In this document: positions 1 through 64,000 of the stretch, piece by piece
Numbering within the stretch: the first letter of the stretch is position 1
Layout: every line of letters begins with the position of its first letter
NCBI GenBank assembly: GCA_022072165.1
Contig: JAJVIF010000003.1
Location: 248,001-312,000, forward strand
Direction: 5' to 3'
Source of the DNA: a bacterium
Lineage (GTDB): Bacteria > JAJVIF01
Length of the DNA stretch: 64,000 nt
The notes under the pieces: model-generated
Seen by the model: only the letters and a program-made list of their open reading frames with translations
The model's database searches: none
Told to the model about the DNA's origin: nothing
Made by a program: the position numbers and the translations under genes

Positions 1-59
1 ATCCCGGCGCAGACTGCCAAGAGGGTTGGGGTGAGCCTAAGGCACCAGAGTGCTCCCAG

Positions 60-461
60 TTAATCGACTATAGTTTTCAAAAATTCGCGCTTGCTGCGAT
101 CCTGCCGATACTCCGCTACCAGGGCATCGGCATCAGCCATGGTCAGGGCCGCCCGGGAGTTGAAGATCACGATCCGGACCCGGTTGTAACCGGTGGCGGT
201 GTACTCCTGCTGCAGCCAGTCGAGGAGTTTGTGCAGGTCGGCATCGGACAGGTTGCGCTCCACTGCGAGAGCTTCGAAATGGTCCCAGGTCCCGTCATTG
301 AAACCGGGGGCTTCGCCACTCAGTCGCTGGAACGGCACCGGCGGACGACTCCGGAGGGCCAGGATCCCCGAGACCAGCAGCCAGACCACGGCGACGCCAG
401 CGATCCAGCGGAGCCACTGACGCACGATCTCGCGGGGTTTTTGCGGCCCAAATCCGGCCAT
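60..461 (-). CDS. small membrane-anchored protein, unknown function
   Basis: This 133-residue protein is not a family I recognise. It has a basic N-terminus, one hydrophobic segment at about residues 18-36 and a soluble tail that is largely helical and charged, so it is probably an inner-membrane protein with its tail outside or a signal-anchored protein. It starts 5 bp after the stop codon of the next minus-strand gene (467-715), so the two are probably co-transcribed with this gene second. Bases 1-59, to the left, hold nothing I can identify. The reading frame is clean and the codon use matches neighbouring genes. Confidence 0.6.
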   Translation of the reverse strand: MAGFGPQKPREIVRQWLRWIAGVAVVWLLVSGILALRSRPPVPFQRLSGEAPGFNDGTWDHFEALAVERNLSDADLHKLLDWLQQEYTATGYNRVRIVIFNSRAALTMADADALVAEYRQDRSKREFLKTIVD

Positions 462-466
462 GATCG

Positions 467-715
467 TCAGTTTTTGCGCATCACTTCGATCTTCGCCACG
501 GCCGTATACGGCACATGGAACTCACACTCCACCTCGGTGGTGTCCTTGCGATTCTTGCCGAACCAGAGAAGTTCCTGCCCCAATGGGGAATGGCCCCAGA
601 AGCGGACTCCCTCCGGCAGAAGCTCGCCGGTCAGTAGCTGCACCTTGGCGGGTTGATCCAGGTAATCGTCGAGCATGCGCGAACCTCCGGCGACGGTCAG
701 GTAACGGTCCTGCAT
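467..715 (-). CDS. small conserved-looking soluble protein, unknown function
   Basis: This 82-residue protein has no signal peptide or membrane segment. It reads as a small beta-rich domain (for example VQLLTGELLPEGVRFWG and CEFHVPYTAVAKIEV), possibly Sm-like or PilZ-like in size, but no diagnostic motif is visible and I assign no function. It is the first gene of a two-gene minus-strand unit with the membrane-anchored gene at 60-461. It faces the divergent membrane gene starting at 758, leaving only about 40 bp for both promoters. Confidence 0.6.
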   Translation of the reverse strand: MQDRYLTVAGGSRMLDDYLDQPAKVQLLTGELLPEGVRFWGHSPLGQELLWFGKNRKDTTEVECEFHVPYTAVAKIEVMRKN

Positions 716-757
716 TGTAGACCGAACTCTGCGACAGAGCGTGATACCGTATCTGTC

Positions 758-1777
758 GTGAACGACCTCTCACCGGGTCCTGCGGTCGAGAATGCCGACC
801 AGCATGAACTGCGCACGACACTGCGGGCGGCTGCCATTGCGCCGCCGACGGATGTTGCGGGCCGGCTGCTCTGGATTGGCAGGACCGCCCTTGCGACCTG
901 GCGCCACCCCTGGATCTGGCTCCTGATGGTAGGTTACGTCCTGGCGGCGGGGCTGGTGTGGGGGACGCTCCTCTTCTTCATGTCGTTCGTGACCTTGCTG
1001 GGGAGTCAGCTCTCGGCGCTGGCGGGTGACACGACGACCGCCAGCGTGTTGGTGTTCCTCTTGCTTGCTGGGGCCTTCATCAGCGCTGGTCTGCTCGCGG
1101 CTGGCTACAACGGTGGCCTGATCCGGATGCTCGCGCCGCTGATTGCAGGACAGCCGCCGGATGCCATGCGCTTTGTGAGTGGCGCGATGACCCTCGGTCC
1201 CCGACTCTTCCTCGTGTTCTGTGTCGCGGTGCTGCTGGCCAGCATCCCGATTTGGCTCCTCACACGCTTCTTCTGGGATCTGCTGCGGGACTTCGGCTGG
1301 GGGGTGCTAACTTCTCCCTGGAACCCTACCCTGCAATGGTGGGTGTTGGCCGAGATCGCCGGACGGATGCTCGGCATCGCCATCACCATTACGGCGATGA
1401 ATCTCCTGCTCGGTCCCTGGCAGGCGCTGGTGGGGACCCAGCGGGTGCATCTGCTGGCGGCGTTACCCCTGACTGTGGGACGACTGGTCCGGGAGTTCCC
1501 GGTGTCGGTGGTGGTGCTGGGGCTGATCGGACTGTTGCAATGGGGTTTTCGCGAATGGTCCGCCTCCGCACCGATGGCGGCATCGATGGTGCAGTTACTG
1601 GTGACCCCGACCTGCTGGATGGCGCTGCTCTGCCTCATGGCCCCGGACTATGTGGCGGAATCGCCGTCACCAACGCAGCGCCGGATGAAGTCACCTGTGG
1701 CCGTGAACCGAACGCAGCCGGTTCCCCAGGCGGACGTCACCAACCCCATCCCGGGATTGTTGCCGCACGGGCAGTAG
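758..1777 (+). CDS. multi-pass membrane protein, unknown function
   Basis: This is a polytopic inner-membrane protein of about 339 residues with six or so hydrophobic segments (for example WIWLLMVGYVLAAGLVWGTLLFF and LFLVFCVAVLLASIPIWLL) and a proline-rich polar C-terminal tail. The general layout resembles DUF4013/YciC-like membrane proteins, but I see no family-specific motif. The open frame runs upstream to 653, which would overlap the divergent gene. I prefer GTG at 758, which has no Shine-Dalgarno sequence but a GATACC-like -10 box 9 nt upstream, as in several other genes here. It converges with pilT. Confidence 0.65.
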   Translation: MNDLSPGPAVENADQHELRTTLRAAAIAPPTDVAGRLLWIGRTALATWRHPWIWLLMVGYVLAAGLVWGTLLFFMSFVTLLGSQLSALAGDTTTASVLVFLLLAGAFISAGLLAAGYNGGLIRMLAPLIAGQPPDAMRFVSGAMTLGPRLFLVFCVAVLLASIPIWLLTRFFWDLLRDFGWGVLTSPWNPTLQWWVLAEIAGRMLGIAITITAMNLLLGPWQALVGTQRVHLLAALPLTVGRLVREFPVSVVVLGLIGLLQWGFREWSASAPMAASMVQLLVTPTCWMALLCLMAPDYVAESPSPTQRRMKSPVAVNRTQPVPQADVTNPIPGLLPHGQ

Positions 1778-1797
1778 CTCCGCTCCAGCTGGGTAGC

Positions 1798-2952
1798 TTA
1801 CATCCCCTGCTTCGCCCGGGCATCCAGAATCGCCGCTGCGCCGGGGTACTCCCGGAAATCCTGCGGGTTCTGGGAAACCGCCAGTGCCGTTTCAATGGTG
1901 ATTTCGTCGTCTTTGAGGAGCTTCTTGAGCGCCATGTCGAGGGTCTGCATACCCATCTTGGACCCGGACTCCATCATCGAGGGAATCTGGTGGACCTTCG
2001 ACTCACGGATCAGGTTGCGGACACCGTGATTCGCCACGAGGCATTCCACGGCCACGATGCGGCCCCCGGACTTCCGGGGCAGGAGGGCCTGGGACATGAT
2101 CCCCACCAGCACGTTGGAGAGCTGCAGCCGAATCTGCGCCTGTTGAGCCGGCGGGAAAACGTCGATCACGCGGTCCATGGAGGTCATGGCGCTGGTGGTG
2201 TGGAGCGTCCCGAACACGAGGTGGCCGGTTTCCGCCGCGGTGAGAGCAATGGAGATCGTTTCCAGGTCGCGCATTTCCCCGAGGAGGATGACATCGGGGT
2301 CCTGACGCAGGGCGGAGCGGAGGGCGCGCTGGAAGGAGAGGGTATCGGCCCCCACCTCCCGCTGGGAGATCACGGACTTGATGGAGTCGTGCTTGTACTC
2401 GATGGGGTCTTCGACCGTGATGATGTTCCGGTCCTGGTTCAAGTTGATGTACCGGATCATCGAGGCCAGCGTGGTCGACTTGCCCGACCCGGTCGGCCCG
2501 GTCACGAGCACCAGCCCGCGGGGGCGATTCGACATCTCCTTGGCGACCCAGGGGATCCCGAGCTTGTCGATATCCGGAATCTGGAACGGAATCAACCGGA
2601 AGGCGATGGCGATGTTCTCGCGTTCATAGAAGATGTTGACGCGGAAGCGGGCGACATCGGGGCAGTTGTAGGCGAGGTCGACATCGCCGTTCTCTTCCAG
2701 AATGTTCTTGTGGAAGTCATTGATGATGCTCATCGCCAGCGCTTTGGCGGATTCCGGCGTGAATTTCGGGTAACTGGTATCCCGCAGCAATCGCCCGTGC
2801 ACCCGGAAGATGGGGTAGTCGTTGGAGCGGACGTGCAGGTCGGTGGACCCGGCGCGGGTCCCCTTGGCCAGGGCTTCATCCAGACTAAAGACCCCGGTGT
2901 TTGGGGAAGGGGGAAGCTCAACTACGGGTCCGTCGCCGCCGACACCTGACAT
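1798..2952 (-). CDS. pilT: PilT, type IV pilus retraction ATPase
   Basis: A hexameric secretion-type ATPase that powers pilus retraction and twitching at the cytoplasmic face. In 384 residues it shows the PAS-like N-terminal domain, Walker A GPTGSGKST (about 152-160), the Asp box, atypical Walker B VILLGEMRD (about 221-229), the His box GHLVFGTLH (about 243-251) and the PilT-specific C-terminal motif GVRNLIRE (about 310-317). That last motif separates it from PilB/GspE. Length is slightly above the usual 345-370 because of a 20-residue N-terminal extension. A GAGGA Shine-Dalgarno precedes the ATG. No other type IVa pilus gene lies in the window; the Flp pilins at 25.7-26.6 kb belong to the Tad type. 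Confidence 0.95.
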   Translation of the reverse strand: MSGVGGDGPVVELPPSPNTGVFSLDEALAKGTRAGSTDLHVRSNDYPIFRVHGRLLRDTSYPKFTPESAKALAMSIINDFHKNILEENGDVDLAYNCPDVARFRVNIFYERENIAIAFRLIPFQIPDIDKLGIPWVAKEMSNRPRGLVLVTGPTGSGKSTTLASMIRYINLNQDRNIITVEDPIEYKHDSIKSVISQREVGADTLSFQRALRSALRQDPDVILLGEMRDLETISIALTAAETGHLVFGTLHTTSAMTSMDRVIDVFPPAQQAQIRLQLSNVLVGIMSQALLPRKSGGRIVAVECLVANHGVRNLIRESKVHQIPSMMESGSKMGMQTLDMALKKLLKDDEITIETALAVSQNPQDFREYPGAAAILDARAKQGM

Positions 2953-3044
2953 GTGGAGATTCCTCGAAGGAAGGGAATGACAGCAAGGACGCCGGAGCGC
3001 CAGAAAGAGTGTAGCAAAGAGGTCCCGACCTGACTGTGCAGCGA

Positions 3045-3069
3045 GACCCCGGGCACAACACCCGGGGTC
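3045..3069. terminator. stem-loop, 9-bp stem
   Basis: GACCCCGGG (3045-3053) pairs perfectly with CCCGGGGTC (3061-3069) around a 7-nt loop. It lies between the stop of the lipoprotein gene at 3110 and the start of pilT, so it can act on the upstream minus-strand transcript. No U-tract follows, so its action as an intrinsic terminator is uncertain. Confidence 0.4.
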
Positions 3070-3109
3070 AGTTCTCGCTGGGAAAGCGGGCGTCCGGGAA
3101 AGCGGGCGG

Positions 3110-4039
3110 CTACTCCACCCACACGGCGTTCACGAAATGCTTCCCCGTGCCATCGAAGGCGATCACGGGTATGACCTCGACCGCACCGCGCGGATCCAGC
3201 GGCAGGATACCGGTGTACCTTTGGTCCCCGGCTACTTCGTCGGCCCCTGTACCGTCGTCGACCAGCGGGAACGGCACTTCCGCTCCCGGCTCGCCGACCA
3301 GCGCGAAGACCGGCAGGGCCGTCGTCGGCGCTTGCCAGTCGATGACGGTCGCCGAGATCACGCTAAGGCAACCGCCGACCTCGTCTGTGACGGCACAGGG
3401 ATCCAGAGCGATGTCTTCAACGATGGGCTCCTCACGCGGTCCGGGATAAGCGACATCGACGTACGCGCTGAGGCCTTTCAGGCTCCCATTGGGGTCCGAT
3501 GTGAAGATACTCAGCGTCCCGATCAGCGCGGTGCCGCCGTACCAGGGACGCAGCGGTTCTGCTTTGCCGAAGGCGACTACGGGTTTGATTTGTCCTGCAC
3601 CAGGCCACCAGATCTGGTCGCCGCCGCCATTGAGGGTCGCAAATCCGTCGGCGTTGAAGATGAAGAACCCCTCGGTGTCGAAGAACTCAACCCAGGCACC
3701 ATAAGCGGTGAGGGGGGTGTGATTGACCAGTGCGATGGCAAGATGCCAGGTTTGGCTTGCACGTACGTAGTGCGCTTCCAGAAGTTCGACCGAGATGACG
3801 TGCGACAGCACAGGGAACTGCCCGGAGCGATCGACCAGCGACACAGTTGGCTGTCCGGCGGCATCTGTACCGAACTGCAGCTCGGCAGGCCGGTCGGTCG
3901 AGAAGAAGCCAGCCGCAGTCCCGGAGTCAAGGCTCTCGGATGTCGGGTGGACGGGAGGGGGGGTGGAACGGGCGGAGTCACCGCATCCGCTGCTCAACAA
4001 CAGCGTGGCGATGGAGAACAGGGCGATGGCAAAGCGCAT
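3110..4039 (-). CDS. secreted lipoprotein, unknown function
   Basis: A 309-residue predicted lipoprotein with a hydrophobic signal segment ending in lipobox LSSGC (Cys about residue 19), then a Ser/Pro/Thr-rich tether. The rest is beta-rich. Two regions recall the large lipoproteins further along: an FNADGF segment, and SATVIDWQAP followed by a DDGTGADEVAGD Asp/Gly stretch near the C-terminus. It may be a distant, shorter relative of that family, but the match is too weak to assert. GGAGG lies 6 nt before the ATG. It sits alone upstream of pilT. Confidence 0.75.
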   Translation of the reverse strand: MRFAIALFSIATLLLSSGCGDSARSTPPPVHPTSESLDSGTAAGFFSTDRPAELQFGTDAAGQPTVSLVDRSGQFPVLSHVISVELLEAHYVRASQTWHLAIALVNHTPLTAYGAWVEFFDTEGFFIFNADGFATLNGGGDQIWWPGAGQIKPVVAFGKAEPLRPWYGGTALIGTLSIFTSDPNGSLKGLSAYVDVAYPGPREEPIVEDIALDPCAVTDEVGGCLSVISATVIDWQAPTTALPVFALVGEPGAEVPFPLVDDGTGADEVAGDQRYTGILPLDPRGAVEVIPVIAFDGTGKHFVNAVWVE

Positions 4040-4432
4040 CGGTCGCCTCCAGAAGGTTCATGATGAAGAAAGTGGAAGTGATGTGGACGAGCCCGGTCGG
4101 CCGCCTGAGCCCGCCCGACGACCTCTGCAGAAGCCGTCGATCATTTGAGCCAGCCCCGGCCGCCTTTGTTTCACCTCACTGCGTTAAAAGCAGCGACACA
4201 CGGCCTGCCAGGGCACCCCGCCGGGCCACTCCCCGGTTACCGCGAATCATCATTTCCGCTCCAGCAGCGACTGCTCCCGAGTTCGTGAACAACATCGCCC
4301 AGCTCAGCGCCCATCCGAAGCCCGGTGGTTCCCGCAGTGACATGATCATGTGCACGTCCCATGGTGTCCCCGCAGGGGGCGTGGGTGGGGGAGGCGTTCT
4401 TCCGCCCCATCGACTCGTGCATACACCGGCAG
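4040..4432. other. 393-bp intergenic region with a perfect 12-bp palindrome
   Basis: This lies between folE (ending at 4433) and the lipoprotein start (4039), both minus strand. Short overlapping frames exist on both strands but none shows a ribosome site or protein-like composition, so I call no gene. ACATGATCATGT at 4340-4351 is a perfect palindrome and could be an operator or simply chance. No RNA family was recognised. Confidence 0.4.
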
Positions 4433-5206
4433 CTAGCGTCGCCGGACAAACTCCATGAATTCGTTGCGGGTCCGTGCATCGCGCTTGAAGGTCCCGGTCA
4501 CTGCGCTGGTGACCGTGTCGGAGCCGTACTTCTGCACGCCCCGCATCAGCATGCACAGATGCTGCGCCTCGATGACTACCGCCACGCCCTTCGGCTGCAG
4601 ATGCGTCATCAGGGCTTCCGCGATCTGCGTGGTCAGGCGCTCCTGGACCTGCAGCCGATGAGCGAAGACATCGATGACCCGGGGGATCTTGCTGAGGCCA
4701 ACAATTTTGCCGTCGGGGATGTACCCAACATGCACCCGCCCGAAGAAGGGGAGCATGTGATGCTCGCAGAGGGAGTAGAACTCGGTGTCCCGGACGATCA
4801 CCATTTCGTCGGCATCGGCGGTGAAGAGGGCTTTCCGAATGATGGCTCCGACATCCCGCTGGTAGCCATCGGTCAGAAACTGCAACGACTCCATGACTCG
4901 TCGGGGGGTCTCCAGGAGTCCCTCCCGCTCGGGGTCCTCGCCGAGCTGCTCCAGCAGGGTGCGGACTGTCCCCTTCGTGGCCTCCTGGGCCAATTCCCGC
5001 CGCTGTGCGAAGGCGGTCCGGAGGGTGGCGCAGTCGGGCGATTCTGGCGAGCCCTGCAGAATCGGGAGAAAGTCCGCGATATGGAGCTGCCGGGGGTCGA
5101 AGCCATCCTCCGCGGCACCACAGTCCGCGAGATGGGTCGTAGTCAGGCGGATGTCCTCGTCTTCGGAAGCGCTGGTGAAGGGCGAGGGAGAGTAGCGATC
5201 GCTCAT
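4433..5206 (-). CDS. folE: GTP cyclohydrolase I (FolE)
   Basis: Converts GTP to 7,8-dihydroneopterin triphosphate, the entry step for folate, queuosine and pterins. The C-terminal two thirds is canonical: [16 protein letters not shown], zinc ligands in [12 protein letters not shown] (Cys about 147, His about 150) and HLCMLMRG (Cys about 218), and the active-site segment [17 protein letters not shown] chose the ATG at 5206, which has a GAGG Shine-Dalgarno, over the upstream ATG at 5299 that would overlap queD. That gives 257 residues, including an unusual roughly 70-residue acidic, low-complexity N-terminal extension compared with 190-220 for most bacterial FolE. It lies 73 bp downstream of queD and is probably co-transcribed with it. 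Confidence 0.95.
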
Positions 5207-5279
5207 GCGAACCTCGGACTGCAGATGTGTCGTGGATGCTTCAGCAGACTGTTGCGCTGGACCGGGACCAGGCTGGTGA

Positions 5280-5786
5280 TCAGGGTTCCAGCGGCGCACT
5301 CACCGGGACAAAGTGCCCCTCAGGTGCCGTCCAGCCTGTTTCCAGCGCTTTGAGATGCGGCCAGCCTGGAATGACCTCCCCGTGGTAATCCACGAGATTG
5401 CTGTCGCTCTCGGCGAGCCGGACCCGGGACAGCTGGGCGCGATCCGTGCGGACCCGCGGCGCAATCCGCTGCCAGAACGCAATCGCGAGATTCTCCGCAG
5501 TGGGGATGATGCCCTGCAGCCATGGGACGTCATAGTTCAGATGCTTGTGGTCAACCCAGTCGATGACTTCCTCCCGGATGATGTCGCGCAGGACCTTGAG
5601 GTCCATGACATAGCCCGTCTCCGGATCGGGTTGCCCCTCAACCACGACTTCCAGGACGTAGTTATGGCCGTGGCCGTAGCGGTTGTTGCAGATGTCGTAG
5701 AGGGCGACATTCTCGGCATCACTCAGCTCGGGATTGTGGAGTCGGTGGGAGGCGGAAAAGGTTTCCCGCCGGATGATTGCGACCAT
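5280..5786 (-). CDS. queD: 6-pyruvoyltetrahydropterin synthase / QueD family
   Basis: Acts on the FolE product dihydroneopterin triphosphate, giving 6-carboxytetrahydropterin (QueD) or 6-pyruvoyltetrahydropterin (PTPS). Zinc histidines are visible as FSASHRL (His about 14) and GHGHNY (His about 39 and 41); the catalytic Cys is at about 33 in the string [11 protein letters not shown]. That spacing matches the animal-type PTPS motif CNNxxGHGHNY closely. The adjacent folE and the queA at 13.5 kb favour the queuosine role. The ATG at 5786 is fixed by a perfect AGGAGG six bases upstream, giving 168 residues; the longer open frame to 5957 is not the gene. Confidence 0.9.
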
Positions 5787-5973
5787 GGTCGACCTCCTGC
5801 TGTCGGGGTCGTGGCGTCCCCGATGCGCTGATGATACCAGAAAACGTCCAAATCGTTCACGACGACCGGCACTCTCTGGTTCCGGGTGACCGTGCCCTGG
5901 CGCTCCGGCGCAGAGGGCACGCCCCTTAGGGTACCAGCCCCGGGCCGATGACAGCATCGACGCGGGGTCCCGC

Positions 5974-5982
5974 TGCTACAAT
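5974..5982 (+). promoter_or_regulatory. extended -10 promoter (TGC-TACAAT)
   Basis: TGCTACAAT is an extended -10 element with five of six matches to TATAAT, 44 nt upstream of the ATG at 6027. There is no good -35 box, as expected for an extended -10 promoter. It lies in the divergent gap between queD and the 6027 gene; the rest of that 240-bp gap shows nothing else I recognise. Confidence 0.45.
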
Positions 5983-6026
5983 CGTCAATTGGTCTGACAG
6001 TCCGTGACAGAGCGAGGCTACGCTGC

Positions 6027-7517
6027 ATGGTGAACCGCTTTCTGGGTGTGACCTACTACCAGGGGATCGGAGCCCTTCTCGGGCTGCTCTTTGCCTTTCT
6101 GGCGACCTGGGCCACGACCACGCTGATCCACCCCAGCCTGCGGCAGTTCAACATCCGGGCCTATGGCCTCGAACCGCCGGTCGAAGTCGCGAAGATCACG
6201 GCTGCTGATGTCTCCCGCCCCTGGCGCGACATCTCCGAGCAGGGGGGACTGCCGAACCTGCCGCCACCGACACTGGAGGATCTCTATCCACCTCAGTTCC
6301 CCAATGCCCCGCTCCCCCGGAACTCTGCCAAAGCCAACGAGCTGGAGCTGAATCTCTTCTACGCGCTGATGTACTACGGTCAGCCGCTGGAGTCGCAGCA
6401 GGGGCACCGGCTGACGTATGAGTACGACGCCGACTCAGGAGCAGGGCGGGTCGTGTTTGAAGTCGCCGAAGAAGAGCACACCGATTTCCTGAGCTATCAC
6501 CTGGCGCTGGAGCTGCTGCACAAACTGCACCCGGAGATCGCGATCTTTGACAGCGCCCGGACCAAGTTGCGGAGTCTGGCACCCCGGCTGATTGAGACCG
6601 CCCCGACCCCGGATGTCATTGCCAGCACTCCCCGGGCTCCCTCGCTGCATCCCTACTGGCTGGCTCGTCAGCTGGCCGATCTCACCGGCATTGAGGCGTA
6701 CGATGCGCTGGCGGATCAGTATGGCCAGGGGATGATCCGGATGGGAGTCGGCTACGCCAACATGCTGGCGGAGGGACGTCCACTGACGCTCTTCTCCTCG
6801 CACTTTTCGCTTCCCTCGGTGATGTATGACATGGCGGACCGGACCAGTAATCCGGAACTGCGTCGCAAAGCCGCCGAGCTGATGGGCGCCTGCATCGACT
6901 ATCTGTACGACGCCAAGACGCGGACGATCTACAACGACTTTGGGTCACTGTCGGGACCCGGTTCAGACACCCGCGAGGCCATCGACACGTTCGAAGCCAT
7001 CGAAGGACTCTGGAAGTACTACCAGCTCACCGGTGACACCAACTCCCATCGACTGGTGACCAACCTGAGCGAAGCCTTCACGTTTAACACCGCAGCCCTG
7101 TCGCCCTTCCTCGATCTCAACATGGATGTCTACCGGCTTTACGCCATCCAGGGCGAGCAGGGGACACTGACCCTGGGGGACCGGGTCCGGACAGACCTGA
7201 ATCTCCGTGCACTCATGGCGGTCCAGGCGCTGAATCAGGACACCGGCTTCAACACGTACGACCAGGACTTCGCGATTCTCCTGAGTACCTTCCGGAAGAA
7301 GTTCTACGACGACATCAACAACGGTTTCTACCTGGAGTATCAGTTCACCGACCCCGACAGCCAGCGCTACACCCCAGTGAAGGTGACCAATCATTCGCTG
7401 CTCAGTGTTCGGATTCCTGCGCGCCTCACGGCCCTGATCCTGCAGGACCGCTGGGCCCGGGCGCAGGCCATGTCGGGGGCTTCCAGCGGACGCCCGGACA
7501 CCGCCGGGGATGAATAA
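6027..7517 (+). CDS. membrane-anchored protein with helical repeat-like domain, unknown function
   Basis: A 496-residue protein with one N-terminal hydrophobic segment (about residues 12-32), then a proline-rich linker and a long, mostly helical soluble domain. Regularly spaced aromatic and helical stretches (LFYALMYYGQP, EAIEGLWKYYQLTGD, LNLRALMAVQALNQD, FRKKFYDDINNGFYLEYQ) suggest an alpha/alpha-toroid fold like that of glycoside hydrolase or lantibiotic-cyclase relatives. I cannot identify catalytic residues and assign no function. The next gene starts with GTG directly after the TAA, so the two are translationally coupled. Confidence 0.75.
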   Translation: MVNRFLGVTYYQGIGALLGLLFAFLATWATTTLIHPSLRQFNIRAYGLEPPVEVAKITAADVSRPWRDISEQGGLPNLPPPTLEDLYPPQFPNAPLPRNSAKANELELNLFYALMYYGQPLESQQGHRLTYEYDADSGAGRVVFEVAEEEHTDFLSYHLALELLHKLHPEIAIFDSARTKLRSLAPRLIETAPTPDVIASTPRAPSLHPYWLARQLADLTGIEAYDALADQYGQGMIRMGVGYANMLAEGRPLTLFSSHFSLPSVMYDMADRTSNPELRRKAAELMGACIDYLYDAKTRTIYNDFGSLSGPGSDTREAIDTFEAIEGLWKYYQLTGDTNSHRLVTNLSEAFTFNTAALSPFLDLNMDVYRLYAIQGEQGTLTLGDRVRTDLNLRALMAVQALNQDTGFNTYDQDFAILLSTFRKKFYDDINNGFYLEYQFTDPDSQRYTPVKVTNHSLLSVRIPARLTALILQDRWARAQAMSGASSGRPDTAGDE

Positions 7518-8042
7518 GTGACAAGTTCCGGGGACGTGAGTCTGGTCTCCTCATTCCCTGCGACGGCGGCGGTGCCGTCGCGACCAGGAACGTCGCTCTT
7601 CGCCCGCACCGAACTGGCAGCGCAGCTCCTCGTGACCGGCGTCCCGCTGGTCATCGGGAGTCTTTTCCCCATCGGCAAGCCGGTCTACTCCACGCTGTTC
7701 GGGGAGATTGGCAAGTACAACTGTCTGTCGTATCTGGTCATTCAGAAGCCCTGTCCGGCCTGTGGCCTCACCAGCGGCGTGGTGTCAGCTTTGCACGGAC
7801 GGCTGGACCTCTCACTGGCCTACCATCCGCTGGGATGGGCGTTTACGCTGTTGTTTGTGTTTGGATTCATCGGGGGGCTGCTGAAGTGGCGACGACTGGT
7901 CAGGCCCTTGCCAGCTCCTGGCCGCATGGAGACGTTTCTGCTTGATTTCCCCGATGTCAGCTGGCTGCGCTGGCTCGTGCTGAGTCTGGTAGCGCTGGTG
8001 ATCGGACGGGGCATCTTCTGGGTGGGTCTGGCGCTGAGTTAG
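7518..8042 (+). CDS. DUF2752 family membrane protein
   Basis: A 174-residue integral membrane protein. The signature PCPACGLTSG (about residue 77 onward) followed by a hydrophobic region identifies DUF2752, whose members carry a conserved CPxCGLT motif of unknown function, possibly metal- or redox-related. Three hydrophobic segments are visible. The GTG start directly abuts the stop of the preceding membrane gene. Its end overlaps the convergent alpha/beta hydrolase stop by about 3 bp. Confidence 0.8.
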   Translation: MTSSGDVSLVSSFPATAAVPSRPGTSLFARTELAAQLLVTGVPLVIGSLFPIGKPVYSTLFGEIGKYNCLSYLVIQKPCPACGLTSGVVSALHGRLDLSLAYHPLGWAFTLLFVFGFIGGLLKWRRLVRPLPAPGRMETFLLDFPDVSWLRWLVLSLVALVIGRGIFWVGLALS

Positions 8043-9028
8043 CTCATCGGGACAGAAAGTGTCATGGTGGGTGGCAGCGACATCGCATGAGCCATCGCGG
8101 GCTCCGGATCCGCCGTGCGGTAGCGTCGCTCCAGGAATTTTTCGACCTGCGACCAGACCGCCGCGTCATATAGTAGCCCGTGATGTCCGCCCCCGTCGAT
8201 CCAGTGCAACTCCCGGCTGACCCGCGCCTGATCGTAGAGATCCTGGGAGTCCTGGGGATGATTGCCCCGGTCGGCGGTCCCGTGAATGAAGCAGAGATGG
8301 CAGTTCCGAATGCTGCCGATGACGTTGATTGGGGCGTTGTTGAAGAGGTCGCACTGCATCCGCTGGCGGGCGAGACGTCCCATGAAGCTCAGGGCTGGGC
8401 CAACCGGCATCCGGAAGCGTCGGAGGCGGTTCGCCACGGCCCGGTCGAGGGTCGCGAAGGGGGCCAACAGAATGGCATAGGGCGTCTCATCATCGACTTC
8501 CGCCAGGTAGTTCAGAGCAGCAGCCGCCCCCATCGAGTGTCCGAGCAGACCGACTTCGGCTGCCTCGACTCCCGGCTGCTCGCGGACCCAGTCGATGATG
8601 GTTTTCAGGTCGTGCCGCTCATCCATCCCGATGGTCGAGGCACGTCCGGAGCTTTCGCCGTGCCCGCGAAAATCGAAGATGCAAACCGCCAGTCCCTGCC
8701 GCCAGGCGACATCTGCCAGGTGGAGCATTTCTTCCTTGTAAGAGGTCACTCCATGCGCCAGGACCAGGACCGGGTGTTCGCCCGCCTCAGGGCGGGGAAA
8801 CCAGTTGAGGATCAGGGTTTCGCCATCGGGTGTCCGGACTGCGTGTCGCTCGGGCTTCGGCAGCTCCGGGACACGCCGCCAGTAAGCCTCTGCCACCATC
8901 CGCTTAGGTCGGGCTGGATGCAAAAAGAAAAAGGTCATCCAGCTGCAAAAAATGACGAAGAGGAGGCCCGCTCCTCCCAGGGCCCCCAACATGAGGCTCG
9001 CCGTCAGCGTCACATGTTCTGGTGGCAT
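8039..9028 (-). CDS. membrane-anchored alpha/beta hydrolase
   Basis: A 329-residue serine hydrolase with an N-terminal transmembrane segment (about residues 8-36). Visible features are the oxyanion-loop segment VLVLAHGVTSYKEEM, FDFRGHGESSG, the nucleophile elbow GLLGHSMGAA (Ser in GHSMG), an acid-strand segment CFIHGTADRGNHP and a likely catalytic His in DGGGHHGLLY. It belongs to the broad alpha/beta hydrolase fold family, closest to the BEM46/YqkD-like peripheral-membrane hydrolases; the substrate is unknown. The ATG has no Shine-Dalgarno but a TATCAT box 9 nt upstream, so a leaderless transcript is likely even though the gene follows the hldE-like gene by 45 bp. Confidence 0.85.
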   Translation of the reverse strand: MPPEHVTLTASLMLGALGGAGLLFVIFCSWMTFFFLHPARPKRMVAEAYWRRVPELPKPERHAVRTPDGETLILNWFPRPEAGEHPVLVLAHGVTSYKEEMLHLADVAWRQGLAVCIFDFRGHGESSGRASTIGMDERHDLKTIIDWVREQPGVEAAEVGLLGHSMGAAAALNYLAEVDDETPYAILLAPFATLDRAVANRLRRFRMPVGPALSFMGRLARQRMQCDLFNNAPINVIGSIRNCHLCFIHGTADRGNHPQDSQDLYDQARVSRELHWIDGGGHHGLLYDAAVWSQVEKFLERRYRTADPEPAMAHAMSLPPTMTLSVPMS

Positions 9029-9073
9029 CAGCGACTCATGATACCCGCCCGAGACTGGGATGGAGCCCTGGCT

Positions 9074-9562
9074 CTAGCCGCAGGTATCCGGCGACTGGGC
9101 CTCGCGCAGTCGCTCGAAGAGGCTGGTGGTGCTCCAGGAGCCGACCAGCGGGACGATTACCACCTGCCCTCCCCGCCCTTCGACCACTTCACGCCCGACT
9201 ACGGTCGCAGGGGCGTAGTCGCCCCCTTTCACGAGGATGTCGGGCTGCAGTGCCGTGATCAGTGCCAGGGGGGTGTCTTCGCTAAAAGGGATCACATCAT
9301 CCACGGCCCGGAGTGCCAAAAGCATGGCGCGTCGAAAGGTGAGGGGAAAGAGAGGGCGAGAGGGACCCTTCAGACGTCGCACGGAGTCATCATCATTCAG
9401 TCCCACCACCAGCAGATCCCCCAGCGCCCGGGCCTGCTCCAGCACCTCTACATGTCCGGGATGCAGCAGATCAAAGCACCCGTTGGTGAAAACAATGCGC
9501 TCGCCCCGCGCCTGTCGCGCCCGCAGCGGGGCAGTGAGCGCGTGATAGTCCGCAGCGGTCAT
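9074..9562 (-). CDS. heptose-1-phosphate adenylyltransferase-type nucleotidyltransferase
   Basis: A 162-residue cytidylyltransferase-fold enzyme matching the C-terminal half of HldE (RfaE2), which makes ADP-heptose for lipopolysaccharide or other heptosylated surface glycans. The nucleotide-binding motif TNGCFDLLHPGHV lies at about residues 26-38 and LKGPSRPLFP and ILVKGGDY follow in the expected order. The ATG at 9562 overlaps the purD stop (ATGA), so it is translationally coupled to purD. The longer open frame to 9676 lies inside purD and is rejected. No heptose kinase, isomerase or epimerase is in the window. Confidence 0.85.
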   Translation of the reverse strand: MTAADYHALTAPLRARQARGERIVFTNGCFDLLHPGHVEVLEQARALGDLLVVGLNDDDSVRRLKGPSRPLFPLTFRRAMLLALRAVDDVIPFSEDTPLALITALQPDILVKGGDYAPATVVGREVVEGRGGQVVIVPLVGSWSTTSLFERLREAQSPDTCG

Positions 9563-10821
9563 GCCCCACCTCCGATATCTGAGCGCCAGCGGAGGCCGGG
9601 AATGGGAGTCGCCTCCAGGGCGGCATAGGCGACCTGCCGGGCATCCCGGTGCGACGCACCCGCACCAACCAGACACGCGACTCGTCCACCGTTGATCCGC
9701 AAATGACCAGCTTTGTAAGCGGTTCCCGCCTGGAAGAGCGTGACCTCCGGGTGCTCTGACAGCGAGAGGAGGGCATCGATGGGAGCCCCTTTGGTGACCG
9801 TATCGGGATAGCCCTGTGCCGCGAGCACCACCCCGACCGAGACCTGATCAGCAACATCGAGAGCGAGGGACTCGAGTGTGCCGTCACGCATGGCGGTGTA
9901 GAGCGTTGAGAGGGGTGTCCGCAGTCGGGGAGTGATGCCCTGCGTCTCCGGGTCCCCCCAGCGGCAGTTGAACTCGATGACCTGTGGACCAGTGGCGGTG
10001 ATCATCAGCCCGATATAGAGAATGCCCCGATAGTCGAGCTGCCACTCCCTCAAGCCCCGGGCGGCCGGCTGCACGATTTCTGTCGCGATGGCTTCCTGCA
10101 GATCGCGATCAAGTCGCGGATGGGGCGAGAGGACCCCCATCCCGCCGGTGTTAGGGCCAGCATCGCCATCCTGGGAGCGTTTGTAGTCCATGGCATCAGC
10201 GATGGGCACGAGATGCGTCCCATCGGTCGCGCACATCAGACTCGCCTCAAACCCCTCCAGGCGTTCTTCCACCACGATGGTGCTGCCGGCGTTCCCGAAC
10301 CGCGCCTCGACCATCAGTGCCGCAATAGCTTCCTGCGCTTCCTGTCGGGTGGAGGGGAGGAGGACGCCTTTACCCGCGGCGAGGCCATCGGCCTTGATCA
10401 CGGGAGGCGCAGAGAGATCCCGCACATAGTCCCAGGCATCCGCCGGTCGGGTAAAAACCTGCGCACGGGCGGTAGGGATGCCGAAGGTGAGACAAAACTC
10501 TTTGCCGTAGGCCTTCGATCCTTCCAGCCGCGCTGCCCGGGCATCCGGTCCAATCAGTGGAAGCTGATGCTCCCGGCAATAGTCACCGAGTCCGCGCACC
10601 AGGGGCTCTTCACTGCCGGGAATAATGAGATCAGCCCCGATGTCGCTGGCCAGCTCGTGGATGCGCTCAAAGGTGACGCCATCCCAGGTGTGCGATGTGG
10701 CGAGGTCACGGGTCCCGGCGTTGCCGGGAGCGATGTGGAGGGCCGTGACAGCGGGATCGCGATGGAAGCCCCAGGTCAGGGCATGTTCACGACCGCCAGA
10801 GCCGAGGATCAGGACACGCAC
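9559..10821 (-). CDS. purD: phosphoribosylamine-glycine ligase (PurD)
   Basis: An ATP-grasp enzyme joining glycine to phosphoribosylamine in step two of purine synthesis. The 420-residue length is normal. Motifs are GSGGREHALTW at the N-terminus, PLIGPDARAARLEGSK, IKADGLAAGKGV, and the ATP-grasp metal site EFNCRWGDPETQ. The start is GTG with no Shine-Dalgarno; a TATCAT -10 box lies 8 nt upstream, so the transcript is probably leaderless. It is followed by the coupled hldE-type gene. The next purine step catalysed in this window is purM at 29.4 kb. Confidence 0.96.
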   Translation of the reverse strand: MRVLILGSGGREHALTWGFHRDPAVTALHIAPGNAGTRDLATSHTWDGVTFERIHELASDIGADLIIPGSEEPLVRGLGDYCREHQLPLIGPDARAARLEGSKAYGKEFCLTFGIPTARAQVFTRPADAWDYVRDLSAPPVIKADGLAAGKGVLLPSTRQEAQEAIAALMVEARFGNAGSTIVVEERLEGFEASLMCATDGTHLVPIADAMDYKRSQDGDAGPNTGGMGVLSPHPRLDRDLQEAIATEIVQPAARGLREWQLDYRGILYIGLMITATGPQVIEFNCRWGDPETQGITPRLRTPLSTLYTAMRDGTLESLALDVADQVSVGVVLAAQGYPDTVTKGAPIDALLSLSEHPEVTLFQAGTAYKAGHLRINGGRVACLVGAGASHRDARQVAYAALEATPIPGLRWRSDIGGGA

Positions 10822-10869
10822 AGGGACCGATGATAGGGGATGTCTGCGAACTGTCGGAGCGGATGCGGG

Positions 10870-11889
10870 CTACGCCAGAGCTTCCTGCTGCTTCATGGTC
10901 CGGGTCCGTTGCCGCTGCTGAACGCGCAGGACAGCGCCATAAAGGGCATCGGTGGCCCGCAGGGCACCAACGAAGTAGCCGATAAGCAACAGATGCTTCA
11001 GCAGGGAGAGCGCAATGGCCTGCCCCTGCAGGAGGGGTGTCGCCAGGGTCCAGGCATCCACGTCCCGGGTGATTGCGGCCAGTTGCTGCATCCGCTGCAC
11101 ATCAATCTCGAAGAAGAGGGTCAGCCCCATGATGAGCAGGAGGGACATCGTCAGGAGCTGCGGCCAGTCACGGCTCTTCCAGCATCCTTCAATGGCGTAG
11201 GCGCGGACCAGGTAGATCGCGATGATGTTGAGGACGATGAAGCTCTCGATGCTCGCCGAGGTCGAGAGGAGCCAGCCGGGGGCATTAGCCTGCAGCAGCC
11301 CAACCCAGCCCCGCATCCAGTGGGGGTTAAACCACTGGAGCCAGGGGGCATCGAGGCTGCTGTAGAAGAGATAGGTGAGCAGGAACGGCGTCAGCACACC
11401 CAGCAGAACATACCCAGGGAAGAGGAGCCCAATGACAGTCCACCGGCCCACCGGTCCCCGGGCGGTGCAGTGCGCGGTCCGGACCAGCACGAAGAGCCAG
11501 AACAGCTCCCAGGTCACCAGGAGTCGATGGCCCAGGGCCGGGGCAGAAAACTGATTCAGGACACTCACCGCGTCGCCGGTAAACCAGTAGTTGATCAGGC
11601 TCGGCAGGGGCCAAAGGAAGGCGGCGAAGAGCGCGACAAAGGCGGCATAGAACAGGTAGGCTTCGGCGCGATGGTGGGCGAGGAAATCGCCGGCGACGCC
11701 CTTGAGGTCACCGAAGGCGGCCCAGGCTTCCGCCCAGGCTGCAGCCTGCGGGAGCCCCTCCTCTTCTTCGAGGGAGGCGCGATGGTCATCCATGTGCCGG
11801 AACAGCTCGTCTGCGATCAGCATCCGCCGGCTGGTAAGCAGCCAGGGAGTATCGAGCTGGACCTCCAGGTTACGCCGGAGGGTGCGCAT
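10870..11889 (-). CDS. HAAS-type multi-pass membrane protein
   Basis: A 339-residue protein. The N-terminal 75 residues (ADELFRHMDDHRASLEEEEGL, then AWAAFGDLKGVAGDFLAHH) look like the HAAS/DUF1700 helical domain that commonly sits next to PadR regulators and is thought to couple them to membrane partners. After it come about seven hydrophobic segments. A PadR gene lies 63 bp upstream on the same strand, which is the classic PadR-HAAS pairing. The function is probably envelope-stress or transport related, but that is inference from the pairing. The ATG lacks a strong ribosome site. Confidence 0.75.
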   Translation of the reverse strand: MRTLRRNLEVQLDTPWLLTSRRMLIADELFRHMDDHRASLEEEEGLPQAAAWAEAWAAFGDLKGVAGDFLAHHRAEAYLFYAAFVALFAAFLWPLPSLINYWFTGDAVSVLNQFSAPALGHRLLVTWELFWLFVLVRTAHCTARGPVGRWTVIGLLFPGYVLLGVLTPFLLTYLFYSSLDAPWLQWFNPHWMRGWVGLLQANAPGWLLSTSASIESFIVLNIIAIYLVRAYAIEGCWKSRDWPQLLTMSLLLIMGLTLFFEIDVQRMQQLAAITRDVDAWTLATPLLQGQAIALSLLKHLLLIGYFVGALRATDALYGAVLRVQQRQRTRTMKQQEALA

Positions 11890-11952
11890 AGTGGGCGACC
11901 GCCCTTGCGGTGAGTCGACTGCTGTAAGAAGCGCCGACGCCGGGGAAAGGGG

Positions 11953-12285
11953 TTAGCTTTCCGCAGCGGCGAGGGTGCTGTCGATGGCCCCCTTGAAGGT
12001 CGACCATTCGGTCACGAGGCTGTGCAACGCCTCGGAGCCCTTCGAGGTGATCGTGTAGTACTTCCGGTCCCGACCGTTCACCGTCTGCCAATGGGCCATC
12101 AGATAGCCCAAAGTCTCCATTTTGTGGAGGGCGGGATACAGCGAGCCTTCCTTGCTCTCCAGAATCCCAATCGAGCGTGCCTTGATCCGCTTGGCAATTT
12201 CGTAGCCATGCAGGGTCTCATCACGCAGGACCGAGAGAATGAGGAGCGGCGTGGAACCCTTGAGGAGCTCCTTGTTGATAGGCAT
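11953..12285 (-). CDS. PadR family transcriptional regulator
   Basis: A 110-residue winged-helix repressor. Family hallmarks are LLKGSTPLLILSVLRDETLHGYEI, the recognition-helix region GSLYPALHKMETLGYL and the wing NGRDRKYYTITSKG. The ATG at 12285 gives the standard PadR length; the open frame extends to 12420 but would run into aroB. The HAAS-domain membrane protein directly downstream is its probable target. The promoter and a 16-bp palindrome (12324-12339) lie upstream, in the intergenic gap before the aroB stop at 12389. Confidence 0.92.
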   Translation of the reverse strand: MPINKELLKGSTPLLILSVLRDETLHGYEIAKRIKARSIGILESKEGSLYPALHKMETLGYLMAHWQTVNGRDRKYYTITSKGSEALHSLVTEWSTFKGAIDSTLAAAES

Positions 12286-12323
12286 GTGCGGCGACTCCGT
12301 AGCTTGTGAGTGGAACTGGATAT

Positions 12324-12339
12324 ACCACAACCTTGTGGT
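12324..12339 (-). promoter_or_regulatory. candidate PadR operator, 16-bp palindrome
   Basis: ACCACAA-CC-TTGTGGT is a perfect 7-bp inverted repeat with a 2-bp centre. On the minus strand it runs into TGGTATATC, a possible extended -10 element for padR, so a bound repressor would block the promoter. It lies 39-54 bp upstream of the padR ATG. Autoregulation by PadR is inferred from position and known PadR behaviour. Confidence 0.45.
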
Positions 12340-12388
12340 CCCAGTGGCAGTCCGTGCCTCGGTAAGTGTATCAGTCCATAACGAGGCA

Positions 12389-13456
12389 TCAAAGAGGACG
12401 CGCTCCGATTTTTGCGGCAATTCGCTCCCAGGACGCCGTATCCCACGGGAGGAGTCGTTCGGTGACCTCCCCCGGTGCCACTGGAATCTGCCAGCGGATT
12501 TCGCCGTTATGTCGCCGCTTCTTGTCCCCGGCGATCTGTCGGCTCAAGCGTTCGCTTGCAGGCCAGGGCCGGTTCCCGGGCCAGAGCGGCGCTACCAGTC
12601 GGGCGAGTTGTGTGGCGTAGCTGGCATCAGTCAGACCCATTTCTACGCCGAGTTCCGCTGCTGCGAGGAGGCCCAGCGCGACACACTGGCCATGCGGAAC
12701 TGCGCCCTCCCAGCCACTCTCCAGCGCATGACCGAGGGTGTGGCCCAGGTTCAGCCGACGCCGCATCCCCTTTTCAGTGGGGTCCGCCATCACAATCGCC
12801 CCTTTGATCCGGATCGCCGACTCCAGCACGGTCATGATGTCCGATTGTGGAGCTGCAGACGTCAGCAATGACTCCCAGCGGGGCATCAGCCACTGGAAAA
12901 AAGTGACATCGAGGCAGGCGGTTTTGAGCACTTCTCCCATCCCGCTGAGCCATTCCAGGAGCGGCAAAGTCGTGAGCACGGCCGGATCCAGAAGGATGCC
13001 CGATGGCTGATGAAATGCGCCGATCTGGTTCTTGACACCCCCATAGTTGATGGCGACTTTGCCACCGAGCGACGCATCCACCATCGACAACAGCGTGGTC
13101 GGGATCGCGACCCAGGGGACCCCGCGCAGCCAGGTCGCGGCGGCGAATCCGACCGCATCAGTGAGGCTCCCGCCTCCAATCGCGACAACGACCCCCTCCC
13201 GGGGGAGTGCGCGTTCCTGCAGCAGATCGAAGACCGGACGTATTCCATCGAGGGACTTGAGTTGTTCGCCCGCCATGACTGACAAATCAGGCACCGGCGA
13301 GAGCTGGTGCAGCGCTGCGACTGATGCATCGGCTATCACACACGCAGGCGCATCGCCGATACGCGTCCGAAGCCAGCCTGCGCCATCGCAAAGGCCGCCG
13401 GGAGTCAGAGTCACCTGACACAGATGCTGGTCAAACTGGAGGTCCAAGCGGGACAC
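12389..13456 (-). CDS. aroB: 3-dehydroquinate synthase (AroB)
   Basis: The second shikimate-pathway enzyme, converting DAHP to 3-dehydroquinate with NAD and a metal. It shows GGGSLTDAVGFAAATWLRG, the substrate segment PTTLLSMVDASLGGKVAIN, and metal-binding RRRLNLGHTLGHALE with a further His in PHGQCVALG. I chose GTG at 13456: it gives 355 residues, in the normal range, and has TACAAT seven bases upstream, the pattern of a leaderless start. The upstream ATG at 13549 lies inside queA and is rejected. It follows queA by 23 bp. Confidence 0.95.
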   Translation of the reverse strand: MSRLDLQFDQHLCQVTLTPGGLCDGAGWLRTRIGDAPACVIADASVAALHQLSPVPDLSVMAGEQLKSLDGIRPVFDLLQERALPREGVVVAIGGGSLTDAVGFAAATWLRGVPWVAIPTTLLSMVDASLGGKVAINYGGVKNQIGAFHQPSGILLDPAVLTTLPLLEWLSGMGEVLKTACLDVTFFQWLMPRWESLLTSAAPQSDIMTVLESAIRIKGAIVMADPTEKGMRRRLNLGHTLGHALESGWEGAVPHGQCVALGLLAAAELGVEMGLTDASYATQLARLVAPLWPGNRPWPASERLSRQIAGDKKRRHNGEIRWQIPVAPGEVTERLLPWDTASWERIAAKIGARPL

Positions 13457-13479
13457 AAACCCGATTGTAGAGCGGGCGC

Positions 13480-14508
13480 TTAGCGAATCAGCATGGCATC
13501 GCCGAAGGAAAAAAAGCGATACCCCTCTGCCACCGCCTGGCGATACCACCCGAGGGTCTGCTCCAGGCCGGCGAAGGCCGCGACCAGCCCCAACAACGTA
13601 GAGCCGGGCAAATGAAAGTTGGTGATCAGATGGTCGACGATCAGGAACTCAAAGCCCGGCAGGATGTACGTATCGACCTCGCCCGCGAACGCGCCGAAGC
13701 CTCCGGTTTGTCGTGCCGCATGTTCCAGGAGTCGGGTGGAGGTGGTCCCCACCGCGATGACCGGCACGCCGGCGGACCGCGCTGCCTGAATCGTCGCGGC
13801 CGCCGACTCGCTGATCAGGCCCCGCTCGCTGTGAATCGGATGCTGGGTCAGGTCCTCGACCCGAACCGGCTCGAACGTACCGAGTCCCACTTCGAGATCG
13901 ATCGTCACCAGCTGGTGTCCCGCATCTCGCAGCACCTCCAGCAGCGTTGGCGTGAAGTGGAGTCCGGCGGTCGGCGCGGCGGCGGAGCCTTCCCGCTCGG
14001 CGTACACCGTCTGATAGCGCTCCGGCTGTCGAAGCGTTGCGTGGATGTACGGCGGCAGGGGCATGACTCCCCAGCCGGGTAGGAGCGCACGAAAGAGGCG
14101 ATCGTCATCCACCAGCATTTCGTCATCGCCATGCGTCCTCATTTCCACCAGGGTCCCCCCCAGCAGGCCATCAAAGAAGACGAGTCGATTGCCGGGATGT
14201 AGCCGTTTGCGTCGGGAGCACTGGATGACCCAGCGTCCTGCGCCAAGATCGCGCAACAGCAGGACCTCGACTTCCCCCCCAGTGGGTTTCTGCGCGAAGA
14301 GCCGTGCCGGGCGTACCCGGGTCGCGTTGAAGACGAGGCAACTCGGCGATGGGAGCAGTTCAGGTAAATCGCGGAAGTGCCGGTGCTGCACCGATCCGGT
14401 CGCGCGGTCCGCGACCAGCAGTCGGCTGGCGTCCCGGGGCTCCAGCGGCTCCTGCGCGATCTGCTCCGGCGGGAGGTCGTAGTGGAGATCGCGGATCGTC
14501 AGCGCCAT
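13480..14508 (-). CDS. queA: S-adenosylmethionine:tRNA ribosyltransferase-isomerase (QueA)
   Basis: Transfers the ribosyl part of SAM to 7-aminomethyl-7-deazaguanine in tRNA to give epoxyqueuosine. The 342-residue length is standard. Family motifs are FHYDLP-like IRDLHYDLPPEQIAQEP at the N-terminus, RDASRLLV, the FNATRVRPARL segment, EREGSAAAPTAGLHFT, TSTRLLE and the C-terminal NFHLPGSTLLGLVAAFAG. With folE and queD earlier in the window it shows the cell makes queuosine; queC, queE, queF and queG/queH are not here. It lies 27 bp downstream of the TPR-like gene. Confidence 0.96.
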   Translation of the reverse strand: MALTIRDLHYDLPPEQIAQEPLEPRDASRLLVADRATGSVQHRHFRDLPELLPSPSCLVFNATRVRPARLFAQKPTGGEVEVLLLRDLGAGRWVIQCSRRKRLHPGNRLVFFDGLLGGTLVEMRTHGDDEMLVDDDRLFRALLPGWGVMPLPPYIHATLRQPERYQTVYAEREGSAAAPTAGLHFTPTLLEVLRDAGHQLVTIDLEVGLGTFEPVRVEDLTQHPIHSERGLISESAAATIQAARSAGVPVIAVGTTSTRLLEHAARQTGGFGAFAGEVDTYILPGFEFLIVDHLITNFHLPGSTLLGLVAAFAGLEQTLGWYRQAVAEGYRFFSFGDAMLIR

Positions 14509-14535
14509 ACGGGGAGGGAGGGCGACCGTGTCAGC

Positions 14536-15165
14536 CTAGCTATCGGGTAACAGGTCGGGGATTACAGTGCGGATGAGATCACGGAAGGGCTCCTGCTCCG
14601 CCTCGGGCAGGGCCTGCAGAAAGTCCTGGAGCATCCCGGAGCCCCCATCAGCGGCGGCGTACTTCTCAAGCCATGTCGCCGGAGGTACGCCCTCGAGCTG
14701 ATGGGAAACCGTCAGGCTGGCCAGATTGAGGAAGGTCTGGGGATATTTGGGATCCCGGGCCGCCCCTCGCTCCAGCCACATGCGGGCTTCGGTGGGACGT
14801 CGCAGTTGCACCAGCACCGCCGCGATGTTGTTATAGACCGCCGGATGATCGAAGCCGAGGAGGGCCTGCTTGTACACCTCCAGAGCCAGGTGCAGGTCGT
14901 TCGCGCGAAAGCAGGCGTTGCCAGCGTTGTAGAGGAGCATGTGGAACCAGGTCCCCTCTTCCTCCTGCTGCAACCGCCGGGAGTCAGGGGAAGCGCTGGG
15001 GTCGGTGCTGAGTCCCGGACGGGGGCGATAGAAGGTGTCCGGACCCCGGGGTGTTCGCTCAGCGTAAGTGCGGACAGCATGGAGCACCGCATCCAGCGAG
15101 GGCTGCTCGCCAATGGCGGTGCGAATCACGCTGTCGAGTTCGCCCAGCGGAGGGTACGGGGTCAT
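14536..15165 (-). CDS. TPR-like repeat protein
   Basis: A 209-residue soluble protein. The middle (about residues 85-160) reads as two to three tetratricopeptide-like helical pairs: MLLYNAGNACFRANDLHLALEVYKQALL, AVYNNIAAVLVQLRRPTEARMWLERG and PQTFLNLASLTVSHQLEG. No catalytic motif is present, so it is probably a protein-protein adaptor. GAGG lies 7 nt upstream of the ATG at 15165; the longer frame to 15294 lacks support. It is the first gene of the minus-strand run that continues into queA and aroB. Confidence 0.75.
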   Translation of the reverse strand: MTPYPPLGELDSVIRTAIGEQPSLDAVLHAVRTYAERTPRGPDTFYRPRPGLSTDPSASPDSRRLQQEEEGTWFHMLLYNAGNACFRANDLHLALEVYKQALLGFDHPAVYNNIAAVLVQLRRPTEARMWLERGAARDPKYPQTFLNLASLTVSHQLEGVPPATWLEKYAAADGGSGMLQDFLQALPEAEQEPFRDLIRTVIPDLLPDS

Positions 15166-15369
15166 CGCTGACCTCGGAGCACTGATGGCTGAAATGGTCC
15201 TGAGCTCCCGAATGGAGAATGAGTCGTCGTCGATCGCGTCTGCACGAAGGCCACCAGGCACCATCCTCTGGATCCCCCGCTTCAGGGGGCGCAAGGTGTC
15301 TTAGAAGGCCTAACGAACGATGGTAACCAAGTGAGCGGGGCAATGCTACGCCTCGCTCTCCAATAGATG

Positions 15370-15394
15370 CGCCCCCCGGGGATACCGGGGGGCG
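15370..15394 (-). terminator. stem-loop, perfect 10-bp GC stem
   Basis: CGCCCCCCGG (15370-15379) pairs with CCGGGGGGCG (15385-15394) around a 5-nt loop, 31 bp past the stop of the metalloprotease gene. There is no U-tract, so it may be a processing or RNA-stability element rather than an intrinsic terminator. Confidence 0.55.
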
Positions 15395-15424
15395 AAGTGT
15401 AAGCCGTACTACAGAACCTTCAGA

Positions 15425-18400
15425 CTAGAAGCCGAGACGGACCGTCGGTGCCGAGAGGGCTCCTTCGATCTCGTCAAGGCACTGCTGGAAGTGCGCCCGG
15501 CTCAGTCCATCGAGGTTGGGGCTCACGGCGGCCTTCTTCAGGGCATCCCGGAGGGTCACCAGATCCAGGCGAGCCAGGGTAATGGCATCCGGCGGATAGA
15601 AGAAGCTGCCGTACAGGTAGATGCTCGTGAGGAGGGAGAGCTGGGTCCGCTGGAGATTGCGTCGATAGGAACTGACCGGCTGGATAAAGAAGGCTTCCTC
15701 CCAGACCGCGCCGCGCACCGCCCCGAACAGCTCCGCCATCGTCAGGAGATCCGTCCCCGCCGGGACATACTTCGCCGAGTCAAGGAGTCGGCTGAGCATC
15801 AGGGGGTCGTAGATCCAGGCCAGGGGCATGATCTGCGCGTTGAGGACGATGTCGTGGATAGGCAGATGACGGTTCATCGCCATGTAGGTGCTGCCCGAGA
15901 AATCGGGTTCCCGTTCGATCGCCAGCGAGCGAAGGAGCTCCGGCGAGAAGTTGAACGAGTCGCGTTTGTAGTAGTGGGTGATGAGGAAATCGAGAGCCGC
16001 TCGCTGTTCGGCCGCCGGCACTGGCGTATAGGGCAGGCTCCCATCGGGATCCCCTACGCGGTTACGGGAGTGGTAGACCCCGCCGATGTACCGGGGAGCG
16101 CTCATGGCGCTGAGCATGTAGCTCCGCATGGCCCAGCCAAAGCCGGTCCGCATCCGCTGGTAGCGGGTGCCATCCTTGCCGTGCTCACGGGGGAGCCGCT
16201 TCAGAAGGGCATTCGCGATTTCCATTTGGTGCTGGAAGTAGGTGAGGTTGTCCGAGCCCAGGTCCCAGGCGATGACAGAAGGATCCATAGCGGCGGTCCA
16301 GCCATACTGATCCTCATCGGTGGCATAGCCGTGCCCCGGCTTCGCCCACTCCTTCGCGATCGCCTCCAGCTTCGCCTTCTCCCGGTCCGGATTCCCCTTG
16401 GCTTCAGGAATCGGTGTGTAGCCGTACTTGATAGCGGCGATGTCGTAGGGGCCGAGATGGGTCTGGAACCACTCCCCCTGGGGCTTCCCGGGAGGGGCCA
16501 GGTTGGTGCCGGTGTAGTCCATCACGGACCCGGAGAGTCCAGCCAGCGCGCCAGCCTCGGTGGCGAGGTCGGCGATGGACTGCCAGGTGGAGGCTTTGTA
16601 GTTGTGGCGCAGGCCCAGGGTATGTCCGACTTCATGCGCCGTGATCGCCACCAGGAACTGCCGGACAAACTCCGCCTGGTCCATTTCTTCCCCAAGGAAG
16701 AGCTGGCTGGCGTAGAAGCTGCCGGCGGCCTCGTGCAGCGCTTCTTCCATCATGTTGCAGCTGTAGAGCGACTGATGGGGGCGATGTCCCGGCTGCCCTG
16801 CTGCGTGGGCGTGTTCTTTGAGGCAGGCAAGCGCGTCTGGCTTCCCGGCGGCTTCCCGCAGCTCCAGGACGGAGGGGGGCAGGGCGAGTCCCTGCGACAG
16901 ACCACGGGCGCGCTCGCGCTGGATGAGTCCCAGGGGATTGACCAGATCGCGATACTCCGCCTGGGCATACGCCATCATGTCAGCGGAGAAGCCGATGTCG
17001 GCGTCGTAAATCTGACCGGTGTAGGGATTCGCGCGGCTGGGACCGATGGCAAAGCCAGCGCCTGGTGCGACAAACCAGCGGATGGTGTTGTACCGGATGT
17101 CGGCCGGATCCCAGTCGGCATCGTCGGGCATCTGTTTCGCGATGATGGCATTGGAGAAGCCAGCGGCCTCGAAGGCCTTTTGCCAGACCTCGATGCCCTG
17201 GCGGACTCCCTCGCGATACTCGTGGGGGACCGTGTTCTCGATCCAGAAGATGATCGGCTCGACGGGGTCGGAGACTGCCGCTGACGGGTCCTGTTTCGTG
17301 AGGTGCCAGCGATTGATGTATCGCACGTAGCGGGTGTCCTTTAGGTCATCGGTGAAGTCCTGCTGCATAGTCAGGAAGTACCCGATGCGCTCGTCGCTCA
17401 GACGGGGGGTGTAGCCATTCTCTTTGGGGAGCTCGGACATCACCACCAGCATCTTGGTGATGGTGCTCCGGGGATCCGGCGTGATCGCCATGCCACCGAG
17501 CATCCCGTAGCCAGAGCCGTACATGTTGAGGGTGAGCTCGACATTGGAGTTCTGCGGGAAATTGTTGATGGCGGTGATAAAGCTGCCCATGGGATCGATG
17601 GCGCTGCCTCCGCCGAGATAGCTCAGCGGCGAGGACATGTTCAGGAGGTCGGAAAAGAAGATCATCGAGGCATCGAGCAGGACCGTGCCCGCCGGGAGGG
17701 GTTCCGGGTCGCTGGCTGATTCTTCAATCTCCTGTTCTTCAGCAGCGGGATCGTCGACTGTCTCAGGAACGTCGCCAGCTTTGTTGTCTTGCGACTTGTC
17801 CCGGCCTTTGCCCCGGACTCGCTCTTTGCTTTTGCTCTGTGACTTGCCCTTGGTTTTCTCCCTGGGCTCCTGGCCAGGCTGCTCACCGGCCGCATCAGCC
17901 GACGCCGGGTCAGGCGCAGGCTGACAGAAGAGCGGCATGGAGAGGAGCACGCTGTCGCTGGTGCCGGTCTTGACTGCCCGGGCGATGGGCGTATCGGGCC
18001 GCGCGGTGACATAGGTGTTCGGCACGATGAGCTGGACCGTGCGATAAGTCTGCCGGAAGTAGACCGGCAGATCGGGCCAGAGCATGGGTGCGATGAACAT
18101 TCCGCCCCCTGACCCGGCATTCAGGGTGTAGGAGAGGAGAAACTCCTTGTTCAGCTGTTCAGGCTTCAGCGCCAGGAAAGTCTGGCCGGTTTTCTCGTTC
18201 TGAAAGAAGGTGAAGAGACCGTCGATCCGCCTGCAGTCTTTGATGACGTCGGCCAGTGGCGGCCCAGCGGAAGGATCCATCTCCCCGAAATCTCCGGGAG
18301 GCATCCCTTCGTCCATCATCTCTTCGGACATGAGGTAATCGCCATCGTCACCCTGGGCCGCAGGATGGGTCCAGGCCGTGACTGGCAGGAGCAGACAGCA

Positions 18401-18454
18401 GACCAGGAGCCAGCCCGGTAACCGTCGGATGCTCGCGAGGGGGGAAAGTGACAT
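15425..18454 (-). CDS. secreted zinc metalloprotease (DUF5117/DUF5118/DUF4953 type)
   Basis: A large exported metzincin-like peptidase. The ATG at 18454 gives 1009 residues beginning with a signal peptide (hydrophobic WLLVCCLLLPVTAWT). The catalytic site is HEVGHTLGLRH at about residue 600, a full HExxHxxGxxH zinc motif, followed by a SVMDYTG segment resembling the Met-turn. Between the N-terminal DUF5118-like part and DUF5117 there is an insertion of about 50 residues very rich in Lys, Glu, Ser and Gly (around residues 180-235). It is a tandem paralogue of the 18713-21835 gene. Biological substrates of the family are unknown. Confidence 0.88.
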   Translation of the reverse strand: MSLSPLASIRRLPGWLLVCCLLLPVTAWTHPAAQGDDGDYLMSEEMMDEGMPPGDFGEMDPSAGPPLADVIKDCRRIDGLFTFFQNEKTGQTFLALKPEQLNKEFLLSYTLNAGSGGGMFIAPMLWPDLPVYFRQTYRTVQLIVPNTYVTARPDTPIARAVKTGTSDSVLLSMPLFCQPAPDPASADAAGEQPGQEPREKTKGKSQSKSKERVRGKGRDKSQDNKAGDVPETVDDPAAEEQEIEESASDPEPLPAGTVLLDASMIFFSDLLNMSSPLSYLGGGSAIDPMGSFITAINNFPQNSNVELTLNMYGSGYGMLGGMAITPDPRSTITKMLVVMSELPKENGYTPRLSDERIGYFLTMQQDFTDDLKDTRYVRYINRWHLTKQDPSAAVSDPVEPIIFWIENTVPHEYREGVRQGIEVWQKAFEAAGFSNAIIAKQMPDDADWDPADIRYNTIRWFVAPGAGFAIGPSRANPYTGQIYDADIGFSADMMAYAQAEYRDLVNPLGLIQRERARGLSQGLALPPSVLELREAAGKPDALACLKEHAHAAGQPGHRPHQSLYSCNMMEEALHEAAGSFYASQLFLGEEMDQAEFVRQFLVAITAHEVGHTLGLRHNYKASTWQSIADLATEAGALAGLSGSVMDYTGTNLAPPGKPQGEWFQTHLGPYDIAAIKYGYTPIPEAKGNPDREKAKLEAIAKEWAKPGHGYATDEDQYGWTAAMDPSVIAWDLGSDNLTYFQHQMEIANALLKRLPREHGKDGTRYQRMRTGFGWAMRSYMLSAMSAPRYIGGVYHSRNRVGDPDGSLPYTPVPAAEQRAALDFLITHYYKRDSFNFSPELLRSLAIEREPDFSGSTYMAMNRHLPIHDIVLNAQIMPLAWIYDPLMLSRLLDSAKYVPAGTDLLTMAELFGAVRGAVWEEAFFIQPVSSYRRNLQRTQLSLLTSIYLYGSFFYPPDAITLARLDLVTLRDALKKAAVSPNLDGLSRAHFQQCLDEIEGALSAPTVRLGF

Positions 18455-18644
18455 GGGTCGTGCACGACTCCAGCGAAGGGTAAAGAGAGACCAGTGGCTG
18501 CCTGTAGAACGGACAGCACGACGCACTCCGGAACGTCTGCTCCGGCCAGTGGCATCGTAAACCAGATTCAGAGCGATAAAGTGGTGCACTTCTCCCGAAT
18601 CACGATTTTCCTGGTCTCGCCAGGGGCCTAACCCACAACAACAA

Positions 18645-18670
18645 ACCGACCGGAGTCGCCCCCGGTCGGT
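18645..18670 (-). terminator. rho-independent terminator
   Basis: ACCGACCGG (18645-18653) pairs with CCGGTCGGT (18662-18670); on the minus strand the stem is followed by TTTGTTGTTG. It lies 43 bp after the stop of the second metalloprotease and separates its transcript from that of the downstream paralogue. Confidence 0.75.
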
Positions 18671-18712
18671 GCGTCAGGTGTGGCGCCTGGAAGCGCCTGA
18701 TGAGCGCGGTCC

Positions 18713-21700
18713 TTAGAAGAACAGGATCGAGGGGAACATCATGCCGCCCCCCTTCTGCACGACCGCGTTGAGGGTCTCCCGGATCCGGTCCCGGGACTCC
18801 TGGTAATGGGCGCGGGTGATGCCATCGAGCCCTGGCTGCGCCATCGCTTTTGTGAGTGCGGCCTCCAGGGTCGAGAGGTCGTTGCGGGCGAGGGTGATGG
18901 CATCCTCGGGATACCAGGCTCCCCCCTGCATGAAGAGGTCGATGAGGAGCTGCAGCTGCTCCCGCTGGAGATTCCGGCGCATCGAGGTGACGTTGCGTCC
19001 ATCGAAGGCTTCCTGCCAGATGGCCCCACGGATCGCCCCGAACAGTTCAGCCATCGTCAGGACATCCTCGCCCGGTGCCAGCAACAGCGGGATATCCTGC
19101 ATCCGCTTCAGGACCACGGCGTCGTACATCCAGAGGAGCGGGGTCTTCTGGATGCCCAGGACGGTGTCATGCACCGGGAAGTCCCGGCGGCTGGACGAAG
19201 ACATCCCCTGATCGAGGTCAGCGTGGCGCTCCAGCGCCAGCTTGCGCAGGAGGTCGGGCGGGAAGTTGAAGCTCTCCGGTGCCCAGTAGTTGGTGATGAA
19301 GAAGTTCAGCGCTTCGCGTTGCTTAGCCGCCGGGATGGGCGTGAAGGGGAGCCGTCCATCGGGGTCGCCGACACGATGGCGAACATGCTCGATGCCGCCG
19401 ATGTAGCGCGGGACATTGGTGGAGGCCTGCGCCCAGGGGCCGAGGGCGTAGGAGAACATCCGGCGGTACGCAGGGTAGGGGGTCTGGGATTTCCGCAGAT
19501 GCCAGTCGATGCTGGTCAGCAGCTCCCGTCCCACCTGAATCTGGTCGGTGTAATAGGCCAAGGGGTCGCTGGAGAGGTCCCAGTACTGGGTGGTGGGGTC
19601 CATCGCTGCGGACCAGCCGCCGGCATCCTCATCGGTGGCATAGGCAAGTCCGCGCTGTGCCCCCTGCGCCGCCAGTGCTTCCAGGGTCTCACGCTCATCC
19701 TCTGTGGTCTCTGCACCGGGGATGACCGAGTAGCCGTACTTGATGGCGTGGATGTCGTAGGGGCCGACTTTCGTCTGGAAATAGTGGCCCTGCTTCTTCG
19801 CCCGGGGCGCAAGATTCACACCGGTGTAGTCCATGACGGAGCCGGTCAGTCCGGCTTCGTGGGCCGCCTCGCTGTGGAGATGCTCCGGGTCATGGAATGT
19901 GGAGGCCTTGTAGTTGTGACGCAGTCCGAGGGTATGCCCCACCTCATGCGCTGTGATCGACGCGACGTACTCCTGGAGGAACGCGAGTTCCTCTTTGGAG
20001 CCAGGGGTGAAGTGACCTTCCATGAGGCAGGCGTGGTAGAGCATCCCGGCCTGGTCCACGATTTCTTCCACCATGGAGCAGTGATGGTGCTCACTCCCCC
20101 ACTCCGCGCGGTGCTGCGCCTCGCGGAGGATGGCCTCCTGCCGGGCCGCCCAGGCGGCAGGATCGCTGTTGACAGCCCGCAGCTCGTTCACCATCGGCGG
20201 GAGGGCCTGGCCCTGGGTCAGGGCCTGCAGGCGCTGTCGCTGAATCGACCGCAGCGGATCAATCACGTTGTCGAAGCGTCGTGACGAGAGAGAAACCATG
20301 TCAGCGGAAAAGCCGATGTCGGCGTCATACAACTGACCGGTGAAGGGGTTGGCGCGACTCGGGCCGATAGCGAATGCGGCTCCGGGGGCGACAAACCAGC
20401 GGATAACGTTGTACCGGACATCGGCGGAGTCCCACTCGGCGTCGTCAGGCTGCTGTTTCGCGATGATGGCGTTGGAGAAGCCCGCGGCTTCGAAAGCCGG
20501 CTGCCAGGCTTCGATGCCGGCGCGGACCGCGTCGCGATATTCCTCGGGGACGTTGCGATCGATCCAGAAGACGATCGGCTCCACCGGGTCGCTGATCTCG
20601 GCTGACGGGTCCTGCTTTTCGAGCTTCCAGCGATTGATGTAGCGGATGGTCCGGGTGTAACCGGTGTTGGTGGTGAAGTCGTGACGGAGGGTCAGGAAAT
20701 ACCCCACGCGCTCATCGCTCATCCGGGAGCGGTAGTCGCCTTCGGGCACCTGTGACAGCGAGTAGACCAACTTGATGATGCTGGAGCGGGGGTCGGGGTT
20801 GCTGCCACCACCAGCCCCCATCAGCATGGCAAAGATATCCATGCCGCCCATGACATTGAGGGTGACTTCGACGTTGCTGTTTTCGGGGTAGCCCTGCAGC
20901 TTCGTAAAGAAGCTCGACTGCGGATCGGCTCCGCCCCCCCCACCACCGCCGAACGGATTCGATGCTCCGACCGGAATCAGTCCGCCCATAAAGAGGGGCG
21001 TGGCATCAATGAGGATGGTCCCCTCTGCAGGCGGGGTTTTGGTCTTGGGTGCGTCGTCCTCGCCCGCCGCAGCCGCGTCAGAGCCCTGCTCCGCGATGTC
21101 AGCATCGGCCACGGCTGGCTCGACTTCTTCCGGGGTAGGGTCGCCAGGTCCGGCGGGATCCGGCGGGTTGTCGGGATCGGCTTCAGCCTTCCAGGGACTC
21201 AGATCGTCCCGCATCGCCGGCGCGTAGCGACGTCCAGCGCTACCAGAGCGTCGGGTCGCTTTTGCGGGTTTCTTTGCAGCTGGCGCATCAGCTTTATCGC
21301 CGCCGTCTTTGTCGCCTTTCTTTTTGTCCTCTGAGTTCTCCTCCCCTTTGGCTTCGTCTGCCGTCGCAGGGGCACAAACTGACTGCAGGGTCAGGAGAAT
21401 GGAGTCGGAGCGCGCCGCTTCCACCGCCCGATAAATGGCTTTGGACTCATCGGCGGTCATTCGGGTATTGGGACGAATGATCTGGATCGATTTATAGGTC
21501 TGCTTGAAGTAGACCGGGAGGCTGGGCCAGAGAGAAGGCGCGAGATAGCGTCCGCCGCCAGTCCCTTCCAGCAGGGTGGAACTGACGAGGTAGGTCGGGC
21601 CGAACTGCCCTGGCTCGATCGCCATCAGGACCTGGCCCGTTTCCTTATTCCAGTAGAAGTCAAACAGTCCTTCGACCTGCTCGAAATCCTTAATGACTTC

Positions 21701-21835
21701 GGTGAAGGGGGGCTGCTCGCCGTTGGGGCCCCGGCCCCCTCCCCCACCGCGCATACCCCCGGGCTGAGCCTGAACGCTGGACAGCAGTAGCAGCGTGAGC
21801 AGAGGCCCTGCCAGGACCCACCATCGAGACACCAT
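18713..21835 (-). CDS. secreted zinc metalloprotease, tandem paralogue
   Basis: A 1040-residue paralogue of the 15425-18454 protein, with signal peptide (LAGPLLTLLLLSSVQAQ), DUF5118-like N-terminus (PPFTEVIKDFEQVEGLFDFYW), DUF5117 and the zinc site HEVGHTLGLRHNYKAS at about residue 630, then SVMDYTGVNLAP. The active-site region is almost identical to its neighbour while the flanks are well diverged, so the duplication is old. It too carries a Lys/Asp/Ala-rich charged insertion near residues 175-280, plus a run of seven glycines near 325. A terminator on its 3' side means each copy is probably transcribed on its own. Confidence 0.88.
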   Translation of the reverse strand: MVSRWWVLAGPLLTLLLLSSVQAQPGGMRGGGGGRGPNGEQPPFTEVIKDFEQVEGLFDFYWNKETGQVLMAIEPGQFGPTYLVSSTLLEGTGGGRYLAPSLWPSLPVYFKQTYKSIQIIRPNTRMTADESKAIYRAVEAARSDSILLTLQSVCAPATADEAKGEENSEDKKKGDKDGGDKADAPAAKKPAKATRRSGSAGRRYAPAMRDDLSPWKAEADPDNPPDPAGPGDPTPEEVEPAVADADIAEQGSDAAAAGEDDAPKTKTPPAEGTILIDATPLFMGGLIPVGASNPFGGGGGGGADPQSSFFTKLQGYPENSNVEVTLNVMGGMDIFAMLMGAGGGSNPDPRSSIIKLVYSLSQVPEGDYRSRMSDERVGYFLTLRHDFTTNTGYTRTIRYINRWKLEKQDPSAEISDPVEPIVFWIDRNVPEEYRDAVRAGIEAWQPAFEAAGFSNAIIAKQQPDDAEWDSADVRYNVIRWFVAPGAAFAIGPSRANPFTGQLYDADIGFSADMVSLSSRRFDNVIDPLRSIQRQRLQALTQGQALPPMVNELRAVNSDPAAWAARQEAILREAQHRAEWGSEHHHCSMVEEIVDQAGMLYHACLMEGHFTPGSKEELAFLQEYVASITAHEVGHTLGLRHNYKASTFHDPEHLHSEAAHEAGLTGSVMDYTGVNLAPRAKKQGHYFQTKVGPYDIHAIKYGYSVIPGAETTEDERETLEALAAQGAQRGLAYATDEDAGGWSAAMDPTTQYWDLSSDPLAYYTDQIQVGRELLTSIDWHLRKSQTPYPAYRRMFSYALGPWAQASTNVPRYIGGIEHVRHRVGDPDGRLPFTPIPAAKQREALNFFITNYWAPESFNFPPDLLRKLALERHADLDQGMSSSSRRDFPVHDTVLGIQKTPLLWMYDAVVLKRMQDIPLLLAPGEDVLTMAELFGAIRGAIWQEAFDGRNVTSMRRNLQREQLQLLIDLFMQGGAWYPEDAITLARNDLSTLEAALTKAMAQPGLDGITRAHYQESRDRIRETLNAVVQKGGGMMFPSILFF

Positions 21836-21969
21836 AACGTGCTCCCTTGTCGGACGAAGCTATGACGAATCGGCCCACAGGACCAGCCGGTGAGCCGAAG
21901 CGATTATAGAAAGATTAAGCGCGTCATGTAACAGGGAGTCCGGCTGGTCCGGAACAAAGACGGTGCCGG

Positions 21970-22803
21970 CTACTCCGCGACGTGGACCACACCCAGGCTC
22001 GGCAGGTCGATGCGCGACGGCCGGACCACTGCCGGGCGCTCCATGACGGCGGTGGCGCTGGGGTCTCCCTGAACGACCGACTGCGCGGAGTCCTCCGCCG
22101 GGGCGAGGTCCCCTGTCAGGTCGATTTCTTCCACATGCGGCAGGAAGTCCTGATAGACAAAGTTCCCCTGCACGAGCGACTGCCCCCGGACCAGCCGCAA
22201 CGGCTTGCGAAAGACCGGGGAATCCCAAACCAGCGTATGAAACTCGCCGAACTCGCCGCACGGGTCGACATGCGCTGGCAGGTCCAGCAGGAACTGCTCA
22301 TTGAACGCCCGACCCACAAAGCTGGACGGGAGTCGGGTGGTGTCGACAGCAGTGACCCAGGCCTGCGACCCCCCGGCGATTTGCTCCTTCGCCAGGGCCA
22401 GCGGCTGCTCCCCCCAGAGCGGGAAGAGCGCCTTCAGTCCCATTTGCTCCAGCAGCTGCTCGCGATAGCCCCGGATATCCGACAAGTGGATATCGGCAAA
22501 GGCGACGCCCTGGATCTCGTGGGCGGTTTGAGCCTCGAGCAAAGCCAGGTTGATCGCCGATTCATACGCCACGTTGGAGCAGGGATTGGGCAGCGGTGCC
22601 GTGATGATGGGGAGTCCTGTCAGGCGCGCCTGCGCCAGGACAAGTTCGATCCGGGTGTACTGAATCGGGACGCGGCGCTCAGCTCCGGAGTAGGTGGTTA
22701 GCAGCGCCACGACTTCGACGTCGTTCCGCTCACGGAGACGCTTCAGGGCCCAGGCGGAATCCTTGCCAGACGACCACGACAGGGCGATGGGCATACGGGA
22801 CAT
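21970..22803 (-). CDS. Dph6-like PP-loop ATP pyrophosphatase
   Basis: A 277-residue adenine-nucleotide alpha-hydrolase-fold protein (DUF71, related to eukaryotic/archaeal diphthamide synthetase Dph6). The PP-loop SWSSGKDSAWAL is at about residues 9-20; other family segments are PLPNPCSNVAYE, GVAFADIHLSDIRGYRE and GEFGEFHTLVWDSP. Bacteria do not make diphthamide, so the bacterial reaction is unknown; it probably adenylates a substrate and amidates it. A C-terminal Ala/Pro/Val-rich tail of about 60 residues is extra. GGAG precedes the ATG. hisC lies upstream on the same strand. Confidence 0.85.
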   Translation of the reverse strand: MSRMPIALSWSSGKDSAWALKRLRERNDVEVVALLTTYSGAERRVPIQYTRIELVLAQARLTGLPIITAPLPNPCSNVAYESAINLALLEAQTAHEIQGVAFADIHLSDIRGYREQLLEQMGLKALFPLWGEQPLALAKEQIAGGSQAWVTAVDTTRLPSSFVGRAFNEQFLLDLPAHVDPCGEFGEFHTLVWDSPVFRKPLRLVRGQSLVQGNFVYQDFLPHVEEIDLTGDLAPAEDSAQSVVQGDPSATAVMERPAVVRPSRIDLPSLGVVHVAE

Positions 22804-22905
22804 ACCAGTCTCCTTCCTGCAGTCGCCTGCAGTGCAACAGTTAGCTGCTAAGAGTGCCGCCCCGCAGGCGGGGTTGAAGAAAGCAGAGCGAAAGTGGAGT
22901 CCAGA

Positions 22906-24072
22906 TCAGACGGCTGAAACAGCGCTGGCGGACATCTCTGCCATCACCAGCTCCGCCGCCTGGAAGAAACGGGCGTTCATCTCCCGCGTACCAAAGGTCA
23001 CCCGGATCCACTCCGGTTCGTCGAAGATCCAGCCGGGCCGGATGATCACGCCGTGCCGGTTCAGCGCAGCCGCAAAGTCCCGGGAAGAGCGGCCAATGTG
23101 AATCCAGATGAAGTTCGCCTGGGTCGGCTTGTACGCCCATCCGAGGGCATGCAGCCGATCGTAGTAGTACCGCTTTTCGGTCCAGACCAGGTCCTGCGAG
23201 CGGCGGATGAATTCGGTATCGGTGAGGGCCGCCATGCCAGCTTCCTGGGCAAGGCGATTGACACTGAAGGTGAGACGAATGCGATCGAGGTACTGGACCA
23301 GAGTTGGTGGCGCGATGAGATAGCCCAGACGGAGTCCGGCGATCCCGCCGATCTTGGCGAGGGTGCGGAGAATGGCGACATGATGTCCCGCCCGGAGATA
23401 AGTCAGACTGTCGGGGTAGTCGCAGCCGGGCTCCACGAAGTCGGCGTATGCCTCATCGAGGACCACGACGGCGCGGTTGGCGTTGAGCTCCAGGAGACGG
23501 TCGATCTCGCCGGTGGTGAGCATTTGTCCGGTGGGATTGTTGGGATTGCAGACCCAGACGATTTTGGTGCGGTCCGAGATGGCGCGGCCCATGGCCTCGA
23601 CATCGTGGATGTGGTCAGGATGGGCGATGGCAAGAAAGTCTTCGTCGGTCAGCGGCGTCGGCAGCGCGTGGGTCCACTGGCTGACGATGCGGTACTTCAT
23701 GAAGCTGGGTCGGGCGGCGATCGCCTGATCGCCGGGTTCCAGCAGCACCCGTCCCAGGTCCATGAGGGTCGCGACTCCCCCATTGCCCAGGTAGATGTGG
23801 TCCGGCGTGACCCCGTGGTGCGCCGCCAGCGCCTGTCGCAAATAAAAGCAGGAGTCTTCAGGGTACTGCCAGACATCCTCGATGGCGGTCCGCAGGATGG
23901 CGAGGGCCTGGGGACTCACCCCCAGGACATTTTCATTGGAGGCCAGCTTGATAATCGGCTGGTCTTCAGGCAGGCCTAGCTCGCGTCGCAATTCAGCGAC
24001 CGGCTTGCCGGGCACATAAGGCGTGACCTGCTGGAGATAGGGTCGGATGAGGTCCTCGATGCGCCGGCCCAC
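22906..24072 (-). CDS. hisC: histidinol-phosphate aminotransferase family (HisC)
   Basis: A class I/II PLP aminotransferase of 388 residues. It shows PYVPGKP, KLASNENVLGVSPQA, the PLP-binding NPNNPTG, VVLDEAYADFVEP and the Schiff-base lysine in RTLAKIGGIAGLRLGY, ending with RPGWIFDEPEWIRVTFGT. The residue before the catalytic Lys is Ala where most HisC have Ser. No other histidine genes are nearby, so a role with aromatic or other amino acids is possible. The GTG start is backed by a strong AAAGGAGG. Confidence 0.88.
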   Translation of the reverse strand: MGRRIEDLIRPYLQQVTPYVPGKPVAELRRELGLPEDQPIIKLASNENVLGVSPQALAILRTAIEDVWQYPEDSCFYLRQALAAHHGVTPDHIYLGNGGVATLMDLGRVLLEPGDQAIAARPSFMKYRIVSQWTHALPTPLTDEDFLAIAHPDHIHDVEAMGRAISDRTKIVWVCNPNNPTGQMLTTGEIDRLLELNANRAVVVLDEAYADFVEPGCDYPDSLTYLRAGHHVAILRTLAKIGGIAGLRLGYLIAPPTLVQYLDRIRLTFSVNRLAQEAGMAALTDTEFIRRSQDLVWTEKRYYYDRLHALGWAYKPTQANFIWIHIGRSSRDFAAALNRHGVIIRPGWIFDEPEWIRVTFGTREMNARFFQAAELVMAEMSASAVSAV

Positions 24073-24138
24073 GGCGGCCTCCTTTGCGCTTCGTGCAGCG
24101 GCATCTTAACAGAGGGATCGACGGGGTCCTCAATGACA

Positions 24139-24163
24139 AACGCCGCGGGGGCACCGCGGCGTT
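24139..24163 (-). terminator. stem-loop terminator, 10-bp stem
   Basis: AACGCCGCGG (24139-24148) pairs perfectly with CCGCGGCGTT (24154-24163) around a 5-nt loop, 30 bp after the stop at 24194. The minus-strand 3' flank reads TTTGTCATT, a short U-rich tail. Confidence 0.6.
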
Positions 24164-24193
24164 GTTGATGTTGGTCAGCCGGACGGAGGCAAT

Positions 24194-25057
24194 CTACGGC
24201 AGGTCAGCCGGAGTCTCGCCCGGGAGCAGGAACATGTTGTCATCGAACCGGATGCCATCGAGCACGTTACTGTAGTCGGTCCGCTCGGTCGCACCGACGA
24301 GGCTCAGCTCGGTCCGGAGAATCTTGAAGTCGCCGACCCGGACCCAGATCCGCAGGTACTTGTATCCGAGGAGCTGGTCGAAGGGGCTGGCATCGATGCC
24401 ATAGACCAACTGGCGGGACTTGGAGCCCTGACCTTCGCGGACCGTCGCCAGCATCCGGGCATTGCAGGCCGTCATCAGTTCGGTCATGGAATAGTCGCCG
24501 CGCTGAGCGTTGTCCCGCACGATGCCGTGAATCTTGAGGCCCTTCAGAAACGCCTCGATGCCTGCCGGGGTCGGCTGGGCATACGGCAGCGGGAGAAACT
24601 CCGCCTGCGCGTTCTGGCCATCCTGGTGATACAGGGCTGCGCCATTGGCGAAGAGGTTGTAGACCGGCCGGACCGCTCCCCCCTGATTCAGGGTCGCCGC
24701 ATCAATGACCCGGGAGCCGCTCCGGTCGCGGACCATCACCTGACCCGTCATCTGGAAGGGATCGATCCGCGCCACATCAGCCTGCGGCACCGTGCCGTAG
24801 AGCGACGTGGAGAGTTCCTTGATGAACCAAGTCTGATAGGTGAAGTACGCGCCAGTGCCAATCTCGGTCTGGGAGTTGTCCCAGGAACGGGAGGCGAAGG
24901 GGAGTCCCCAGGATTGCTGGGTTGTGACTAAGCTTCCTGGCAGGGGACGCATGGCATAGGCACTGAACGGCGGCGTGGTGTCGGCTGACGCGGTCAGCGG
25001 GGCCAGCAGCATCAGGCTGGCTGCGAGACTCAGGATGGCGGGTCGCCAGAGGCTCAA
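24194..25057 (-). CDS. exported protein, unknown function
   Basis: A secreted protein with a clear Sec signal peptide (WRPAILSLAASLMLLAPLTASA) and a beta-rich body of about 260 residues. The C-terminal stretch (FKILRTELSLVGATERTDYSNVLDGIRFDDNMFLLP) resembles the end of LolA/DUF1571-type lipid-binding beta sheets, but this is a weak impression. The start is uncertain: the frame is open to an ATG at 25144, but a TTG at 25057 places GGAG nine bases upstream and puts the signal peptide at the N-terminus, so I prefer it (287 residues). Terminator-like hairpins lie on its 3' side and beyond its 5' side. Confidence 0.7.
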   Translation of the reverse strand: MSLWRPAILSLAASLMLLAPLTASADTTPPFSAYAMRPLPGSLVTTQQSWGLPFASRSWDNSQTEIGTGAYFTYQTWFIKELSTSLYGTVPQADVARIDPFQMTGQVMVRDRSGSRVIDAATLNQGGAVRPVYNLFANGAALYHQDGQNAQAEFLPLPYAQPTPAGIEAFLKGLKIHGIVRDNAQRGDYSMTELMTACNARMLATVREGQGSKSRQLVYGIDASPFDQLLGYKYLRIWVRVGDFKILRTELSLVGATERTDYSNVLDGIRFDDNMFLLPGETPADLP

Positions 25058-25266
25058 GCGGTTGGTCTCCAATGGACAGCTGGTCGTGGATTGCTCCACG
25101 CCCCCGGGAGAACGCCGGGGTAGCGGTAATCTACCACAGCGCATCGAACAGGTGGATACCTTGGATTAGCGGTTATGGTGTGCGGAAAATGGCCCTGACC
25201 TCTAACCGCAGGGTCAGGCCCAGACCAGTCCCGGCCAGGAGATTGTCACCACTTTTGACAAACAAC

Positions 25267-25295
25267 CAACGCCCCCGGCAGGACCAGGGGCGTTG
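25267..25295 (-). terminator. rho-independent terminator
   Basis: CAACGCCCC (25267-25275) pairs with GGGGCGTTG (25287-25295); the minus-strand tail is GTTGTTTGTC. It lies 27 bp beyond the stop of the TadG-like gene and probably ends the pilin operon. Confidence 0.7.
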
Positions 25296-25321
25296 CACGT
25301 CAGGTGGTCAGGAGACGGCGA

Positions 25322-25735
25322 CTAGAGTCGCTGCTCCTGGGCGTAGGCCTTCAGCGGCACCTGCTCCAGCCCAACCCACCGGGCGAAGATGGTGCGATAG
25401 GACTCGTTGAGCTGGACGCTGACGACATCCGCGCCGGTCACCACCACATGCTGCTCGGCATTGGGGATGCCATTGGAGCGCATGTAGGTGGTGGCGGCTT
25501 TGGCGGCAGCGTCACGATTGGGGAGCTGGTGGGCTCCCAGGATAGCCGCCATGTTCGCGGTGCTCTGGAGGGAGTACTGCTGCGCCTGGGCGAAGCCGAC
25601 ATCGGTACAGAGCATCAGGACGCCGACCATCGTGCCCAGGAGGGCGGTCTGGCGGACATAGAACGAAGTGGTGTAGGGGCGATAGGGATCAGCCGGCTGC
25701 GGATCGAAGTTAGTCACGATGCGCTCTCCATCCAT
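25322..25735 (-). CDS. TadG/TadE-like pseudopilin
   Basis: A 137-residue protein with a hydrophobic N-terminal segment (about residues 26-50) followed by a small periplasmic domain. The pattern STANMAAILGAHQLPN, then AATTYMRSNGIPN, a VVSVQLNES strand and FARWVGLEQVPLKAYAQEQ, matches the layout of TadE/TadG-like Flp pilus assembly proteins (GArxLP, NG, and a final LGxxxxxVxAxAxA). It would be a minor pilin. The ATG at 25735 is chosen over the longer frame to 25822, which overlaps the adjacent pilin gene. It is the last gene of the Flp pilin cluster. Confidence 0.65.
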   Translation of the reverse strand: MDGERIVTNFDPQPADPYRPYTTSFYVRQTALLGTMVGVLMLCTDVGFAQAQQYSLQSTANMAAILGAHQLPNRDAAAKAATTYMRSNGIPNAEQHVVVTGADVVSVQLNESYRTIFARWVGLEQVPLKAYAQEQRL

Positions 25736-25766
25736 GGATGCGGGGTAAGGCACTCGTCCGGGGGGA

Positions 25767-25946
25767 TTACCCGCCCAGGTTGGTGGTGATGTCACCAAAG
25801 ATCGTATTGATCTGCCCTCCAAGGAGGGTCAGCGCTGCCACAGCAACAATCGCCACCAGGGCGATGATGAGGGCGTACTCAGTCAGGCCCTGGCCACGAG
25901 TGGCACGGGCACACCGGGAAGCAGACAAGGCGAGTAGCAGGTGCAT
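25767..25946 (-). CDS. Flp/Fap-type pilin 1
   Basis: A 59-residue pilin. A short leader ends in ATRGQGLTEY, followed by the pilin hydrophobic helix YALIIALVAIVAVAALTLLG and the tail GQINTIFGDITTNLGG. In Flp pilins the prepilin peptidase cuts after a Gly before the Glu-Tyr pair, here probably at or near GQG/LTEY. The leader is more hydrophobic (MHLLLALSAS) and less basic than in the other two copies. GGAG lies upstream of the ATG. It is the third of three tandem pilin genes and directly precedes the TadG-like gene. Confidence 0.9.
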   Translation of the reverse strand: MHLLLALSASRCARATRGQGLTEYALIIALVAIVAVAALTLLGGQINTIFGDITTNLGG

Positions 25947-25999
25947 GACGCGCTCCAGAACTGCAAAACCCAGACTGCAGGAGCCTGGTTTCCGGAACC

Positions 26000-26034
26000 C
26001 GTCGCCCGGGAGCCAGCGGTGCTCCCAGGCGACG
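26000..26034 (-). terminator. strong stem-loop between pilin genes 2 and 1
   Basis: CGTCGCCCGGGAGC (26000-26013) pairs with GCTCCCAGGCGACG (26021-26034) with one internal C-A mismatch and a 7-nt loop. It lies just after the stop of pilin 2 on the minus strand. With no U-tract, it may protect or partially terminate the pilin message. Confidence 0.5.
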
Positions 26035-26048
26035 AGCCGGTGTCACTG

Positions 26049-26222
26049 TTAAGACAGGGCGGTGGTGATGTCGCCGAAGATCGTGTTGATCTGGCCACCC
26101 AGCAGGGTGAGCGCAGCAACCGCGACGATCGCGACCAGGGCGATGATGAGGGCGTACTCAGTCAGGCCCTGTCCCTTGCGGCGGGCGATGAGAGCACTCT
26201 TCAGCGTCGTGAGAGTCGTCAT
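26049..26222 (-). CDS. Flp/Fap-type pilin 2
   Basis: A 57-residue prepilin: basic leader with IARRKGQG, then LTEYALIIALVAIVAV, hydrophobic helix and tail GGQINTIFGDITTALS. It is nearly identical to pilin 3 from the cleavage site on, and its nucleotide sequence there is also highly similar, so the copies are recent duplicates or are kept alike by gene conversion. An AGGAGG Shine-Dalgarno lies 8 nt upstream of the ATG, the strongest in the cluster, suggesting high expression. Confidence 0.93.
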   Translation of the reverse strand: MTTLTTLKSALIARRKGQGLTEYALIIALVAIVAVAALTLLGGQINTIFGDITTALS

Positions 26223-26285
26223 GGGTGAATCCTCCTGACAAATCCCCCAGGGAACGGGCGCGGGGGCACTAGTGGTACCCCGGCC

Positions 26286-26381
26286 GGACAGGCCTTCACG
26301 CCTGTCCCCGGGCCGTCTTCACAACGAAGACGGGGAAGCGAACAGAAGGAGAGCGCCGCGGCGGTCACCGCAGCGCTCTCC
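26286..26381 (-). other. three consecutive stem-loops in the pilin 3 - pilin 2 gap
   Basis: Within 96 bp there are three perfect or near-perfect hairpins: GGACAGGC/GCCTGTCC (26286-26307), CCGTCTTC/GAAGACGG (26313-26333) and GGAGAGCGC/GCGCTCTCC (26348-26381, stem extended by inner pairs). They begin 12 bp after the pilin 3 stop. None has a long U-tract. They may stabilise the pilin 3 mRNA end and reduce read-through into pilin 2. Confidence 0.6.
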
Positions 26382-26392
26382 GCCGGGGTCAT

Positions 26393-26563
26393 TTACGACA
26401 GGGCGGTGGTGATGTCACCGAAGATGGTCGAAATCTGGCCACCCAGCAGGGTGAGCGCAGCGACCGCGACGATCGCGACGAGGGCGATAATGAGCGCGTA
26501 CTCGGTCAGGCCCTGGCCCTTCTTGCGGGGAAGGCGGCTGGCGAGAGTCACGAGGTTAGTCAT
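26393..26563 (-). CDS. Flp/Fap-type pilin 3 (first in the cluster)
   Basis: A 56-residue prepilin with basic leader LPRKKGQG, then LTEYALIIALVAIVAV, hydrophobic helix and tail GGQISTIFGDITTALS. It differs from pilin 2 by one residue (Ser for Asn) after the leader. AAGGAG lies 10 nt upstream of the ATG. It is the promoter-proximal copy, so probably the main pilin. No tadA/B/C, cpaB or prepilin peptidase gene is present here, so the export machinery must be encoded elsewhere. Confidence 0.93.
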   Translation of the reverse strand: MTNLVTLASRLPRKKGQGLTEYALIIALVAIVAVAALTLLGGQISTIFGDITTALS

Positions 26564-27045
26564 GGTGGTGAAACTCCTTGGGAAGATGCAGGTGTCGAAC
26601 CGAAGACCCGTCCAGCCGCAGCTTTCCGGGGGTATGTCACTGGCGTCGCCTCGGCAGGACTGTCAGGCACAGTCGCACCGAAACGGGCGCGAGAGGGCAG
26701 ACTAGGTTGAGGCTCCAGCAAGCTCCCGGCTCTCCAGCGGACAGTCCGGGGAGTCCCTGGGGTCCCGCAGGACTGGACTCACTGATACTGTCCGGCTGCT
26801 AAACGCGACATAGCCAATACGTCTTAATGTGGGGCTTTTACCCCTCACGACGTCGGCTCGGCCGCGCCCGGGAACACCCATACAGTCCGGGCATCCGCAA
26901 GCATGTGATTAGTGGGGATACAGGTGATCTGAAGAGGCCTAATAGAACTAAGGGTCCTGATCCAAAAATTCGGTCTTCGGCTGCCAGTAATTAGTAAGGG
27001 GAGAGGTTCCCCTGACGTCTCACGCCTGCGCTGGAGCGCAGCAGA
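26564..27045. other. 482-bp intergenic region upstream of the pilin cluster
   Basis: No convincing gene is seen; short plus-strand frames lack ribosome sites. It must hold the pilin promoter (minus strand), but I could not pick a convincing -35/-10 pair. A small hairpin AGGGGA/TCCCCT at 26997-27013 lies 33 bp after the stop of the 27046 gene and may end that transcript. The stretch around 26800-26990 is noticeably more AT-rich than the surroundings. Confidence 0.4.
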
Positions 27046-29277
27046 CTAGCGCGAAGTGGCGCTGGCGACTTCCGGCTGCTCCAGCGACGGTAACGGATCG
27101 CCCTTGACGGTCGCCCGGACCACGGGATGGCCCCGATTGACACGCAGGGTAAAGCGGGGGCGATCCTCCGAGGTCTCTTCCACTTCTTCCAGCAGCCGAA
27201 GTTTCCGGGCCGCGACTACCAGCTCTTCCGCTTCCTGCTCGGTAATCGGGAAGAGAGGGCGACCATAGGTCAGCCCCCGGGAGAGATAACGCTGCGTCAG
27301 GAACTCAGCCCGCTGCTCGATCTCCATCATGGTCCGGACAAACCAGCGGAGCTGCTCTTCGTTGAGGCTCAGGAGGCTCACCAGGGCCTGCTCGGCGAAG
27401 GGCGACACTTTTCCCGGCAGGATGGCAGTCGGCAGGGCTGGCGCGCTGCTGGCGGGGGGCAGTGGCGATTCATCGGGGAGCCAGTAGGTCCCCCCCTCGC
27501 CGCGGATGATCCCCTGCTCCATGGCTGAAAGGAGAAAGGCCTCGAAATTCGGATAGCCGAAGGGTCCCAGGGCGAAATGCGGCATGGTTCGTCGAAAAGC
27601 GCGTTCAATGCGTTCGACTGTCCGGGCGCTGGGATTGTGGGGCAACCCGCGGATCGCGGCAGGCAGGAGGCGCATCGGCTCACGACCAGAGAGGCTGCTG
27701 CCAGGCCGGTCCCGCAAGGGACTGGTGAAGCGGGGGCGCTCGCTGAACGTCGGGCCGCCCAGGTTCGCCGGACGGAGCAGATCGCTGAGGCGGGGAGCGA
27801 AGGCGGAGAAGTCGACCACATCATCGTCGTCATCGGAGTTTTCGGCAGCCGTCGCGCCCTCCCCTCCCCCAGTCACCGGACTTTTCGGCGGGGCCAGGGT
27901 GCGCAGACGGCTCATCCAGGGGGTGCGAGTCCCAGGGGTCGCTTCCGTCTCGGCCGCAGATGATGGGGCCGAGGCGGAAGCGGCCGCCGGAAGATCCGGG
28001 GCCGTTTCTGCAACAGAGTCGAGCGCGACCACGGAGGCCGCCGTCCCAGTGTCGGGACGGCGATCCTCCGCTACTACAGGCGCAGACTCCAGGAGGTCTT
28101 CGGTGGCCGCGACCTTCTTCCGCCCTTTGGTGGCGGTCGTGGTCGTGGCCTTGGCGGTGGTGGTGGTGGCCTTCTTGGCGACGGTCTTCCGGGTCCCCTT
28201 CTTGGGAGGCTCAGGATCGTCATCGCCCTCCGGCGCAGGAGCGGGATTGGCCGCCGCCGCCTTCACCGCACGCTTCCGCGCAGGCTTGGCGACTTCGACC
28301 TCTTCCACGGCTTCCACTTCGTCTTCGAAATCCTCTTCCGGCTCCGGAGAAGGCGCAGCGCGGCCGATGGACCGCTTGCGCGGGGCCAGGGCGACTTCCT
28401 CGCCCCCGGCATCTTCCTGGGCACGGAAGGTGCGGCGGGGGGCATCGGATTCCTGCTGACGGAGGTGATCCACCAGGTCGGGATGCGACTCGATGCCCAG
28501 GGTCAGGTGCCGGAGCGCCTCATCCACCTGACGTCCGCGACTGCGGATGGCGGTGAGGGCTTCGGTGGCCTTGGTGAGCAGGTCGCGCAACACCCGGATT
28601 TCATCGCCGAGATTGCGCCACTCATTCTGGATATCGCGGAGGGCTTCCACCGAGATCTCGGCGGGCCGGTCATCCCAGGGCTCTTCCGGTGTCAGATTGA
28701 ACTGGGTTACCAGATTCCGGAGAACAGCCTGGGTGATCGGGAACGGGTCCCGGGGACGCCAGGCTTCCAGATGCTCAATCAGCTGCTGCTGGTCGGTGAA
28801 GTACCAGACCCAGGAGTGCCGTTCCACTTCCACCGGCTCATCGCTCACGATGAGCAGGCGCGGGAAGACCTGCGGCCGGACATCGAAATGCCACGGATGG
28901 AGCGGATCCTCGAGGGCTGGCAGATTCGCCGCAATCCAGTCCTGGCACTTGTTTGCCGTGTACTGGAGTCCCAGCAACGGATTGGTATCCCCCAGCGAAG
29001 TCTCATAGGGATCCCAGTAGAGTTCCCCATCTTCTTCGGTTTGCATCTCCCACGGCCCATGGGCGGAACCCCGGACAGCGGTATGGAGGTGACAGGTGCC
29101 GACCATAAAAATCGCGCTCTGCTCGCCTGCCAGCCGAAGCACTAATGCTTCGGCCATGCGGGTCGTGCGGGGCACGTTGAAGCCAACGAGTACATGGTAG
29201 TGATCAGGCAACTCACGGAGTGCCTGGGCGGTCAAGGGATCAAGAGCGCTCTCAACCCCTATATGAAAACGGGCCAC
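27046..29277 (-). CDS. NERD-like N-terminus, histone-like linker and LOTUS-like C-terminus
   Basis: A 743-residue soluble protein with three parts. Residues about 1-180 (ESALDPLTAQALRELPDHYHVLVGFNVP, then NPLLGLQYTANKCQDWIAANLP) follow the plan of the NERD nuclease-related domain. The middle (about 240-470) has a coiled-coil stretch, then acidic and Lys/Ala/Thr-rich low complexity (KKATTTTAKATTTTATKG) like bacterial histone-H1 tails. Residues about 560-640 (RTVERIERAFRRTMPHFALGPFGYPNFEAFLLSAMEQGII) resemble an OST-HTH/LOTUS RNA-binding winged helix. I moved the start to GTG at 29277 because GAGGGGG sits six bases upstream. A role on nucleic acid is likely; domain calls are by eye. Confidence 0.65.
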   Translation of the reverse strand: MARFHIGVESALDPLTAQALRELPDHYHVLVGFNVPRTTRMAEALVLRLAGEQSAIFMVGTCHLHTAVRGSAHGPWEMQTEEDGELYWDPYETSLGDTNPLLGLQYTANKCQDWIAANLPALEDPLHPWHFDVRPQVFPRLLIVSDEPVEVERHSWVWYFTDQQQLIEHLEAWRPRDPFPITQAVLRNLVTQFNLTPEEPWDDRPAEISVEALRDIQNEWRNLGDEIRVLRDLLTKATEALTAIRSRGRQVDEALRHLTLGIESHPDLVDHLRQQESDAPRRTFRAQEDAGGEEVALAPRKRSIGRAAPSPEPEEDFEDEVEAVEEVEVAKPARKRAVKAAAANPAPAPEGDDDPEPPKKGTRKTVAKKATTTTAKATTTTATKGRKKVAATEDLLESAPVVAEDRRPDTGTAASVVALDSVAETAPDLPAAASASAPSSAAETEATPGTRTPWMSRLRTLAPPKSPVTGGGEGATAAENSDDDDDVVDFSAFAPRLSDLLRPANLGGPTFSERPRFTSPLRDRPGSSLSGREPMRLLPAAIRGLPHNPSARTVERIERAFRRTMPHFALGPFGYPNFEAFLLSAMEQGIIRGEGGTYWLPDESPLPPASSAPALPTAILPGKVSPFAEQALVSLLSLNEEQLRWFVRTMMEIEQRAEFLTQRYLSRGLTYGRPLFPITEQEAEELVVAARKLRLLEEVEETSEDRPRFTLRVNRGHPVVRATVKGDPLPSLEQPEVASATSR

Positions 29278-29391
29278 TGAAGTCCCCCTCAACGGTTTGA
29301 GTCGAGTATGTCAGCATCAACCTGATCGCGATGCCAACAGGCATATGCCCCACAAGAGCTTACCCCTGTCAGCGGACAGCATCATCGCGAT

Positions 29392-29410
29392 TTGTCCGAA
29401 AAACGGACAA
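29392..29410 (-). terminator. small stem-loop after purM
   Basis: TTGTCCG (29392-29398) pairs with CGGACAA (29404-29410) around an A5 loop (U5 on the minus strand), 14 bp past the purM stop. The flank AAATCG is not U-rich, so this is a candidate only. The remaining 29278-29424 gap shows nothing else. Confidence 0.4.
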
Positions 29411-29424
29411 GCAGGGCGATACCT

Positions 29425-30507
29425 CTAGATAGCGAATGGCACCAGACGCTTGCCTTCCGACATCAGCCCCAACTCCGGTGCCCGGACCTGGGGTGTATCG
29501 GCAGCCAGCACATGCCCTAAACGCCAAGCCGCGATCCCACACGCCTCGGCCGCCGCGAGGGCAGCCTCTGCATCGGGAGCGCGCAGGGCGAGTATAAACC
29601 CAATGCCCATGTTAAAGGTAGTCCAGCACGTGGCGGCATCGAGCGGCCCCCGCTCCTGCAAGAGCCGGAAGACCGGCGGGAGGTCGGGCCAGGTCTCGAT
29701 GGCGAACGCGACCGGGACCGGGGTCCGGAGCAGATTCAGGAGCCCTTCGCCTGTCATGTGGAAGGCTGCTGATGGCTTGATTTCGCGTCGCCATATTTCC
29801 CGCATAAATCGTACATAAAGGCGGGTAGGCTCCAGCAGTTCAGCCCCCAGGGTGCGCCCCAGTTCAGGAACATGGGTGGTGAGATCCCAGCCATCGCGCA
29901 GCAGGAGCTGCCGGGCCAGCGTGTACCCGTTGCTGTGGAGGCCACTGGCGGCGAGCCCGATGAGCAAATCGCCAGGTGCGAGGTCCTGGCCGATCATGAT
30001 GCGGTCCAGGGGGACCACACCGATGGCCGTCCCGGCGATATCCCAGGCCCCATCGGGGCCGTGGGGCGTGAGGAGCTCCCGGACCTGTGCGACCTCCCCC
30101 CCAGGGATGGCGATGCCCGCTTCTTCCGCACCCCGGACCAGCGATTCCACGAGCCCCTGGAGGGCTGGGGAGTCGAGCCGGTCGATGGCGATGTAATCAA
30201 GGAGGGCGATGGGGTCCGCGCCGACACAGAGGAGGTCATTGACATTCATGGCGATGAGGTCGGTGCCGATGCCGCGGTAGTCGCCGAGTTGCTGGGCAAT
30301 GACGACTTTCGTGCCGACCCCATCCATGGAGACGGCGATGCCGGTGTCTCCGATGGGGAGGACATTGGCGTAGTAGCCGAGGTCCAGCAGGGGACGTCCG
30401 AAGGCCGGGAAGGCGAAGGTCGCCCGAATCCGGTCGGTGAGGGTGGCGAATTCCGGGGCATCGGCGGTCGCCCGGACCCCGGCAGCGGCGTAGGCGTCAG
30501 ATGGCAT
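29425..30507 (-). CDS. purM: phosphoribosylformylglycinamidine cyclo-ligase (PurM)
   Basis: Closes the imidazole ring of AIR in purine synthesis using ATP. The family signatures are present: DAYAAAGV at the N-terminus (the usual is YxxAGVD), SMDGVGTKVVIAQQ, IGTDLIAMNVNDLLCVGADPIALLDYIA, PGGEVAQ, GLAASGLHSNGYTLAR and the C-terminal FNMGIGFILAL. The ATG at 30507 gives 360 residues, the usual size. There is no Shine-Dalgarno; TGTAAT six bases upstream suggests a leaderless message. It is divergent from rsmG and only 65 bp from it, with a parS site on the rsmG start. Confidence 0.95.
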   Translation of the reverse strand: MPSDAYAAAGVRATADAPEFATLTDRIRATFAFPAFGRPLLDLGYYANVLPIGDTGIAVSMDGVGTKVVIAQQLGDYRGIGTDLIAMNVNDLLCVGADPIALLDYIAIDRLDSPALQGLVESLVRGAEEAGIAIPGGEVAQVRELLTPHGPDGAWDIAGTAIGVVPLDRIMIGQDLAPGDLLIGLAASGLHSNGYTLARQLLLRDGWDLTTHVPELGRTLGAELLEPTRLYVRFMREIWRREIKPSAAFHMTGEGLLNLLRTPVPVAFAIETWPDLPPVFRLLQERGPLDAATCWTTFNMGIGFILALRAPDAEAALAAAEACGIAAWRLGHVLAADTPQVRAPELGLMSEGKRLVPFAI

Positions 30508-30572
30508 CGCTCCATTACAGCACAGGTTGCGGGAGCGGGGGGAGTTGCCGTGAGGTTCGGAGTGCCGGTAGG

Positions 30573-31271
30573 ATGTTCCACGTGGAACAGCGACCACGTC
30601 CTTGGGAGCGATCCTTGTCGGCCGCGCCGAGCGTGGCAGACTGGCGCAGCGCGTTCGAAGCGCTTCTCTCCACTTTGGCGCTGGACCTGCCTGAAGAATG
30701 CTGCAGCGCGCTGGTGGCCCACGCCCAGACCCTCTGGCAGTTCAATCCCCGCCTCAATCTCACCAGCCTCACGACCCCGCAGGGGGTAGTCTCTGAATTG
30801 TTCGGGGACTCCCTCCTCGGACTGCGTCTGGCACCGTTGCTCCGCACGACACATCTGGTGGATATCGGGAGCGGGGGAGGGTTCCCAGGCCTGCCGCTGG
30901 CTGTCGCCTGTCCGGAATGGACCTGCGAGCTCCTGGAGCGGAAGAGTTCCATCGCGCTCTATCTGGAGCAGGCGGTGCAGGCAACCGGGGCGGGCAATGT
31001 CACGATCCTGAATGTCAGCCTGGAGGAGTACCCACAACATCGCAGCGACCCGGAGCCGATCTGCTTTACGGCCAAAGCGGTGTTCCACGTGGAACAGTTG
31101 TGCGCCCGGCTGGCGGAATCCGGACGACCCCTGGATCAGGCTTGCTGGTGGGGCTTGCCGGGACTCACGGCGGATCGTCTGCCCCCCCCCTGGCGGATCG
31201 AGACCCAGGAGAGTGCGGTGCTGCCGGGGAGTGATCGACCCACCGCCATCTACCTGCTGACCCAGGCTTAG
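30573..31271 (+). CDS. rsmG: 16S rRNA (guanine527-N7)-methyltransferase (RsmG/GidB)
   Basis: Methylates N7 of G527 in 16S rRNA. In 232 residues it shows NLTSLT, the SAM-binding DIGSGGGFPGLPLAV and LLERKSSIALYLEQA, the standard GidB order. The gene order rsmG-parA-parB is the widespread gidB-parAB arrangement. Two perfect 16-bp parS palindromes lie in the gene, one overlapping the start codon and one internal; in both the DNA palindrome encodes the peptide FHVEQ. The ATG at 30573 is preceded by GGAG at about ten bases. An in-frame alternative at 30501 would overlap the purM start. Confidence 0.93.
   Translation: MFHVEQRPRPWERSLSAAPSVADWRSAFEALLSTLALDLPEECCSALVAHAQTLWQFNPRLNLTSLTTPQGVVSELFGDSLLGLRLAPLLRTTHLVDIGSGGGFPGLPLAVACPEWTCELLERKSSIALYLEQAVQATGAGNVTILNVSLEEYPQHRSDPEPICFTAKAVFHVEQLCARLAESGRPLDQACWWGLPGLTADRLPPPWRIETQESAVLPGSDRPTAIYLLTQA
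30574..30589. promoter_or_regulatory. parS centromere site 1
   Basis: TGTTCCACGTGGAACA is a perfect 16-bp palindrome that matches the ParB-binding parS consensus (TGTTNCACGTGNAACA) at every defined position. It begins on the second base of the rsmG ATG, so a bound ParB would sit on the start of the gene and near the purM promoter. Confidence 0.92.
31081..31096. promoter_or_regulatory. parS centromere site 2
   Basis: A second exact copy of TGTTCCACGTGGAACA, 507 bp from the first and inside the rsmG coding frame (encoding VFHVEQ). It lies 325 bp before parA. Two identical 16-bp palindromes beside parAB leave little doubt that these are ParB-loading sites. Confidence 0.92.
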
Positions 31272-31420
31272 GCAGGCTCCGCGATGGCACATCCAGTGAT
31301 TGCCATCAGCGTAAGCACTCCTTTCCCCAAAGCTGACTGCAATTGGGGAGAGCCAGTACAACTTTCAACGCTCCAGCTATGAGCAATAGCGGAGAACTCC
31401 ACCAGCCACCGGAGCCCCCT

Positions 31421-32221
31421 GTGTCTGCGCGCATCATCGCTGTGTCGAATCAGAAGGGGGGAGTCGGGAAGACCACGTCGGCGGTCTCCCTCGCCACCGC
31501 CCTGGCGGTAGCAGGGCACCGAGTGCTCCTGGTCGACCTCGACCCCCAGGGCCACGCCACTCTCGCGCTGGGTTTCGACAAATCTGCCCTGACCATCTCT
31601 ATCTATGAGGTCCTCGCAGAGGATCTGAGCGCTCAATCGGCAATCGCTCAGTCCCGGGTCCCCCACCTGCAGGTCCTGCCGGCGAATCAACATGCGGCAG
31701 GGCTGGAGCTCCTGCTGGGACAGGTCGAGCAGCGTGAAACGAAGCTCCGGGATGCCCTGGCCCCCCTGCGGGACCGCTATGACTACATCCTCATCGACTG
31801 TCCCCCCTCCCTGGGGCTGCTCACCCTCAATGCCCTGACCGCAGCCCAGTCGGTACTGGTTCCCCTGCAGTGCGAGTTCCTCGCGCTGGAGGGGCTCGCG
31901 CAGCTGATGCAGACCATCCAGTTGGTGCGAGGACGACTGAACCCCGGACTCCGCCTCGAGGGGGTGCTGCTGACCATGTATGACGGCCGGACCAACCTCA
32001 CCCGGGAGATCGAGCGGGAAGTCCGGGCCTACTTTCAGGCCCCGCCATCGGGTCTGGGACTCCCCCGGACCCCGGGGGCGGTCTTTCAGACCGTGATTCC
32101 CCGGTCAGTCCGCCTTGCCGAGGCCCCCAGCCACGGCATCCCTATCTCCGAGTACGACCCCGGCTCCACCGGGGCGCTCGCCTATGCCACTCTCGCACAG
32201 GAGGTGCTGGCCCATGGCTAA
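31421..32221 (+). CDS. parA: chromosome-partitioning ATPase ParA (Soj)
   Basis: A deviant Walker-A ATPase that drives ParB-parS segregation over the nucleoid. Motifs are KGGVGKTTSAVSLA, LLVDLDPQGHATLALG, DYILIDCPPSLGLLTLNAL and the C-terminal VIPRSVRLAEAPSHGIPISEYDP. I place the start at GTG 31421 with GGAG six bases upstream, giving the typical MSARIIAVSNQKGG beginning and 266 residues; an ATG at 31379 and a TTG at 31343 are in frame alternatives. The end overlaps the parB start by 8 bp, so the two are coupled. The 150-bp gap after rsmG holds no other gene. Confidence 0.96.
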   Translation: MSARIIAVSNQKGGVGKTTSAVSLATALAVAGHRVLLVDLDPQGHATLALGFDKSALTISIYEVLAEDLSAQSAIAQSRVPHLQVLPANQHAAGLELLLGQVEQRETKLRDALAPLRDRYDYILIDCPPSLGLLTLNALTAAQSVLVPLQCEFLALEGLAQLMQTIQLVRGRLNPGLRLEGVLLTMYDGRTNLTREIEREVRAYFQAPPSGLGLPRTPGAVFQTVIPRSVRLAEAPSHGIPISEYDPGSTGALAYATLAQEVLAHG

Positions 32222-33131
32222 GCGCCCATCATTGGGACGGGGTCTGGCGGCCCTCCTCCCCGCTGCACCGGTCGTGACCGCCAGCGACATTCAGGAAATC
32301 CCGCTGTCACAGATTTCCTCGAATCCTTATCAGCCCCGGTTGAAGTTTCCCGAGGCCGAACTCGACGAATTAGCGGAAAGCATTGGACGCCACGGGGTCC
32401 TGCAGCCGATCCTCGTGACCCCGACCGCGACCGGCTTTCAGCTGGTGGCCGGGGAACGACGGGTCCTGGCTTCGCGACGCGCCGGGCGGGAGACCATCCC
32501 GGCCCAGATCCGGCAGCTGGATGACCGGACAGTCCTGGCGGTAGCGCTGGTTGAAAATGTCCAGCGGGCGGAACTTGATCCCATAGAGAAGGCGCGGGCC
32601 CTGGCACGCCTGCGGGAAGAGTTCGGCGCCACCCAGGAGGAGCTGGCTCAGGAGATCGGGGTCTCCCGGGCGCAGGTGGCGAATCTGCTGCGGCTGTTAG
32701 CGCTCCCCTCGACGGTCCAGGAGGCCCTGCAGGCCGGGGACCTCTCGCTGGGACATGCCAAGGTCCTCCTCGGTCTGCCAGAAACGGAGCTGCCGCAGTA
32801 CGCCGCCACCGCCATGCGCTTCGGGTGGTCGGTCCGGGAGCTGGAAGAGGGGGTCCGCCAGGGGTGGATCGATGGTCCACCGATGACAGGCACGGAAACC
32901 AGCGAAGACGCGGCGGCAACAAAGACCCCCAGAGCCCCGAAGGCGGTTTCCCCCGCAGACCCGGATATCGTTCGCCTCGAGAAACAGCTGGCGGAGCGGT
33001 TCGGAACGCCCTGCGCGTTGAAGCTGCAGGGGAAGCGGGGCGGCACGCTGAGCTTCCAGATTTACTCGTGGGAAGATGCTGACCGGCTGATTCGACGCCT
33101 CCTGCAGGCCGACGAAAGGGGGAACACATGA
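32214..33131 (+). CDS. parB: chromosome-partitioning protein ParB (Spo0J)
   Basis: A CTP-dependent DNA clamp that loads at parS. In 305 residues it has the N-terminal ParA-activating basic segment (AKRPSLGRGLAALLP), the CTPase region with IPLSQISSNPYQPR, GVLQPILV, GERR and ENVQRAELDPIEKARAL, the helix-turn-helix TQEELAQEIGVSRAQVANLLRLL, and a C-terminal dimer domain. ATG 32214 has AGGAGG upstream within the parA end; the longer frame from 32115 is not used. Its TGA overlaps the ATG of the next gene. Confidence 0.96.
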   Translation: MAKRPSLGRGLAALLPAAPVVTASDIQEIPLSQISSNPYQPRLKFPEAELDELAESIGRHGVLQPILVTPTATGFQLVAGERRVLASRRAGRETIPAQIRQLDDRTVLAVALVENVQRAELDPIEKARALARLREEFGATQEELAQEIGVSRAQVANLLRLLALPSTVQEALQAGDLSLGHAKVLLGLPETELPQYAATAMRFGWSVRELEEGVRQGWIDGPPMTGTETSEDAAATKTPRAPKAVSPADPDIVRLEKQLAERFGTPCALKLQGKRGGTLSFQIYSWEDADRLIRRLLQADERGNT

Positions 33132-34093
33132 GCATCACGATCATCCTTGGCTACCTGCTCCTGGGAGCGGGGGCGGCGTTCTTCATCTGGTCCGATGCCG
33201 AGTTCCGGCCCATCGAGCGGCTCCCCTTTGCGGTCCTGGGGTTCCTGGCCTGGCCCCTGGCGCTGCCGTGGTACCTCATTACCCGCCCTGAGAGCGTGGT
33301 CCAGGACCTGACGTACTCCAAGAGCCACCAGCATTACAAGGACTATGTGAAGCAGAAGGGCCGGGACATCGGCGAAGGGGTCGCCGCCGATCTGGAGCGA
33401 CGCGAAGAAGAAGCGCGACTGGAGAAGGAACGCGCGGAGAAACGTCGCAGGGAGCAGGGCCCACAGGCCTTTGAGGAGGAAGACGACGACGAGCCCAAGG
33501 TCCAGAAGGTTGTCATCGGCGACCGCCCACCCCCTGCTGCTGCTCCAACTGGCCCCTGGGGCAACCTGCCCGGGGAGGAGGGGACCCCTGCTCTCCCCAC
33601 CGCGCCGCGTCAGGGCTATGCCGGGGACACCCGGATCGGGAGCAGTGTCCGGGACCGCATCTACGGCACCGGAGGTCATGCCTTTGAGGAGGGGGGACAT
33701 TCTCCCGCTGAACAATCTTCCTCGCAACAAGCTTCTGAAGCGCCGAAGCCAGCCGCGGGTGGCTGGGCGCTGGAGCCTCCGGCTCCCCCATCACCTGCCC
33801 CGCCCGCGCCCCGGCAGGCCGAGCCCCCCACCAGAGCATCGATCCGGTCGCGGCTTTATGGCGATGAAGATCTCGCGGTACCGGGCATCGAGGAACCCCG
33901 CCCCCCCTTTCAGGACCACAATCTGGAGCGGCTGATCGAGGATGGCCAGCTTCGGGAAGCGCATCGGGTAGCCAAGCGGATGCTGGAAATCGCGGCGCGT
34001 CTGGGAGAAGCCGAGAAGCAGGCCGCGTATCAGCAATACTTCCAGGACCTGGAGCGTCGGATCGCCGCCTCGGAGGTCCCGCTGGACGATTAG
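33128..34093 (+). CDS. membrane protein coupled to parB, unknown function
   Basis: A 321-residue protein whose ATG overlaps the parB stop (ATGA), so it is made with ParB. Two hydrophobic segments lie in the first 55 residues, then a highly charged helical region (about 75-125, coiled-coil-like with many Glu/Arg), a long disordered Pro/Ala/Gly-rich middle containing two similar short motifs (SSVRDRIYG and ASIRSRLYG), and a helical C-terminus (NLERLIEDGQLREAHRVAKRMLEIA) resembling a TPR-like pair. I recognise no family. The position suggests a membrane partner in chromosome segregation or cell-pole organisation, which is inference only. Confidence 0.7.
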   Translation: MSITIILGYLLLGAGAAFFIWSDAEFRPIERLPFAVLGFLAWPLALPWYLITRPESVVQDLTYSKSHQHYKDYVKQKGRDIGEGVAADLERREEEARLEKERAEKRRREQGPQAFEEEDDDEPKVQKVVIGDRPPPAAAPTGPWGNLPGEEGTPALPTAPRQGYAGDTRIGSSVRDRIYGTGGHAFEEGGHSPAEQSSSQQASEAPKPAAGGWALEPPAPPSPAPPAPRQAEPPTRASIRSRLYGDEDLAVPGIEEPRPPFQDHNLERLIEDGQLREAHRVAKRMLEIAARLGEAEKQAAYQQYFQDLERRIAASEVPLDD

Positions 34094-34359
34094 CGCCGCT
34101 GCCAGGGTCCGGGAATTGTGCACCGGCGGGACAAAATTCATTCTACCCCGGATAGAACGTCCCGGCATCCGGGAGTACACTATCGGTCCGGTGGGAGCCC
34201 ACTCTTCCATCGAGCATCAGGCCCTGTCCGAAGTCGCCAGTCGTGCGGCGGCGTAAGGCAAGTCCGTCCCCAACCCCTGATGCGCCATCGTCCGTGCATG
34301 CCACATCGTCGTCGGTCCGCCGGCCGCCATTGTGCCGGTGCTAAGGGAGGCCAGTCATC
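34094..34359. other. 266-bp intergenic region with a weak hairpin
   Basis: CCCGGAT (34147-34153) pairs with ATCCGGG (34167-34173) past the end of the parAB operon; there is no U-tract. The remainder must contain the promoter for the lipoprotein at 34360, but no clear box was found. No gene is seen. Confidence 0.35.
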
Positions 34360-36771
34360 GTGTCGGGTTTGTGTGTCGCTCCCCTGAAGTTTGGGGTCTG
34401 CTTGCTGTCGTTGCTCATCCTCGCGGGTTGCGCCGGAGGTTCGCCAAACACGGTCCAGCCCAGCGGAATGGAAACCGGCACCGGCGGCCTGGTGCTGCCA
34501 ACTCCGGAGAATCCGATGCTCGGCGCGGCCCTTATGGCCGGGACCCTGCGTGTCGACGCGACATCGCTGACCGCAACGCTGATTCCGGATCATCAGGGCG
34601 CCCTGGATTTTCCACTGGACATCACACCGTACCTGACCATCTCCCCTGGCTTCGACTGCTTTCGGGCGCTGTCGGTGAAGCGTGGCCCTGGAGGCACCAT
34701 TGATCTGGAACTGGGGCTGCGGCATCCGTTTGACCCCGCCCTGCGCCCGGACCTGGATCCCTTTGATCCCCGACTGATCCTGGGGACCGGTGGGGCGACC
34801 CAGTTTGGGCGGTTGCCACTGGGGAAAGATGGCGCAGCGCCTCGCGTGACCCTGCAGGGGGTCCCGAATGCCGATGGCTACACCGGACGGTTTAAAGAGC
34901 TGGTGGGGACGACGCAGGCCGGGACGAAGAACCCCTATATCGATTTCTTCACCGACACCAATCCTGATCCGCTGGTCATTGGCGCGCAGGTGCCGTTTCA
35001 CCGCATGGCTGCTGGTGCCCCGGAAGATCGTCAGATCCTTCGCCTGAATCCGGCGGTGCTGGGGAATGTCATCGAGCTGCGGTGGATCATCGAAGCCGCC
35101 TATGGGCAGTCGGCCACCCGGGCGAACCGCTTCTCGCCGGTCTATCGCAACCCGCAGTTCAACCGCAAGGAGCCGTATGCCGTCCGCGTGCAGGTCGTGT
35201 CGAACACCCTGCAGGAGGGAGAGGTCAACACCGAGGCGACCGTGCTGGTGGAGGTCGAGGACTGGCAGCAGGGTGCGCCGGTGGCGGCGGATCCGGAGAA
35301 TCCTGCTCCGAACGAAGTGGAAGCCTCGAGCGACTTTAGCCGTCTCATCTTCGACCTGCCGGGACTCACGCCGGCCACCATCCAGCGCAACGCTGCCGAA
35401 AGCGGGTCCGGGACTGCGGGCGATCCGTTCCGCTTCACATTCGATATCACCAACGACGGCACTTTCACCGCAGGCTCCTATGCCGGGCTGGTTCTGGTGG
35501 AAGACGAGCTGGATCCCTTTACGGCCGACCTGGAGTACCGGGTCTTCCAGAGCTTCAGCCTGACGGTACTGGAAGAAAATCCACCCCCGCAAAAGGGGAC
35601 CTGGGACTGGAGTGGCGCGACGCAGCAGGTGAGTCAGCAGCCGGGGCTCTCCTACCTTTGGCCCAAAGAAGGCATCGCGATTGACTCGCTGGGACGTTCC
35701 CATGTGGTCTGGACTGATGATTCCAGCGGGAACGATCAGGCGTTTTATGCCCGTCAGACAAGTCCGGGGGCGACGACTTTCACCTCTGCTGAAGCGCTGG
35801 CACCGGCACCTTCGCTCTATCCCACCATCGCCATCGACAGCACCGACCAGGTGCATGTGGTCTGGGAGGATGGCCGGGGACTGGCGAACGGCTCGAACAT
35901 TCGGTATGCCTCGCGTCTCGCCACTGGCAACGTCAATGCCGGTGAGATTCCGCTCACCAGTGTGGCGGAAAATGTCTTTGCGATCTTCCCCAAGGTCGCC
36001 ATTCGGCCAGGGGGCGGCGCACATGTGGTGTGGGCTGAGAATCGCACGGACCCCCAGGTGAATCCCTTTGGAGTCGCGGACTTCGGGGTGTACTACGCCC
36101 AGGTCGATTTGCCATCCATCAACAGTCCGGGGGTCGGCACCGCCGCTGCCGTGATTGATGTGGCGCTGTCGCAGGGCTTTCCGAATCTGGTGGCGGTGGG
36201 CGGGACCGTCCATGTGGCCTATCAGGAAAATGCCCTGAACGGCACCGGTAACCGGCGGGTGTGGCACATCGCGGGAGATGGCGCAACGTTCGGGACACCG
36301 GTCGCGGTGACGAACGCCGGCATCGATGCCGGGCAGCCGGACCTCGATGCCACGAGTCTGGGCGTCCTGTGGCTGGTCTGCTCCCGCGGCGGCGCCAGCG
36401 GTCCGATCCTGCTCACCAGCAGCGACGACAGCGGTGCCACCTGGAACCCCATCACGACATTCTCCGAGGGGGGAACCCCGGGCTACACGCAGTATGGTCC
36501 CGACATCGCTATCGATGTGCAGGACAATCTCCATGTGGTGTGGCATGAGTTCCTGCCAGCCACCCTGGACCTCGGTCGGGTGCAGCAGCGGACGCAGTAC
36601 TTTGATGGCGAGTTGCTGCCGACCCAGTTCGTCACCCCGGCCGGGGAGTTTGCCGGCTGGCCGAGCCTGGCGGTGGCCCCGAATCGCAATCTGGCGGTGG
36701 CGTATCAACGCTGGACTGGCACGGATTACGAGGTCTTCCACCAGGTCGGGGTGTACACGCCGACTCCGTAG
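34360..36771 (+). CDS. modular lipoprotein A: shared N-module plus beta-propeller
   Basis: An 803-residue predicted lipoprotein (GTG start; hydrophobic segment ending in lipobox LILAGC, Cys about 24). Residues about 60-410 form the module shared with the proteins at 36861, 39865 and 54230: FDCFRALSV, LGLRHPF, PNADGY, KNPYIDFF, VEVEDWQQGAP, then a PGL segment and YRVFQSFSLTV. From about 425 on, six repeats of the type (I/V)A(I/V)DxxxxxHVVWxD/E (IAIDSLGRSHVVW, IAIDSTDQVHVVW, VAIRPGGGAHVVW and so on) form a six-bladed sialidase-like propeller. No sialidase catalytic residues are evident. Probably surface exposed; ligand unknown. Confidence 0.82.
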   Translation: MSGLCVAPLKFGVCLLSLLILAGCAGGSPNTVQPSGMETGTGGLVLPTPENPMLGAALMAGTLRVDATSLTATLIPDHQGALDFPLDITPYLTISPGFDCFRALSVKRGPGGTIDLELGLRHPFDPALRPDLDPFDPRLILGTGGATQFGRLPLGKDGAAPRVTLQGVPNADGYTGRFKELVGTTQAGTKNPYIDFFTDTNPDPLVIGAQVPFHRMAAGAPEDRQILRLNPAVLGNVIELRWIIEAAYGQSATRANRFSPVYRNPQFNRKEPYAVRVQVVSNTLQEGEVNTEATVLVEVEDWQQGAPVAADPENPAPNEVEASSDFSRLIFDLPGLTPATIQRNAAESGSGTAGDPFRFTFDITNDGTFTAGSYAGLVLVEDELDPFTADLEYRVFQSFSLTVLEENPPPQKGTWDWSGATQQVSQQPGLSYLWPKEGIAIDSLGRSHVVWTDDSSGNDQAFYARQTSPGATTFTSAEALAPAPSLYPTIAIDSTDQVHVVWEDGRGLANGSNIRYASRLATGNVNAGEIPLTSVAENVFAIFPKVAIRPGGGAHVVWAENRTDPQVNPFGVADFGVYYAQVDLPSINSPGVGTAAAVIDVALSQGFPNLVAVGGTVHVAYQENALNGTGNRRVWHIAGDGATFGTPVAVTNAGIDAGQPDLDATSLGVLWLVCSRGGASGPILLTSSDDSGATWNPITTFSEGGTPGYTQYGPDIAIDVQDNLHVVWHEFLPATLDLGRVQQRTQYFDGELLPTQFVTPAGEFAGWPSLAVAPNRNLAVAYQRWTGTDYEVFHQVGVYTPTP

Positions 36772-36785
36772 GTAACACCTTCTGA

Positions 36786-36852
36786 ACAGGGCGCGATGAC
36801 AGGGTCCAGCCCCATCAACAGGGCGCGATGAATCGCGCCCCTGGCATGTCCC
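36786..36852 (+). repeat. dispersed composite palindromic repeat, copy 1
   Basis: A half unit ACAGGGCGCGATGA at 36786-36799 is followed 32 bp later by a full unit at 36818-36847 whose core GGGCGCGAT-GA-ATCGCGCCC (36821-36840) is a perfect 9-bp hairpin with a 2-nt loop, then CCTGGCATGTCCC-like sequence. The last 36 bases (36817-36852) are identical to those of copy 3. It lies between two convergent lipoprotein genes and may also end their transcripts. Confidence 0.8.
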
Positions 36853-36860
36853 AGAGGGCG

Positions 36861-39653
36861 TCACATGTCCGGGAACGACATCGTGACAGCCGCCATGTCA
36901 TCCGGGGGATACGGCAGCCCGCAGTCGTCGCTGACACTGATGGTGAACTGGTAGGTGTTGCCCCGGGCTGAGGTGGTGACCGTTCCTGAGAGGATCGCGG
37001 TCTGGGGGTTGAACTGGAGTCCAGGCGGCAGGATGCCGTTGCTGACCCACGTGATACTGCCGGTACCAGTCGAAGTCTTGAACTCGTAGCTAAAGGGGAG
37101 ACCGACCTCCGGCAGAGGGGGAGTCCCTTCGGTGATCAGCGGTGTCGCTGGACAGGGGAACTGGATCACCGTTTCCCAGACATCGCGCTGCTCCAGATAG
37201 CAGGTGTCGCGGACTTCCACCTGGAAATACCAGGTGCCGCCTCCGTCCAAAGGATCAGGGAAGAAGCTGATCGTGCCATCCGGAGCAAGGGAGAAATTGC
37301 GCGGCACTGTTTGAGGAGTCAGGAGACTCCAGGTGAGTGTCCCCTGGCCCCCTGTAGCGTTGATTTTCGAGCTGTACTGCTGATTCCAGGAGATGGGAGG
37401 GAGGGGGGTCGGCACGATGACCGGCGGCGGAGCGCACTGGATCGGGAGATAGAGCTGCGCCGTCACCGGCGTACCTGTCGCGCACTGATCAGCGACCCGC
37501 ACCGTAAACGTGATGATGGACCCCTCGGCCGAAGGAAGGGCAGCGCCGCTGAAGCTCCCATTGGATTGCAGGGTGAGTCCTGCGGCGGCCAGTGCTGGTG
37601 CACCGCTGATGACACTCCAGCTGAGCGGCGCTTCACCCACCGCCTGCAAAGGTGCCGGGTGCTGCCCGACTGCGATCGGAGGAATCGTGCTGGTGAGAAT
37701 CTCCAGCGGTGTGCAGGGGATGTCGAGGTCGAAAGTCTTTTGGCTGCTCTGCTGGGAGGGACAGGCATCCCGCACCGTCACCGCGAACGTGTAAGACTGC
37801 CCACTGGCACTGTCGGCAGGGGTGCCACTGATGACACCGGCGGGACTCAGTACCAGCCCTGCAGGCAGGGTACTTCCGGGAGACAGCTGCCAGGTCAGGG
37901 GGAGTCGCCCCCCTTCAGCGGCGAGGGTCTGTATGTACACCACACCCCGTGTTGCCGATGGCAAGGGTGACGGTGTCGTGATCAGCGGATCGGGCTCATC
38001 GCAGAGATCACCGCTGTTGGTCCGGACACGCAGGGTCCAGCCGGCGTTGACCTCGGCTGGCGGATTGCCGCTGTCCCGGACCCGGACGCCGAGGGCGACA
38101 CTGCCGAGAGGTGGTGCGGGTATCCCACTGAGGGTCCCGGTTGACGGATGCAGTTGCAGCCATGACGGGGCCGGTCCGGTCAGGGTGTAGGTGTAGGGCT
38201 TCACGCCGCCAAACGCCTCGAACTGATGCGCGATGGGGACCCCCGTGACCGCTTCCAGGACCAGCACGCCGGGGTCGAGGACCAGGAGAGGTCGCTGGAC
38301 CTCAATGGTCGCGACCTGCCAGGTCCGGACACGTCGTTCCTGCACGATGCTGCTGCGATCCAGCATCAGGGTGCTGTAAGGGTCACGTTGATCCACGACT
38401 GTCACCAGCGCGTGCAGGAGCCCGGCGGGAGGAATGATTTCCGGAGTCAGGGCGATGGTGCGTCGCAAGGGGGTCGTGCCACGGCCGGTCCCCTCAAAAC
38501 CCGTGAAAACCACTTCGCTGTTCAGCATCCCCGGCACTTCCACATAAGCCCGCTGCACCTGGCTGTTGAACGGCACCATATCCCGGGGCGTGGCATCGGG
38601 GGTCCAGGTCGGGTGGATGATCGCCGCCTGCTGCCAGTCCCAGATGTCGAGGGTGAGATCGGTTTTGCGATCCACAGGCGTGAGCAGGAGGGGTGTCGCG
38701 GAGGCCTGGACCCGCCAGGGGGCCAGCAGATTTCCCGCCGGGAGCTGATACACGGGGCGCTGACGTACGGCGGTCCGCAGTAAATCGCCCTCTGCCGGAT
38801 CCGCTCCTGCTTTGTTCATATAGCTGGCGAGGAGAGCGACCTGGAGATTCACGCTGGTGCGGTCTTTGAGGTGAAGCTGGACCTGCAGAATTCGCTCCTC
38901 ACCTTGTCGCAGGCTGTTGAACCCCTGAGCGGTGGTGAGATTGGGGAAACCATTGACGGCCTCGGGGTCGAAGTTGCCGGTGGGGTCAGTCTGCGGTGAG
39001 CGCGAAAAGATGATGTACGGATCCAGTGTCGCGGCATTGGTGAGATCGACTGCTTCAAACCAGGGCTCCAGGAGATCCGTGTAGCCATCGGGGGGGAACT
39101 GCCCGCTGCCCCAGGTCAGGAACCCGGGCTCGAGGCGTTCGCCCGACTGCGGAAAGAGGGTGGTGTATCCGGCATCGGTGCGGTTATGGACCAGGAGCAT
39201 GGCATCGAAGACGTGCAGGTCGAGCCGCTCGCCGGGTCCAAAAGAGCCGGCGCTCGCCGGCAATGGGAAGGGATGTCGTAGCCGGACCGTGGCGGTCAGT
39301 GTTTCGCCCTGGACGCTCAAGCCCTCGATGCGAAAGCAGTCCGCACAGTCGCCCCGGAAAAATGCCGTGGTATCGACCGCGTAGTTCTTGCCATCCCCCA
39401 GCGCTCCCAGCGACCGGGACGGGAGAATCTCGAAAGCGGGCGGATCCAGGGTAGCGCGGACGTCATAGAGCCCCAGGGGGACCGGGGCATCAGTGCCCAG
39501 CGCTGCTCCAATGGAGAGCGCCGGGGTCTGCGACGGCTCAGGTGCAGTCCCGAGGGGGGCAGAGCGAGGTCCGGCACACCCAACCCACAAGATCGCTGCT
39601 GTCAGACAACAGATGACAGACCGGCCTGCGGCCAGATGCTCTTGTATCGCCAT
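36861..39653 (-). CDS. modular lipoprotein B: shared N-module plus five Ig-like domains
   Basis: A 930-residue lipoprotein (lipobox LWVGC, Cys about 26; GGAAGG before the ATG at 39653). The shared N-terminal module shows CADCFRI, RLRHPF, RLDLHVFDAMLLV, DPYIIF and LDIWDWQQAAII, ending at about residue 455 with TWQVATIEV. Then come five consecutive putative immunoglobulin-like (He_PIG) domains of about 85-100 residues, each with the G(L/F)xLxxxGxxSG-type turn (LSGIPAPPLG, ISGTPADSAS, FSGAALPSAE, ISFFPDPLDG, LSGTVTTSAR) and most closing with VxVxDxC. Such domains usually act as stalks or adhesive surfaces. Convergent with lipoprotein A. Confidence 0.82.
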   Translation of the reverse strand: MAIQEHLAAGRSVICCLTAAILWVGCAGPRSAPLGTAPEPSQTPALSIGAALGTDAPVPLGLYDVRATLDPPAFEILPSRSLGALGDGKNYAVDTTAFFRGDCADCFRIEGLSVQGETLTATVRLRHPFPLPASAGSFGPGERLDLHVFDAMLLVHNRTDAGYTTLFPQSGERLEPGFLTWGSGQFPPDGYTDLLEPWFEAVDLTNAATLDPYIIFSRSPQTDPTGNFDPEAVNGFPNLTTAQGFNSLRQGEERILQVQLHLKDRTSVNLQVALLASYMNKAGADPAEGDLLRTAVRQRPVYQLPAGNLLAPWRVQASATPLLLTPVDRKTDLTLDIWDWQQAAIIHPTWTPDATPRDMVPFNSQVQRAYVEVPGMLNSEVVFTGFEGTGRGTTPLRRTIALTPEIIPPAGLLHALVTVVDQRDPYSTLMLDRSSIVQERRVRTWQVATIEVQRPLLVLDPGVLVLEAVTGVPIAHQFEAFGGVKPYTYTLTGPAPSWLQLHPSTGTLSGIPAPPLGSVALGVRVRDSGNPPAEVNAGWTLRVRTNSGDLCDEPDPLITTPSPLPSATRGVVYIQTLAAEGGRLPLTWQLSPGSTLPAGLVLSPAGVISGTPADSASGQSYTFAVTVRDACPSQQSSQKTFDLDIPCTPLEILTSTIPPIAVGQHPAPLQAVGEAPLSWSVISGAPALAAAGLTLQSNGSFSGAALPSAEGSIITFTVRVADQCATGTPVTAQLYLPIQCAPPPVIVPTPLPPISWNQQYSSKINATGGQGTLTWSLLTPQTVPRNFSLAPDGTISFFPDPLDGGGTWYFQVEVRDTCYLEQRDVWETVIQFPCPATPLITEGTPPLPEVGLPFSYEFKTSTGTGSITWVSNGILPPGLQFNPQTAILSGTVTTSARGNTYQFTISVSDDCGLPYPPDDMAAVTMSFPDM

Positions 39654-39814
39654 GTCCGGGTACCTTCCCTGGCTCCGGTGGAATCGTCCCTTTGGCAAAC
39701 AGTCACGCAGGCCAGGCGATCTGTCGACAGACCTGCGCTGATCCCTCAGCGCAGGAGGCAGCCTGTCGACCTGCCTCTTAATACAACTGTATCTGTGTCA
39801 GGAAAAAAGCACAA

Positions 39815-39838
39815 GCACCCCGGACGTGTCCGGGGTGC
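39815..39838 (-). terminator. rho-independent terminator
   Basis: GCACCCCGGA (39815-39824) pairs perfectly with TCCGGGGTGC (39829-39838) around a 4-nt loop; on the minus strand TTGTGCTTTTTT follows. It lies 27 bp after the stop of lipoprotein C. Confidence 0.8.
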
Positions 39839-39864
39839 CAGTTGAAGTGACAGCCGAGAAGGGG

Positions 39865-42294
39865 CTAGTTCGCGAAGACCAACTGGTTCCCCGGCGCAAC
39901 CGTGGCGTACACCATCGTGTTGTCGGCCCGGTAGCAGGTCATCCCCTCGGCCACAAAGGCCGAGTTGACGTTGTAGGTGTAGAGCAGGTTGACGGTGGAG
40001 GGCGGGACAAACTCGTAGACCGGGATCTGGTGCGGCGGCAGCGGACTGCCGCTCATGGTCCAGGAGAGGTGGATGAAACCATCGCGGTCTACAGCAATGG
40101 CGCAGTTTTGTCCACCACCGGTCAGCTGTGATCCGCCGAAGCCCAAAATCGCTTGCGTATGCGGATTGATGATGGTCCAGGCACGCCCGGCAGTCCGGCT
40201 CCCGGGAGTCGAGAGGTAGAGGAGGTCGCCGACGTTCTCCATGTCATAGGTGGAGGGGAACGGGGTGATGTTCCAGCCGCCAATGGTAGCGCCAGTCGCC
40301 AGATTGAACTGCGTGACGGAGAAGGGGTTGCTCGTGAAGTCGCAGCCCCAGAATGTACCGTCATCCAGGTAGCTAATGGCCTTGGAGGTGAAGAACTGGC
40401 GGTTGGACGCATAAATCACCCCCCCGTTGAGGTCATAGGTAACAGTGTCGTTGGTGGTCAGATCGTAGTCCGCACTCACGGTGACCCGGTTTGTCACTTC
40501 ATGGACGGTGATGCCCCGCATCGGACCCGAGGCAATTTCGGTGAAGCCGACGGTCCAACTGCGTAAAAACGTGCCCGCTGAGGAGTAGACCCGGACTTCG
40601 CGGGTGCTGCCTGTGGAGAGGAAGACTTCCCCAGTTCCCTGATGGCAGTCGAGGCTGGACACCGACGAGAGGCTGGTGCTGCTGACGACTTCTGGCTTCA
40701 CGATGACTTCACAGGTGTTGGTGCTGTCGATGCCGTCCTGCGAGCAGCTCACATAGGTCCGGCCCATGCCGATGCCGGTCCCGACATTCGCGACAAAACT
40801 CATGACATCGGTCATCGACGACTCCCAGGTGGCGGTGGTGGAGATGTCCTCGACGAATGGGGCCTCATCAAAGGTGCCGATGGCGGTAAAGGTAATGGCT
40901 TCCGCCGGTCCCTGAGCAATGATCTGTCGGGTGGCCGGAGTGATATCAATCGAGACCAGCTGGCGGGTCGGGAGATTGGTGCCGACGCTGAAAGTGACGG
41001 CCTGATAGGTGGCGAAGCGGGTGACACTCACCGGGTCGATGGTCGCGCCGGTCTGGCTGGAGAGCGCATCGGTGGCACCGCCCGCGTTGATGCCGGTCTG
41101 TCGGTTGTCACTCACACAAATCAGCGCGACATAGTCACCCTCGCCAGCGCTTAGCTCATTGAAGAGCTGACTGCTGTACGTCAGGGGATCATTCTCCCGG
41201 CCTGTGCCAGAGAGGGGAGCGCCCATGTTCAGGGTCGAGTTGCGGACGCCGGGGGCGACCAGCTCCACCTGGGTCACCTCGCTGGCGCCCCGGATCGCGC
41301 CGATGTTCCCGAGAGCCGGGTCGATCACGCCGCCATGCTGCCAGTCCCAGACCCGGACATCGACGGTCGCGCTGGAGCTGGGGTCGTTCCCGGTCAGGCT
41401 GTTGGTGGCGGTCGGAATCTCCGCTTCCACCCGCCAGGGAGCCTTACTGTTGAATTCGGGGAGGGGATACCGGGGATCCAGCCGCTGAGTGCGTCCGGTG
41501 ACACTCGCGCCATAGGCACAGGTGAAGAGGAAGGTCAGTCGCTGCGGACCATCGGTGGGGAGGATGCCGAGGACGACTTCGCTGGTGACATCAGCCCCCA
41601 TGGGAAAGACGTTGTACCCGGTGGGTGCCTGCAGGTCCGCGAAGCCATTGGGATTCGAGGCGCTCCAGTTGCCGGTGGTGCGGTCTTCGTTGAGCATCAC
41701 ATAGGGCCAGGCGGAGGCGGTGTAGGTGGGGTCGAGACTCTGCACGACACTGGTCAACAGCGGGGAGTACCCGGCAGCGTTGGCCACCAGTCGTGTCGGC
41801 AGGGTCGCGCTGCCGCTGGCGAAGGCGCCGGGGAAATTGCCGAGGTTGCCTGCCACCAGAACTGCCGCATCAAAGACATGCAGATCGAGGCGATTCACCC
41901 CACTGATGGGAAGCTGCGGATTGCCGGGCTGGAAGGGATGCCGGGCGTTGACCTTCAGCACGATCTGGCCATCGCCATTGCGAGTCACACCCGTGACGCC
42001 GAAGCAGTTTTTGCAGGGCGCGCCATCAAGGAAGCCGGTGGCGTTGAGCCAGAAATTGTCGCCGAACGCGGTGGGGACCCTGACCGGATTCGCCTCGGCG
42101 GTGAGCGCGACGGGGTCGATGTCTACAGTTATCGCACCCAGGAGCCCGACATCCGGCGGGAGCACGACAGCAGCCGGGACGCCGGCACCGGGAGCCTGTT
42201 GGGTCGCGGCAGGGTTCGTGGGTGCTCCCCCCTGACAGGCGAGACCGCCGAGAAGATGCAATGTCAGTAAGGCGGCCAGTGAATGCAGGCGCAT
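39865..42294 (-). CDS. modular lipoprotein C: shared N-module plus Ig-like and propeller domains
   Basis: An 809-residue lipoprotein with signal segment LHSLAALLTLHLLGGLAC (lipobox Cys about 20). The shared module is easy to follow: CKNCFGV, NARHPF, RLDLHVFDAAVLV, ANAAGY, WPYVML, VRVWDWQHGGVI, PGVRNSTL, and TYQAVTFSV at about residue 430. A BIG2-like Ig domain follows (IDITPATRQIIAQGPAEAITFTAIG, to about 530), then repeated beta segments resembling an NHL/YVTN-type propeller (for example FLSTGSTREVRVYSSAG). It is preceded by lipoprotein-unrelated nitroreductase on the same strand and ends in a strong terminator. Confidence 0.82.
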   Translation of the reverse strand: MRLHSLAALLTLHLLGGLACQGGAPTNPAATQQAPGAGVPAAVVLPPDVGLLGAITVDIDPVALTAEANPVRVPTAFGDNFWLNATGFLDGAPCKNCFGVTGVTRNGDGQIVLKVNARHPFQPGNPQLPISGVNRLDLHVFDAAVLVAGNLGNFPGAFASGSATLPTRLVANAAGYSPLLTSVVQSLDPTYTASAWPYVMLNEDRTTGNWSASNPNGFADLQAPTGYNVFPMGADVTSEVVLGILPTDGPQRLTFLFTCAYGASVTGRTQRLDPRYPLPEFNSKAPWRVEAEIPTATNSLTGNDPSSSATVDVRVWDWQHGGVIDPALGNIGAIRGASEVTQVELVAPGVRNSTLNMGAPLSGTGRENDPLTYSSQLFNELSAGEGDYVALICVSDNRQTGINAGGATDALSSQTGATIDPVSVTRFATYQAVTFSVGTNLPTRQLVSIDITPATRQIIAQGPAEAITFTAIGTFDEAPFVEDISTTATWESSMTDVMSFVANVGTGIGMGRTYVSCSQDGIDSTNTCEVIVKPEVVSSTSLSSVSSLDCHQGTGEVFLSTGSTREVRVYSSAGTFLRSWTVGFTEIASGPMRGITVHEVTNRVTVSADYDLTTNDTVTYDLNGGVIYASNRQFFTSKAISYLDDGTFWGCDFTSNPFSVTQFNLATGATIGGWNITPFPSTYDMENVGDLLYLSTPGSRTAGRAWTIINPHTQAILGFGGSQLTGGGQNCAIAVDRDGFIHLSWTMSGSPLPPHQIPVYEFVPPSTVNLLYTYNVNSAFVAEGMTCYRADNTMVYATVAPGNQLVFAN

Positions 42295-42372
42295 GAGGAG
42301 ACGTCCTTTGCAGGGTACAGATAGGCCCAAACAGCGGGGAGGTACGCCTCCATTGTAGGTCAGATGCGACCT

Positions 42373-43050
42373 CTAGCGCTGAATCAGGATGTCCGCCAGT
42401 GATTTTTTTGTGAGCTGGGGCACCTGGCAGCCCGGCGCGGGATAACCGATCGGGATCACCACATAGGGCCGCTCGTTCGCCGGACGATCCAACAACTGAT
42501 TGAGGAAGCCCATCGGGCTGGGAGTGTGGGTGAGGGTCGCCAGGCCCATCCAGTGCAGGGCGGCTAGGAGAAAGCCAACCGCGATCCCCACCGACTCCTT
42601 CGTGTAGTAGTGCGTGATCTTGTCCGGAGTACCGTCGGAGGTCGTGGTGAGGCCATAGACCTGCTCGAAGACGACGATCACCCAGGGGGCCTCGGTGAAA
42701 TGCGGCTTCTGCCAATCGGTGCCGATGGGTTCCAGCGCCGCCCGCCAGGCGGGGGTCAGGCGACGGCTATAGGTCTCCCGCTCTTCCGCCTCAGCCGCTT
42801 CCCGCATGGCGGCCCGGAGGGCGGGATCCCCGACCGCGACGAAGGTCCAGGGTTGCTGATTCGCGCCGGAAGGGGCGTATCCGGCAATGGCGATGGCCTG
42901 TTCGATGAGGTGCCAGGAGACCGGGTCGGTGCTGAAGTCGCGGACCGAGCGTCGGGTGACCAGGCGGTCCCGGAACTCGGCAGCGGCGCGGTCCTGCTCA
43001 TCGGGGCGAGGTCGGGTGTAGCGCAGGGGCTCTCGCGGCAGTGGAATCAT
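42373..43050 (-). CDS. nitroreductase family protein
   Basis: A 225-residue FMN-dependent oxidoreductase. It shows the FMN-binding RRSVRDFS and PSGANQQPWTFVAV segments and a C-terminal PIGYPAPGCQVPQL. The overall plan (KESVGIAVGFLLAALHWMGLATLTHTPSPM) is that of the iodotyrosine-deiodinase-like subgroup rather than classic NfsB. The natural substrate is unknown; reduction of quinones, nitro or halo-aromatics is the family range. It is transcribed toward lipoprotein C (79 bp gap). Confidence 0.88.
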   Translation of the reverse strand: MIPLPREPLRYTRPRPDEQDRAAAEFRDRLVTRRSVRDFSTDPVSWHLIEQAIAIAGYAPSGANQQPWTFVAVGDPALRAAMREAAEAEERETYSRRLTPAWRAALEPIGTDWQKPHFTEAPWVIVVFEQVYGLTTTSDGTPDKITHYYTKESVGIAVGFLLAALHWMGLATLTHTPSPMGFLNQLLDRPANERPYVVIPIGYPAPGCQVPQLTKKSLADILIQR

Positions 43051-43141
43051 AGCTGGGAGGGTACCGGATGCTGGTTGCCGGAGGGCCCGGGGTGTGATAC
43101 GTTGACCAGCCCGTGCGTAGCCGTACGGGTGTCAAGGGTCC

Positions 43142-43218
43142 GGGCGTATAGCTCAGTTGGTTAGAGCGCGTCCCTGATAAGGACGAGGTCCGTGGTTCAA
43201 GTCCACGTACGCCCACCA
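43142..43218 (+). tRNA. tRNA-Ile (anticodon GAT)
   Basis: A 77-nt cloverleaf: acceptor GGGCGTA pairs with TACGCCC, D arm GCTC/GAGC, anticodon stem CGTCC/GGACG with loop CTGATAA (anticodon GAT), T arm CGTGG/CCACG with loop TTCAAGT, discriminator A and an encoded CCA end. It decodes AUC and AUU. It stands alone; no rRNA genes are adjacent, although tRNA-Ile(GAT) is often inside rRNA operons. Confidence 0.97.
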
Positions 43219-43240
43219 GTGAATTTCAGGTGACTTGTGG

Positions 43241-43268
43241 TTGCGAAACGCGGAATCTCTGCGATACT
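43241..43268 (+). promoter_or_regulatory. candidate sigma70-type promoter for the NYN gene
   Basis: TTGCGA (43241-43246) and GATACT (43263-43268), each four of six matches to consensus, are separated by 16 bp. They lie 113 bp before the GTG at 43381. Support is from base pattern and position only. Confidence 0.35.
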
Positions 43269-43380
43269 AAAAGCGTACACTCTGCTGGATCAGCTGCCCC
43301 GCCCCCCAACCTGAGCCCTTTGGGGCCAATGTCGGAGTCGCGGGCATCGCCCCCGGCAGAGTTTTTGCTATTTTTGACAG

Positions 43381-43941
43381 GTGCCTCCTCGAGTACATGC
43401 GTTCGTTGATGGCCAGAACTTCCTGCGCTCGGTGGAGGAAACTTGGGGATTGTGCGACCTCATCATTGACGTCAGCTTGCTCGCGCAGCAATTGTGCCGG
43501 CAAAGCGAATGGCATCTCGTTCGGTCTACGTTCTATACAGGGGTACCGTCCGAGAGGCATCAAAGACAGGACCGACTCGCGCTAAACCGTTACCTGCAGC
43601 TTCTCGGCTCTCGCGGGGTCCAGATTGAAACCAAACCCCTCCGGTATCTAACTGACAATTCTCAGCGACACCCGAGGGGTCGAGAAAAAGGTATCGATAT
43701 CCAGATCGCGCTCGACATTACTCGCTCAGCATGCCTGGAAGCAGCAGACATTGTTTTGCTCTTTAGCCAGGATCACGACTTTGCAGCGTTGAGCAAGACT
43801 TTGAATGAGATTGGAGTGGAGCGAGGCTCCCCTGTTCAGTTCGCCACAGCGTTCCCCATGGGCTCTAGGTTCAGAGGCATTTCAGGGACGACATGGGTCC
43901 AGTTCTCCAGGCAGCAGATCGATATCGCCATGCTGTCCTAG
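43381..43941 (+). CDS. NYN domain protein (PIN-like RNase)
   Basis: A 186-residue NYN-family protein, a PIN-like fold predicted to cut RNA. Acidic metal-binding positions are visible: VHAFVDGQNF at the N-terminus, a KGIDIQIALDI segment and DIVLLFSQDHDFAALSKTL, the usual D-N...D...SxDxD pattern (here SQDHD). The start is GTG at 43381 with no clear Shine-Dalgarno. Base composition is visibly less GC-rich and codon choice more mixed than in neighbours, and the gene sits just after tRNA-Ile, so recent acquisition is possible. It ends 17 bp from the convergent thymidylyltransferase gene. Confidence 0.82.
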   Translation: MPPRVHAFVDGQNFLRSVEETWGLCDLIIDVSLLAQQLCRQSEWHLVRSTFYTGVPSERHQRQDRLALNRYLQLLGSRGVQIETKPLRYLTDNSQRHPRGREKGIDIQIALDITRSACLEAADIVLLFSQDHDFAALSKTLNEIGVERGSPVQFATAFPMGSRFRGISGTTWVQFSRQQIDIAMLS

Positions 43942-43958
43942 AGCGAGCGAGAACTCCT

Positions 43959-45023
43959 CTACAACGCGACTTCGCTGTTGTCACCGATCATGAGACGCAG
44001 AGCCCGGGGTTTCTCCATGGAGGTCCGGACCACCGCGTTCCGCCCGACGACCGTATCCTCCAGGCGGACTCTGATGTCGGTCACCTGTGCTCCCTCCAGC
44101 AGGATCGAGTGCTCGACCTCGCAATTCCGGACCACACACAGCGGCCCGACACTGGTGAAAGGACCGATGAACGCGTTTTCCACCACCGCCCCGGCGCCGA
44201 TGATGGCCGGCCCCCGGATGGTGGAGCCGGTCACTTTGGCCCCCAGCTCCAGGACGACTTCGCCAATCAGCCGATGATGGTCATCCACGTCCCCAATGAT
44301 GTGTCGTGCCTGACGTTCCAGCACCAGACGGTTGGCATCCAGGAGATCCGCTTTCTTGCCGGTGTCTTTCCACCAGCCCTGCACCAGGCTGGGCCGGACC
44401 GAGCGCCCGTGTTCCACCAGCCACTGGATGGCATCGGTAATCTCCAGTTCGCCCCGGGCTGAGGGCTGGATGGCATCGCAGGCATCGAAAATCGTGCTGT
44501 TGAAGAGATAGACCCCCACCAGGGCGAGGTCGGACTTCGGCTCTTTCGGCTTCTCGACCAGCTGCTTCACACTGCCATCGTCGTGGAGCTCGGCCACGCC
44601 GAAGCGCTCCGGATCCGGGACTTTGGTCAGGAGGATCATGCAGTCGCAGCCGGCGGACTGGTAATCGGTGACGACCTGGCTGATGCCATCCCGCAGCAGG
44701 TTGTCCCCGAGGTACATGCAGAATGTGTCATCGCCGATGAACGCCTGCGCGGTCTTGACCGCATGGGCCAGTCCGAGGGGCGCAGTCTGCGGGATGAAGG
44801 TGAGCTGCACGCCAAACTGCGACCCATCGCCGCAGGCCGCCTCGATCTCCTTTGCGGTATCCCCCACGATGATGCCGATCTCGGTGATGCCAGCATCGCG
44901 CATGAACTCGATACCGAAAAAGAGGATGGGCTTGTTGGCGATGGGAATGAGCTGCTTGGCGGAGGTGTAGGTCAGGGGGCGCAGGCGGCTCCCGGTTCCT
45001 CCCGACAGAATGAGGCCCTTCAT
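43959..45023 (-). CDS. rfbA: glucose-1-phosphate thymidylyltransferase, long type
   Basis: A 354-residue sugar nucleotidyltransferase with an N-terminal Rossmann-like domain (GGTGSRLRPLT, KQLIPIANKPI, YLGDNLLRDG, LVEKPKEPKSDLALVGVYLF, LEITDAIQWLVE, GWWKDTGKK) and a C-terminal left-handed beta-helix of hexapeptides (TIRGPAIIGAGAVVENAFIGPFTSVG). The beta-helix extension marks the long StrD/Gra-orf1-like type rather than the 290-residue RmlA. It would make dTDP-glucose for surface or secondary sugars. AAAGGA precedes the ATG. The other rml genes are not in the window. Confidence 0.9.
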   Translation of the reverse strand: MKGLILSGGTGSRLRPLTYTSAKQLIPIANKPILFFGIEFMRDAGITEIGIIVGDTAKEIEAACGDGSQFGVQLTFIPQTAPLGLAHAVKTAQAFIGDDTFCMYLGDNLLRDGISQVVTDYQSAGCDCMILLTKVPDPERFGVAELHDDGSVKQLVEKPKEPKSDLALVGVYLFNSTIFDACDAIQPSARGELEITDAIQWLVEHGRSVRPSLVQGWWKDTGKKADLLDANRLVLERQARHIIGDVDDHHRLIGEVVLELGAKVTGSTIRGPAIIGAGAVVENAFIGPFTSVGPLCVVRNCEVEHSILLEGAQVTDIRVRLEDTVVGRNAVVRTSMEKPRALRLMIGDNSEVAL

Positions 45024-45143
45024 CGTGTGGTCCTTTGGCGGCAGTGGCAGTAGCGACGCGCCCGGTCAGCCTGGGCGGCGCAAGCGTAGTATACCCTGCT
45101 AAACGATGTACTGAAGTCGCGGGAGGCTCGCTACACTGCCGGC

Positions 45144-45551
45144 ATGGCAGTGCCACTGGCATCGAAGCTTGTCGGAGCGGTGCTCATCTACGGGCTCGGG
45201 ATTTGGGCCATGGACCGGGCGCTGGGTGGAGCCTGGAATGGCCTGACGGTGGTGGGGATCGGACTGCTGCTGTATGGCGTCTGGTACTCCACGGCCCGGG
45301 GACGCGCGGACCGGGGAGATATTGCGATCGCGCTGGCAGTCTCGCTGGTGCTGGGGCAGGGGACCCTCCTGCTGCTGCATCAGGGTCGGCTGTTTGCGAT
45401 GTCCGGACCCGCGCTCATTGGCTGGGGCCATCTGCTGGGGCTGGGCATTCTGGGACTGGCGTGGCTGCCACTGATGTACCAGGGCCTCCTGCCAGGGGGT
45501 CCGGACCGGAATCTGGCAACGCCCGATCCTGATGAGGGCTCGCAGGACTGA
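45144..45551 (+). CDS. small multi-pass membrane protein, unknown function
   Basis: A 135-residue protein with four hydrophobic segments (for example AVLIYGLGIWAMDRAL, TVVGIGLLLYGVWY, IAIALAVSLVLGQGTLLLL, LLGLGILGLAWLPLMY) and a short acidic C-terminal tail. I recognise no family. The ATG has no Shine-Dalgarno; TACACT six bases upstream suggests a leaderless transcript. It ends immediately beside the stop of the convergent yggT gene, with no spacer. Confidence 0.65.
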   Translation: MAVPLASKLVGAVLIYGLGIWAMDRALGGAWNGLTVVGIGLLLYGVWYSTARGRADRGDIAIALAVSLVLGQGTLLLLHQGRLFAMSGPALIGWGHLLGLGILGLAWLPLMYQGLLPGGPDRNLATPDPDEGSQD

Positions 45552-45809
45552 TCAGACCGCGGCGGCCATCGCCCGGAGCATGTTTTCCACGATCATGAGA
45601 ATGAAGATGGCCACCATCGGCGAGAAGTCGAGCATCCCGATGGGAGGAATAAAGCGGAACGCGCTCAGGTAGGGTTCGGTAATGTCCCGCAGGCCTCGGT
45701 AGGGCTGCTCGTACCAGTCGACCTGAAACCAGCTCAGCAGGATCCGGGCAATGAGGATCCAGGAATAGATGTCGACCACGAACGCGAGCAGGATAAAGAT
45801 GCCTTTCAC
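45552..45809 (-). CDS. YggT family membrane protein
   Basis: An 85-residue inner-membrane protein with two hydrophobic helices (FILLAFVVDIYSWILIARILLSWF and FSPMVAIFILMIVENML) and the family motif between them: RGLRDITEPYLSAFRFIPPIGMLDFSP, matching the YggT consensus R-x3-DITEPxLxPxRxxxPxxGxxDxSP. YggT proteins (YlmG in plants and Gram-positives) act in membrane or division organisation and osmotic tolerance. I place the start at GTG 45809, in the usual position before the first helix, rather than at the upstream ATG (45884). Confidence 0.85.
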   Translation of the reverse strand: MKGIFILLAFVVDIYSWILIARILLSWFQVDWYEQPYRGLRDITEPYLSAFRFIPPIGMLDFSPMVAIFILMIVENMLRAMAAAV

Positions 45810-45914
45810 GATGCTGTGAGCCTCCCCGGTTCCATGCCAGTCGCAGGACTCACGGAGGATACCAGCGGGATAATGTCGGGGCACCTTACTTCTGTCGCGT
45901 TCCCGGAGGTCCTG

Positions 45915-48246
<2,332 letters not shown>

Positions 48247-48314
48247 CGGCGCGGCTCAAGACGCAACACGGCTGTTACATCAGCTCCCCTGAGCGCCTCC
48301 GATAATGCCCCGAC

Positions 48315-49067
48315 GTGGCAACAGACTCCCCCAGTCGGCCCATCCAGGAGGCCTCGACCTCCGGCCGTCCTCCGGTCAGGCAGCTCACCGCGAAGCTCGG
48401 TGCTGAAGCCCTGGGTGCGTTTGCGATTGTCTTTGCCGGCTGCGGAGCCATCATGAGCAATGCGTTGTCGGAGGGTGCGGTGTCGCACACCGGGATTGCC
48501 CTGACGTTCGGGCTGGTGGTGATGGCGATGATCTACGCCACCGGTCATATTTCGGGGGCGCATTTCAATCCGGCGGTGACGCTGGCGTTCGCCGCGACCC
48601 GTCGCTTTCCCTGGCCGCAGGTGGGACCGTACCTGCTCGCACAGTGCACAGGAGCGGTGCTGGGAGCGCTGGTGCTCCGCAGTACTCTGGGGCTGGTGGC
48701 GCATCTCGGCACGACACTCCCCTTCGATGGGTCCGCGGTGACCGCCTTTGTCTACGAGTTGCTGCTGACCGCGTTGCTGATGCTGGTGATTTGTGCGGTC
48801 GCGACCGACAGTCGGGCGGTCGGGCAGCTGGCGGGGCTGGTCATTGGCGCGGTGGTAGCGTTGGAAGCGCTGTTTGCAGGGCCGATCTGTGGTGCATCCA
48901 TGAATCCCGCACGCTCCCTGGGTCCTGCCCTGGTCAGCGGCGAGGTGACCCACCTCTGGGTGTATCTCATCGCTCCGACATTGGGCGCGCTGCTGGGAGC
49001 GCTGGGATACCAGGCGCTCCGGTGCGAGGGCGATCCTCAGGTCACGGAAGTCGCTGGCTGCTGCTAA
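48315..49067 (+). CDS. NIP-like aquaporin (MIP family)
   Basis: A 250-residue channel with six hydrophobic segments and both NPA loops: ISGAHFNPAVTLAFA and GASMNPARSLGPAL. The C-terminal half reads EALFAGPICGASMNPARSLGPALVSG, nearly the plant nodulin-26-like (NIP) sequence, and the position of the AqpZ selectivity-filter His is a small residue (Ala), so the pore should pass larger solutes such as glycerol, metalloids or boric acid. The start is GTG 48315, with GATAAT 8 nt upstream and no Shine-Dalgarno. The first 25 residues are polar. It overlaps the convergent GyrI-like stop by 4 bp. Confidence 0.85.
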   Translation: MATDSPSRPIQEASTSGRPPVRQLTAKLGAEALGAFAIVFAGCGAIMSNALSEGAVSHTGIALTFGLVVMAMIYATGHISGAHFNPAVTLAFAATRRFPWPQVGPYLLAQCTGAVLGALVLRSTLGLVAHLGTTLPFDGSAVTAFVYELLLTALLMLVICAVATDSRAVGQLAGLVIGAVVALEALFAGPICGASMNPARSLGPALVSGEVTHLWVYLIAPTLGALLGALGYQALRCEGDPQVTEVAGCC

Positions 49068-49639
49068 TTGGAATCAGCCGGAGGCGGGGGCACCGGAGGG
49101 GCCTGACCATTTTCAGAGACCGCCGGTGTATCCCAGGTGCGCTGTCCTTCGGGTAACAGGTCGATGACCGGGAAGGCGAGTTCGGTGAAGTGCTCGCCAT
49201 CTTCCCGGACCTCCCAGAAGAGCTCCCGGGGGAGTCCATGCGGCTGGAACTGATGCTCTTCCATGAAGTCGAAGAGGATTTTGTAGACGTGGGGTCGGGC
49301 TTCGTGGGGTCCGCGATAGCGGGCTGAAGCCGCCAGCGGAATGGGGCCGATCAGCCCCAGTTCCAGGCCTGACGCCGTAGCGGCTTCCGGATCCACCGGC
49401 ACGATGGCGAGGGCGGTGACATTGTTCAGCCCCTCTTCCTCTTCGGGAATGTTGAGGAACTGGATCATGGGAGGGGCAACGAGCTGGAGCTCTTTGGCAA
49501 ACACCACATCCAGCGCCTGCATCAGTAACTCGAAGAGCTGATCCCCATTGAGACCCTCGCCATGCAGGACATACGCCGGGAACTCGGGGTATTCGACAAT
49601 GCCAAACTCGACCTGCAGCTCGCGGGACTCGTCGCTCAT
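49064..49639 (-). CDS. GyrI-like / AraC effector-binding domain protein
   Basis: A 191-residue soluble protein. The beginning (VEFGIVEYPEFPAYVLHGEG) and the pattern of FELLMQALDVVF, IPLAASARYRGPHEARPHVYKILFDFM and RELFWE fit a SOUL/GyrI-like small-ligand binding domain, as also found at the C-terminus of AraC regulators. No DNA-binding part is present. A Pro-rich tail closes the protein. The ATG overlaps the cupin gene stop (ATGA), so the two are coupled. Confidence in the fold is moderate. Confidence 0.65.
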   Translation of the reverse strand: MSDESRELQVEFGIVEYPEFPAYVLHGEGLNGDQLFELLMQALDVVFAKELQLVAPPMIQFLNIPEEEEGLNNVTALAIVPVDPEAATASGLELGLIGPIPLAASARYRGPHEARPHVYKILFDFMEEHQFQPHGLPRELFWEVREDGEHFTELAFPVIDLLPEGQRTWDTPAVSENGQAPPVPPPPADSN

Positions 49640-50142
49640 GCGGGGGCTCCGTTCTGGTCGCGCTCGGCGACCGCCCCTGCCAGCGGCTCCTCGCGGATCA
49701 TGAGTCCGAGATTGGCCAGCATGGGCATATTGGTGATGGAGAGATAGCGGACCTCGGTCGTGCCCGAGTTGATGTGGCTGTGCCAGGCCCACCGGGGAGT
49801 GTAGATGGCATCGCCAGCCTGCCAGTCGAGCCGTTCGCCCTCGATCAGGCTGTAGCCGGACCCTTCCAGGATCACGATGACCGACTCATAGGTATGACGG
49901 TGCATATGAGCGCGTCCGCCGACTTCCAGAATGCCGTAGATGAAGGCATTGAGCTGCGACGGGAGCTTTATGGGCATCGTGGGATGGCCCCGTTCTTTGG
50001 CGAAGGGGGAGTCGAGGCCAGGATTCGGCCGGAGGATCGCCCCCCGGTGAATGCACTGCTCCAGGGGGATCCGGTCCGGCTCCAGGGAGCGTCCGAGATC
50101 CGGACGCTGTACGAGGTCGGCGGAGGTGACTGGCGCGGTCAT
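49636..50142 (-). CDS. cupin domain protein
   Basis: A 168-residue single-domain cupin. The two conserved motifs are visible: GGRAHMHRHTYESVIVILEGSG (metal-binding His-x-His with a later Glu) and DAIYTPRWAWHSHINSG (second motif with His). The first 55 residues are an additional polar region. Cupins of this size bind metal and small ligands; the function is unknown. It is upstream of, and coupled to, the GyrI-like gene and divergent from the GntR operon. Confidence 0.85.
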   Translation of the reverse strand: MTAPVTSADLVQRPDLGRSLEPDRIPLEQCIHRGAILRPNPGLDSPFAKERGHPTMPIKLPSQLNAFIYGILEVGGRAHMHRHTYESVIVILEGSGYSLIEGERLDWQAGDAIYTPRWAWHSHINSGTTEVRYLSITNMPMLANLGLMIREEPLAGAVAERDQNGAPA

Positions 50143-50207
50143 ATCGTTGCCTTTCTACGCGGGATGGGGTCGCGCCGGGCAAGTATGGCACGGGGGCGAA
50201 TCCGGGG

Positions 50208-50236
50208 TTGCGCCGCTGGTGTGCTGGTGTTACGAT
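50208..50236 (+). promoter_or_regulatory. promoter of the GntR operon, probably leaderless
   Basis: TTGCGC (50208-50213) and TACGAT (50231-50236) are 17 bp apart. The -10 box ends 9 nt before the ATG at 50246, so transcription would begin at or within a few bases of the start codon. No Shine-Dalgarno is present. Confidence 0.55.
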
Positions 50237-50245
50237 ACAGCCGTC

Positions 50246-50668
50246 ATGTCAGCCCTACCACTGCATTTTTACCTCGACACCGTCTCCGGACTGCCGGCGT
50301 ACCGCCAGCTGATGGAGCAGATTCGCACTTACCTTGCGGCCGGACAACTGGCCGCGGGGGATCAATTGCCGAGCATTCGGGACCTTGCCCGGACGCTGCA
50401 GGTGAATCCGGCGACGGTGGTGAAAGCCTACACCGAACTGGAGCATGAAGGCGTGCTTGAGCGACAACAGGGACGTGGTGTGTTCGTCACAACATTTGGG
50501 GGACAGTTGCCGCAGGAGAAGCTGGAGCAGGAGTTACGTCGCGCTGTACGGGCAGTGGCGGTCCGGGCCTTGCAAATGGGAGCGGATACCCGGCTGGTGG
50601 AACGGCTCCTGGAAGAAGAACTCGCAGCACTGGAGCAGGGTGGGGTGCCCGGGGAAGGTGCCGCATGA
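50246..50668 (+). CDS. GntR family regulator, YtrA subfamily
   Basis: A 140-residue repressor: winged helix with YRQLMEQIRTYLAAGQLAAGDQLPSIRDLARTLQVNPATVVKAYTELEHEGVLERQQGRGVFV, followed by only a short helical dimer tail, the layout that defines YtrA-type GntR proteins. These normally repress an ABC-transporter operon with which they are co-transcribed, and here the operon follows directly. The ATG is fixed by the family's usual N-terminus; the longer frame to 50051 has no support. Its stop overlaps the LRR gene start (ATGA). Confidence 0.93.
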   Translation: MSALPLHFYLDTVSGLPAYRQLMEQIRTYLAAGQLAAGDQLPSIRDLARTLQVNPATVVKAYTELEHEGVLERQQGRGVFVTTFGGQLPQEKLEQELRRAVRAVAVRALQMGADTRLVERLLEEELAALEQGGVPGEGAA

Positions 50669-51630
50669 GTCGCCTCTCCTGGAGCACCGTCCTGAAGAGC
50701 CTGAGCGGGAGTGCGCTGCTGGTGGTGTTCACCGGGAGCTGGCTTCTGATGTGGGGGCTGCTGCCGGGGACTCCGGCGGCGGACGAAGTCCGGGTGTCTG
50801 GGGCGGCGCGCTGGAATCTGGCGGGGCAAATTTTGCAGGGTCGAAACATTCCTGCACGACAGTCCTGGAAGTATGGAGCAGGGCAAATCACGACCAAAGG
50901 GGCAGGGCGGACCACCTGGCTGAGCGCTGAGCCCTCCGTACCATTGGACTATCTGCCGCTCTGTCAGAATCTGGAGCGACTGGACATCCAGCGGCCATCA
51001 GGGTCGCCGAATTCCGCCCAGTACCGCGTCCTGGAAACGCTGCCATCGATGCCCCTGTTGCAGGAGATTGTGGCTTCTGAGCTGGTGCTGGGAGATCTGT
51101 CGTTTTTGCAGCAGGTCCCGAATCTCGAGCATCTGTCCTGTTTTGAGGGCAAATCCTTGCGATCTCTGGAAGGCCTGCGTCACGCTCCCTTCCTGACCCG
51201 GGTCACGCTCCCCTGGCAAAACCCGTTTAAAGCTCATATCCCAACGGAGCAGACCCGGGTCCTGACTCCTCTCTCCGTGGCGCCTGTAAAAGATCTTCCG
51301 TACTTGCTGGAGCTGGATCTGAGTGGCCGGACGCTCGAAGATACGAAGCATCTGTGGGACTGCAAGCGTCTGCGGAGCCTGACGCTGGCGAATTGTGGCC
51401 TGACGAGTATTGAGGGCATTGAAGCACTGGAAAACTTACGGGGAGTCTCGCTGGCAGAGAACACCATCGCGGACCTGAGCCCATTGCTGAAGTTGCCCCA
51501 CTTACGCACTGTGATGCTGAAGGGCAATCCGGAGACTCCGGAGAATGTGGCGGTGTTGCAGGCACTCCGGGAGCGCGGGGTCCGGATTGTGGACCTGGAA
51601 CCGGCTCACCAGCGGCGGGGGCGATCATGA
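50665..51630 (+). CDS. membrane-anchored leucine-rich-repeat protein in the GntR operon
   Basis: A 321-residue protein with one N-terminal transmembrane segment (SALLVVFTGSWLLMWGLL, about 16-33), about 60 residues of linker and then about nine leucine-rich repeat-like strands (for example LCQNLERLDIQ, VPNLEHLSCFEG, LPYLLELDLSG, CKRLRSLTLANCGLTSIEGI, LENLRGVSLAENTIADLSP, LPHLRTVMLKGN), the last ones canonical. The LRR domain faces the extracytoplasmic side by topology prediction. ATGA overlaps on both sides couple it to the GntR and ATPase genes. It is not a usual part of YtrA operons and may recognise an antibiotic or peptide ligand; that is inference. Confidence 0.8.
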   Translation: MSRLSWSTVLKSLSGSALLVVFTGSWLLMWGLLPGTPAADEVRVSGAARWNLAGQILQGRNIPARQSWKYGAGQITTKGAGRTTWLSAEPSVPLDYLPLCQNLERLDIQRPSGSPNSAQYRVLETLPSMPLLQEIVASELVLGDLSFLQQVPNLEHLSCFEGKSLRSLEGLRHAPFLTRVTLPWQNPFKAHIPTEQTRVLTPLSVAPVKDLPYLLELDLSGRTLEDTKHLWDCKRLRSLTLANCGLTSIEGIEALENLRGVSLAENTIADLSPLLKLPHLRTVMLKGNPETPENVAVLQALRERGVRIVDLEPAHQRRGRS

Positions 51631-52574
51631 CCACCACCGCTCCCATCATCGTGCGCGACCTGGTGAAAGCGTATCCCGCGGATCGGATCGGCGGCCCGCC
51701 GGTCCTGGCCCTGGCAGGCGCGGCACTGGAGGTGCCGCAGGGGGCGTTCTATGGGTTGCTGGGACGCAATGGTGAGGGGAAAAGCACGCTGATGCGGTGC
51801 TTGTTAGGGCTGATTCGGCCCAGCAGTGGTGAAGCGCTGCTGCTGGGCCGCCATTTTCACGACCTGCCGCCAGTAGAGCGAGCGCGCGTGGCCTACGTGC
51901 CCCAGCGGGATCAGCTTGCTGGGGCACTCACGCTGGCGCAGTACAGCGCCATCTATGAGCGGATGTTCCCGTTGTGGGATGGACGGTATGCGACAGCGCT
52001 GATGTCGCAGTTTCAGTTGCCGGTGAATCGTCCGATTCGGGCGCTCTCAGGCGGGATGCAGCGGAAGGCCGCGATTGTCCTGGCGCTGGCGGCCCGGGTC
52101 GAGGTGTTGCTGCTGGATGAGCCGGGGGTCGGGCTTGATCCCATGGCCCGTAAGGAGTTCATCGCTGAACTCATCGACATGATGGCGACCTCCGAGGGGC
52201 TGACGGTCCTTTTCAGCACGCACATGCTCTCGGACCTGGAGCACCTGGCAGACCATGTCGGGATCCTGCATCAGGGTCGGATGCTGCTGTCGAAGCCCGT
52301 GGATGTCCTGCGGACGGAGTACGGACGGCTGCAGGTCATCTGCACGACTGATCACGAGGCGGAGTCGCTGGAGATCTCCTCGGCCCTCCGGACCGAGCGG
52401 ATGGGCCGCGTGATCAACGCGCTGGTGGCTCAGCCGGAAGCGACGTGTCGCGCCCTCCTGGCAGCCGCGCCGGAGGTCGATGCGACCCTCTTCCCGTTGT
52501 CGCTGGAGGAACTGTTCCTGGAGCTAATGCACCTGGAAGCCAGCGCCAACGTGCCGTATCGGGAGGTGGCATGA
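51627..52574 (+). CDS. ABC transporter ATP-binding protein
   Basis: A 315-residue ATPase with Walker A GRNGEGKST (about 46-54), Q-loop near VPQRDQ, signature LSGGMQRKAAIVLALA and Walker B VLLLDEPGVGLDP, then FSTHMLSDLEHLADHVGIL with the switch His in FSTH. It resembles YtrB/BcrA-type exporter ATPases linked to envelope stress and antibiotic resistance. The first base of its ATG lies in the LRR gene stop, and its TGA overlaps the permease start, so all four genes should be made together. Confidence 0.93.
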   Translation: MTTTAPIIVRDLVKAYPADRIGGPPVLALAGAALEVPQGAFYGLLGRNGEGKSTLMRCLLGLIRPSSGEALLLGRHFHDLPPVERARVAYVPQRDQLAGALTLAQYSAIYERMFPLWDGRYATALMSQFQLPVNRPIRALSGGMQRKAAIVLALAARVEVLLLDEPGVGLDPMARKEFIAELIDMMATSEGLTVLFSTHMLSDLEHLADHVGILHQGRMLLSKPVDVLRTEYGRLQVICTTDHEAESLEISSALRTERMGRVINALVAQPEATCRALLAAAPEVDATLFPLSLEELFLELMHLEASANVPYREVA

Positions 52575-53380
52575 TGGCCATTAGTCCTCCCATCGACTAC
52601 ATGAGCACTCCGAACACCACGACCGCAGCTTTGGCAGGGCGTCAGCGCATCTGGCAGGGACTCTGGCTGCTGGAGTGGTGGCGGCATCGTCCGCTGCTGC
52701 AGATTGTGGGGACGATCTATGCCCTGAGTCCGGTGGTCGCGCTCCTGATCCCGCTGGGGCTGGGCACGTTTGCTCCGCGGGGCGCTGATGTACTCGCAGG
52801 GATGACCGAGCTGTTCCGGACGATCCCCTGGCTATGGTCGATTTTTACAGGGCTGGGGCTCGCTGTGATTTTGGGACTCGCCCTGGGGGGGGCTGAAACG
52901 ACGGCTGGACTCGAAGAGGGTTCGCTGGGTCTGCCACCCACCCGGGCGCAGTACTTTCAGGTGCGGTTGACCTTTGGCCTGAGCCTGCTGAGCCTGCACA
53001 TCTTGCTAAACAGCTTCGCACTGCTGTTCTGGGACCGGGGACTGGTGCGTCCAGACCTGCATCCCAACTTTCCGCTCATCTGGCTTGGGCTGGCGATCCT
53101 CGCTCCCCTGACCCTGTTCGCACTGGCCTGGACAGTCGCGGTGAACGGCGGGCCACGTCGCAGGATCCTGATGGGACTGGGCGCAGTGGGGCTGGTGTTC
53201 CTGGCGGGACAGTGCGGACGCCTCAGCCTGTGGCTGCAGTCGGACGGGTCGCTGGGGGCGGTCCGGGTCGCGCTTCCCGACTGGGCCTTTCTCGCCTTCT
53301 TCGGCTGGTCGGTCTGGATGCTCTATCTGTCGTACCTGATCTACAACTCGCGCGACATCCACGCGCTGCAGGACAACTGA
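52571..53380 (+). CDS. ABC transporter permease
   Basis: A 269-residue inner-membrane protein with about six hydrophobic segments (for example IVGTIYALSPVVALLIPLGLG, IFTGLGLAVILGLALGG, LGLAILAPLTLFALAWTVAV, LSLHILLNSFALLFW), partner of the ATPase encoded just upstream (ATGA overlap). The stretch EEGSLGLPPTRAQYFQVRLTFG resembles the loop of YtrC/BcrB-like permeases. No periplasmic binding protein is encoded, which suits an exporter. A hairpin terminator lies 35 bp downstream. The start is ATG 52571; the next codon is also ATG. Confidence 0.85.
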   Translation: MMAISPPIDYMSTPNTTTAALAGRQRIWQGLWLLEWWRHRPLLQIVGTIYALSPVVALLIPLGLGTFAPRGADVLAGMTELFRTIPWLWSIFTGLGLAVILGLALGGAETTAGLEEGSLGLPPTRAQYFQVRLTFGLSLLSLHILLNSFALLFWDRGLVRPDLHPNFPLIWLGLAILAPLTLFALAWTVAVNGGPRRRILMGLGAVGLVFLAGQCGRLSLWLQSDGSLGAVRVALPDWAFLAFFGWSVWMLYLSYLIYNSRDIHALQDN

Positions 53381-53414
53381 CGCGCCGCTCCTAACACTGC
53401 CACTTCCCCCTCAC

Positions 53415-53443
53415 GAGCCCCCTGCCGCAAGGTGTGGGGGCTC
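53415..53443. terminator. terminator between convergent transcripts
   Basis: GAGCCCCC (53415-53422) pairs with GGGGGCTC (53436-53443) around a 13-nt loop; on the plus strand ATCATTTCT follows. It ends the ABC operon and may also serve the convergent lipoprotein gene. Confidence 0.65.
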
Positions 53444-53476
53444 ATCATTTCTCCTGGCGGCTATCAGCCGGTGAAC

Positions 53477-54091
53477 TCAGAGATTGAGTCCACCGCTGGT
53501 GTCGAAACCGTGCTTCTCGCCGAGGTCGCGTCCCATTTCGAGGTTCTCTTCGGCCGGCTTGCCGGCGAAGTCGGTGGAGCCATCGGGCTGATAGACCCAG
53601 CGGACCACGAGACGGTCGTAGCCCGTGCCGGTGGCGTTCATTTCAGCGGTGACGATCTTCAGCTTGGCGTAGTGGCCCTCCGCGGTCCGGATCCAGTAGA
53701 CGTGCGAGTTGTAGACCGGGACCCGGAAGTCCATGGAGCCGCCGCCGGGAGCTTCCTCGTAGCCGGAAGTCGGGGCGGTCTGGGAGCGATTGAGGGACTC
53801 GGGCTGAGTGTCTTTGATGCCAACTTTCAGGCGTCCTGAACCGACAATGAACGTCTTGTTGAACGCGATATCGCCCTGCTGCGGATCGTTGGGCTCATAG
53901 ACCCACGTGCCGGCGGAGAAGTCGAAGCGGGCACCGGGCTTCGCGGCGTCATCGAACCACGGTGCATCGGTCGGGAGGGTGAACTCTCCGTTGGGGAGCC
54001 CCGGCGGGAACTCTTCCGGCGGCGTGGAGAAGCCACAACCAGCGATGACGAGGGAGAGGAGCAGGCTGAGAGTTGTCAGGAACGAACGCAT
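53477..54091 (-). CDS. small lipoprotein, unknown function
   Basis: A 204-residue predicted lipoprotein: hydrophobic segment TTLSLLLSLVIAGC (lipobox Cys about 19), then a Pro-rich tether and a beta-rich domain with aromatic-rich strands (FDFSAGTWVYEPNDP, MDFRVPVYNSHVYWIRTAEGHYAKLKIVTAEMN, DRLVVRWVYQPDGSTDF). The last part resembles a HmuY-like heme-binding-protein sheet (VYWIRTAEGHYAKLKI; HmuY relatives show similar patterns of aromatic beta strands), but I do not claim the ligand. It is a single gene, divergent from nothing and convergent with the ABC operon. Confidence 0.78.
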   Translation of the reverse strand: MRSFLTTLSLLLSLVIAGCGFSTPPEEFPPGLPNGEFTLPTDAPWFDDAAKPGARFDFSAGTWVYEPNDPQQGDIAFNKTFIVGSGRLKVGIKDTQPESLNRSQTAPTSGYEEAPGGGSMDFRVPVYNSHVYWIRTAEGHYAKLKIVTAEMNATGTGYDRLVVRWVYQPDGSTDFAGKPAEENLEMGRDLGEKHGFDTSGGLNL

Positions 54092-54168
54092 AGCACAGCA
54101 TCATACTTTGTACCGCAGTGACTGCCACTGGTGCCAGCATCGTGTCGGGGGGACTTGCAATGGCAAAA

Positions 54169-54196
54169 GCCGGAGCACGATTGCTCGCGCTCCGGC
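54169..54196 (-). terminator. rho-independent terminator
   Basis: GCCGGAGC (54169-54176) pairs with GCTCCGGC (54189-54196); the minus strand continues with TTTTGCCATT. It lies 33 bp past the stop of lipoprotein D. Confidence 0.75.
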
Positions 54197-54229
54197 CCAT
54201 AGTGAGTCGAGGATCAGCCGGCTGCCCGG

Positions 54230-56965
54230 TTACGGGCAGGAATTGATCCGGATGTTGTCGCAGCTCCAGCCTGCAAACTGGCTGGTCGCCACCGAGAAGC
54301 TGGAGTTGGTGGTGTCGATGAACTGGAACCGCAGGCGGAGGTTCGCCATGCCGGTGTACGCTGCGAGGCTGACCGTGACGTTGTTCTCGTTCACCATGCC
54401 ACTGGCAGTCTTTTCGGTGTCGTAGATGATGTTGCTGCTGAGCCAGTTCGCGCCGTTGTCAGTGCTCACCCAGACGCGATAGCGGGGAGTGGAGCCGTTG
54501 CGCCCGTTCTTCGAGGAGTTGAAGACGAGGACCGCATCGGTCTTGCCGACCAGGGAGATGGTGGGGCTGATCATGCTGTTGTCGCACTGCGCGCCATAGT
54601 CGTTGTCGTTCGTCCCGCAGGCACCGACCGCATGCGGACCAGTGGTGATGCAGCCGCCACTGAAGCCGGCCCCCTGGCTCGCTTTGGAACTGCAACGATA
54701 GAACCGGGAGTTGCCAGGGGCGTTATCAGAATTGAAGACCTGCGGCGTGAAGAGGTGTCCGCTGGTCCAGCCATCATTGCCGCTGGTGAAGGTCCAGGTG
54801 TGCTGATTGATGTTGGGAGTACAGGGGACATTGATGGTGCCGCTCACGGGGGCAAATGCCGAGCCGTTGGAGGGACCCGCACCAGTGTCCGGATGCAGCA
54901 GGTCCGTGGCATAGACCGTGAAGCTCACGTTACTGGTCGGCGGATTGGTGTACGGCCCCAGGCCACCGATGGGGAAGGCGGCTCCGGTGACGATGTTGGC
55001 ATCGACATCATTTACGACTTTGAGGGTCACGGGGTCCCCTTCAGGATCCGTGATGGTGGCGCTGCCGGCCAGGAGCTGGAAAGTCGCGGGGCTGATGAGG
55101 GTCGCAGCTGCCAGCGCGGGGGCTCCACTCACCTGGGGTGCCTGATTGGGACCAAGCATGAACTGCAGGGGGCCGTAGTTCTGCGGCGAAGCCATCACGC
55201 CATCGGTAAAGCGGACCGGGATGCTGCGGGTCAGCGGCAGCAGCGTCGTGTTGTTGTACTTCGGCACCGTGGAGTTCCAGGTGATGGGCGTGGTGTACGG
55301 CGGATTGATCGTGTGGGTGGCTTCGTGGATTCCATCGTTGTCCCAGTCGATCTGCACCGTGATGGGGTCGCCGTTAAGGTCGTTCGCCGCCGTCACGGTG
55401 ATGGAGGTGGTGGTGCCGGAGTCGACATCCGCCGGTACGTTCATCGTGAGAGTGGGGATGTCGTTGTAGTCATCCAGCAAAACCTGGAACGCCTGGTAAG
55501 TGACCGGTTTCGGGATGCCAGTGGTGAGGGGTGACAGACTGCCGTCGAGGTTGAGGATCTGCGGTGTTGGCAGGTTCGCCTCGACGTCAGTCGCCCGCAC
55601 CATGCCGGTGTAGATACCCTCGGCCTGACTGCCGACCGGCCCCTTGGTGACGATCGCGCTAAAGAAGAGGGCATCGCCGGGACGACCGCTGTCTTCGTCG
55701 GGGTCACCGCCGTAGACACTGTCATCGTTGACAAGGGCCCCTGCGCCCAGCTCCGTGATCACACTGGCAGGACCCAGGACTCCCGGAATGCAGACCGCCA
55801 GGGCCGGGGCACCGCTGGTCCCCTGAGCGACTTTTGAAGCGCTGGAGGAGTCGGCGGCCAGGTCCACCTGATCCGTCTCGAATGCCTTGGCATCCCAGTC
55901 GACCACATGAAAGTTCAGGATGCTGGCGCTGATGACATTGGGCAGAAAGCCACCGGATTCTCCGGCGAAGCGGATGGATTCCACATCCTGGCTGGCGTGT
56001 GGGGCGCGGTAGACAAACTGTGCGAGGTCTGGAGTCGTCGCCGGCAGCCGGTTGGCGCGCTTCTGGGCAGTGATCTCGCCACCCCGGGGGTCGACATACT
56101 TGGCGATGATCGCGGCATCGAAGCTGAAGTTCTGCGCCGCCAGGGCGGCCTTGTTCAGCGCGATGGTGGTGGTGACCCGCTGTCCATGATGGAGAAAGCC
56201 CATGCCGGTCCAGCCATCGCGATTCGGTCCGACAGTCGCCCGGGTCCAACCGGTGGTGAGGTCAAAGTTCCCCAGAGCACTGCCGCCGTTGGTCCGGGGC
56301 AGGCCATCGCTGGTCGCCACTCGGGAGTCCAGGCTTTCATCGACCAGTGTCTTGTAGGGGAACGTGTTCGCCGCCAGGGTGTTCGGTACCAGAGCCTCGG
56401 GCGAGAAATAGCCATCGGCATTGGTCACCACGTGGGTATTGGCAATGACCCGTCCGCCACCACTTCCGGTTTCATCAAAGAAGGTGTCCCCGGTGGGATC
56501 CAGGGAGTCGAGGAGGAAGAGGATCTTGCCGGTGATGCCGAGATCGATCCGGTTTTTGGCGGTTGCGGGGGCATCGAGGTTGCTCGGCGCGCTAAACGGA
56601 TGCTCGAACGTATAAGTCAGATAGAGGGAGTCGGCATCCGCCTGGATGCGATCGATGCGGAGGGAGTCGTTGCGGAGGAAGCCCCCAATGGGGAGCTGAT
56701 ACAGGTCGTCGTTCGCGGCGGCGGCCCGCTGCTCCACAAGGGTGGAAGTCGCGGTCCAGGATCCGGGGTCGATGCGGAAGGCGTACTTGGCCACAGTCCC
56801 TTCCAGGACATGGCCGGACTGGAGTGTGGGTCCCAGGGCGGTGGTGTCGGTGGGGCTGGGCGTCGGTGCCTGCCCGGAGGGGGTACTGGGATTGCGGCTG
56901 GTGACCGCACAACCGATGATGGTGAGGAGTGCGATCCCGCAGGACCACCCTATTGCCTGACGCAT
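54230..56965 (-). CDS. modular lipoprotein D: shared N-module plus Ig/PKD-like and jelly-roll-like C-terminus
   Basis: A 911-residue lipoprotein (lipobox TIIGC, Cys about 19). The shared module is more diverged but in order: SLRIDRI, TFEHPF, NRIDLG, VTNADGYFSP, FPYKTL, FHVVDWDAKAF, IPGVLGP, and TYQAFQVLL near residue 490. Then two or more Ig/PKD-like domains (DSGTTTSITVTAANDLNGDPITVQIDW, with VTLKVVNDVDANIV and VSFTVYATDLL) and a C-terminal domain (about 720-911) starting WTFTSGNDGWTSG, containing STDNGANW and ending WSCDNIRINSC, typical of carbohydrate-binding or MAM-like jelly rolls. It lacks the Cys-Phe motif of the other three members. Confidence 0.82.
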   Translation of the reverse strand: MRQAIGWSCGIALLTIIGCAVTSRNPSTPSGQAPTPSPTDTTALGPTLQSGHVLEGTVAKYAFRIDPGSWTATSTLVEQRAAAANDDLYQLPIGGFLRNDSLRIDRIQADADSLYLTYTFEHPFSAPSNLDAPATAKNRIDLGITGKILFLLDSLDPTGDTFFDETGSGGGRVIANTHVVTNADGYFSPEALVPNTLAANTFPYKTLVDESLDSRVATSDGLPRTNGGSALGNFDLTTGWTRATVGPNRDGWTGMGFLHHGQRVTTTIALNKAALAAQNFSFDAAIIAKYVDPRGGEITAQKRANRLPATTPDLAQFVYRAPHASQDVESIRFAGESGGFLPNVISASILNFHVVDWDAKAFETDQVDLAADSSSASKVAQGTSGAPALAVCIPGVLGPASVITELGAGALVNDDSVYGGDPDEDSGRPGDALFFSAIVTKGPVGSQAEGIYTGMVRATDVEANLPTPQILNLDGSLSPLTTGIPKPVTYQAFQVLLDDYNDIPTLTMNVPADVDSGTTTSITVTAANDLNGDPITVQIDWDNDGIHEATHTINPPYTTPITWNSTVPKYNNTTLLPLTRSIPVRFTDGVMASPQNYGPLQFMLGPNQAPQVSGAPALAAATLISPATFQLLAGSATITDPEGDPVTLKVVNDVDANIVTGAAFPIGGLGPYTNPPTSNVSFTVYATDLLHPDTGAGPSNGSAFAPVSGTINVPCTPNINQHTWTFTSGNDGWTSGHLFTPQVFNSDNAPGNSRFYRCSSKASQGAGFSGGCITTGPHAVGACGTNDNDYGAQCDNSMISPTISLVGKTDAVLVFNSSKNGRNGSTPRYRVWVSTDNGANWLSSNIIYDTEKTASGMVNENNVTVSLAAYTGMANLRLRFQFIDTTNSSFSVATSQFAGWSCDNIRINSCP

Positions 56966-57537
56966 AGGAGTGTTAGCCTCCGCCGGGCCGACCCCGGCTG
57001 TGTGAGTAGATTCAGGGACACTGCTGTAGAAAATCGTGTGAAGTCGTGAAATTGTTGCCTGCACCGGGTGGGAGGCGTCATAAAAGATGGTTATGTCAAC
57101 TCAAGACTGGTCAAGTCGCGTTCAGGGGCGGAAAGCGTGATAGTATGACGATCGTCGCCAGAGCCACGCGCACTGGTGGCGGGGTCAGCTGTCTCTGGGC
57201 TGGTCACAAAAGTGTGGCGGTCGGGCCTTTTGGCCGGAGCAGTGCAAACCTCTGACAGACAGGACTCGCTGTGTCAGCGCGTATACGCGGATGAGGCAGC
57301 AGAGTTCGCTTTGTCGCGTCTGCCCCGACGGCAGGGTCGCGATCCTGGGCTTTTGTCCTGTGTGCTATCGGACGCAGGTGGGAGCGGGCTGACACTCTGG
57401 AGAGGGAACGTGGATACTGGCCAGAGTCCAGTTTGCTGTCACTCGGACTGGTGGTGCGCGGGGGATGAGTACCCGGGCCGGCGATGCCGCATGGAAACGC
57501 GACGGAGTTCCTTTACGAACGAAGGAGGCTACCGTTA
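56966..57537. other. 572-bp divergent region with candidate promoters and a long porin leader
   Basis: This separates lipoprotein D (minus) from the SLH porin (plus). Minus strand: TTGAGT (57099-57104) and TATGAC (57077-57082), 16 bp apart, could drive lipoprotein D. Plus strand: TGA-TAGTAT with TAGTAT at 57141-57146 could drive the porin, which would leave a leader of about 385 nt. The leader has several possible stems (for example around 57251-57277) but I match it to no known riboswitch or RNA. No gene is evident. Confidence 0.4.
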
Positions 57538-59208
57538 ATGCGCTACGGCAGTTCGCTGCTCGCAGCAGCGCTGCTGGCGGGTGTCCTTGCGGCCCCGGCC
57601 AGCGCCAGCTCCTTCTCCGACGTGCCGACCGATCACTGGGCGTATGAAGCAGTTGATACGCTCCAGGCGGAAGGGATTGTCGAGGGTTATCCGGACGGCA
57701 CCTTCAAGGGCAACCGGACCTTCACCCGATACGAGATGGCCATGGTCATCGCGCGTATCTGGACGAAGATCCAGGACATGAAGCCTGCGATGGGTGGCGT
57801 GAGCCAGGCGGACTTCGACGAGTACAAGTCGATTGTCGACGCCCTGCTCGAAGAGTTCCGCGATGACCTGTCGGCGCTCGAGAACCGTGTGGACGGTCTT
57901 GAGGGTCGCATGGACAACCTCGAGGATCGCGTCAGCACCCTGGAGAAGATGAAGAACTCCATCGAGTGGAGCGGCGTTATGCGGCTTCGCGTCGAGGACA
58001 TCCTCACCGGTCAGGAAAGTGGCTTCAACACCACCCCTGGCTTCCCCTCCACCATCCCCGGCCCGACCCCTGGTCAGGGCGTCGGCGTGGGCACCGAGTA
58101 CGAGCAGATGATCCTGCTGGCCGCGGAAGCGAGCCCGTCGGATTACCTGGATGTCTATGTGGATCTCTGGCAGATCTCCTCTGACATCGACTCGCCCAAG
58201 GCTGAGCCCATGTCCAGCGCTGGTGGTCCCCTGAATCCGTCCCCCGCCAACCTGGCGTTGGTGCTGGATCAGGCGTATGCCACCGCTGACATGAACAAGC
58301 TCATGGGGTGGGACAACGGCCTCATCGGCTGGCTGCGCGACGTCAACCTGACGGTTGGTCGCCAGTACAACACCTTCGGTGCGTTCGGTCTGACCTACGA
58401 CAACGGCTTTGAGAGCCGGAACTCGTTCTTCATCGACGCTGGCGATCCCCGCTGGGAGGCGCAGTTGCTCCTGGCCCGCGACGTCAACATGGTGAATGGT
58501 CAGAACGAAGGCCTGGGTGTGGCCCGCCTGAGCTACGGCTTTGGCGACAGCCGCCGTGATGGCTCTGATCGCACCGAGTTTGCCCGCCTCGGCCTCAACT
58601 ACCTGTTTACGGGTGTGGGCCAGGAAGACGGCTGGTCTGTCGACCTCGACACCGAGCTGTCCAGCGGCAAGTGGTTCCCCGGCATGAAACTGGAGTGGTA
58701 CAACGCCAACCAGGATCAGTACGGGAACGACGTGAGTGACACCTTCGGCAACGACCTGGATGCCAGCATCATCGTCGGCCTGGACGTCTACAACGACGGC
58801 CAGCTGATGGTGAATGTCCGCGGCGCCAGCATCGGCCTGCCCCCGGGTTACTCCTCGGTCGACAACAACCCGTTCGAAGAGTTCGATGCGCTGGCGAACG
58901 GCATTGGCCGCGCCGGTCAGCCGAACTTCAACTACGGCTATGAGTCGGGGATCAACTACTTCCCGGCCAACTTCGAGGGCTTCGGCATCACGATCCAGTA
59001 CACCTGGTTCGACAAGTTCTTCATGGACCTGACCGCCTATGACGGCCAGCTGAAGAGCAATGAAGCCGACCTGCCGGCGGTCATCCGCCTGAACGGACGC
59101 TACCCGCTGTCCGAGAACTCTGACCTGGGTCTGGAATACATCCACGCCGGTATCGACAACCAGAATACGGTTGCGAAGCTGCGCGGTGAGTTCCTGGTCC
59201 GCTTCTAG
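57538..59208 (+). CDS. SLH-domain outer-membrane porin
   Basis: A 556-residue outer-membrane protein: signal peptide (to about residue 23, ending in ASASS), one SLH domain (FSDVPTDHWAYEAVDTLQAEGIVEGYPDGTFKGNRTFTRYEMAMVIARIW, about 25-75), a coiled coil (about 95-145, ENRVDGLEGRMDNLEDRVSTLEKM) that can span the periplasm, then a beta-barrel of alternating aromatic strands ending in VRF, the C-terminal Phe of barrels. The SLH domain binds peptidoglycan-linked polymer and ties the outer membrane to the wall, as in Deinococcus/Thermus SlpA and cyanobacterial porins. GAAGGAGG before the ATG and codon bias (GGC, GCC, AAC) indicate very high expression. Confidence 0.93.
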   Translation: MRYGSSLLAAALLAGVLAAPASASSFSDVPTDHWAYEAVDTLQAEGIVEGYPDGTFKGNRTFTRYEMAMVIARIWTKIQDMKPAMGGVSQADFDEYKSIVDALLEEFRDDLSALENRVDGLEGRMDNLEDRVSTLEKMKNSIEWSGVMRLRVEDILTGQESGFNTTPGFPSTIPGPTPGQGVGVGTEYEQMILLAAEASPSDYLDVYVDLWQISSDIDSPKAEPMSSAGGPLNPSPANLALVLDQAYATADMNKLMGWDNGLIGWLRDVNLTVGRQYNTFGAFGLTYDNGFESRNSFFIDAGDPRWEAQLLLARDVNMVNGQNEGLGVARLSYGFGDSRRDGSDRTEFARLGLNYLFTGVGQEDGWSVDLDTELSSGKWFPGMKLEWYNANQDQYGNDVSDTFGNDLDASIIVGLDVYNDGQLMVNVRGASIGLPPGYSSVDNNPFEEFDALANGIGRAGQPNFNYGYESGINYFPANFEGFGITIQYTWFDKFFMDLTAYDGQLKSNEADLPAVIRLNGRYPLSENSDLGLEYIHAGIDNQNTVAKLRGEFLVRF

Positions 59209-59299
59209 TTTGCGGGGCACGAAGTGTGTCCTTCGCGTTCCGACGGTTGTTCCGTCACTGCCTGATCAGACCTGCTACACCTGATATGGCAAATCAGCA

Positions 59300-59328
59300 A
59301 ATCGCCCCCGGCTTGTCCGGGGGCGATT
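59300..59328 (+). terminator. terminator of the SLH porin
   Basis: AATCGCCCCCGG (59300-59311) pairs perfectly with CCGGGGGCGATT (59317-59328), a 12-bp stem with a 5-nt loop followed by GGTTTGTC. It is the strongest stem seen in the window, 92 bp past the porin stop. Confidence 0.75.
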
Positions 59329-59370
59329 GGTTTGTCGGGGGCCAGGGGGGTGGGGGATGGGGAGTTTGTG

Positions 59371-59443
59371 ACAGGGCGCGATGTTAGAGGGAGTCTGGCA
59401 GCGCAGATATCGGGCAGGGCGCGATGAATCGCGCCCCTAGCAT
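59371..59443 (+). repeat. dispersed composite palindromic repeat, copy 2
   Basis: A half unit ACAGGGCGCGATG (59371-59383) is followed by a full unit (59415-59443) with the same 9-bp hairpin GGGCGCGAT-GA-ATCGCGCCC (59417-59436) and then CTAGCAT. It differs from copies 1 and 3 by small changes at the flanks. It lies between the porin terminator and uvrC. Confidence 0.8.
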
Positions 59444-59487
59444 TGATCAAACGTCCCCGTGGCGGGGCTGACGGTATATTGCAGGCG

Positions 59488-61530
59488 ATGCCACGCGCCC
59501 GTATACCGCTTCGGGAACAGCCCTGGGTCCAGGAAAAGCTTCCCAGCCTCCCGGAAGCCCCGGGGGTCTATTTCTTTAAAAACAAGCAGGAGAAAGTGAT
59601 CTATGTCGGGAAGGCGAAGAATCTGCGCAAGCGGGTCAGCTCGTACTTCACCAAGGCGGACCTGACGCTCAAAACCCTGCGGATGCTGCATCAGGCCCGG
59701 GATGTCGAATACCTCGTGGTGGATTCCGAACTCGAAGCCCTGATGGTGGAAAACAACTGCATCAAGAAGTACCAGCCCCGCTACAACGTCGCGCTGAAAG
59801 ACGACAAGAGCTATCCCTATCTGAAGCTCACGCTGGACGAGCGTTTCCCCAAAGCGGAGTTCACCCGAACCCTGGCGCAGGATGGGAGCCGGTACTACGG
59901 TCCCATCTCCGCTGCGTCAGTCCGGGCCATGCTGTACCTGATACAGAACGTGTTTCAGATCCGGGATTGCGACTGGGACATGGACAAAGTCCATCCCCGG
60001 CCGTGCCTCCAGTTTCAGATTCGCAAGTGCTCTGGGCCCTGTATCCGGGCGGTCGACGAACCGACCTATGGTCTGCAGGTGGAAGCCGCCCAGCGCTTTC
60101 TCGAGGGGGAAGCTGAAGGCGTCCTGGAAGCGCTGGAGACAGAAATGCGGCGGGCGTCCTCCGAGCTCGCTTTCGAGCGGGCGGCCATGTTTCGCGACCA
60201 GCTGCTGCAGGTCCGGAAGTTTCTGGAGAATCAGAAGGTCGTCAGCGCGAAACGCCTCGATCAGGATTTTCTGGCGGTCGCGCATGTCGGCCCCCGGGGA
60301 GTCGGCGCGCTGTTGACTGTCCGCAACGGCAAGCTGGTCGGGCGGGAGCAGTTTCCGCTACGCGTGCCTAAAGACGCCTCCCGTGAGGAAGTCCTGACCG
60401 CTTTCTTCACGCAGTATTATTCCCGGGCCTCGGTTATTCCGCACGAGGTTTATCTGCCGGAGTTGTCGGAAGAGCAGCACGCCTGGAGCGCCTGGCTGAC
60501 GCAGCAACGGGGAAGCAAGGTGGCAATTCGGGTTCCGAAGCGGGGTGAAACCAGGCGTCTGCTCAGCATGGCTGTCCGGAACGCTGAGCTCTACATCCAG
60601 GAAGCCCTCCGCAGGGAAGAAACCGCCAGCGAAATTGCCCGTCAGGGACTGGAACAGCTGCAGGAAGCCCTGCGACTTCCGGCACTGCCGCGACGGATCG
60701 AATGCTTCGACATCTCCAATCTGGGGGCATCCAATCTGCAGCAAACTGCGGTTGCCAGCCGCGTGACGTTCATTGATGGCGTTCCCGCCAAGGGGGAGTA
60801 TCGGCGGTACCGCATTCGGGAGATCGAATGGCAGGACGACTACGCCATGATGCGGGAAGCGTTGCGACGCCGCCTGGGGGGCTACACCACACTGCTGCAG
60901 CGGCTGACGGAGAGCGAGACTGCGCCATCAGACCGGGCAGTCGTGCAGGGGATCGCCCAGAGCGGCGCGCATGGACTGGAGGTCGCCCTGGGCGATGATG
61001 AACCGGCGGAGACCCCGGACCGGATTGATCTGTTGCTGATCGATGGCGGCAAGGGCCATCTGGGGGCGGCGCTGCATGTGGTGAAGGAACTGGGACTGGA
61101 GGGGAAGCTGGAGGTCGCGGGGCTGGCGAAACGTCATGAGGAACTCTTTGTGCCCTGGCTGACCGACTCGGTACTCCTGCCGCCCGGCAGCCCGGCCCTT
61201 TTCCTGGTGCAGCGGATCCGGGATGAGGCGCACCGGTTCGCGAACGAGTACCGGAAGTTGCTGAACTCCCGGGCACTGTCGCAAAGTGTGCTCGATGCAA
61301 TCCCGGGCATCGGTCCGAAAAAGAAGGCGGCCCTCCTGCAGCACTTTGGGAGCGTGAAGAAGTTGCGCAGTGCCACCGTGGACGAGCTCCTGCAGGTTCC
61401 GGGCATCACGCAGCCATTGGCGACCAGCATCCTGCAAACGTTGCAGGCTCCCGAACGGGCCAAAGCGTTGCGCGAGCCGCCGCCGGAGTGGGCCGGGGGC
61501 GGGGAACTGAACCCCCTGTCGGGGAGTTAG
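59488..61530 (+). CDS. uvrC: excinuclease ABC subunit C (UvrC)
   Basis: Makes both incisions around DNA lesions in nucleotide excision repair. In 680 residues: GIY-YIG nuclease (GVYFFKNKQEKVIYVGKAKNLRKRVSSYF, about 25-55), Cys-rich segment (DCDWDMDKVHPRPCLQFQIRKCSGPC), UVR motif (about 210-250, ELAFERAAMFRDQL), RNase H-like C-nuclease (ECFDISN... DGVPAKGEYRRYRI, LLLIDGGKGHL, RDEAHRFA) and two HhH motifs (LDAIPGIGPKKKAALLQHFG, LLQVPGITQPLATSIL). The usual DISH reads DISN and is followed by a few extra residues. ATG 59488 has TATATT 7 nt upstream (leaderless). Confidence 0.95.
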   Translation: MPRARIPLREQPWVQEKLPSLPEAPGVYFFKNKQEKVIYVGKAKNLRKRVSSYFTKADLTLKTLRMLHQARDVEYLVVDSELEALMVENNCIKKYQPRYNVALKDDKSYPYLKLTLDERFPKAEFTRTLAQDGSRYYGPISAASVRAMLYLIQNVFQIRDCDWDMDKVHPRPCLQFQIRKCSGPCIRAVDEPTYGLQVEAAQRFLEGEAEGVLEALETEMRRASSELAFERAAMFRDQLLQVRKFLENQKVVSAKRLDQDFLAVAHVGPRGVGALLTVRNGKLVGREQFPLRVPKDASREEVLTAFFTQYYSRASVIPHEVYLPELSEEQHAWSAWLTQQRGSKVAIRVPKRGETRRLLSMAVRNAELYIQEALRREETASEIARQGLEQLQEALRLPALPRRIECFDISNLGASNLQQTAVASRVTFIDGVPAKGEYRRYRIREIEWQDDYAMMREALRRRLGGYTTLLQRLTESETAPSDRAVVQGIAQSGAHGLEVALGDDEPAETPDRIDLLLIDGGKGHLGAALHVVKELGLEGKLEVAGLAKRHEELFVPWLTDSVLLPPGSPALFLVQRIRDEAHRFANEYRKLLNSRALSQSVLDAIPGIGPKKKAALLQHFGSVKKLRSATVDELLQVPGITQPLATSILQTLQAPERAKALREPPPEWAGGGELNPLSGS

Positions 61531-61572
61531 CCTCAGCCTGCTGCCCCGGCACGAGCACTACAATGACCCGGT

Positions 61573-62619
61573 ATGAGCACCCCGCATGTCCTGCTGCTGG
61601 GCGGTACTCGCTTCATCGGCGCCCACCTCTCCCTGATTCTGCAGGAAGCCGGCTATGACGTCACGGTCTTCCATCGGGGGCAACATGCCTGGCCCTTCCC
61701 GGGCCAGCAGCCTCCTCACGAAATCCTGGGAGATCGCAAAGAGCTGGCGGATCTCGAGCGCGCTGCGCGTGCCCGGGAGTGGAGTGCGGTCGTGGACCTG
61801 GTGGCCTTCACCGCAGCGGATTCAGCGAAGGCCATCGAGGCGTTTCACGAGCGCTGCGAAATTTACGCGCACATCTCCACGGGGTCGGTGTACCAGGTCC
61901 TGCGGGACTACCACAATCCGTATCACGAAGAGGATGCGCTCCTCTTTTCGGATCCGTTGCCGCTGCACGATCAGGATCCCGAGCATCCGGCGATGGCCTA
62001 CGGTCTCGGCAAGCGGGGCTGTGAGGAAGCGCTACTGCAGGCGCATGAGGAGACCGGTTTCCCGGTCACGATTATTCGTCCGCCCATTGTCAGCGGACCA
62101 CTGGACTACACCCTGCGGGATGCGTCGTACTACTATCGTCTGCGCGATGGGGGGCCGTTGCTGGTACCGGCGACCAGCGGGGCGTTTCGGCATGTCGCGG
62201 TTCAGGATCTCGCACGGCTGATTCTGCTGACGATTGAAGAGTGGGATGCCAGCCTTGGCGAGGCCTTCAATGCTGGTGGGGGCTCCATATTGTCGCTCTC
62301 CGAGTACCTGCAGCTTTTTGCCCGGGTGCTGGGATTGCCAGAGCCGGAAATACTGCCAGTCACCTTTGATCAGCTGGAACAGCGGGTCGGGTTGGCTTCA
62401 CAGCCCTTCGGCTATCCGCGGACTGCCATCCCGGACCTGACCAAGGCGCAGTTGCTGCTGGGCTGGACCCCACGTCGCGCCGAGCAGTACTTGCCGGAAG
62501 TCACGGCCTGGCTGGAATCGGACTTCCAGGGCGAAAAGCCTGAGAGTTACACCGCGTATCGCGACCGGGAACTGGAGCTGGCGCAGGATTTGATGCGTCA
62601 GGGGAGTGTCGTGGGGTAG
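61573..62619 (+). CDS. atypical NAD-dependent epimerase/dehydratase
   Basis: A 348-residue extended/atypical SDR with N-terminal nucleotide-binding GGTRFIGAHLSLILQEAGYDVTVFHRG, SVVDLVAFTAADS-like segment, a STGSVYQV strand, AYGLGKRGCEEAL (YxxxK-like, with Tyr-Gly-Leu-Gly-Lys) and RPPIVSGPLDYTLRD. It resembles the CSP41-type subgroup, some members of which bind RNA rather than act on sugars. Substrate unknown. TACAAT 8 nt before the ATG suggests a leaderless transcript. It lies 42 bp after uvrC. Confidence 0.85.
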   Translation: MSTPHVLLLGGTRFIGAHLSLILQEAGYDVTVFHRGQHAWPFPGQQPPHEILGDRKELADLERAARAREWSAVVDLVAFTAADSAKAIEAFHERCEIYAHISTGSVYQVLRDYHNPYHEEDALLFSDPLPLHDQDPEHPAMAYGLGKRGCEEALLQAHEETGFPVTIIRPPIVSGPLDYTLRDASYYYRLRDGGPLLVPATSGAFRHVAVQDLARLILLTIEEWDASLGEAFNAGGGSILSLSEYLQLFARVLGLPEPEILPVTFDQLEQRVGLASQPFGYPRTAIPDLTKAQLLLGWTPRRAEQYLPEVTAWLESDFQGEKPESYTAYRDRELELAQDLMRQGSVVG

Positions 62620-62622
62620 TAG

Positions 62623-62673
62623 ACAGGGCGCGTTTGGAACAGGGCGCGATGAATCGCGCCCCTGGCATGTCCC
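62623..62673 (+). repeat. dispersed composite palindromic repeat, copy 3
   Basis: A half unit ACAGGGCGCG at 62623-62632 is followed 16 bp later by a full unit at 62639-62668 with the hairpin GGGCGCGAT-GA-ATCGCGCCC and the tail CCTGGCATGTCCC. Bases 62638-62673 are identical to 36817-36852 of copy 1. It begins three bases after the stop of the SDR gene. Confidence 0.82.
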
Positions 62674-62698
62674 CACGTTGCCAGACCCCTCCCATTTG

Positions 62699-62722
62699 GA
62701 CAACGGCGCTTGCGCCGTTGTC
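62699..62722 (+). terminator. perfect 11-bp stem-loop
   Basis: GACAACGGCGC (62699-62709) pairs with GCGCCGTTGTC (62712-62722), leaving a 2-nt loop. It lies between copy 3 of the repeat and the methyltransferase gene. No U-tract follows; it may be a second small mobile palindrome. Confidence 0.5.
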
Positions 62723-62763
62723 AGCTTCGACCCGGCCACGACTGCGATACCCTGTGCGCCAGC

Positions 62764-63567
62764 ATGACCTACCCGCTCAAAATTCGCGAAGCGACTCAGG
62801 GACAGGGCGAACAGCTCTTCTTCGAGGAGATCGACTACGAGGCCCGGATCGGTCTGTGCCGGGTCGAGCAGCAGACCCACGACTGGGCGCTGGAACTCTT
62901 TACCAAAGAGGCGGGCGACCGGCAGCTGGAAGCCGGATGCGGGTTAGGACGCTGGGTCATTTACCTGACACGTCAGGGTTTTGACATCACCGGCGTGGAC
63001 ATCGCAGGGGAGGGGATCGAAGAGCTTCGTCAGCGGTTCCCCGAAGTCAAAGCGGACATCGCCGACCTCAAAGCGCTTCCTTACGCTGATAACACCTTCC
63101 AGGGAATGATCTCCAACGGCGTCGTTGAGCACTTTGAGGAAGGACCGCAGGCCCCATTACGCGAAATGCACCGGGTCCTCCGCCAGGATGGCGTGCTCCT
63201 CTGCATCGTGCCGTATGAGAACACCCTGCGTACCCTGATTCATCGTCCCCTCTGTGCCTTCCGGTATTGGCTCCGGAGTCTGCAGGGCATCACGCTGCAG
63301 TTCGAGGAGTATCGCTACTCTCGACGGCACTATCTGCAGGAGCTGGAAAAGGCGGGCTTTCGGGTCGAGCGGGTGGGCTGGGTCGAGCTCGATGATCCCA
63401 CGCTGAGCTACACGCTCTATGTCGATTACGGCGGCCTGTTTCAGGATCGTCAACGCGGGCAGATTTTCGGCGTGAATGCCATCGGGCGACTGCTGAAGCG
63501 GCTGCTCCATGCCTGCAGTCCCTGGTCCCATTGCGAGGGCATCATCGCGGTCTGTCGGAAAGCTTAG
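62764..63567 (+). CDS. class I SAM-dependent methyltransferase
   Basis: A 267-residue methyltransferase. SAM-binding motif I is LEAGCGLGRWVIYL (about 59-72), then GFDITGVDIAGEGIEEL (motif II) and YADNTFQGMISNGVVEHF (motif IV), followed by PLREMHRVLRQDGVLLCIVP. It belongs to the Methyltransf_11 type; the substrate is unknown, possibly a sugar or lipid. The extra C-terminal region (about 150-267) with Tyr-rich strands is not recognised. The ATG at 62764 gives a normal N-terminus; the 62710 frame has no support. It overlaps the convergent cmk by about 4 bp. Confidence 0.85.
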   Translation: MTYPLKIREATQGQGEQLFFEEIDYEARIGLCRVEQQTHDWALELFTKEAGDRQLEAGCGLGRWVIYLTRQGFDITGVDIAGEGIEELRQRFPEVKADIADLKALPYADNTFQGMISNGVVEHFEEGPQAPLREMHRVLRQDGVLLCIVPYENTLRTLIHRPLCAFRYWLRSLQGITLQFEEYRYSRRHYLQELEKAGFRVERVGWVELDDPTLSYTLYVDYGGLFQDRQRGQIFGVNAIGRLLKRLLHACSPWSHCEGIIAVCRKA

Positions 63568-64000
63568 GCGTGCAGCACCTGGCGATGGGGCTCGACCAGT
63601 GCCAGGACGCGATTCAGGACTTCATCAGGTGACAGCTCGGTACATTCAATGACCACCGCTTCATCCGCGATTCGGAGGGCCCCGACCGGCTTGTTGCGAT
63701 CCCGCGCATCCCGTTCGGCCATCGCATCCCGAATCTCCGCCAGATCCACATCGAAACCGCGGGAGGCCAGCTCCCAGGTGCGACGTCGTGCCCGCTCCTC
63801 GAGGGTGGCGTCAAGATAGATCTTGATTGTGGCATCGGGAAAGACCACGGTGGTCGTGTCTCGTCCCTCCGCAACGAGGGACTGGGTGCTGGCGAGGCGA
63901 CGCTGGAGTGCCACCATGGCTTCCCGCACGATGGGATGGACACTCACCTGGCTCGCGCCATCACTGATCGCTTCATCGCGGATCGCCTCCGTGATGTCCT
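63564..64000 (-). CDS. cmk: cytidylate kinase (Cmk), C-terminal part; runs off the window
   Basis: Phosphorylates CMP/dCMP. About 145 C-terminal residues are visible, with DITEAIRDEAISDGASQVSVHPIVREAMVALQR, AEGRDTTTVVFPDATIKIYLDATLEERARRR and the typical DRNKPVGALRIADEA-like end. The open frame continues to base 64000 with no start codon needed, so the N-terminal P-loop part lies outside the window. The GRD segment reads GRDTTTVVFP where most Cmk have GRDIGTVVFP. The stop overlaps the convergent methyltransferase end. Confidence 0.93.
   Translation of the reverse strand, partial: DITEAIRDEAISDGASQVSVHPIVREAMVALQRRLASTQSLVAEGRDTTTVVFPDATIKIYLDATLEERARRRTWELASRGFDVDLAEIRDAMAERDARDRNKPVGALRIADEAVVIECTELSPDEVLNRVLALVEPHRQVLHA

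Follow-up and report, generated by a model that had tools for sequence, protein, structure and literature searches.

We found that a gene of 743 codons in the window (the whole 64,000-nt stretch of bacterial DNA analyzed in this study) encodes a protein whose residues ~533-600, by sequence profile comparison, are a divergent OST-HTH/LOTUS domain and which lacks a NYN domain. Bacterial LOTUS domains have so far been described almost solely within NYN RNases, and the LOTUS protein without NYN was a single case, represented by one sequence. The reading that we prefer, to which we give slightly less than an even chance, is that the protein acts as a multimeric, non-cleaving RNA-binding adaptor with a new domain architecture. 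If this is true, bacteria would also use LOTUS domains for RNA handling without cutting, and the protein would offer a simple system for asking what a LOTUS domain does alone.

To describe the gene, both its reading frame and its coding statistics were considered. The frame was open from its GTG start to its stop on the minus strand, and its G+C content by codon position (0.71/0.50/0.75) matched that of the neighboring genes. The in-frame codon score also resembled that of the neighbors, and this frame scored best in all four sub-regions of the gene. The open frame and the neighbor-like coding statistics together indicated that the 743-aa gene is real. The genome, which belongs to a sparsely sampled bacterial lineage, comprises 3.26 Mb in 4 contigs and is 99% complete; our sample of the phylum contained three other genomes, each from another family. 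The features of the gene and its product are listed in Table 1.

Table 1. Features of the LOTUS gene and its product, with nucleotide positions counted along the window.
Feature	Residues	Positions	Strand	Basis or remarks
Whole gene	1-743	27046..29277	-	743-aa protein; GTG start; stop at 27046-27048
NERD-like domain (tentative)	8-120	28918..29256	-	hhalign against 19 NERD domains; twilight-zone similarity
Remainder of N-terminal globular region	121-204	28666..28917	-	Secondary structure from a low-confidence model; without match
Probable coiled coil, long helices	205-290	28408..28665	-	Predicted helices 210-263 and 266-289; block pLDDT 50-74
Disordered low-complexity linker	291-520	27718..28407	-	Entropy minimum; no structure predicted
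Basic Lys/Ala/Thr block KKGTRKTVAKKATTTTAKATTTTATKGRKK	359-388	28114..28203	-	11 K/R and zero acidic residues in 30
OST-HTH/LOTUS domain	533-600	27478..27681	-	Custom HMM, hhalign and phmmer; Ghxph motif GYPNF (574-578)
C-terminal region, mostly helical	601-743	27049..27477	-	No family match

The initial annotation had described the C-terminus, including the segment FALGPFGYPNFEAFLLSAMEQGII within residues 533-600, as LOTUS-like, and this was borne out by a LOTUS HMM built from 18 domains cut from the OST-HTH (NYN-LOTUS) proteins of relatives, with the query left out. The C-terminus scored 20.2 bits against this HMM, well above chance, compared with 8.8 bits for the best of 5000 shuffles and 5.7 bits for the next best sequence outside the LOTUS family among ~1680 native ORFs. 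In hhalign, residues 533-600 matched the LOTUS profile with a probability of 95% (E 3.2e-8). When residues 521-743 served as the single query of an unguided phmmer search across 385 genomes, the top foreign match was a NYN-LOTUS protein (E 2.8e-4), and the closest single relative of the domain, which is shared with bacterial NYN-LOTUS proteins (LK-nuclease/DUF88 plus OST-HTH, LabA-like), was the NYN-LOTUS protein L033, with 38% identity across 55 aa. In an alignment with 13 NYN-LOTUS domains, P32, F34, G40 and F44 (numbered along the aligned domain) were invariant, and the Ghxph motif, which defines the OST-HTH/LOTUS family (PMC2848206), was present. Helices were predicted at 533-543, 551-567 and 575-587 in the low-confidence AlphaFold model. 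The stock Pfam scan of the full protein reported no OST-HTH, and stock PF12872 run against the domain alone gave an E of 0.22, which is under the cut-off. Stock profiles thus matched neither end of the protein, which, under the rule set by the initial annotation and taken literally, would have counted as a refutation; for the C-terminus, this rule was too coarse. A match of the locus L130 to the C-terminus was recognized by eye as an AAA+ regulator fragment and was taken as chance. Six NYN-LOTUS proteins (L018, L023, L033, L115, L117 and L120) formed a group with an extra C-terminal helical region of ~130-180 aa; the equivalence of residues 601-743 to the C-terminal extension of some NYN-LOTUS proteins was plausible by eye and was not supported by the profile test.

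A previous study has reported that bacterial OST-HTH domains are almost always fused to an LK/DUF88 nuclease (PMC2848206). In the present study, LOTUS matches were found in 55 other genomes among the 385 searched, using an alignment that contained the query and was therefore circular for the query and used for distribution only. Every readable LOTUS ORF elsewhere (the top loci and 12 weaker matches) carried an N-terminal NYN domain, a count that leaves out ~8 LOTUS matches without a locus; in ORFs flagged as 'noNYN' by a narrow pattern, the NYN motifs were recognized by eye. These results agreed with the reported LK/DUF88 fusion. In contrast, NYN was absent from the protein studied here: Pfam reported none, and a NYN profile gave no match to the N-terminus, which ruled out a hidden NYN domain there. 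The protein's own genome encodes three NYN genes (43381-43941 of the window, G000:C2:401000 and G000:C2:525746), none of which (0/3) has a LOTUS domain, and no second LOTUS protein was found in it. No orthologues were found in the phylum (4 genomes), the 385 relatives, the GTDB contigs (scanned twice, the second time with the N-terminus alone), the viral contigs or the plasmids.

The stand-alone NYN gene that the initial annotation had placed at 43381-43941 is present in the window, and it lies immediately after a tRNA-Ile(GAT) gene (43142-43941 for the pair, plus strand). Genes for tRNAs are usual insertion sites for mobile elements.

The N-terminus had been read as a NERD domain, and here the comparison yielded a weak and reproducible resemblance. 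Scans of the full protein against Pfam, NCBIfam, PADLOC, PHROGs and the PDB returned no significant match, and none at the N-terminus, and PF08378 (NERD) was absent from both the protein and the genome in Pfam searches at E values up to 10. Using an HMM built from 19 NERD domains of relatives, we observed that the N-terminus ranked first among ~1650 non-NERD ORFs, yet it scored no more than 6.3-6.8 bits, roughly what the best shuffle reached. In hhalign, residues 8-120 aligned with NERD end to end (E ~6e-4, probability 28-30%), and the score exceeded those of 300 shuffles and 400 native segments under both models; decoy profiles (NYN, LOTUS and the C-terminal extension) did not match. All true NERD members outscored residues 8-120 in leave-one-out comparisons. 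As a calibration, a Pfam-confirmed NYN protein reached an E of 5e-4 against a small NYN profile, which indicated that a NERD score of a similar level can reflect real homology. The order of conserved blocks also followed that of NERD proteins (PF08378; NERD-helicase and SmdA-type), namely L-P-x-x-Y-x-V-L, hydrophobic strands, G-x-W and N-P, and the YHVL, GPW and NP motifs were retained. Based on these sequence comparisons, we consider the chances that the N-terminal domain is homologous to NERD to be about even. Unlike in NERD proteins, the catalytic residues that the initial annotation had marked for checking were all missing: in the hhalign alignment, D was replaced by L45 and E-x-K by G60-T61-C62. 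Thus the domain, given NERD homology, is likely catalytically dead. In SmdA, several conserved NERD residues are missing from a NERD-like domain that is still needed for function (PMC9040797). The fusion to LOTUS also set the protein apart from NERD proteins, and no paper combining OST-HTH with NERD was found in the literature searched. NERD matches in the class relatives G001 and G003, and the second match in G002, were YraN/UPF0102-like by eye and showed no LOTUS fusion.

Between the two ends, the helix pair at residues 210-289 was the sole part that AlphaFold predicted with any confidence in the two single-sequence models, whose mean pLDDT was 37-38. The linker that follows had been likened to a histone H1 tail. 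The linker was of low complexity, but this comparison was overstated, since residues 291-520 contained 30 K+R against 39 D+E (net -9) and an H1-like composition was confined to residues 359-388. Two NYN-LOTUS proteins of other bacteria (L113 and L124) ended in long Lys/Ala/Pro-rich, histone-H1-like tails, and the combination seemed to recur. The basic tails of these proteins are longer, so the basic tract beside LOTUS is a shared trait rather than one unique to this protein. In addition to the missing NYN and the NERD-like, apparently inactive N-terminus, the long coiled coil, the acidic linker and the extra C-terminal region distinguished the protein from NYN-LOTUS proteins.

The probable multimerizing coil, the disordered linker and the lack of a visible active site made an RNA-binding adaptor the most economical explanation; RNA binding, multimerization and catalytic loss are what we infer for the protein. 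In the proposed mechanism, RNA that is structured or rich in G would be bound by the LOTUS domain. The long disordered linker may aid this binding through its basic Lys/Ala/Thr block, and the coiled coil would provide multivalency. In the part of PMC12247748 that cites Ding et al. 2020, LOTUS domains, including bacterial ones, are described as binding G4 RNA by ELISA. The NERD-like domain, if it is one and has lost its catalytic residues, might offer a site where proteins or nucleic acids dock without being cut. The protein would then take the place of the NYN-LOTUS RNases of other bacteria without a nuclease in the chain, and cutting, if any, would be performed in trans by a partner, conceivably a product of one of the genome's three stand-alone NYN genes.

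A comparable arrangement is found in the eukaryotic LOTUS scaffolds (Oskar, TDRD5/7 and MIP-1/2), which combine LOTUS, disordered regions and a non-LOTUS domain in a nuclease-free chain. The second domain of Oskar is a catalytically inactive hydrolase (PMC2848206), and eukaryotic LOTUS domains bind proteins as well, including the Vasa helicase (PMC5458760). Unlike this likeness in layout, sequence kinship with these scaffolds is not expected beyond LOTUS, and LOTUS falls into separate bacterial and eukaryotic families (PMC2848206). The more specific proposal, in which an inactivated NERD fold replaced NYN and gave a non-cleaving RNP organizer that works in trans with NYN RNases and is convergent with eukaryotic LOTUS granule scaffolds such as Oskar, appears unlikely to hold in full.

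The adaptor reading was weighed against other explanations, most of which turn on the N-terminus. This region might be unrelated to NERD or a new fold, in which case the protein would still be a LOTUS adaptor with another N-terminal partner domain. We regard this as a possibility of some substance, though on the doubtful side: the empty database scans, a custom HMM score close to that of the best shuffle and the uninformative structure models all fit it, while the end-to-end hhalign match over residues 8-120, its margin over shuffled and native segments, the silent decoys and the equally modest E value of a Pfam-confirmed NYN protein argue against it. The N-terminus might instead be an active nuclease whose active site has been rearranged or has migrated; the protein would then be a one-chain RNA-targeting nuclease similar to NYN-LOTUS. 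Active-site residues are known to migrate in PD-(D/E)xK enzymes. The pairing of a nuclease with LOTUS has a precedent in the NYN-LOTUS proteins themselves (PMC2848206). However, none of the three catalytic NERD residues (D, E and K) was retained, and inspection by eye of the expected strand revealed no alternative acidic pair, which makes this reading improbable.

The remaining alternative concerns the C-terminus, which could be a generic DNA-binding winged helix of a nucleoid or chromosome-segregation factor. The basic block in the linker and the rsmG, parA and parB genes, which begin just past a purM-like gene and lie within ~3 kb of the LOTUS gene, would suit such a role. The retained LOTUS-specific P-x-F...G-Y-x-x-F core (Ghxph), the strong and specific match to the LOTUS profile and the net acidic linker speak against it, and we consider this explanation very improbable. 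The non-cleaving RNA-binding adaptor remained our preferred reading among those compared, although several points count against it: the protein is a single sequence, its NERD resemblance falls short of every true member, both structure models are of low confidence, gene order linked no functional partner to it, and LOTUS domains can bind proteins as well as RNA.

In the surrounding DNA, the purM-like gene (29425-30507) precedes the LOTUS gene on the same strand with a gap of 147 bases, and three small Flp-pilin-like ORFs come after it; this gene order linked no functional partner to the LOTUS gene. The rsmG (GidB), ParA-like and ParB-like genes are consecutive on the plus strand (30501-33131), a row that is frequent close to replication origins. 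The Flp-pilin-like ORFs (59, 57 and 56 aa) are arranged in tandem on the minus strand at 25767-26563, have GQGLTEYALIIALVAIVAVAALTLLGGQI in common and lie in a 137-nt repeat whose copies are 76-88% alike. Farther along, an ORF of 945 aa on the minus strand (36861-39698) contains several putative Ig (He_PIG) domains and is flanked by long ORFs without a Pfam match at 34180-36864 and 39865-42330.

Follow-up and report, generated by a model that had tools for sequence, protein, structure and literature searches.

A lineage-restricted, greatly expanded lipoprotein family with a constant N-terminal module and diverse C-terminal modules

Introduction

SusD-type expansions of Bacteroidota comprise around a hundred surface lipoproteins per genome, and the variable lipoproteins of mycoplasmas combine conserved 5′ ends with variable downstream parts, related genes being switched at one place. 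The family described here resembles the former in its scale of roughly a hundred lipoproteins and the latter in the conservation of its 5′ ends; it differs from them, however, in having no SusD match (see below) and in its many domain families and genome-wide dispersal, respectively.

Constant N-terminal domains that are specific to a lineage, lie behind a signal peptide or lipobox and are followed by polymorphic C-termini include MafB-N, Microscilla-N and the Amoebophilus domains APD1 and APD2 (PMC3482391). The APD1/APD2 proteins of Amoebophilus asiaticus are effectors directed at the host, thought to be surface-anchored and deployed in parallel (PMC3482391). The present proteins show the same succession of a lipobox, a constant lineage-specific domain and a highly polymorphic C-terminus; in contrast to the host-directed effector tails ascribed there to APD1/APD2, their tails are Ig, PKD and propeller domains plus a few enzymes (PMC3482391). 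A further difference, as far as descriptions alone can be compared, is that the present family occurs throughout the sampled class, at roughly 100 copies in each genome. With MafB and other polymorphic toxins it shares a constant trafficking or anchoring N-terminal part and tails exchanged by recombination (PMC3482391); unlike in those toxins, Pfam detects no recurring toxin family in 121 of its C-terminal modules. A toxin/immunity reading was dropped for want of matching domains, the C-modules being PKD, propeller and Ig domains and a few enzymes, and so was a reading as SLH proteins. Judged from these descriptions, the family would be a new variant that follows the same logic as the APD1/APD2 kind but has different tails, a far higher copy number and a range that covers the class, and we do not place it within those families.

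About 12% of one bacterial genome belongs to a single undescribed architecture that is invisible to the family libraries searched and occurs in all four class members examined. It offers a natural case of modular envelope proteins that diverge at a fixed boundary, and a profile derived from it allows a poorly known lineage to be recognised and studied.

Results and discussion

Four lipoproteins share an N-terminal module

The window, a stretch of 64,000 nucleotides, belongs to a genome (G000) of 3.26 Mb (3,260,764 nt) that is assembled in four contigs and 99.1% complete. Four open reading frames singled out in a preliminary description lie where it had placed them, at 34360-36771 (+), 36861-39653 (-), 39865-42294 (-) and 54230-56965 (-); we name their products P1 to P4. 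All are lipoproteins, as had been proposed, each beginning with a signal peptide and a lipobox when judged by eye. P1, P2 and P3 are indeed neighbours, although they do not form a single co-directional array: P1 faces P2 and converges on it, and P2, P3 and P4 share the opposite strand. PADLOC assigned P1 to P4 to 0 families. Downstream of P4, a small lipoprotein (53477-54091, -) shows a sub-threshold match to HmuY (22.9 bits; cut-off 27).

The N-terminal halves of the proteins match one another in BLASTP, which covered three of the six possible pairs: P2 and P3 are 30% identical over 384 residues (E 6e-27), P1 and P2 27% over 337 (E 2e-14), and P2 and P4 23% over 317 (E 3e-7). Circularity was avoided with a leave-out HMM built from 14 members elsewhere in the genome and zero sequences from the window. 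Among the 274 stop-to-stop window frames of at least 100 aa it matches only P1 to P4, with E-values from 4e-115 to 3e-56 (Table 1), and it matches 0 of 200 shuffled copies, which confirms that all four carry the same N-module. The motif list drawn up earlier for this module is correct in outline, but several motifs vary among the four proteins. NADGY reads PPDGY in P2, the C-x-x-C pair is missing from P4 and half present in P1, and in place of the LDLHVFDA block P1 has RPDLDPFDP and P4 has RIDLGITG.

The C-terminal parts of P1 to P4 differ, again as described, and do not match one another (best cross E 0.13). The domain types assigned to them were recovered in part: the Ig-like repeats of P2 are solid, whereas the matches in P1 and P4, for which a propeller and an Ig/PKD plus jelly-roll arrangement had been named, remain below cut-off. 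The PDIAV_lipo model NF053835 gives P1 38.6 bits, with the best stretch in its C-part, where the whole-protein cut-off requires 90, and membership of P1 in that family was rejected; choice_anch_J matches P4 near its C-terminus with 26 bits (cut-off 30). A reading as SusD-like nutrient-binding lipoproteins was likewise rejected, SusD Pfam matches being found in none of the four window proteins and none of 18 modules; there was no TonB-dependent receptor among 10 other window proteins scanned.

Table 1. Modules of the four lipoproteins, in window coordinates
Feature	Position	Strand	Remarks
P1 constant N-module, lipid Cys to closing strand	34429..35574	+	leave-out HMM E 2.8e-63; alignment A2
P1 C-module, sub-threshold PDIAV_lipo (NF053835) match	35575..36771	+	singleton among the genome's C-clusters
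P2 constant N-module	38292..39578	-	leave-out HMM E 2.6e-85
P2 C-module, He_PIG Ig-like repeats (4 stretches pass)	36861..38291	-	E 3.3e-30; singleton cluster
P3 constant N-module	40978..42237	-	leave-out HMM E 4.2e-115; AlphaFold2 model
P3 C-module	39865..40977	-	clusters with one other member, C1:1052880
P4 constant N-module, divergent subtype without C-x-x-C pair	55469..56911	-	leave-out HMM E 2.6e-56
P4 C-module, sub-threshold choice_anch_J match	54230..55468	-	singleton cluster

Conservation and predicted fold of the N-module

The module measures about 330-480 residues from the lipid Cys to the closing strand. An alignment (A6) of 116 of 121 modules, from which two near-identical copies and three overlong modules had been left out by hand, shows the H of HPF to be invariant; conservation of 90% or more extends to P and F, to R, D and L in the R-x-DL block, to a P further on, to D in the DW block and, close to the end, to one G and one D. 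In none of 18 modules does a Pfam or NCBIfam match attain E 0.01, the best hit in a search of PDB sequences has an E of 0.74, and none of the titles listed in a literature search points to a description, in agreement with the earlier statement that no described family bears this signature. Pfam matches to SNAD4 and CBM49 among the members of A8, a class-wide profile (E 0.0023 and 0.003, in a single one of the 17 members in either case), we take as chance.

AlphaFold2 gave one usable model among the modules of P1 to P4, that of P3, which was obtained with 8 sequences and is mostly beta (pLDDT 69.4, pTM 0.71); on P4 alone, the pLDDT was 30. Foldseek with the P3 model returned nothing at E 1e-3 in PDB or BFVD. 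In VIA, its residues ~230-387 align to Ig-like domains of many tied, unrelated families, with an rmsd of 2.6 over 97 residues and a Z of up to 8.7, barely above the value of 8 below which, by VIA's own note, a match may mean merely a common arrangement. As modelled, the second half of the N-module is probably Ig-like, and the first half was assigned to no known fold. Transglutaminase, complement, arrestin and RbmA rows in the VIA output were tied and generic, and we accepted none of them as a specific relative.

Copy number, gene layout and lipoboxes

A search of the rest of the genome for further members, which the preliminary description had suggested, raised the number of matches to 138 with A2, an alignment of 18 modules; two contain an internal stop. 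These matches represent 136 distinct ORFs that occupy 387,462 nt, or 11.9% of the genome, slightly overcounted because the frames run from stop to stop. After removal of those in which the module end or start was not reached and of identical frames, 130 usable members remained, 124 with a C-part of at least 60 aa and six with a shorter one.

By position, the usable members form 73 clusters, comprising 45 single genes and 28 groups of 2 to 9, and 51 of 57 adjacent pairs are co-directional. Terminator-like hairpins follow the 3′ ends of 52 of the 130 genes, compared with 3 of 130 random window positions. Palindromes between tandem genes were considered as recombination sites and rejected, being mostly unlike in sequence and fitting terminators. 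In two tandem members at G000:C3:44690-48171, the module match is split into two parts with ~127 nt between them and the frame open, which suggests an insertion inside the module.

Automatic recognition identified a lipobox preceded by a hydrophobic stretch in 122 of the 138 matches; of the remaining 16, 13 carry a correctly positioned Cys, and in two more a Cys was found by eye. The residue after the lipid Cys in the 122 is Q (39), S (38), A (19), N (11), G (8), T (5), R (1) or L (1). One of the first six thus occupies position +2 in 120 cases, and D in none.

Distribution of the module

A2 matches were found in four of 385 genomes, each a member of the class to which the window's genome belongs: besides the 138 in G000, there are 87 in the MAG AUK107 (G002, JAGGVT01; E 1e-5), and 89 in G001 and 73 in G003 (both at E 1e-4). 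AUK genome names presumably derive from the Auka vent field. At E 1e-10, A8 finds at least 109 members in G000 and at least 96 in AUK107, where 150 of 186 and 150 of 177 candidates, respectively, were scored, as well as 121 in G001 and 99 in G003. Among the 381 genomes from outside the class it gave no convincing match, the sole one, in G350 (37 positions, E 0.0019, a stop inside), being taken as chance, and a scan of IMG/VR returned 23 pattern stretches and 0 relatives. The constant module is, in this sample, restricted to the lineage.

In a FastTree of 174 modules, 20 modules from AUK107 are intermixed with those of G000 (7 changes), so the spread of the family in both would be partly older than their split; 24 modules from G001 make up one side of a branch. 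AUK107 also encodes a lipoprotein (L144:3089-5212) in which a distant, shorter relative of the N-module stands ahead of a Peptidase_C11 (clostripain) domain.

Diversity of the C-modules

BLAST joins the 130 N-modules into one component, whereas the 124 C-modules fall into 37; under a stricter cut, the latter form 58 clusters, 42 of them singletons. Pfam was run on two sets of 60 and 61 C-modules. As the modules were delimited for these scans, ten members had over-extended module ends; eight of these were scanned with a shortened C-part and two omitted. Among the families listed (25 of 28 for the first set), PKD_4 occurs in 11 and 16 C-modules, PKD in 9 and 10, and SBBP in 6 and 2. BNR, Kelch, FG-GAP, PQQ, NHL, He_PIG, Reprolysin_5, M57, GH43 and F5/8C are found in one or a few C-modules each, and single matches include Tli3 immunity (E 2e-4), M12-type proteases and the di-haem peroxidase family CCP_MauG (E 1.8e-49). 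Across the 130 members, two C-modules contain the full metzincin motif HExxHxxGxxH and four contain CxxCH.

That the tails vary around a conserved part could mean that function resides in the N-module, as a binding or enzymatic domain, and that the tails are accessory to it. We think this distinctly unlikely. The invariant H of HPF is what such a domain might show, as is the C-x-x-C pair, present in 37 of the 116 modules and in all eight aligned relatives from G001 and G003, and the six members with a tail below 60 aa suggest that the module may play some part independently of a tail; yet most paralogues lack the pair, no Pfam or NCBIfam family matches the module, and a tail is attached to it in all other members.

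Boundary and recombination

Identity drops sharply at the end of the module. In 83 pairs chosen for an N identity of at least 60%, so that the high N values are a matter of choice and the finding is the place of the step, mean identity per 20-residue bin is 0.57-0.84 within the module and falls to 0.29-0.43 from the module end onwards.

Such a step might arise without any special role for recombination, if nearly the whole family could be explained by duplication and dispersal, the N-module then being under strong purifying selection and the C-module under selection that is relaxed or diversifying. Four-fold degenerate sites bear on this. Of 45 neighbouring pairs on the same strand with less than 5 kb between them, 41 have a module identity at these sites of 0.32-0.56, close to the level of the C-parts, as this explanation would predict; P2 and P3 of the window are among them, with 0.42 against 0.38. 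In the remaining four pairs, however, the value is 0.6 or above (0.99, 0.71, 0.69 and 0.68).

The tandem pair C1:1696725/1699922 is the clearest case. In an ungapped DNA comparison, the two genes agree at 1448 of 1453 bp (5 mismatches) from -70 to +1382 relative to the lipid Cys codon, and the sequences differ beyond either end. With the ATG at -54, 16 nt from the start of the tract, and the module end at +1386, the tract spans the ribosome-binding site, the signal peptide and the module; BLAST finds no match between the C-parts at 1e-5. A second pair, C1:1018455/1024313, has N-modules that are 100% identical within a tract of 2280 bp at 99.9%, which runs from the terminator-like repeat of the upstream gene to ~640 nt past the module. 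Both identical tracts are read from one assembly. Four-fold identities in the N- and C-parts are 0.99/0.39 for the first pair and 1.00/0.74 for the second, and 0.71/0.48 and 0.69/0.44 in two others. Because their synonymous sites are near-identical in the module and diverged past it, the first two pairs go beyond what selection on amino acids can account for. In G001, a pair 82% identical in the N-part has C-parts of 257 aa (cut by a contig end) and 461 aa that do not match. C1:1622570/1627850 is a plain duplicate, 100% identical in both parts.

On the tree of N-modules, 16 C-types require 27 changes, where the minimum is 15 and shuffled labels need 52-63 (mean 58); the count is rough, depending on single-linkage clusters and a FastTree topology. 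Since 27 is far below the shuffled range, N- and C-parts mostly travel together, with some exchanges. This partial co-inheritance suits an explanation by selection alone, which the 12 changes above the minimum and the few pairs with near-identical synonymous sites nevertheless make unlikely overall. With 41 of 45 pairs showing no recent exchange and a few clear cases, we regard recombination as real but occasional, most of the likeness among modules being due to common descent and selection. The constant and variable design put forward in the preliminary description is strongly supported, genome-wide and in relatives, but its "swapped" C-modules apply, as recent events, to few pairs (4 of 45).

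The exchanges may have occurred by conversion of the module or by capture of a new C-module, and the block from the ribosome-binding site to the module end may be the unit exchanged, perhaps merely because homology stops there. A tract limited to this block, arrays of up to 9 tandem genes and the many distinct tails also call to mind a contingency system akin to antigenic variation, in which tandem genes serve as a reservoir and the expressed tail changes through recombination at the constant 5′ block. We consider this very improbable: members are dispersed, 45 of the 73 clusters being single genes, recent exchange is rare, and the terminator-like hairpins of many members would permit parallel expression of all.

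Proposed placement in the cell envelope

The genome contains three Omp85 matches, and beside P4 the window encodes an SLH-domain protein of porin length (57484-59208, +), a sign of an SLH-tethered outer membrane; from these we conclude that the bacterium is diderm. No LolA match was found in the genome, despite well over a hundred predicted lipoproteins. The idea, advanced before, of a surface presentation or export scaffold fits the lipid anchor, the diderm genome and the beta-rich, in some cases enzymatic cargo; surface exposure and export are the more conjectural parts of it, and a periplasmic location is conceivable.

With moderate confidence, we propose that this lineage-restricted and hugely expanded family consists of envelope lipoproteins in which an anchor or stalk module presents different cargo in or on the envelope. 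The signal peptide would direct the export of each protein, the Cys of the lipobox would receive the lipid, and this lipid would hold the protein at a membrane. The mostly beta constant module would then form a base or stalk that keeps the C-terminal cargo (Ig/PKD fibres, several types of propeller, in some cases an enzyme) at a distance from the membrane, most likely on its outer side; the tails may act on or outside the cell. The genes would have spread by tandem duplication and dispersal, many of them looking like separate transcription units, and purifying selection would keep the modules alike while the C-modules diverge. Occasional recombination between neighbours would renew the 5′ block of ribosome-binding site, signal peptide and module, or provide such a block with a new tail.

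A periplasmic family of lipid-anchored binding proteins, proteases and peroxidases, whose N-module acts as a spacer or fastens them to peptidoglycan or to the outer membrane's inner leaflet, seems to us rather unlikely. Di-haem peroxidases of the CCP_MauG family are usually periplasmic, so the C-module of that type would be at home there, and with LolA undetected, transport past the inner membrane is conjectural. On the other hand, adhesin-like Ig, PKD and propeller tails that diverge fast are more typical of surface proteins, and the +2 residue is never the Asp by which lipoproteins are sorted, although that rule comes from enterobacteria.

Beyond the anchor or stalk that we favour, the module might serve specifically as a platform for display, perhaps recognised by an export machine peculiar to this lineage, a diderm in which LolA was not detected, with the whole block of ribosome-binding site, signal and module as the unit of recombination; we regard this as possible, though doubtful. 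If true, the group would have a plug-in system of general use, by which each cell presents well over a hundred different proteins and which is renewed now and then by block exchange between neighbours.

Elsewhere in the window, a protein of 1040 aa (18713-21835, -) contains DUF4953 met-zincin and DUF5117 domains and is adjoined by an ORF of similar length (15425-18589, -).
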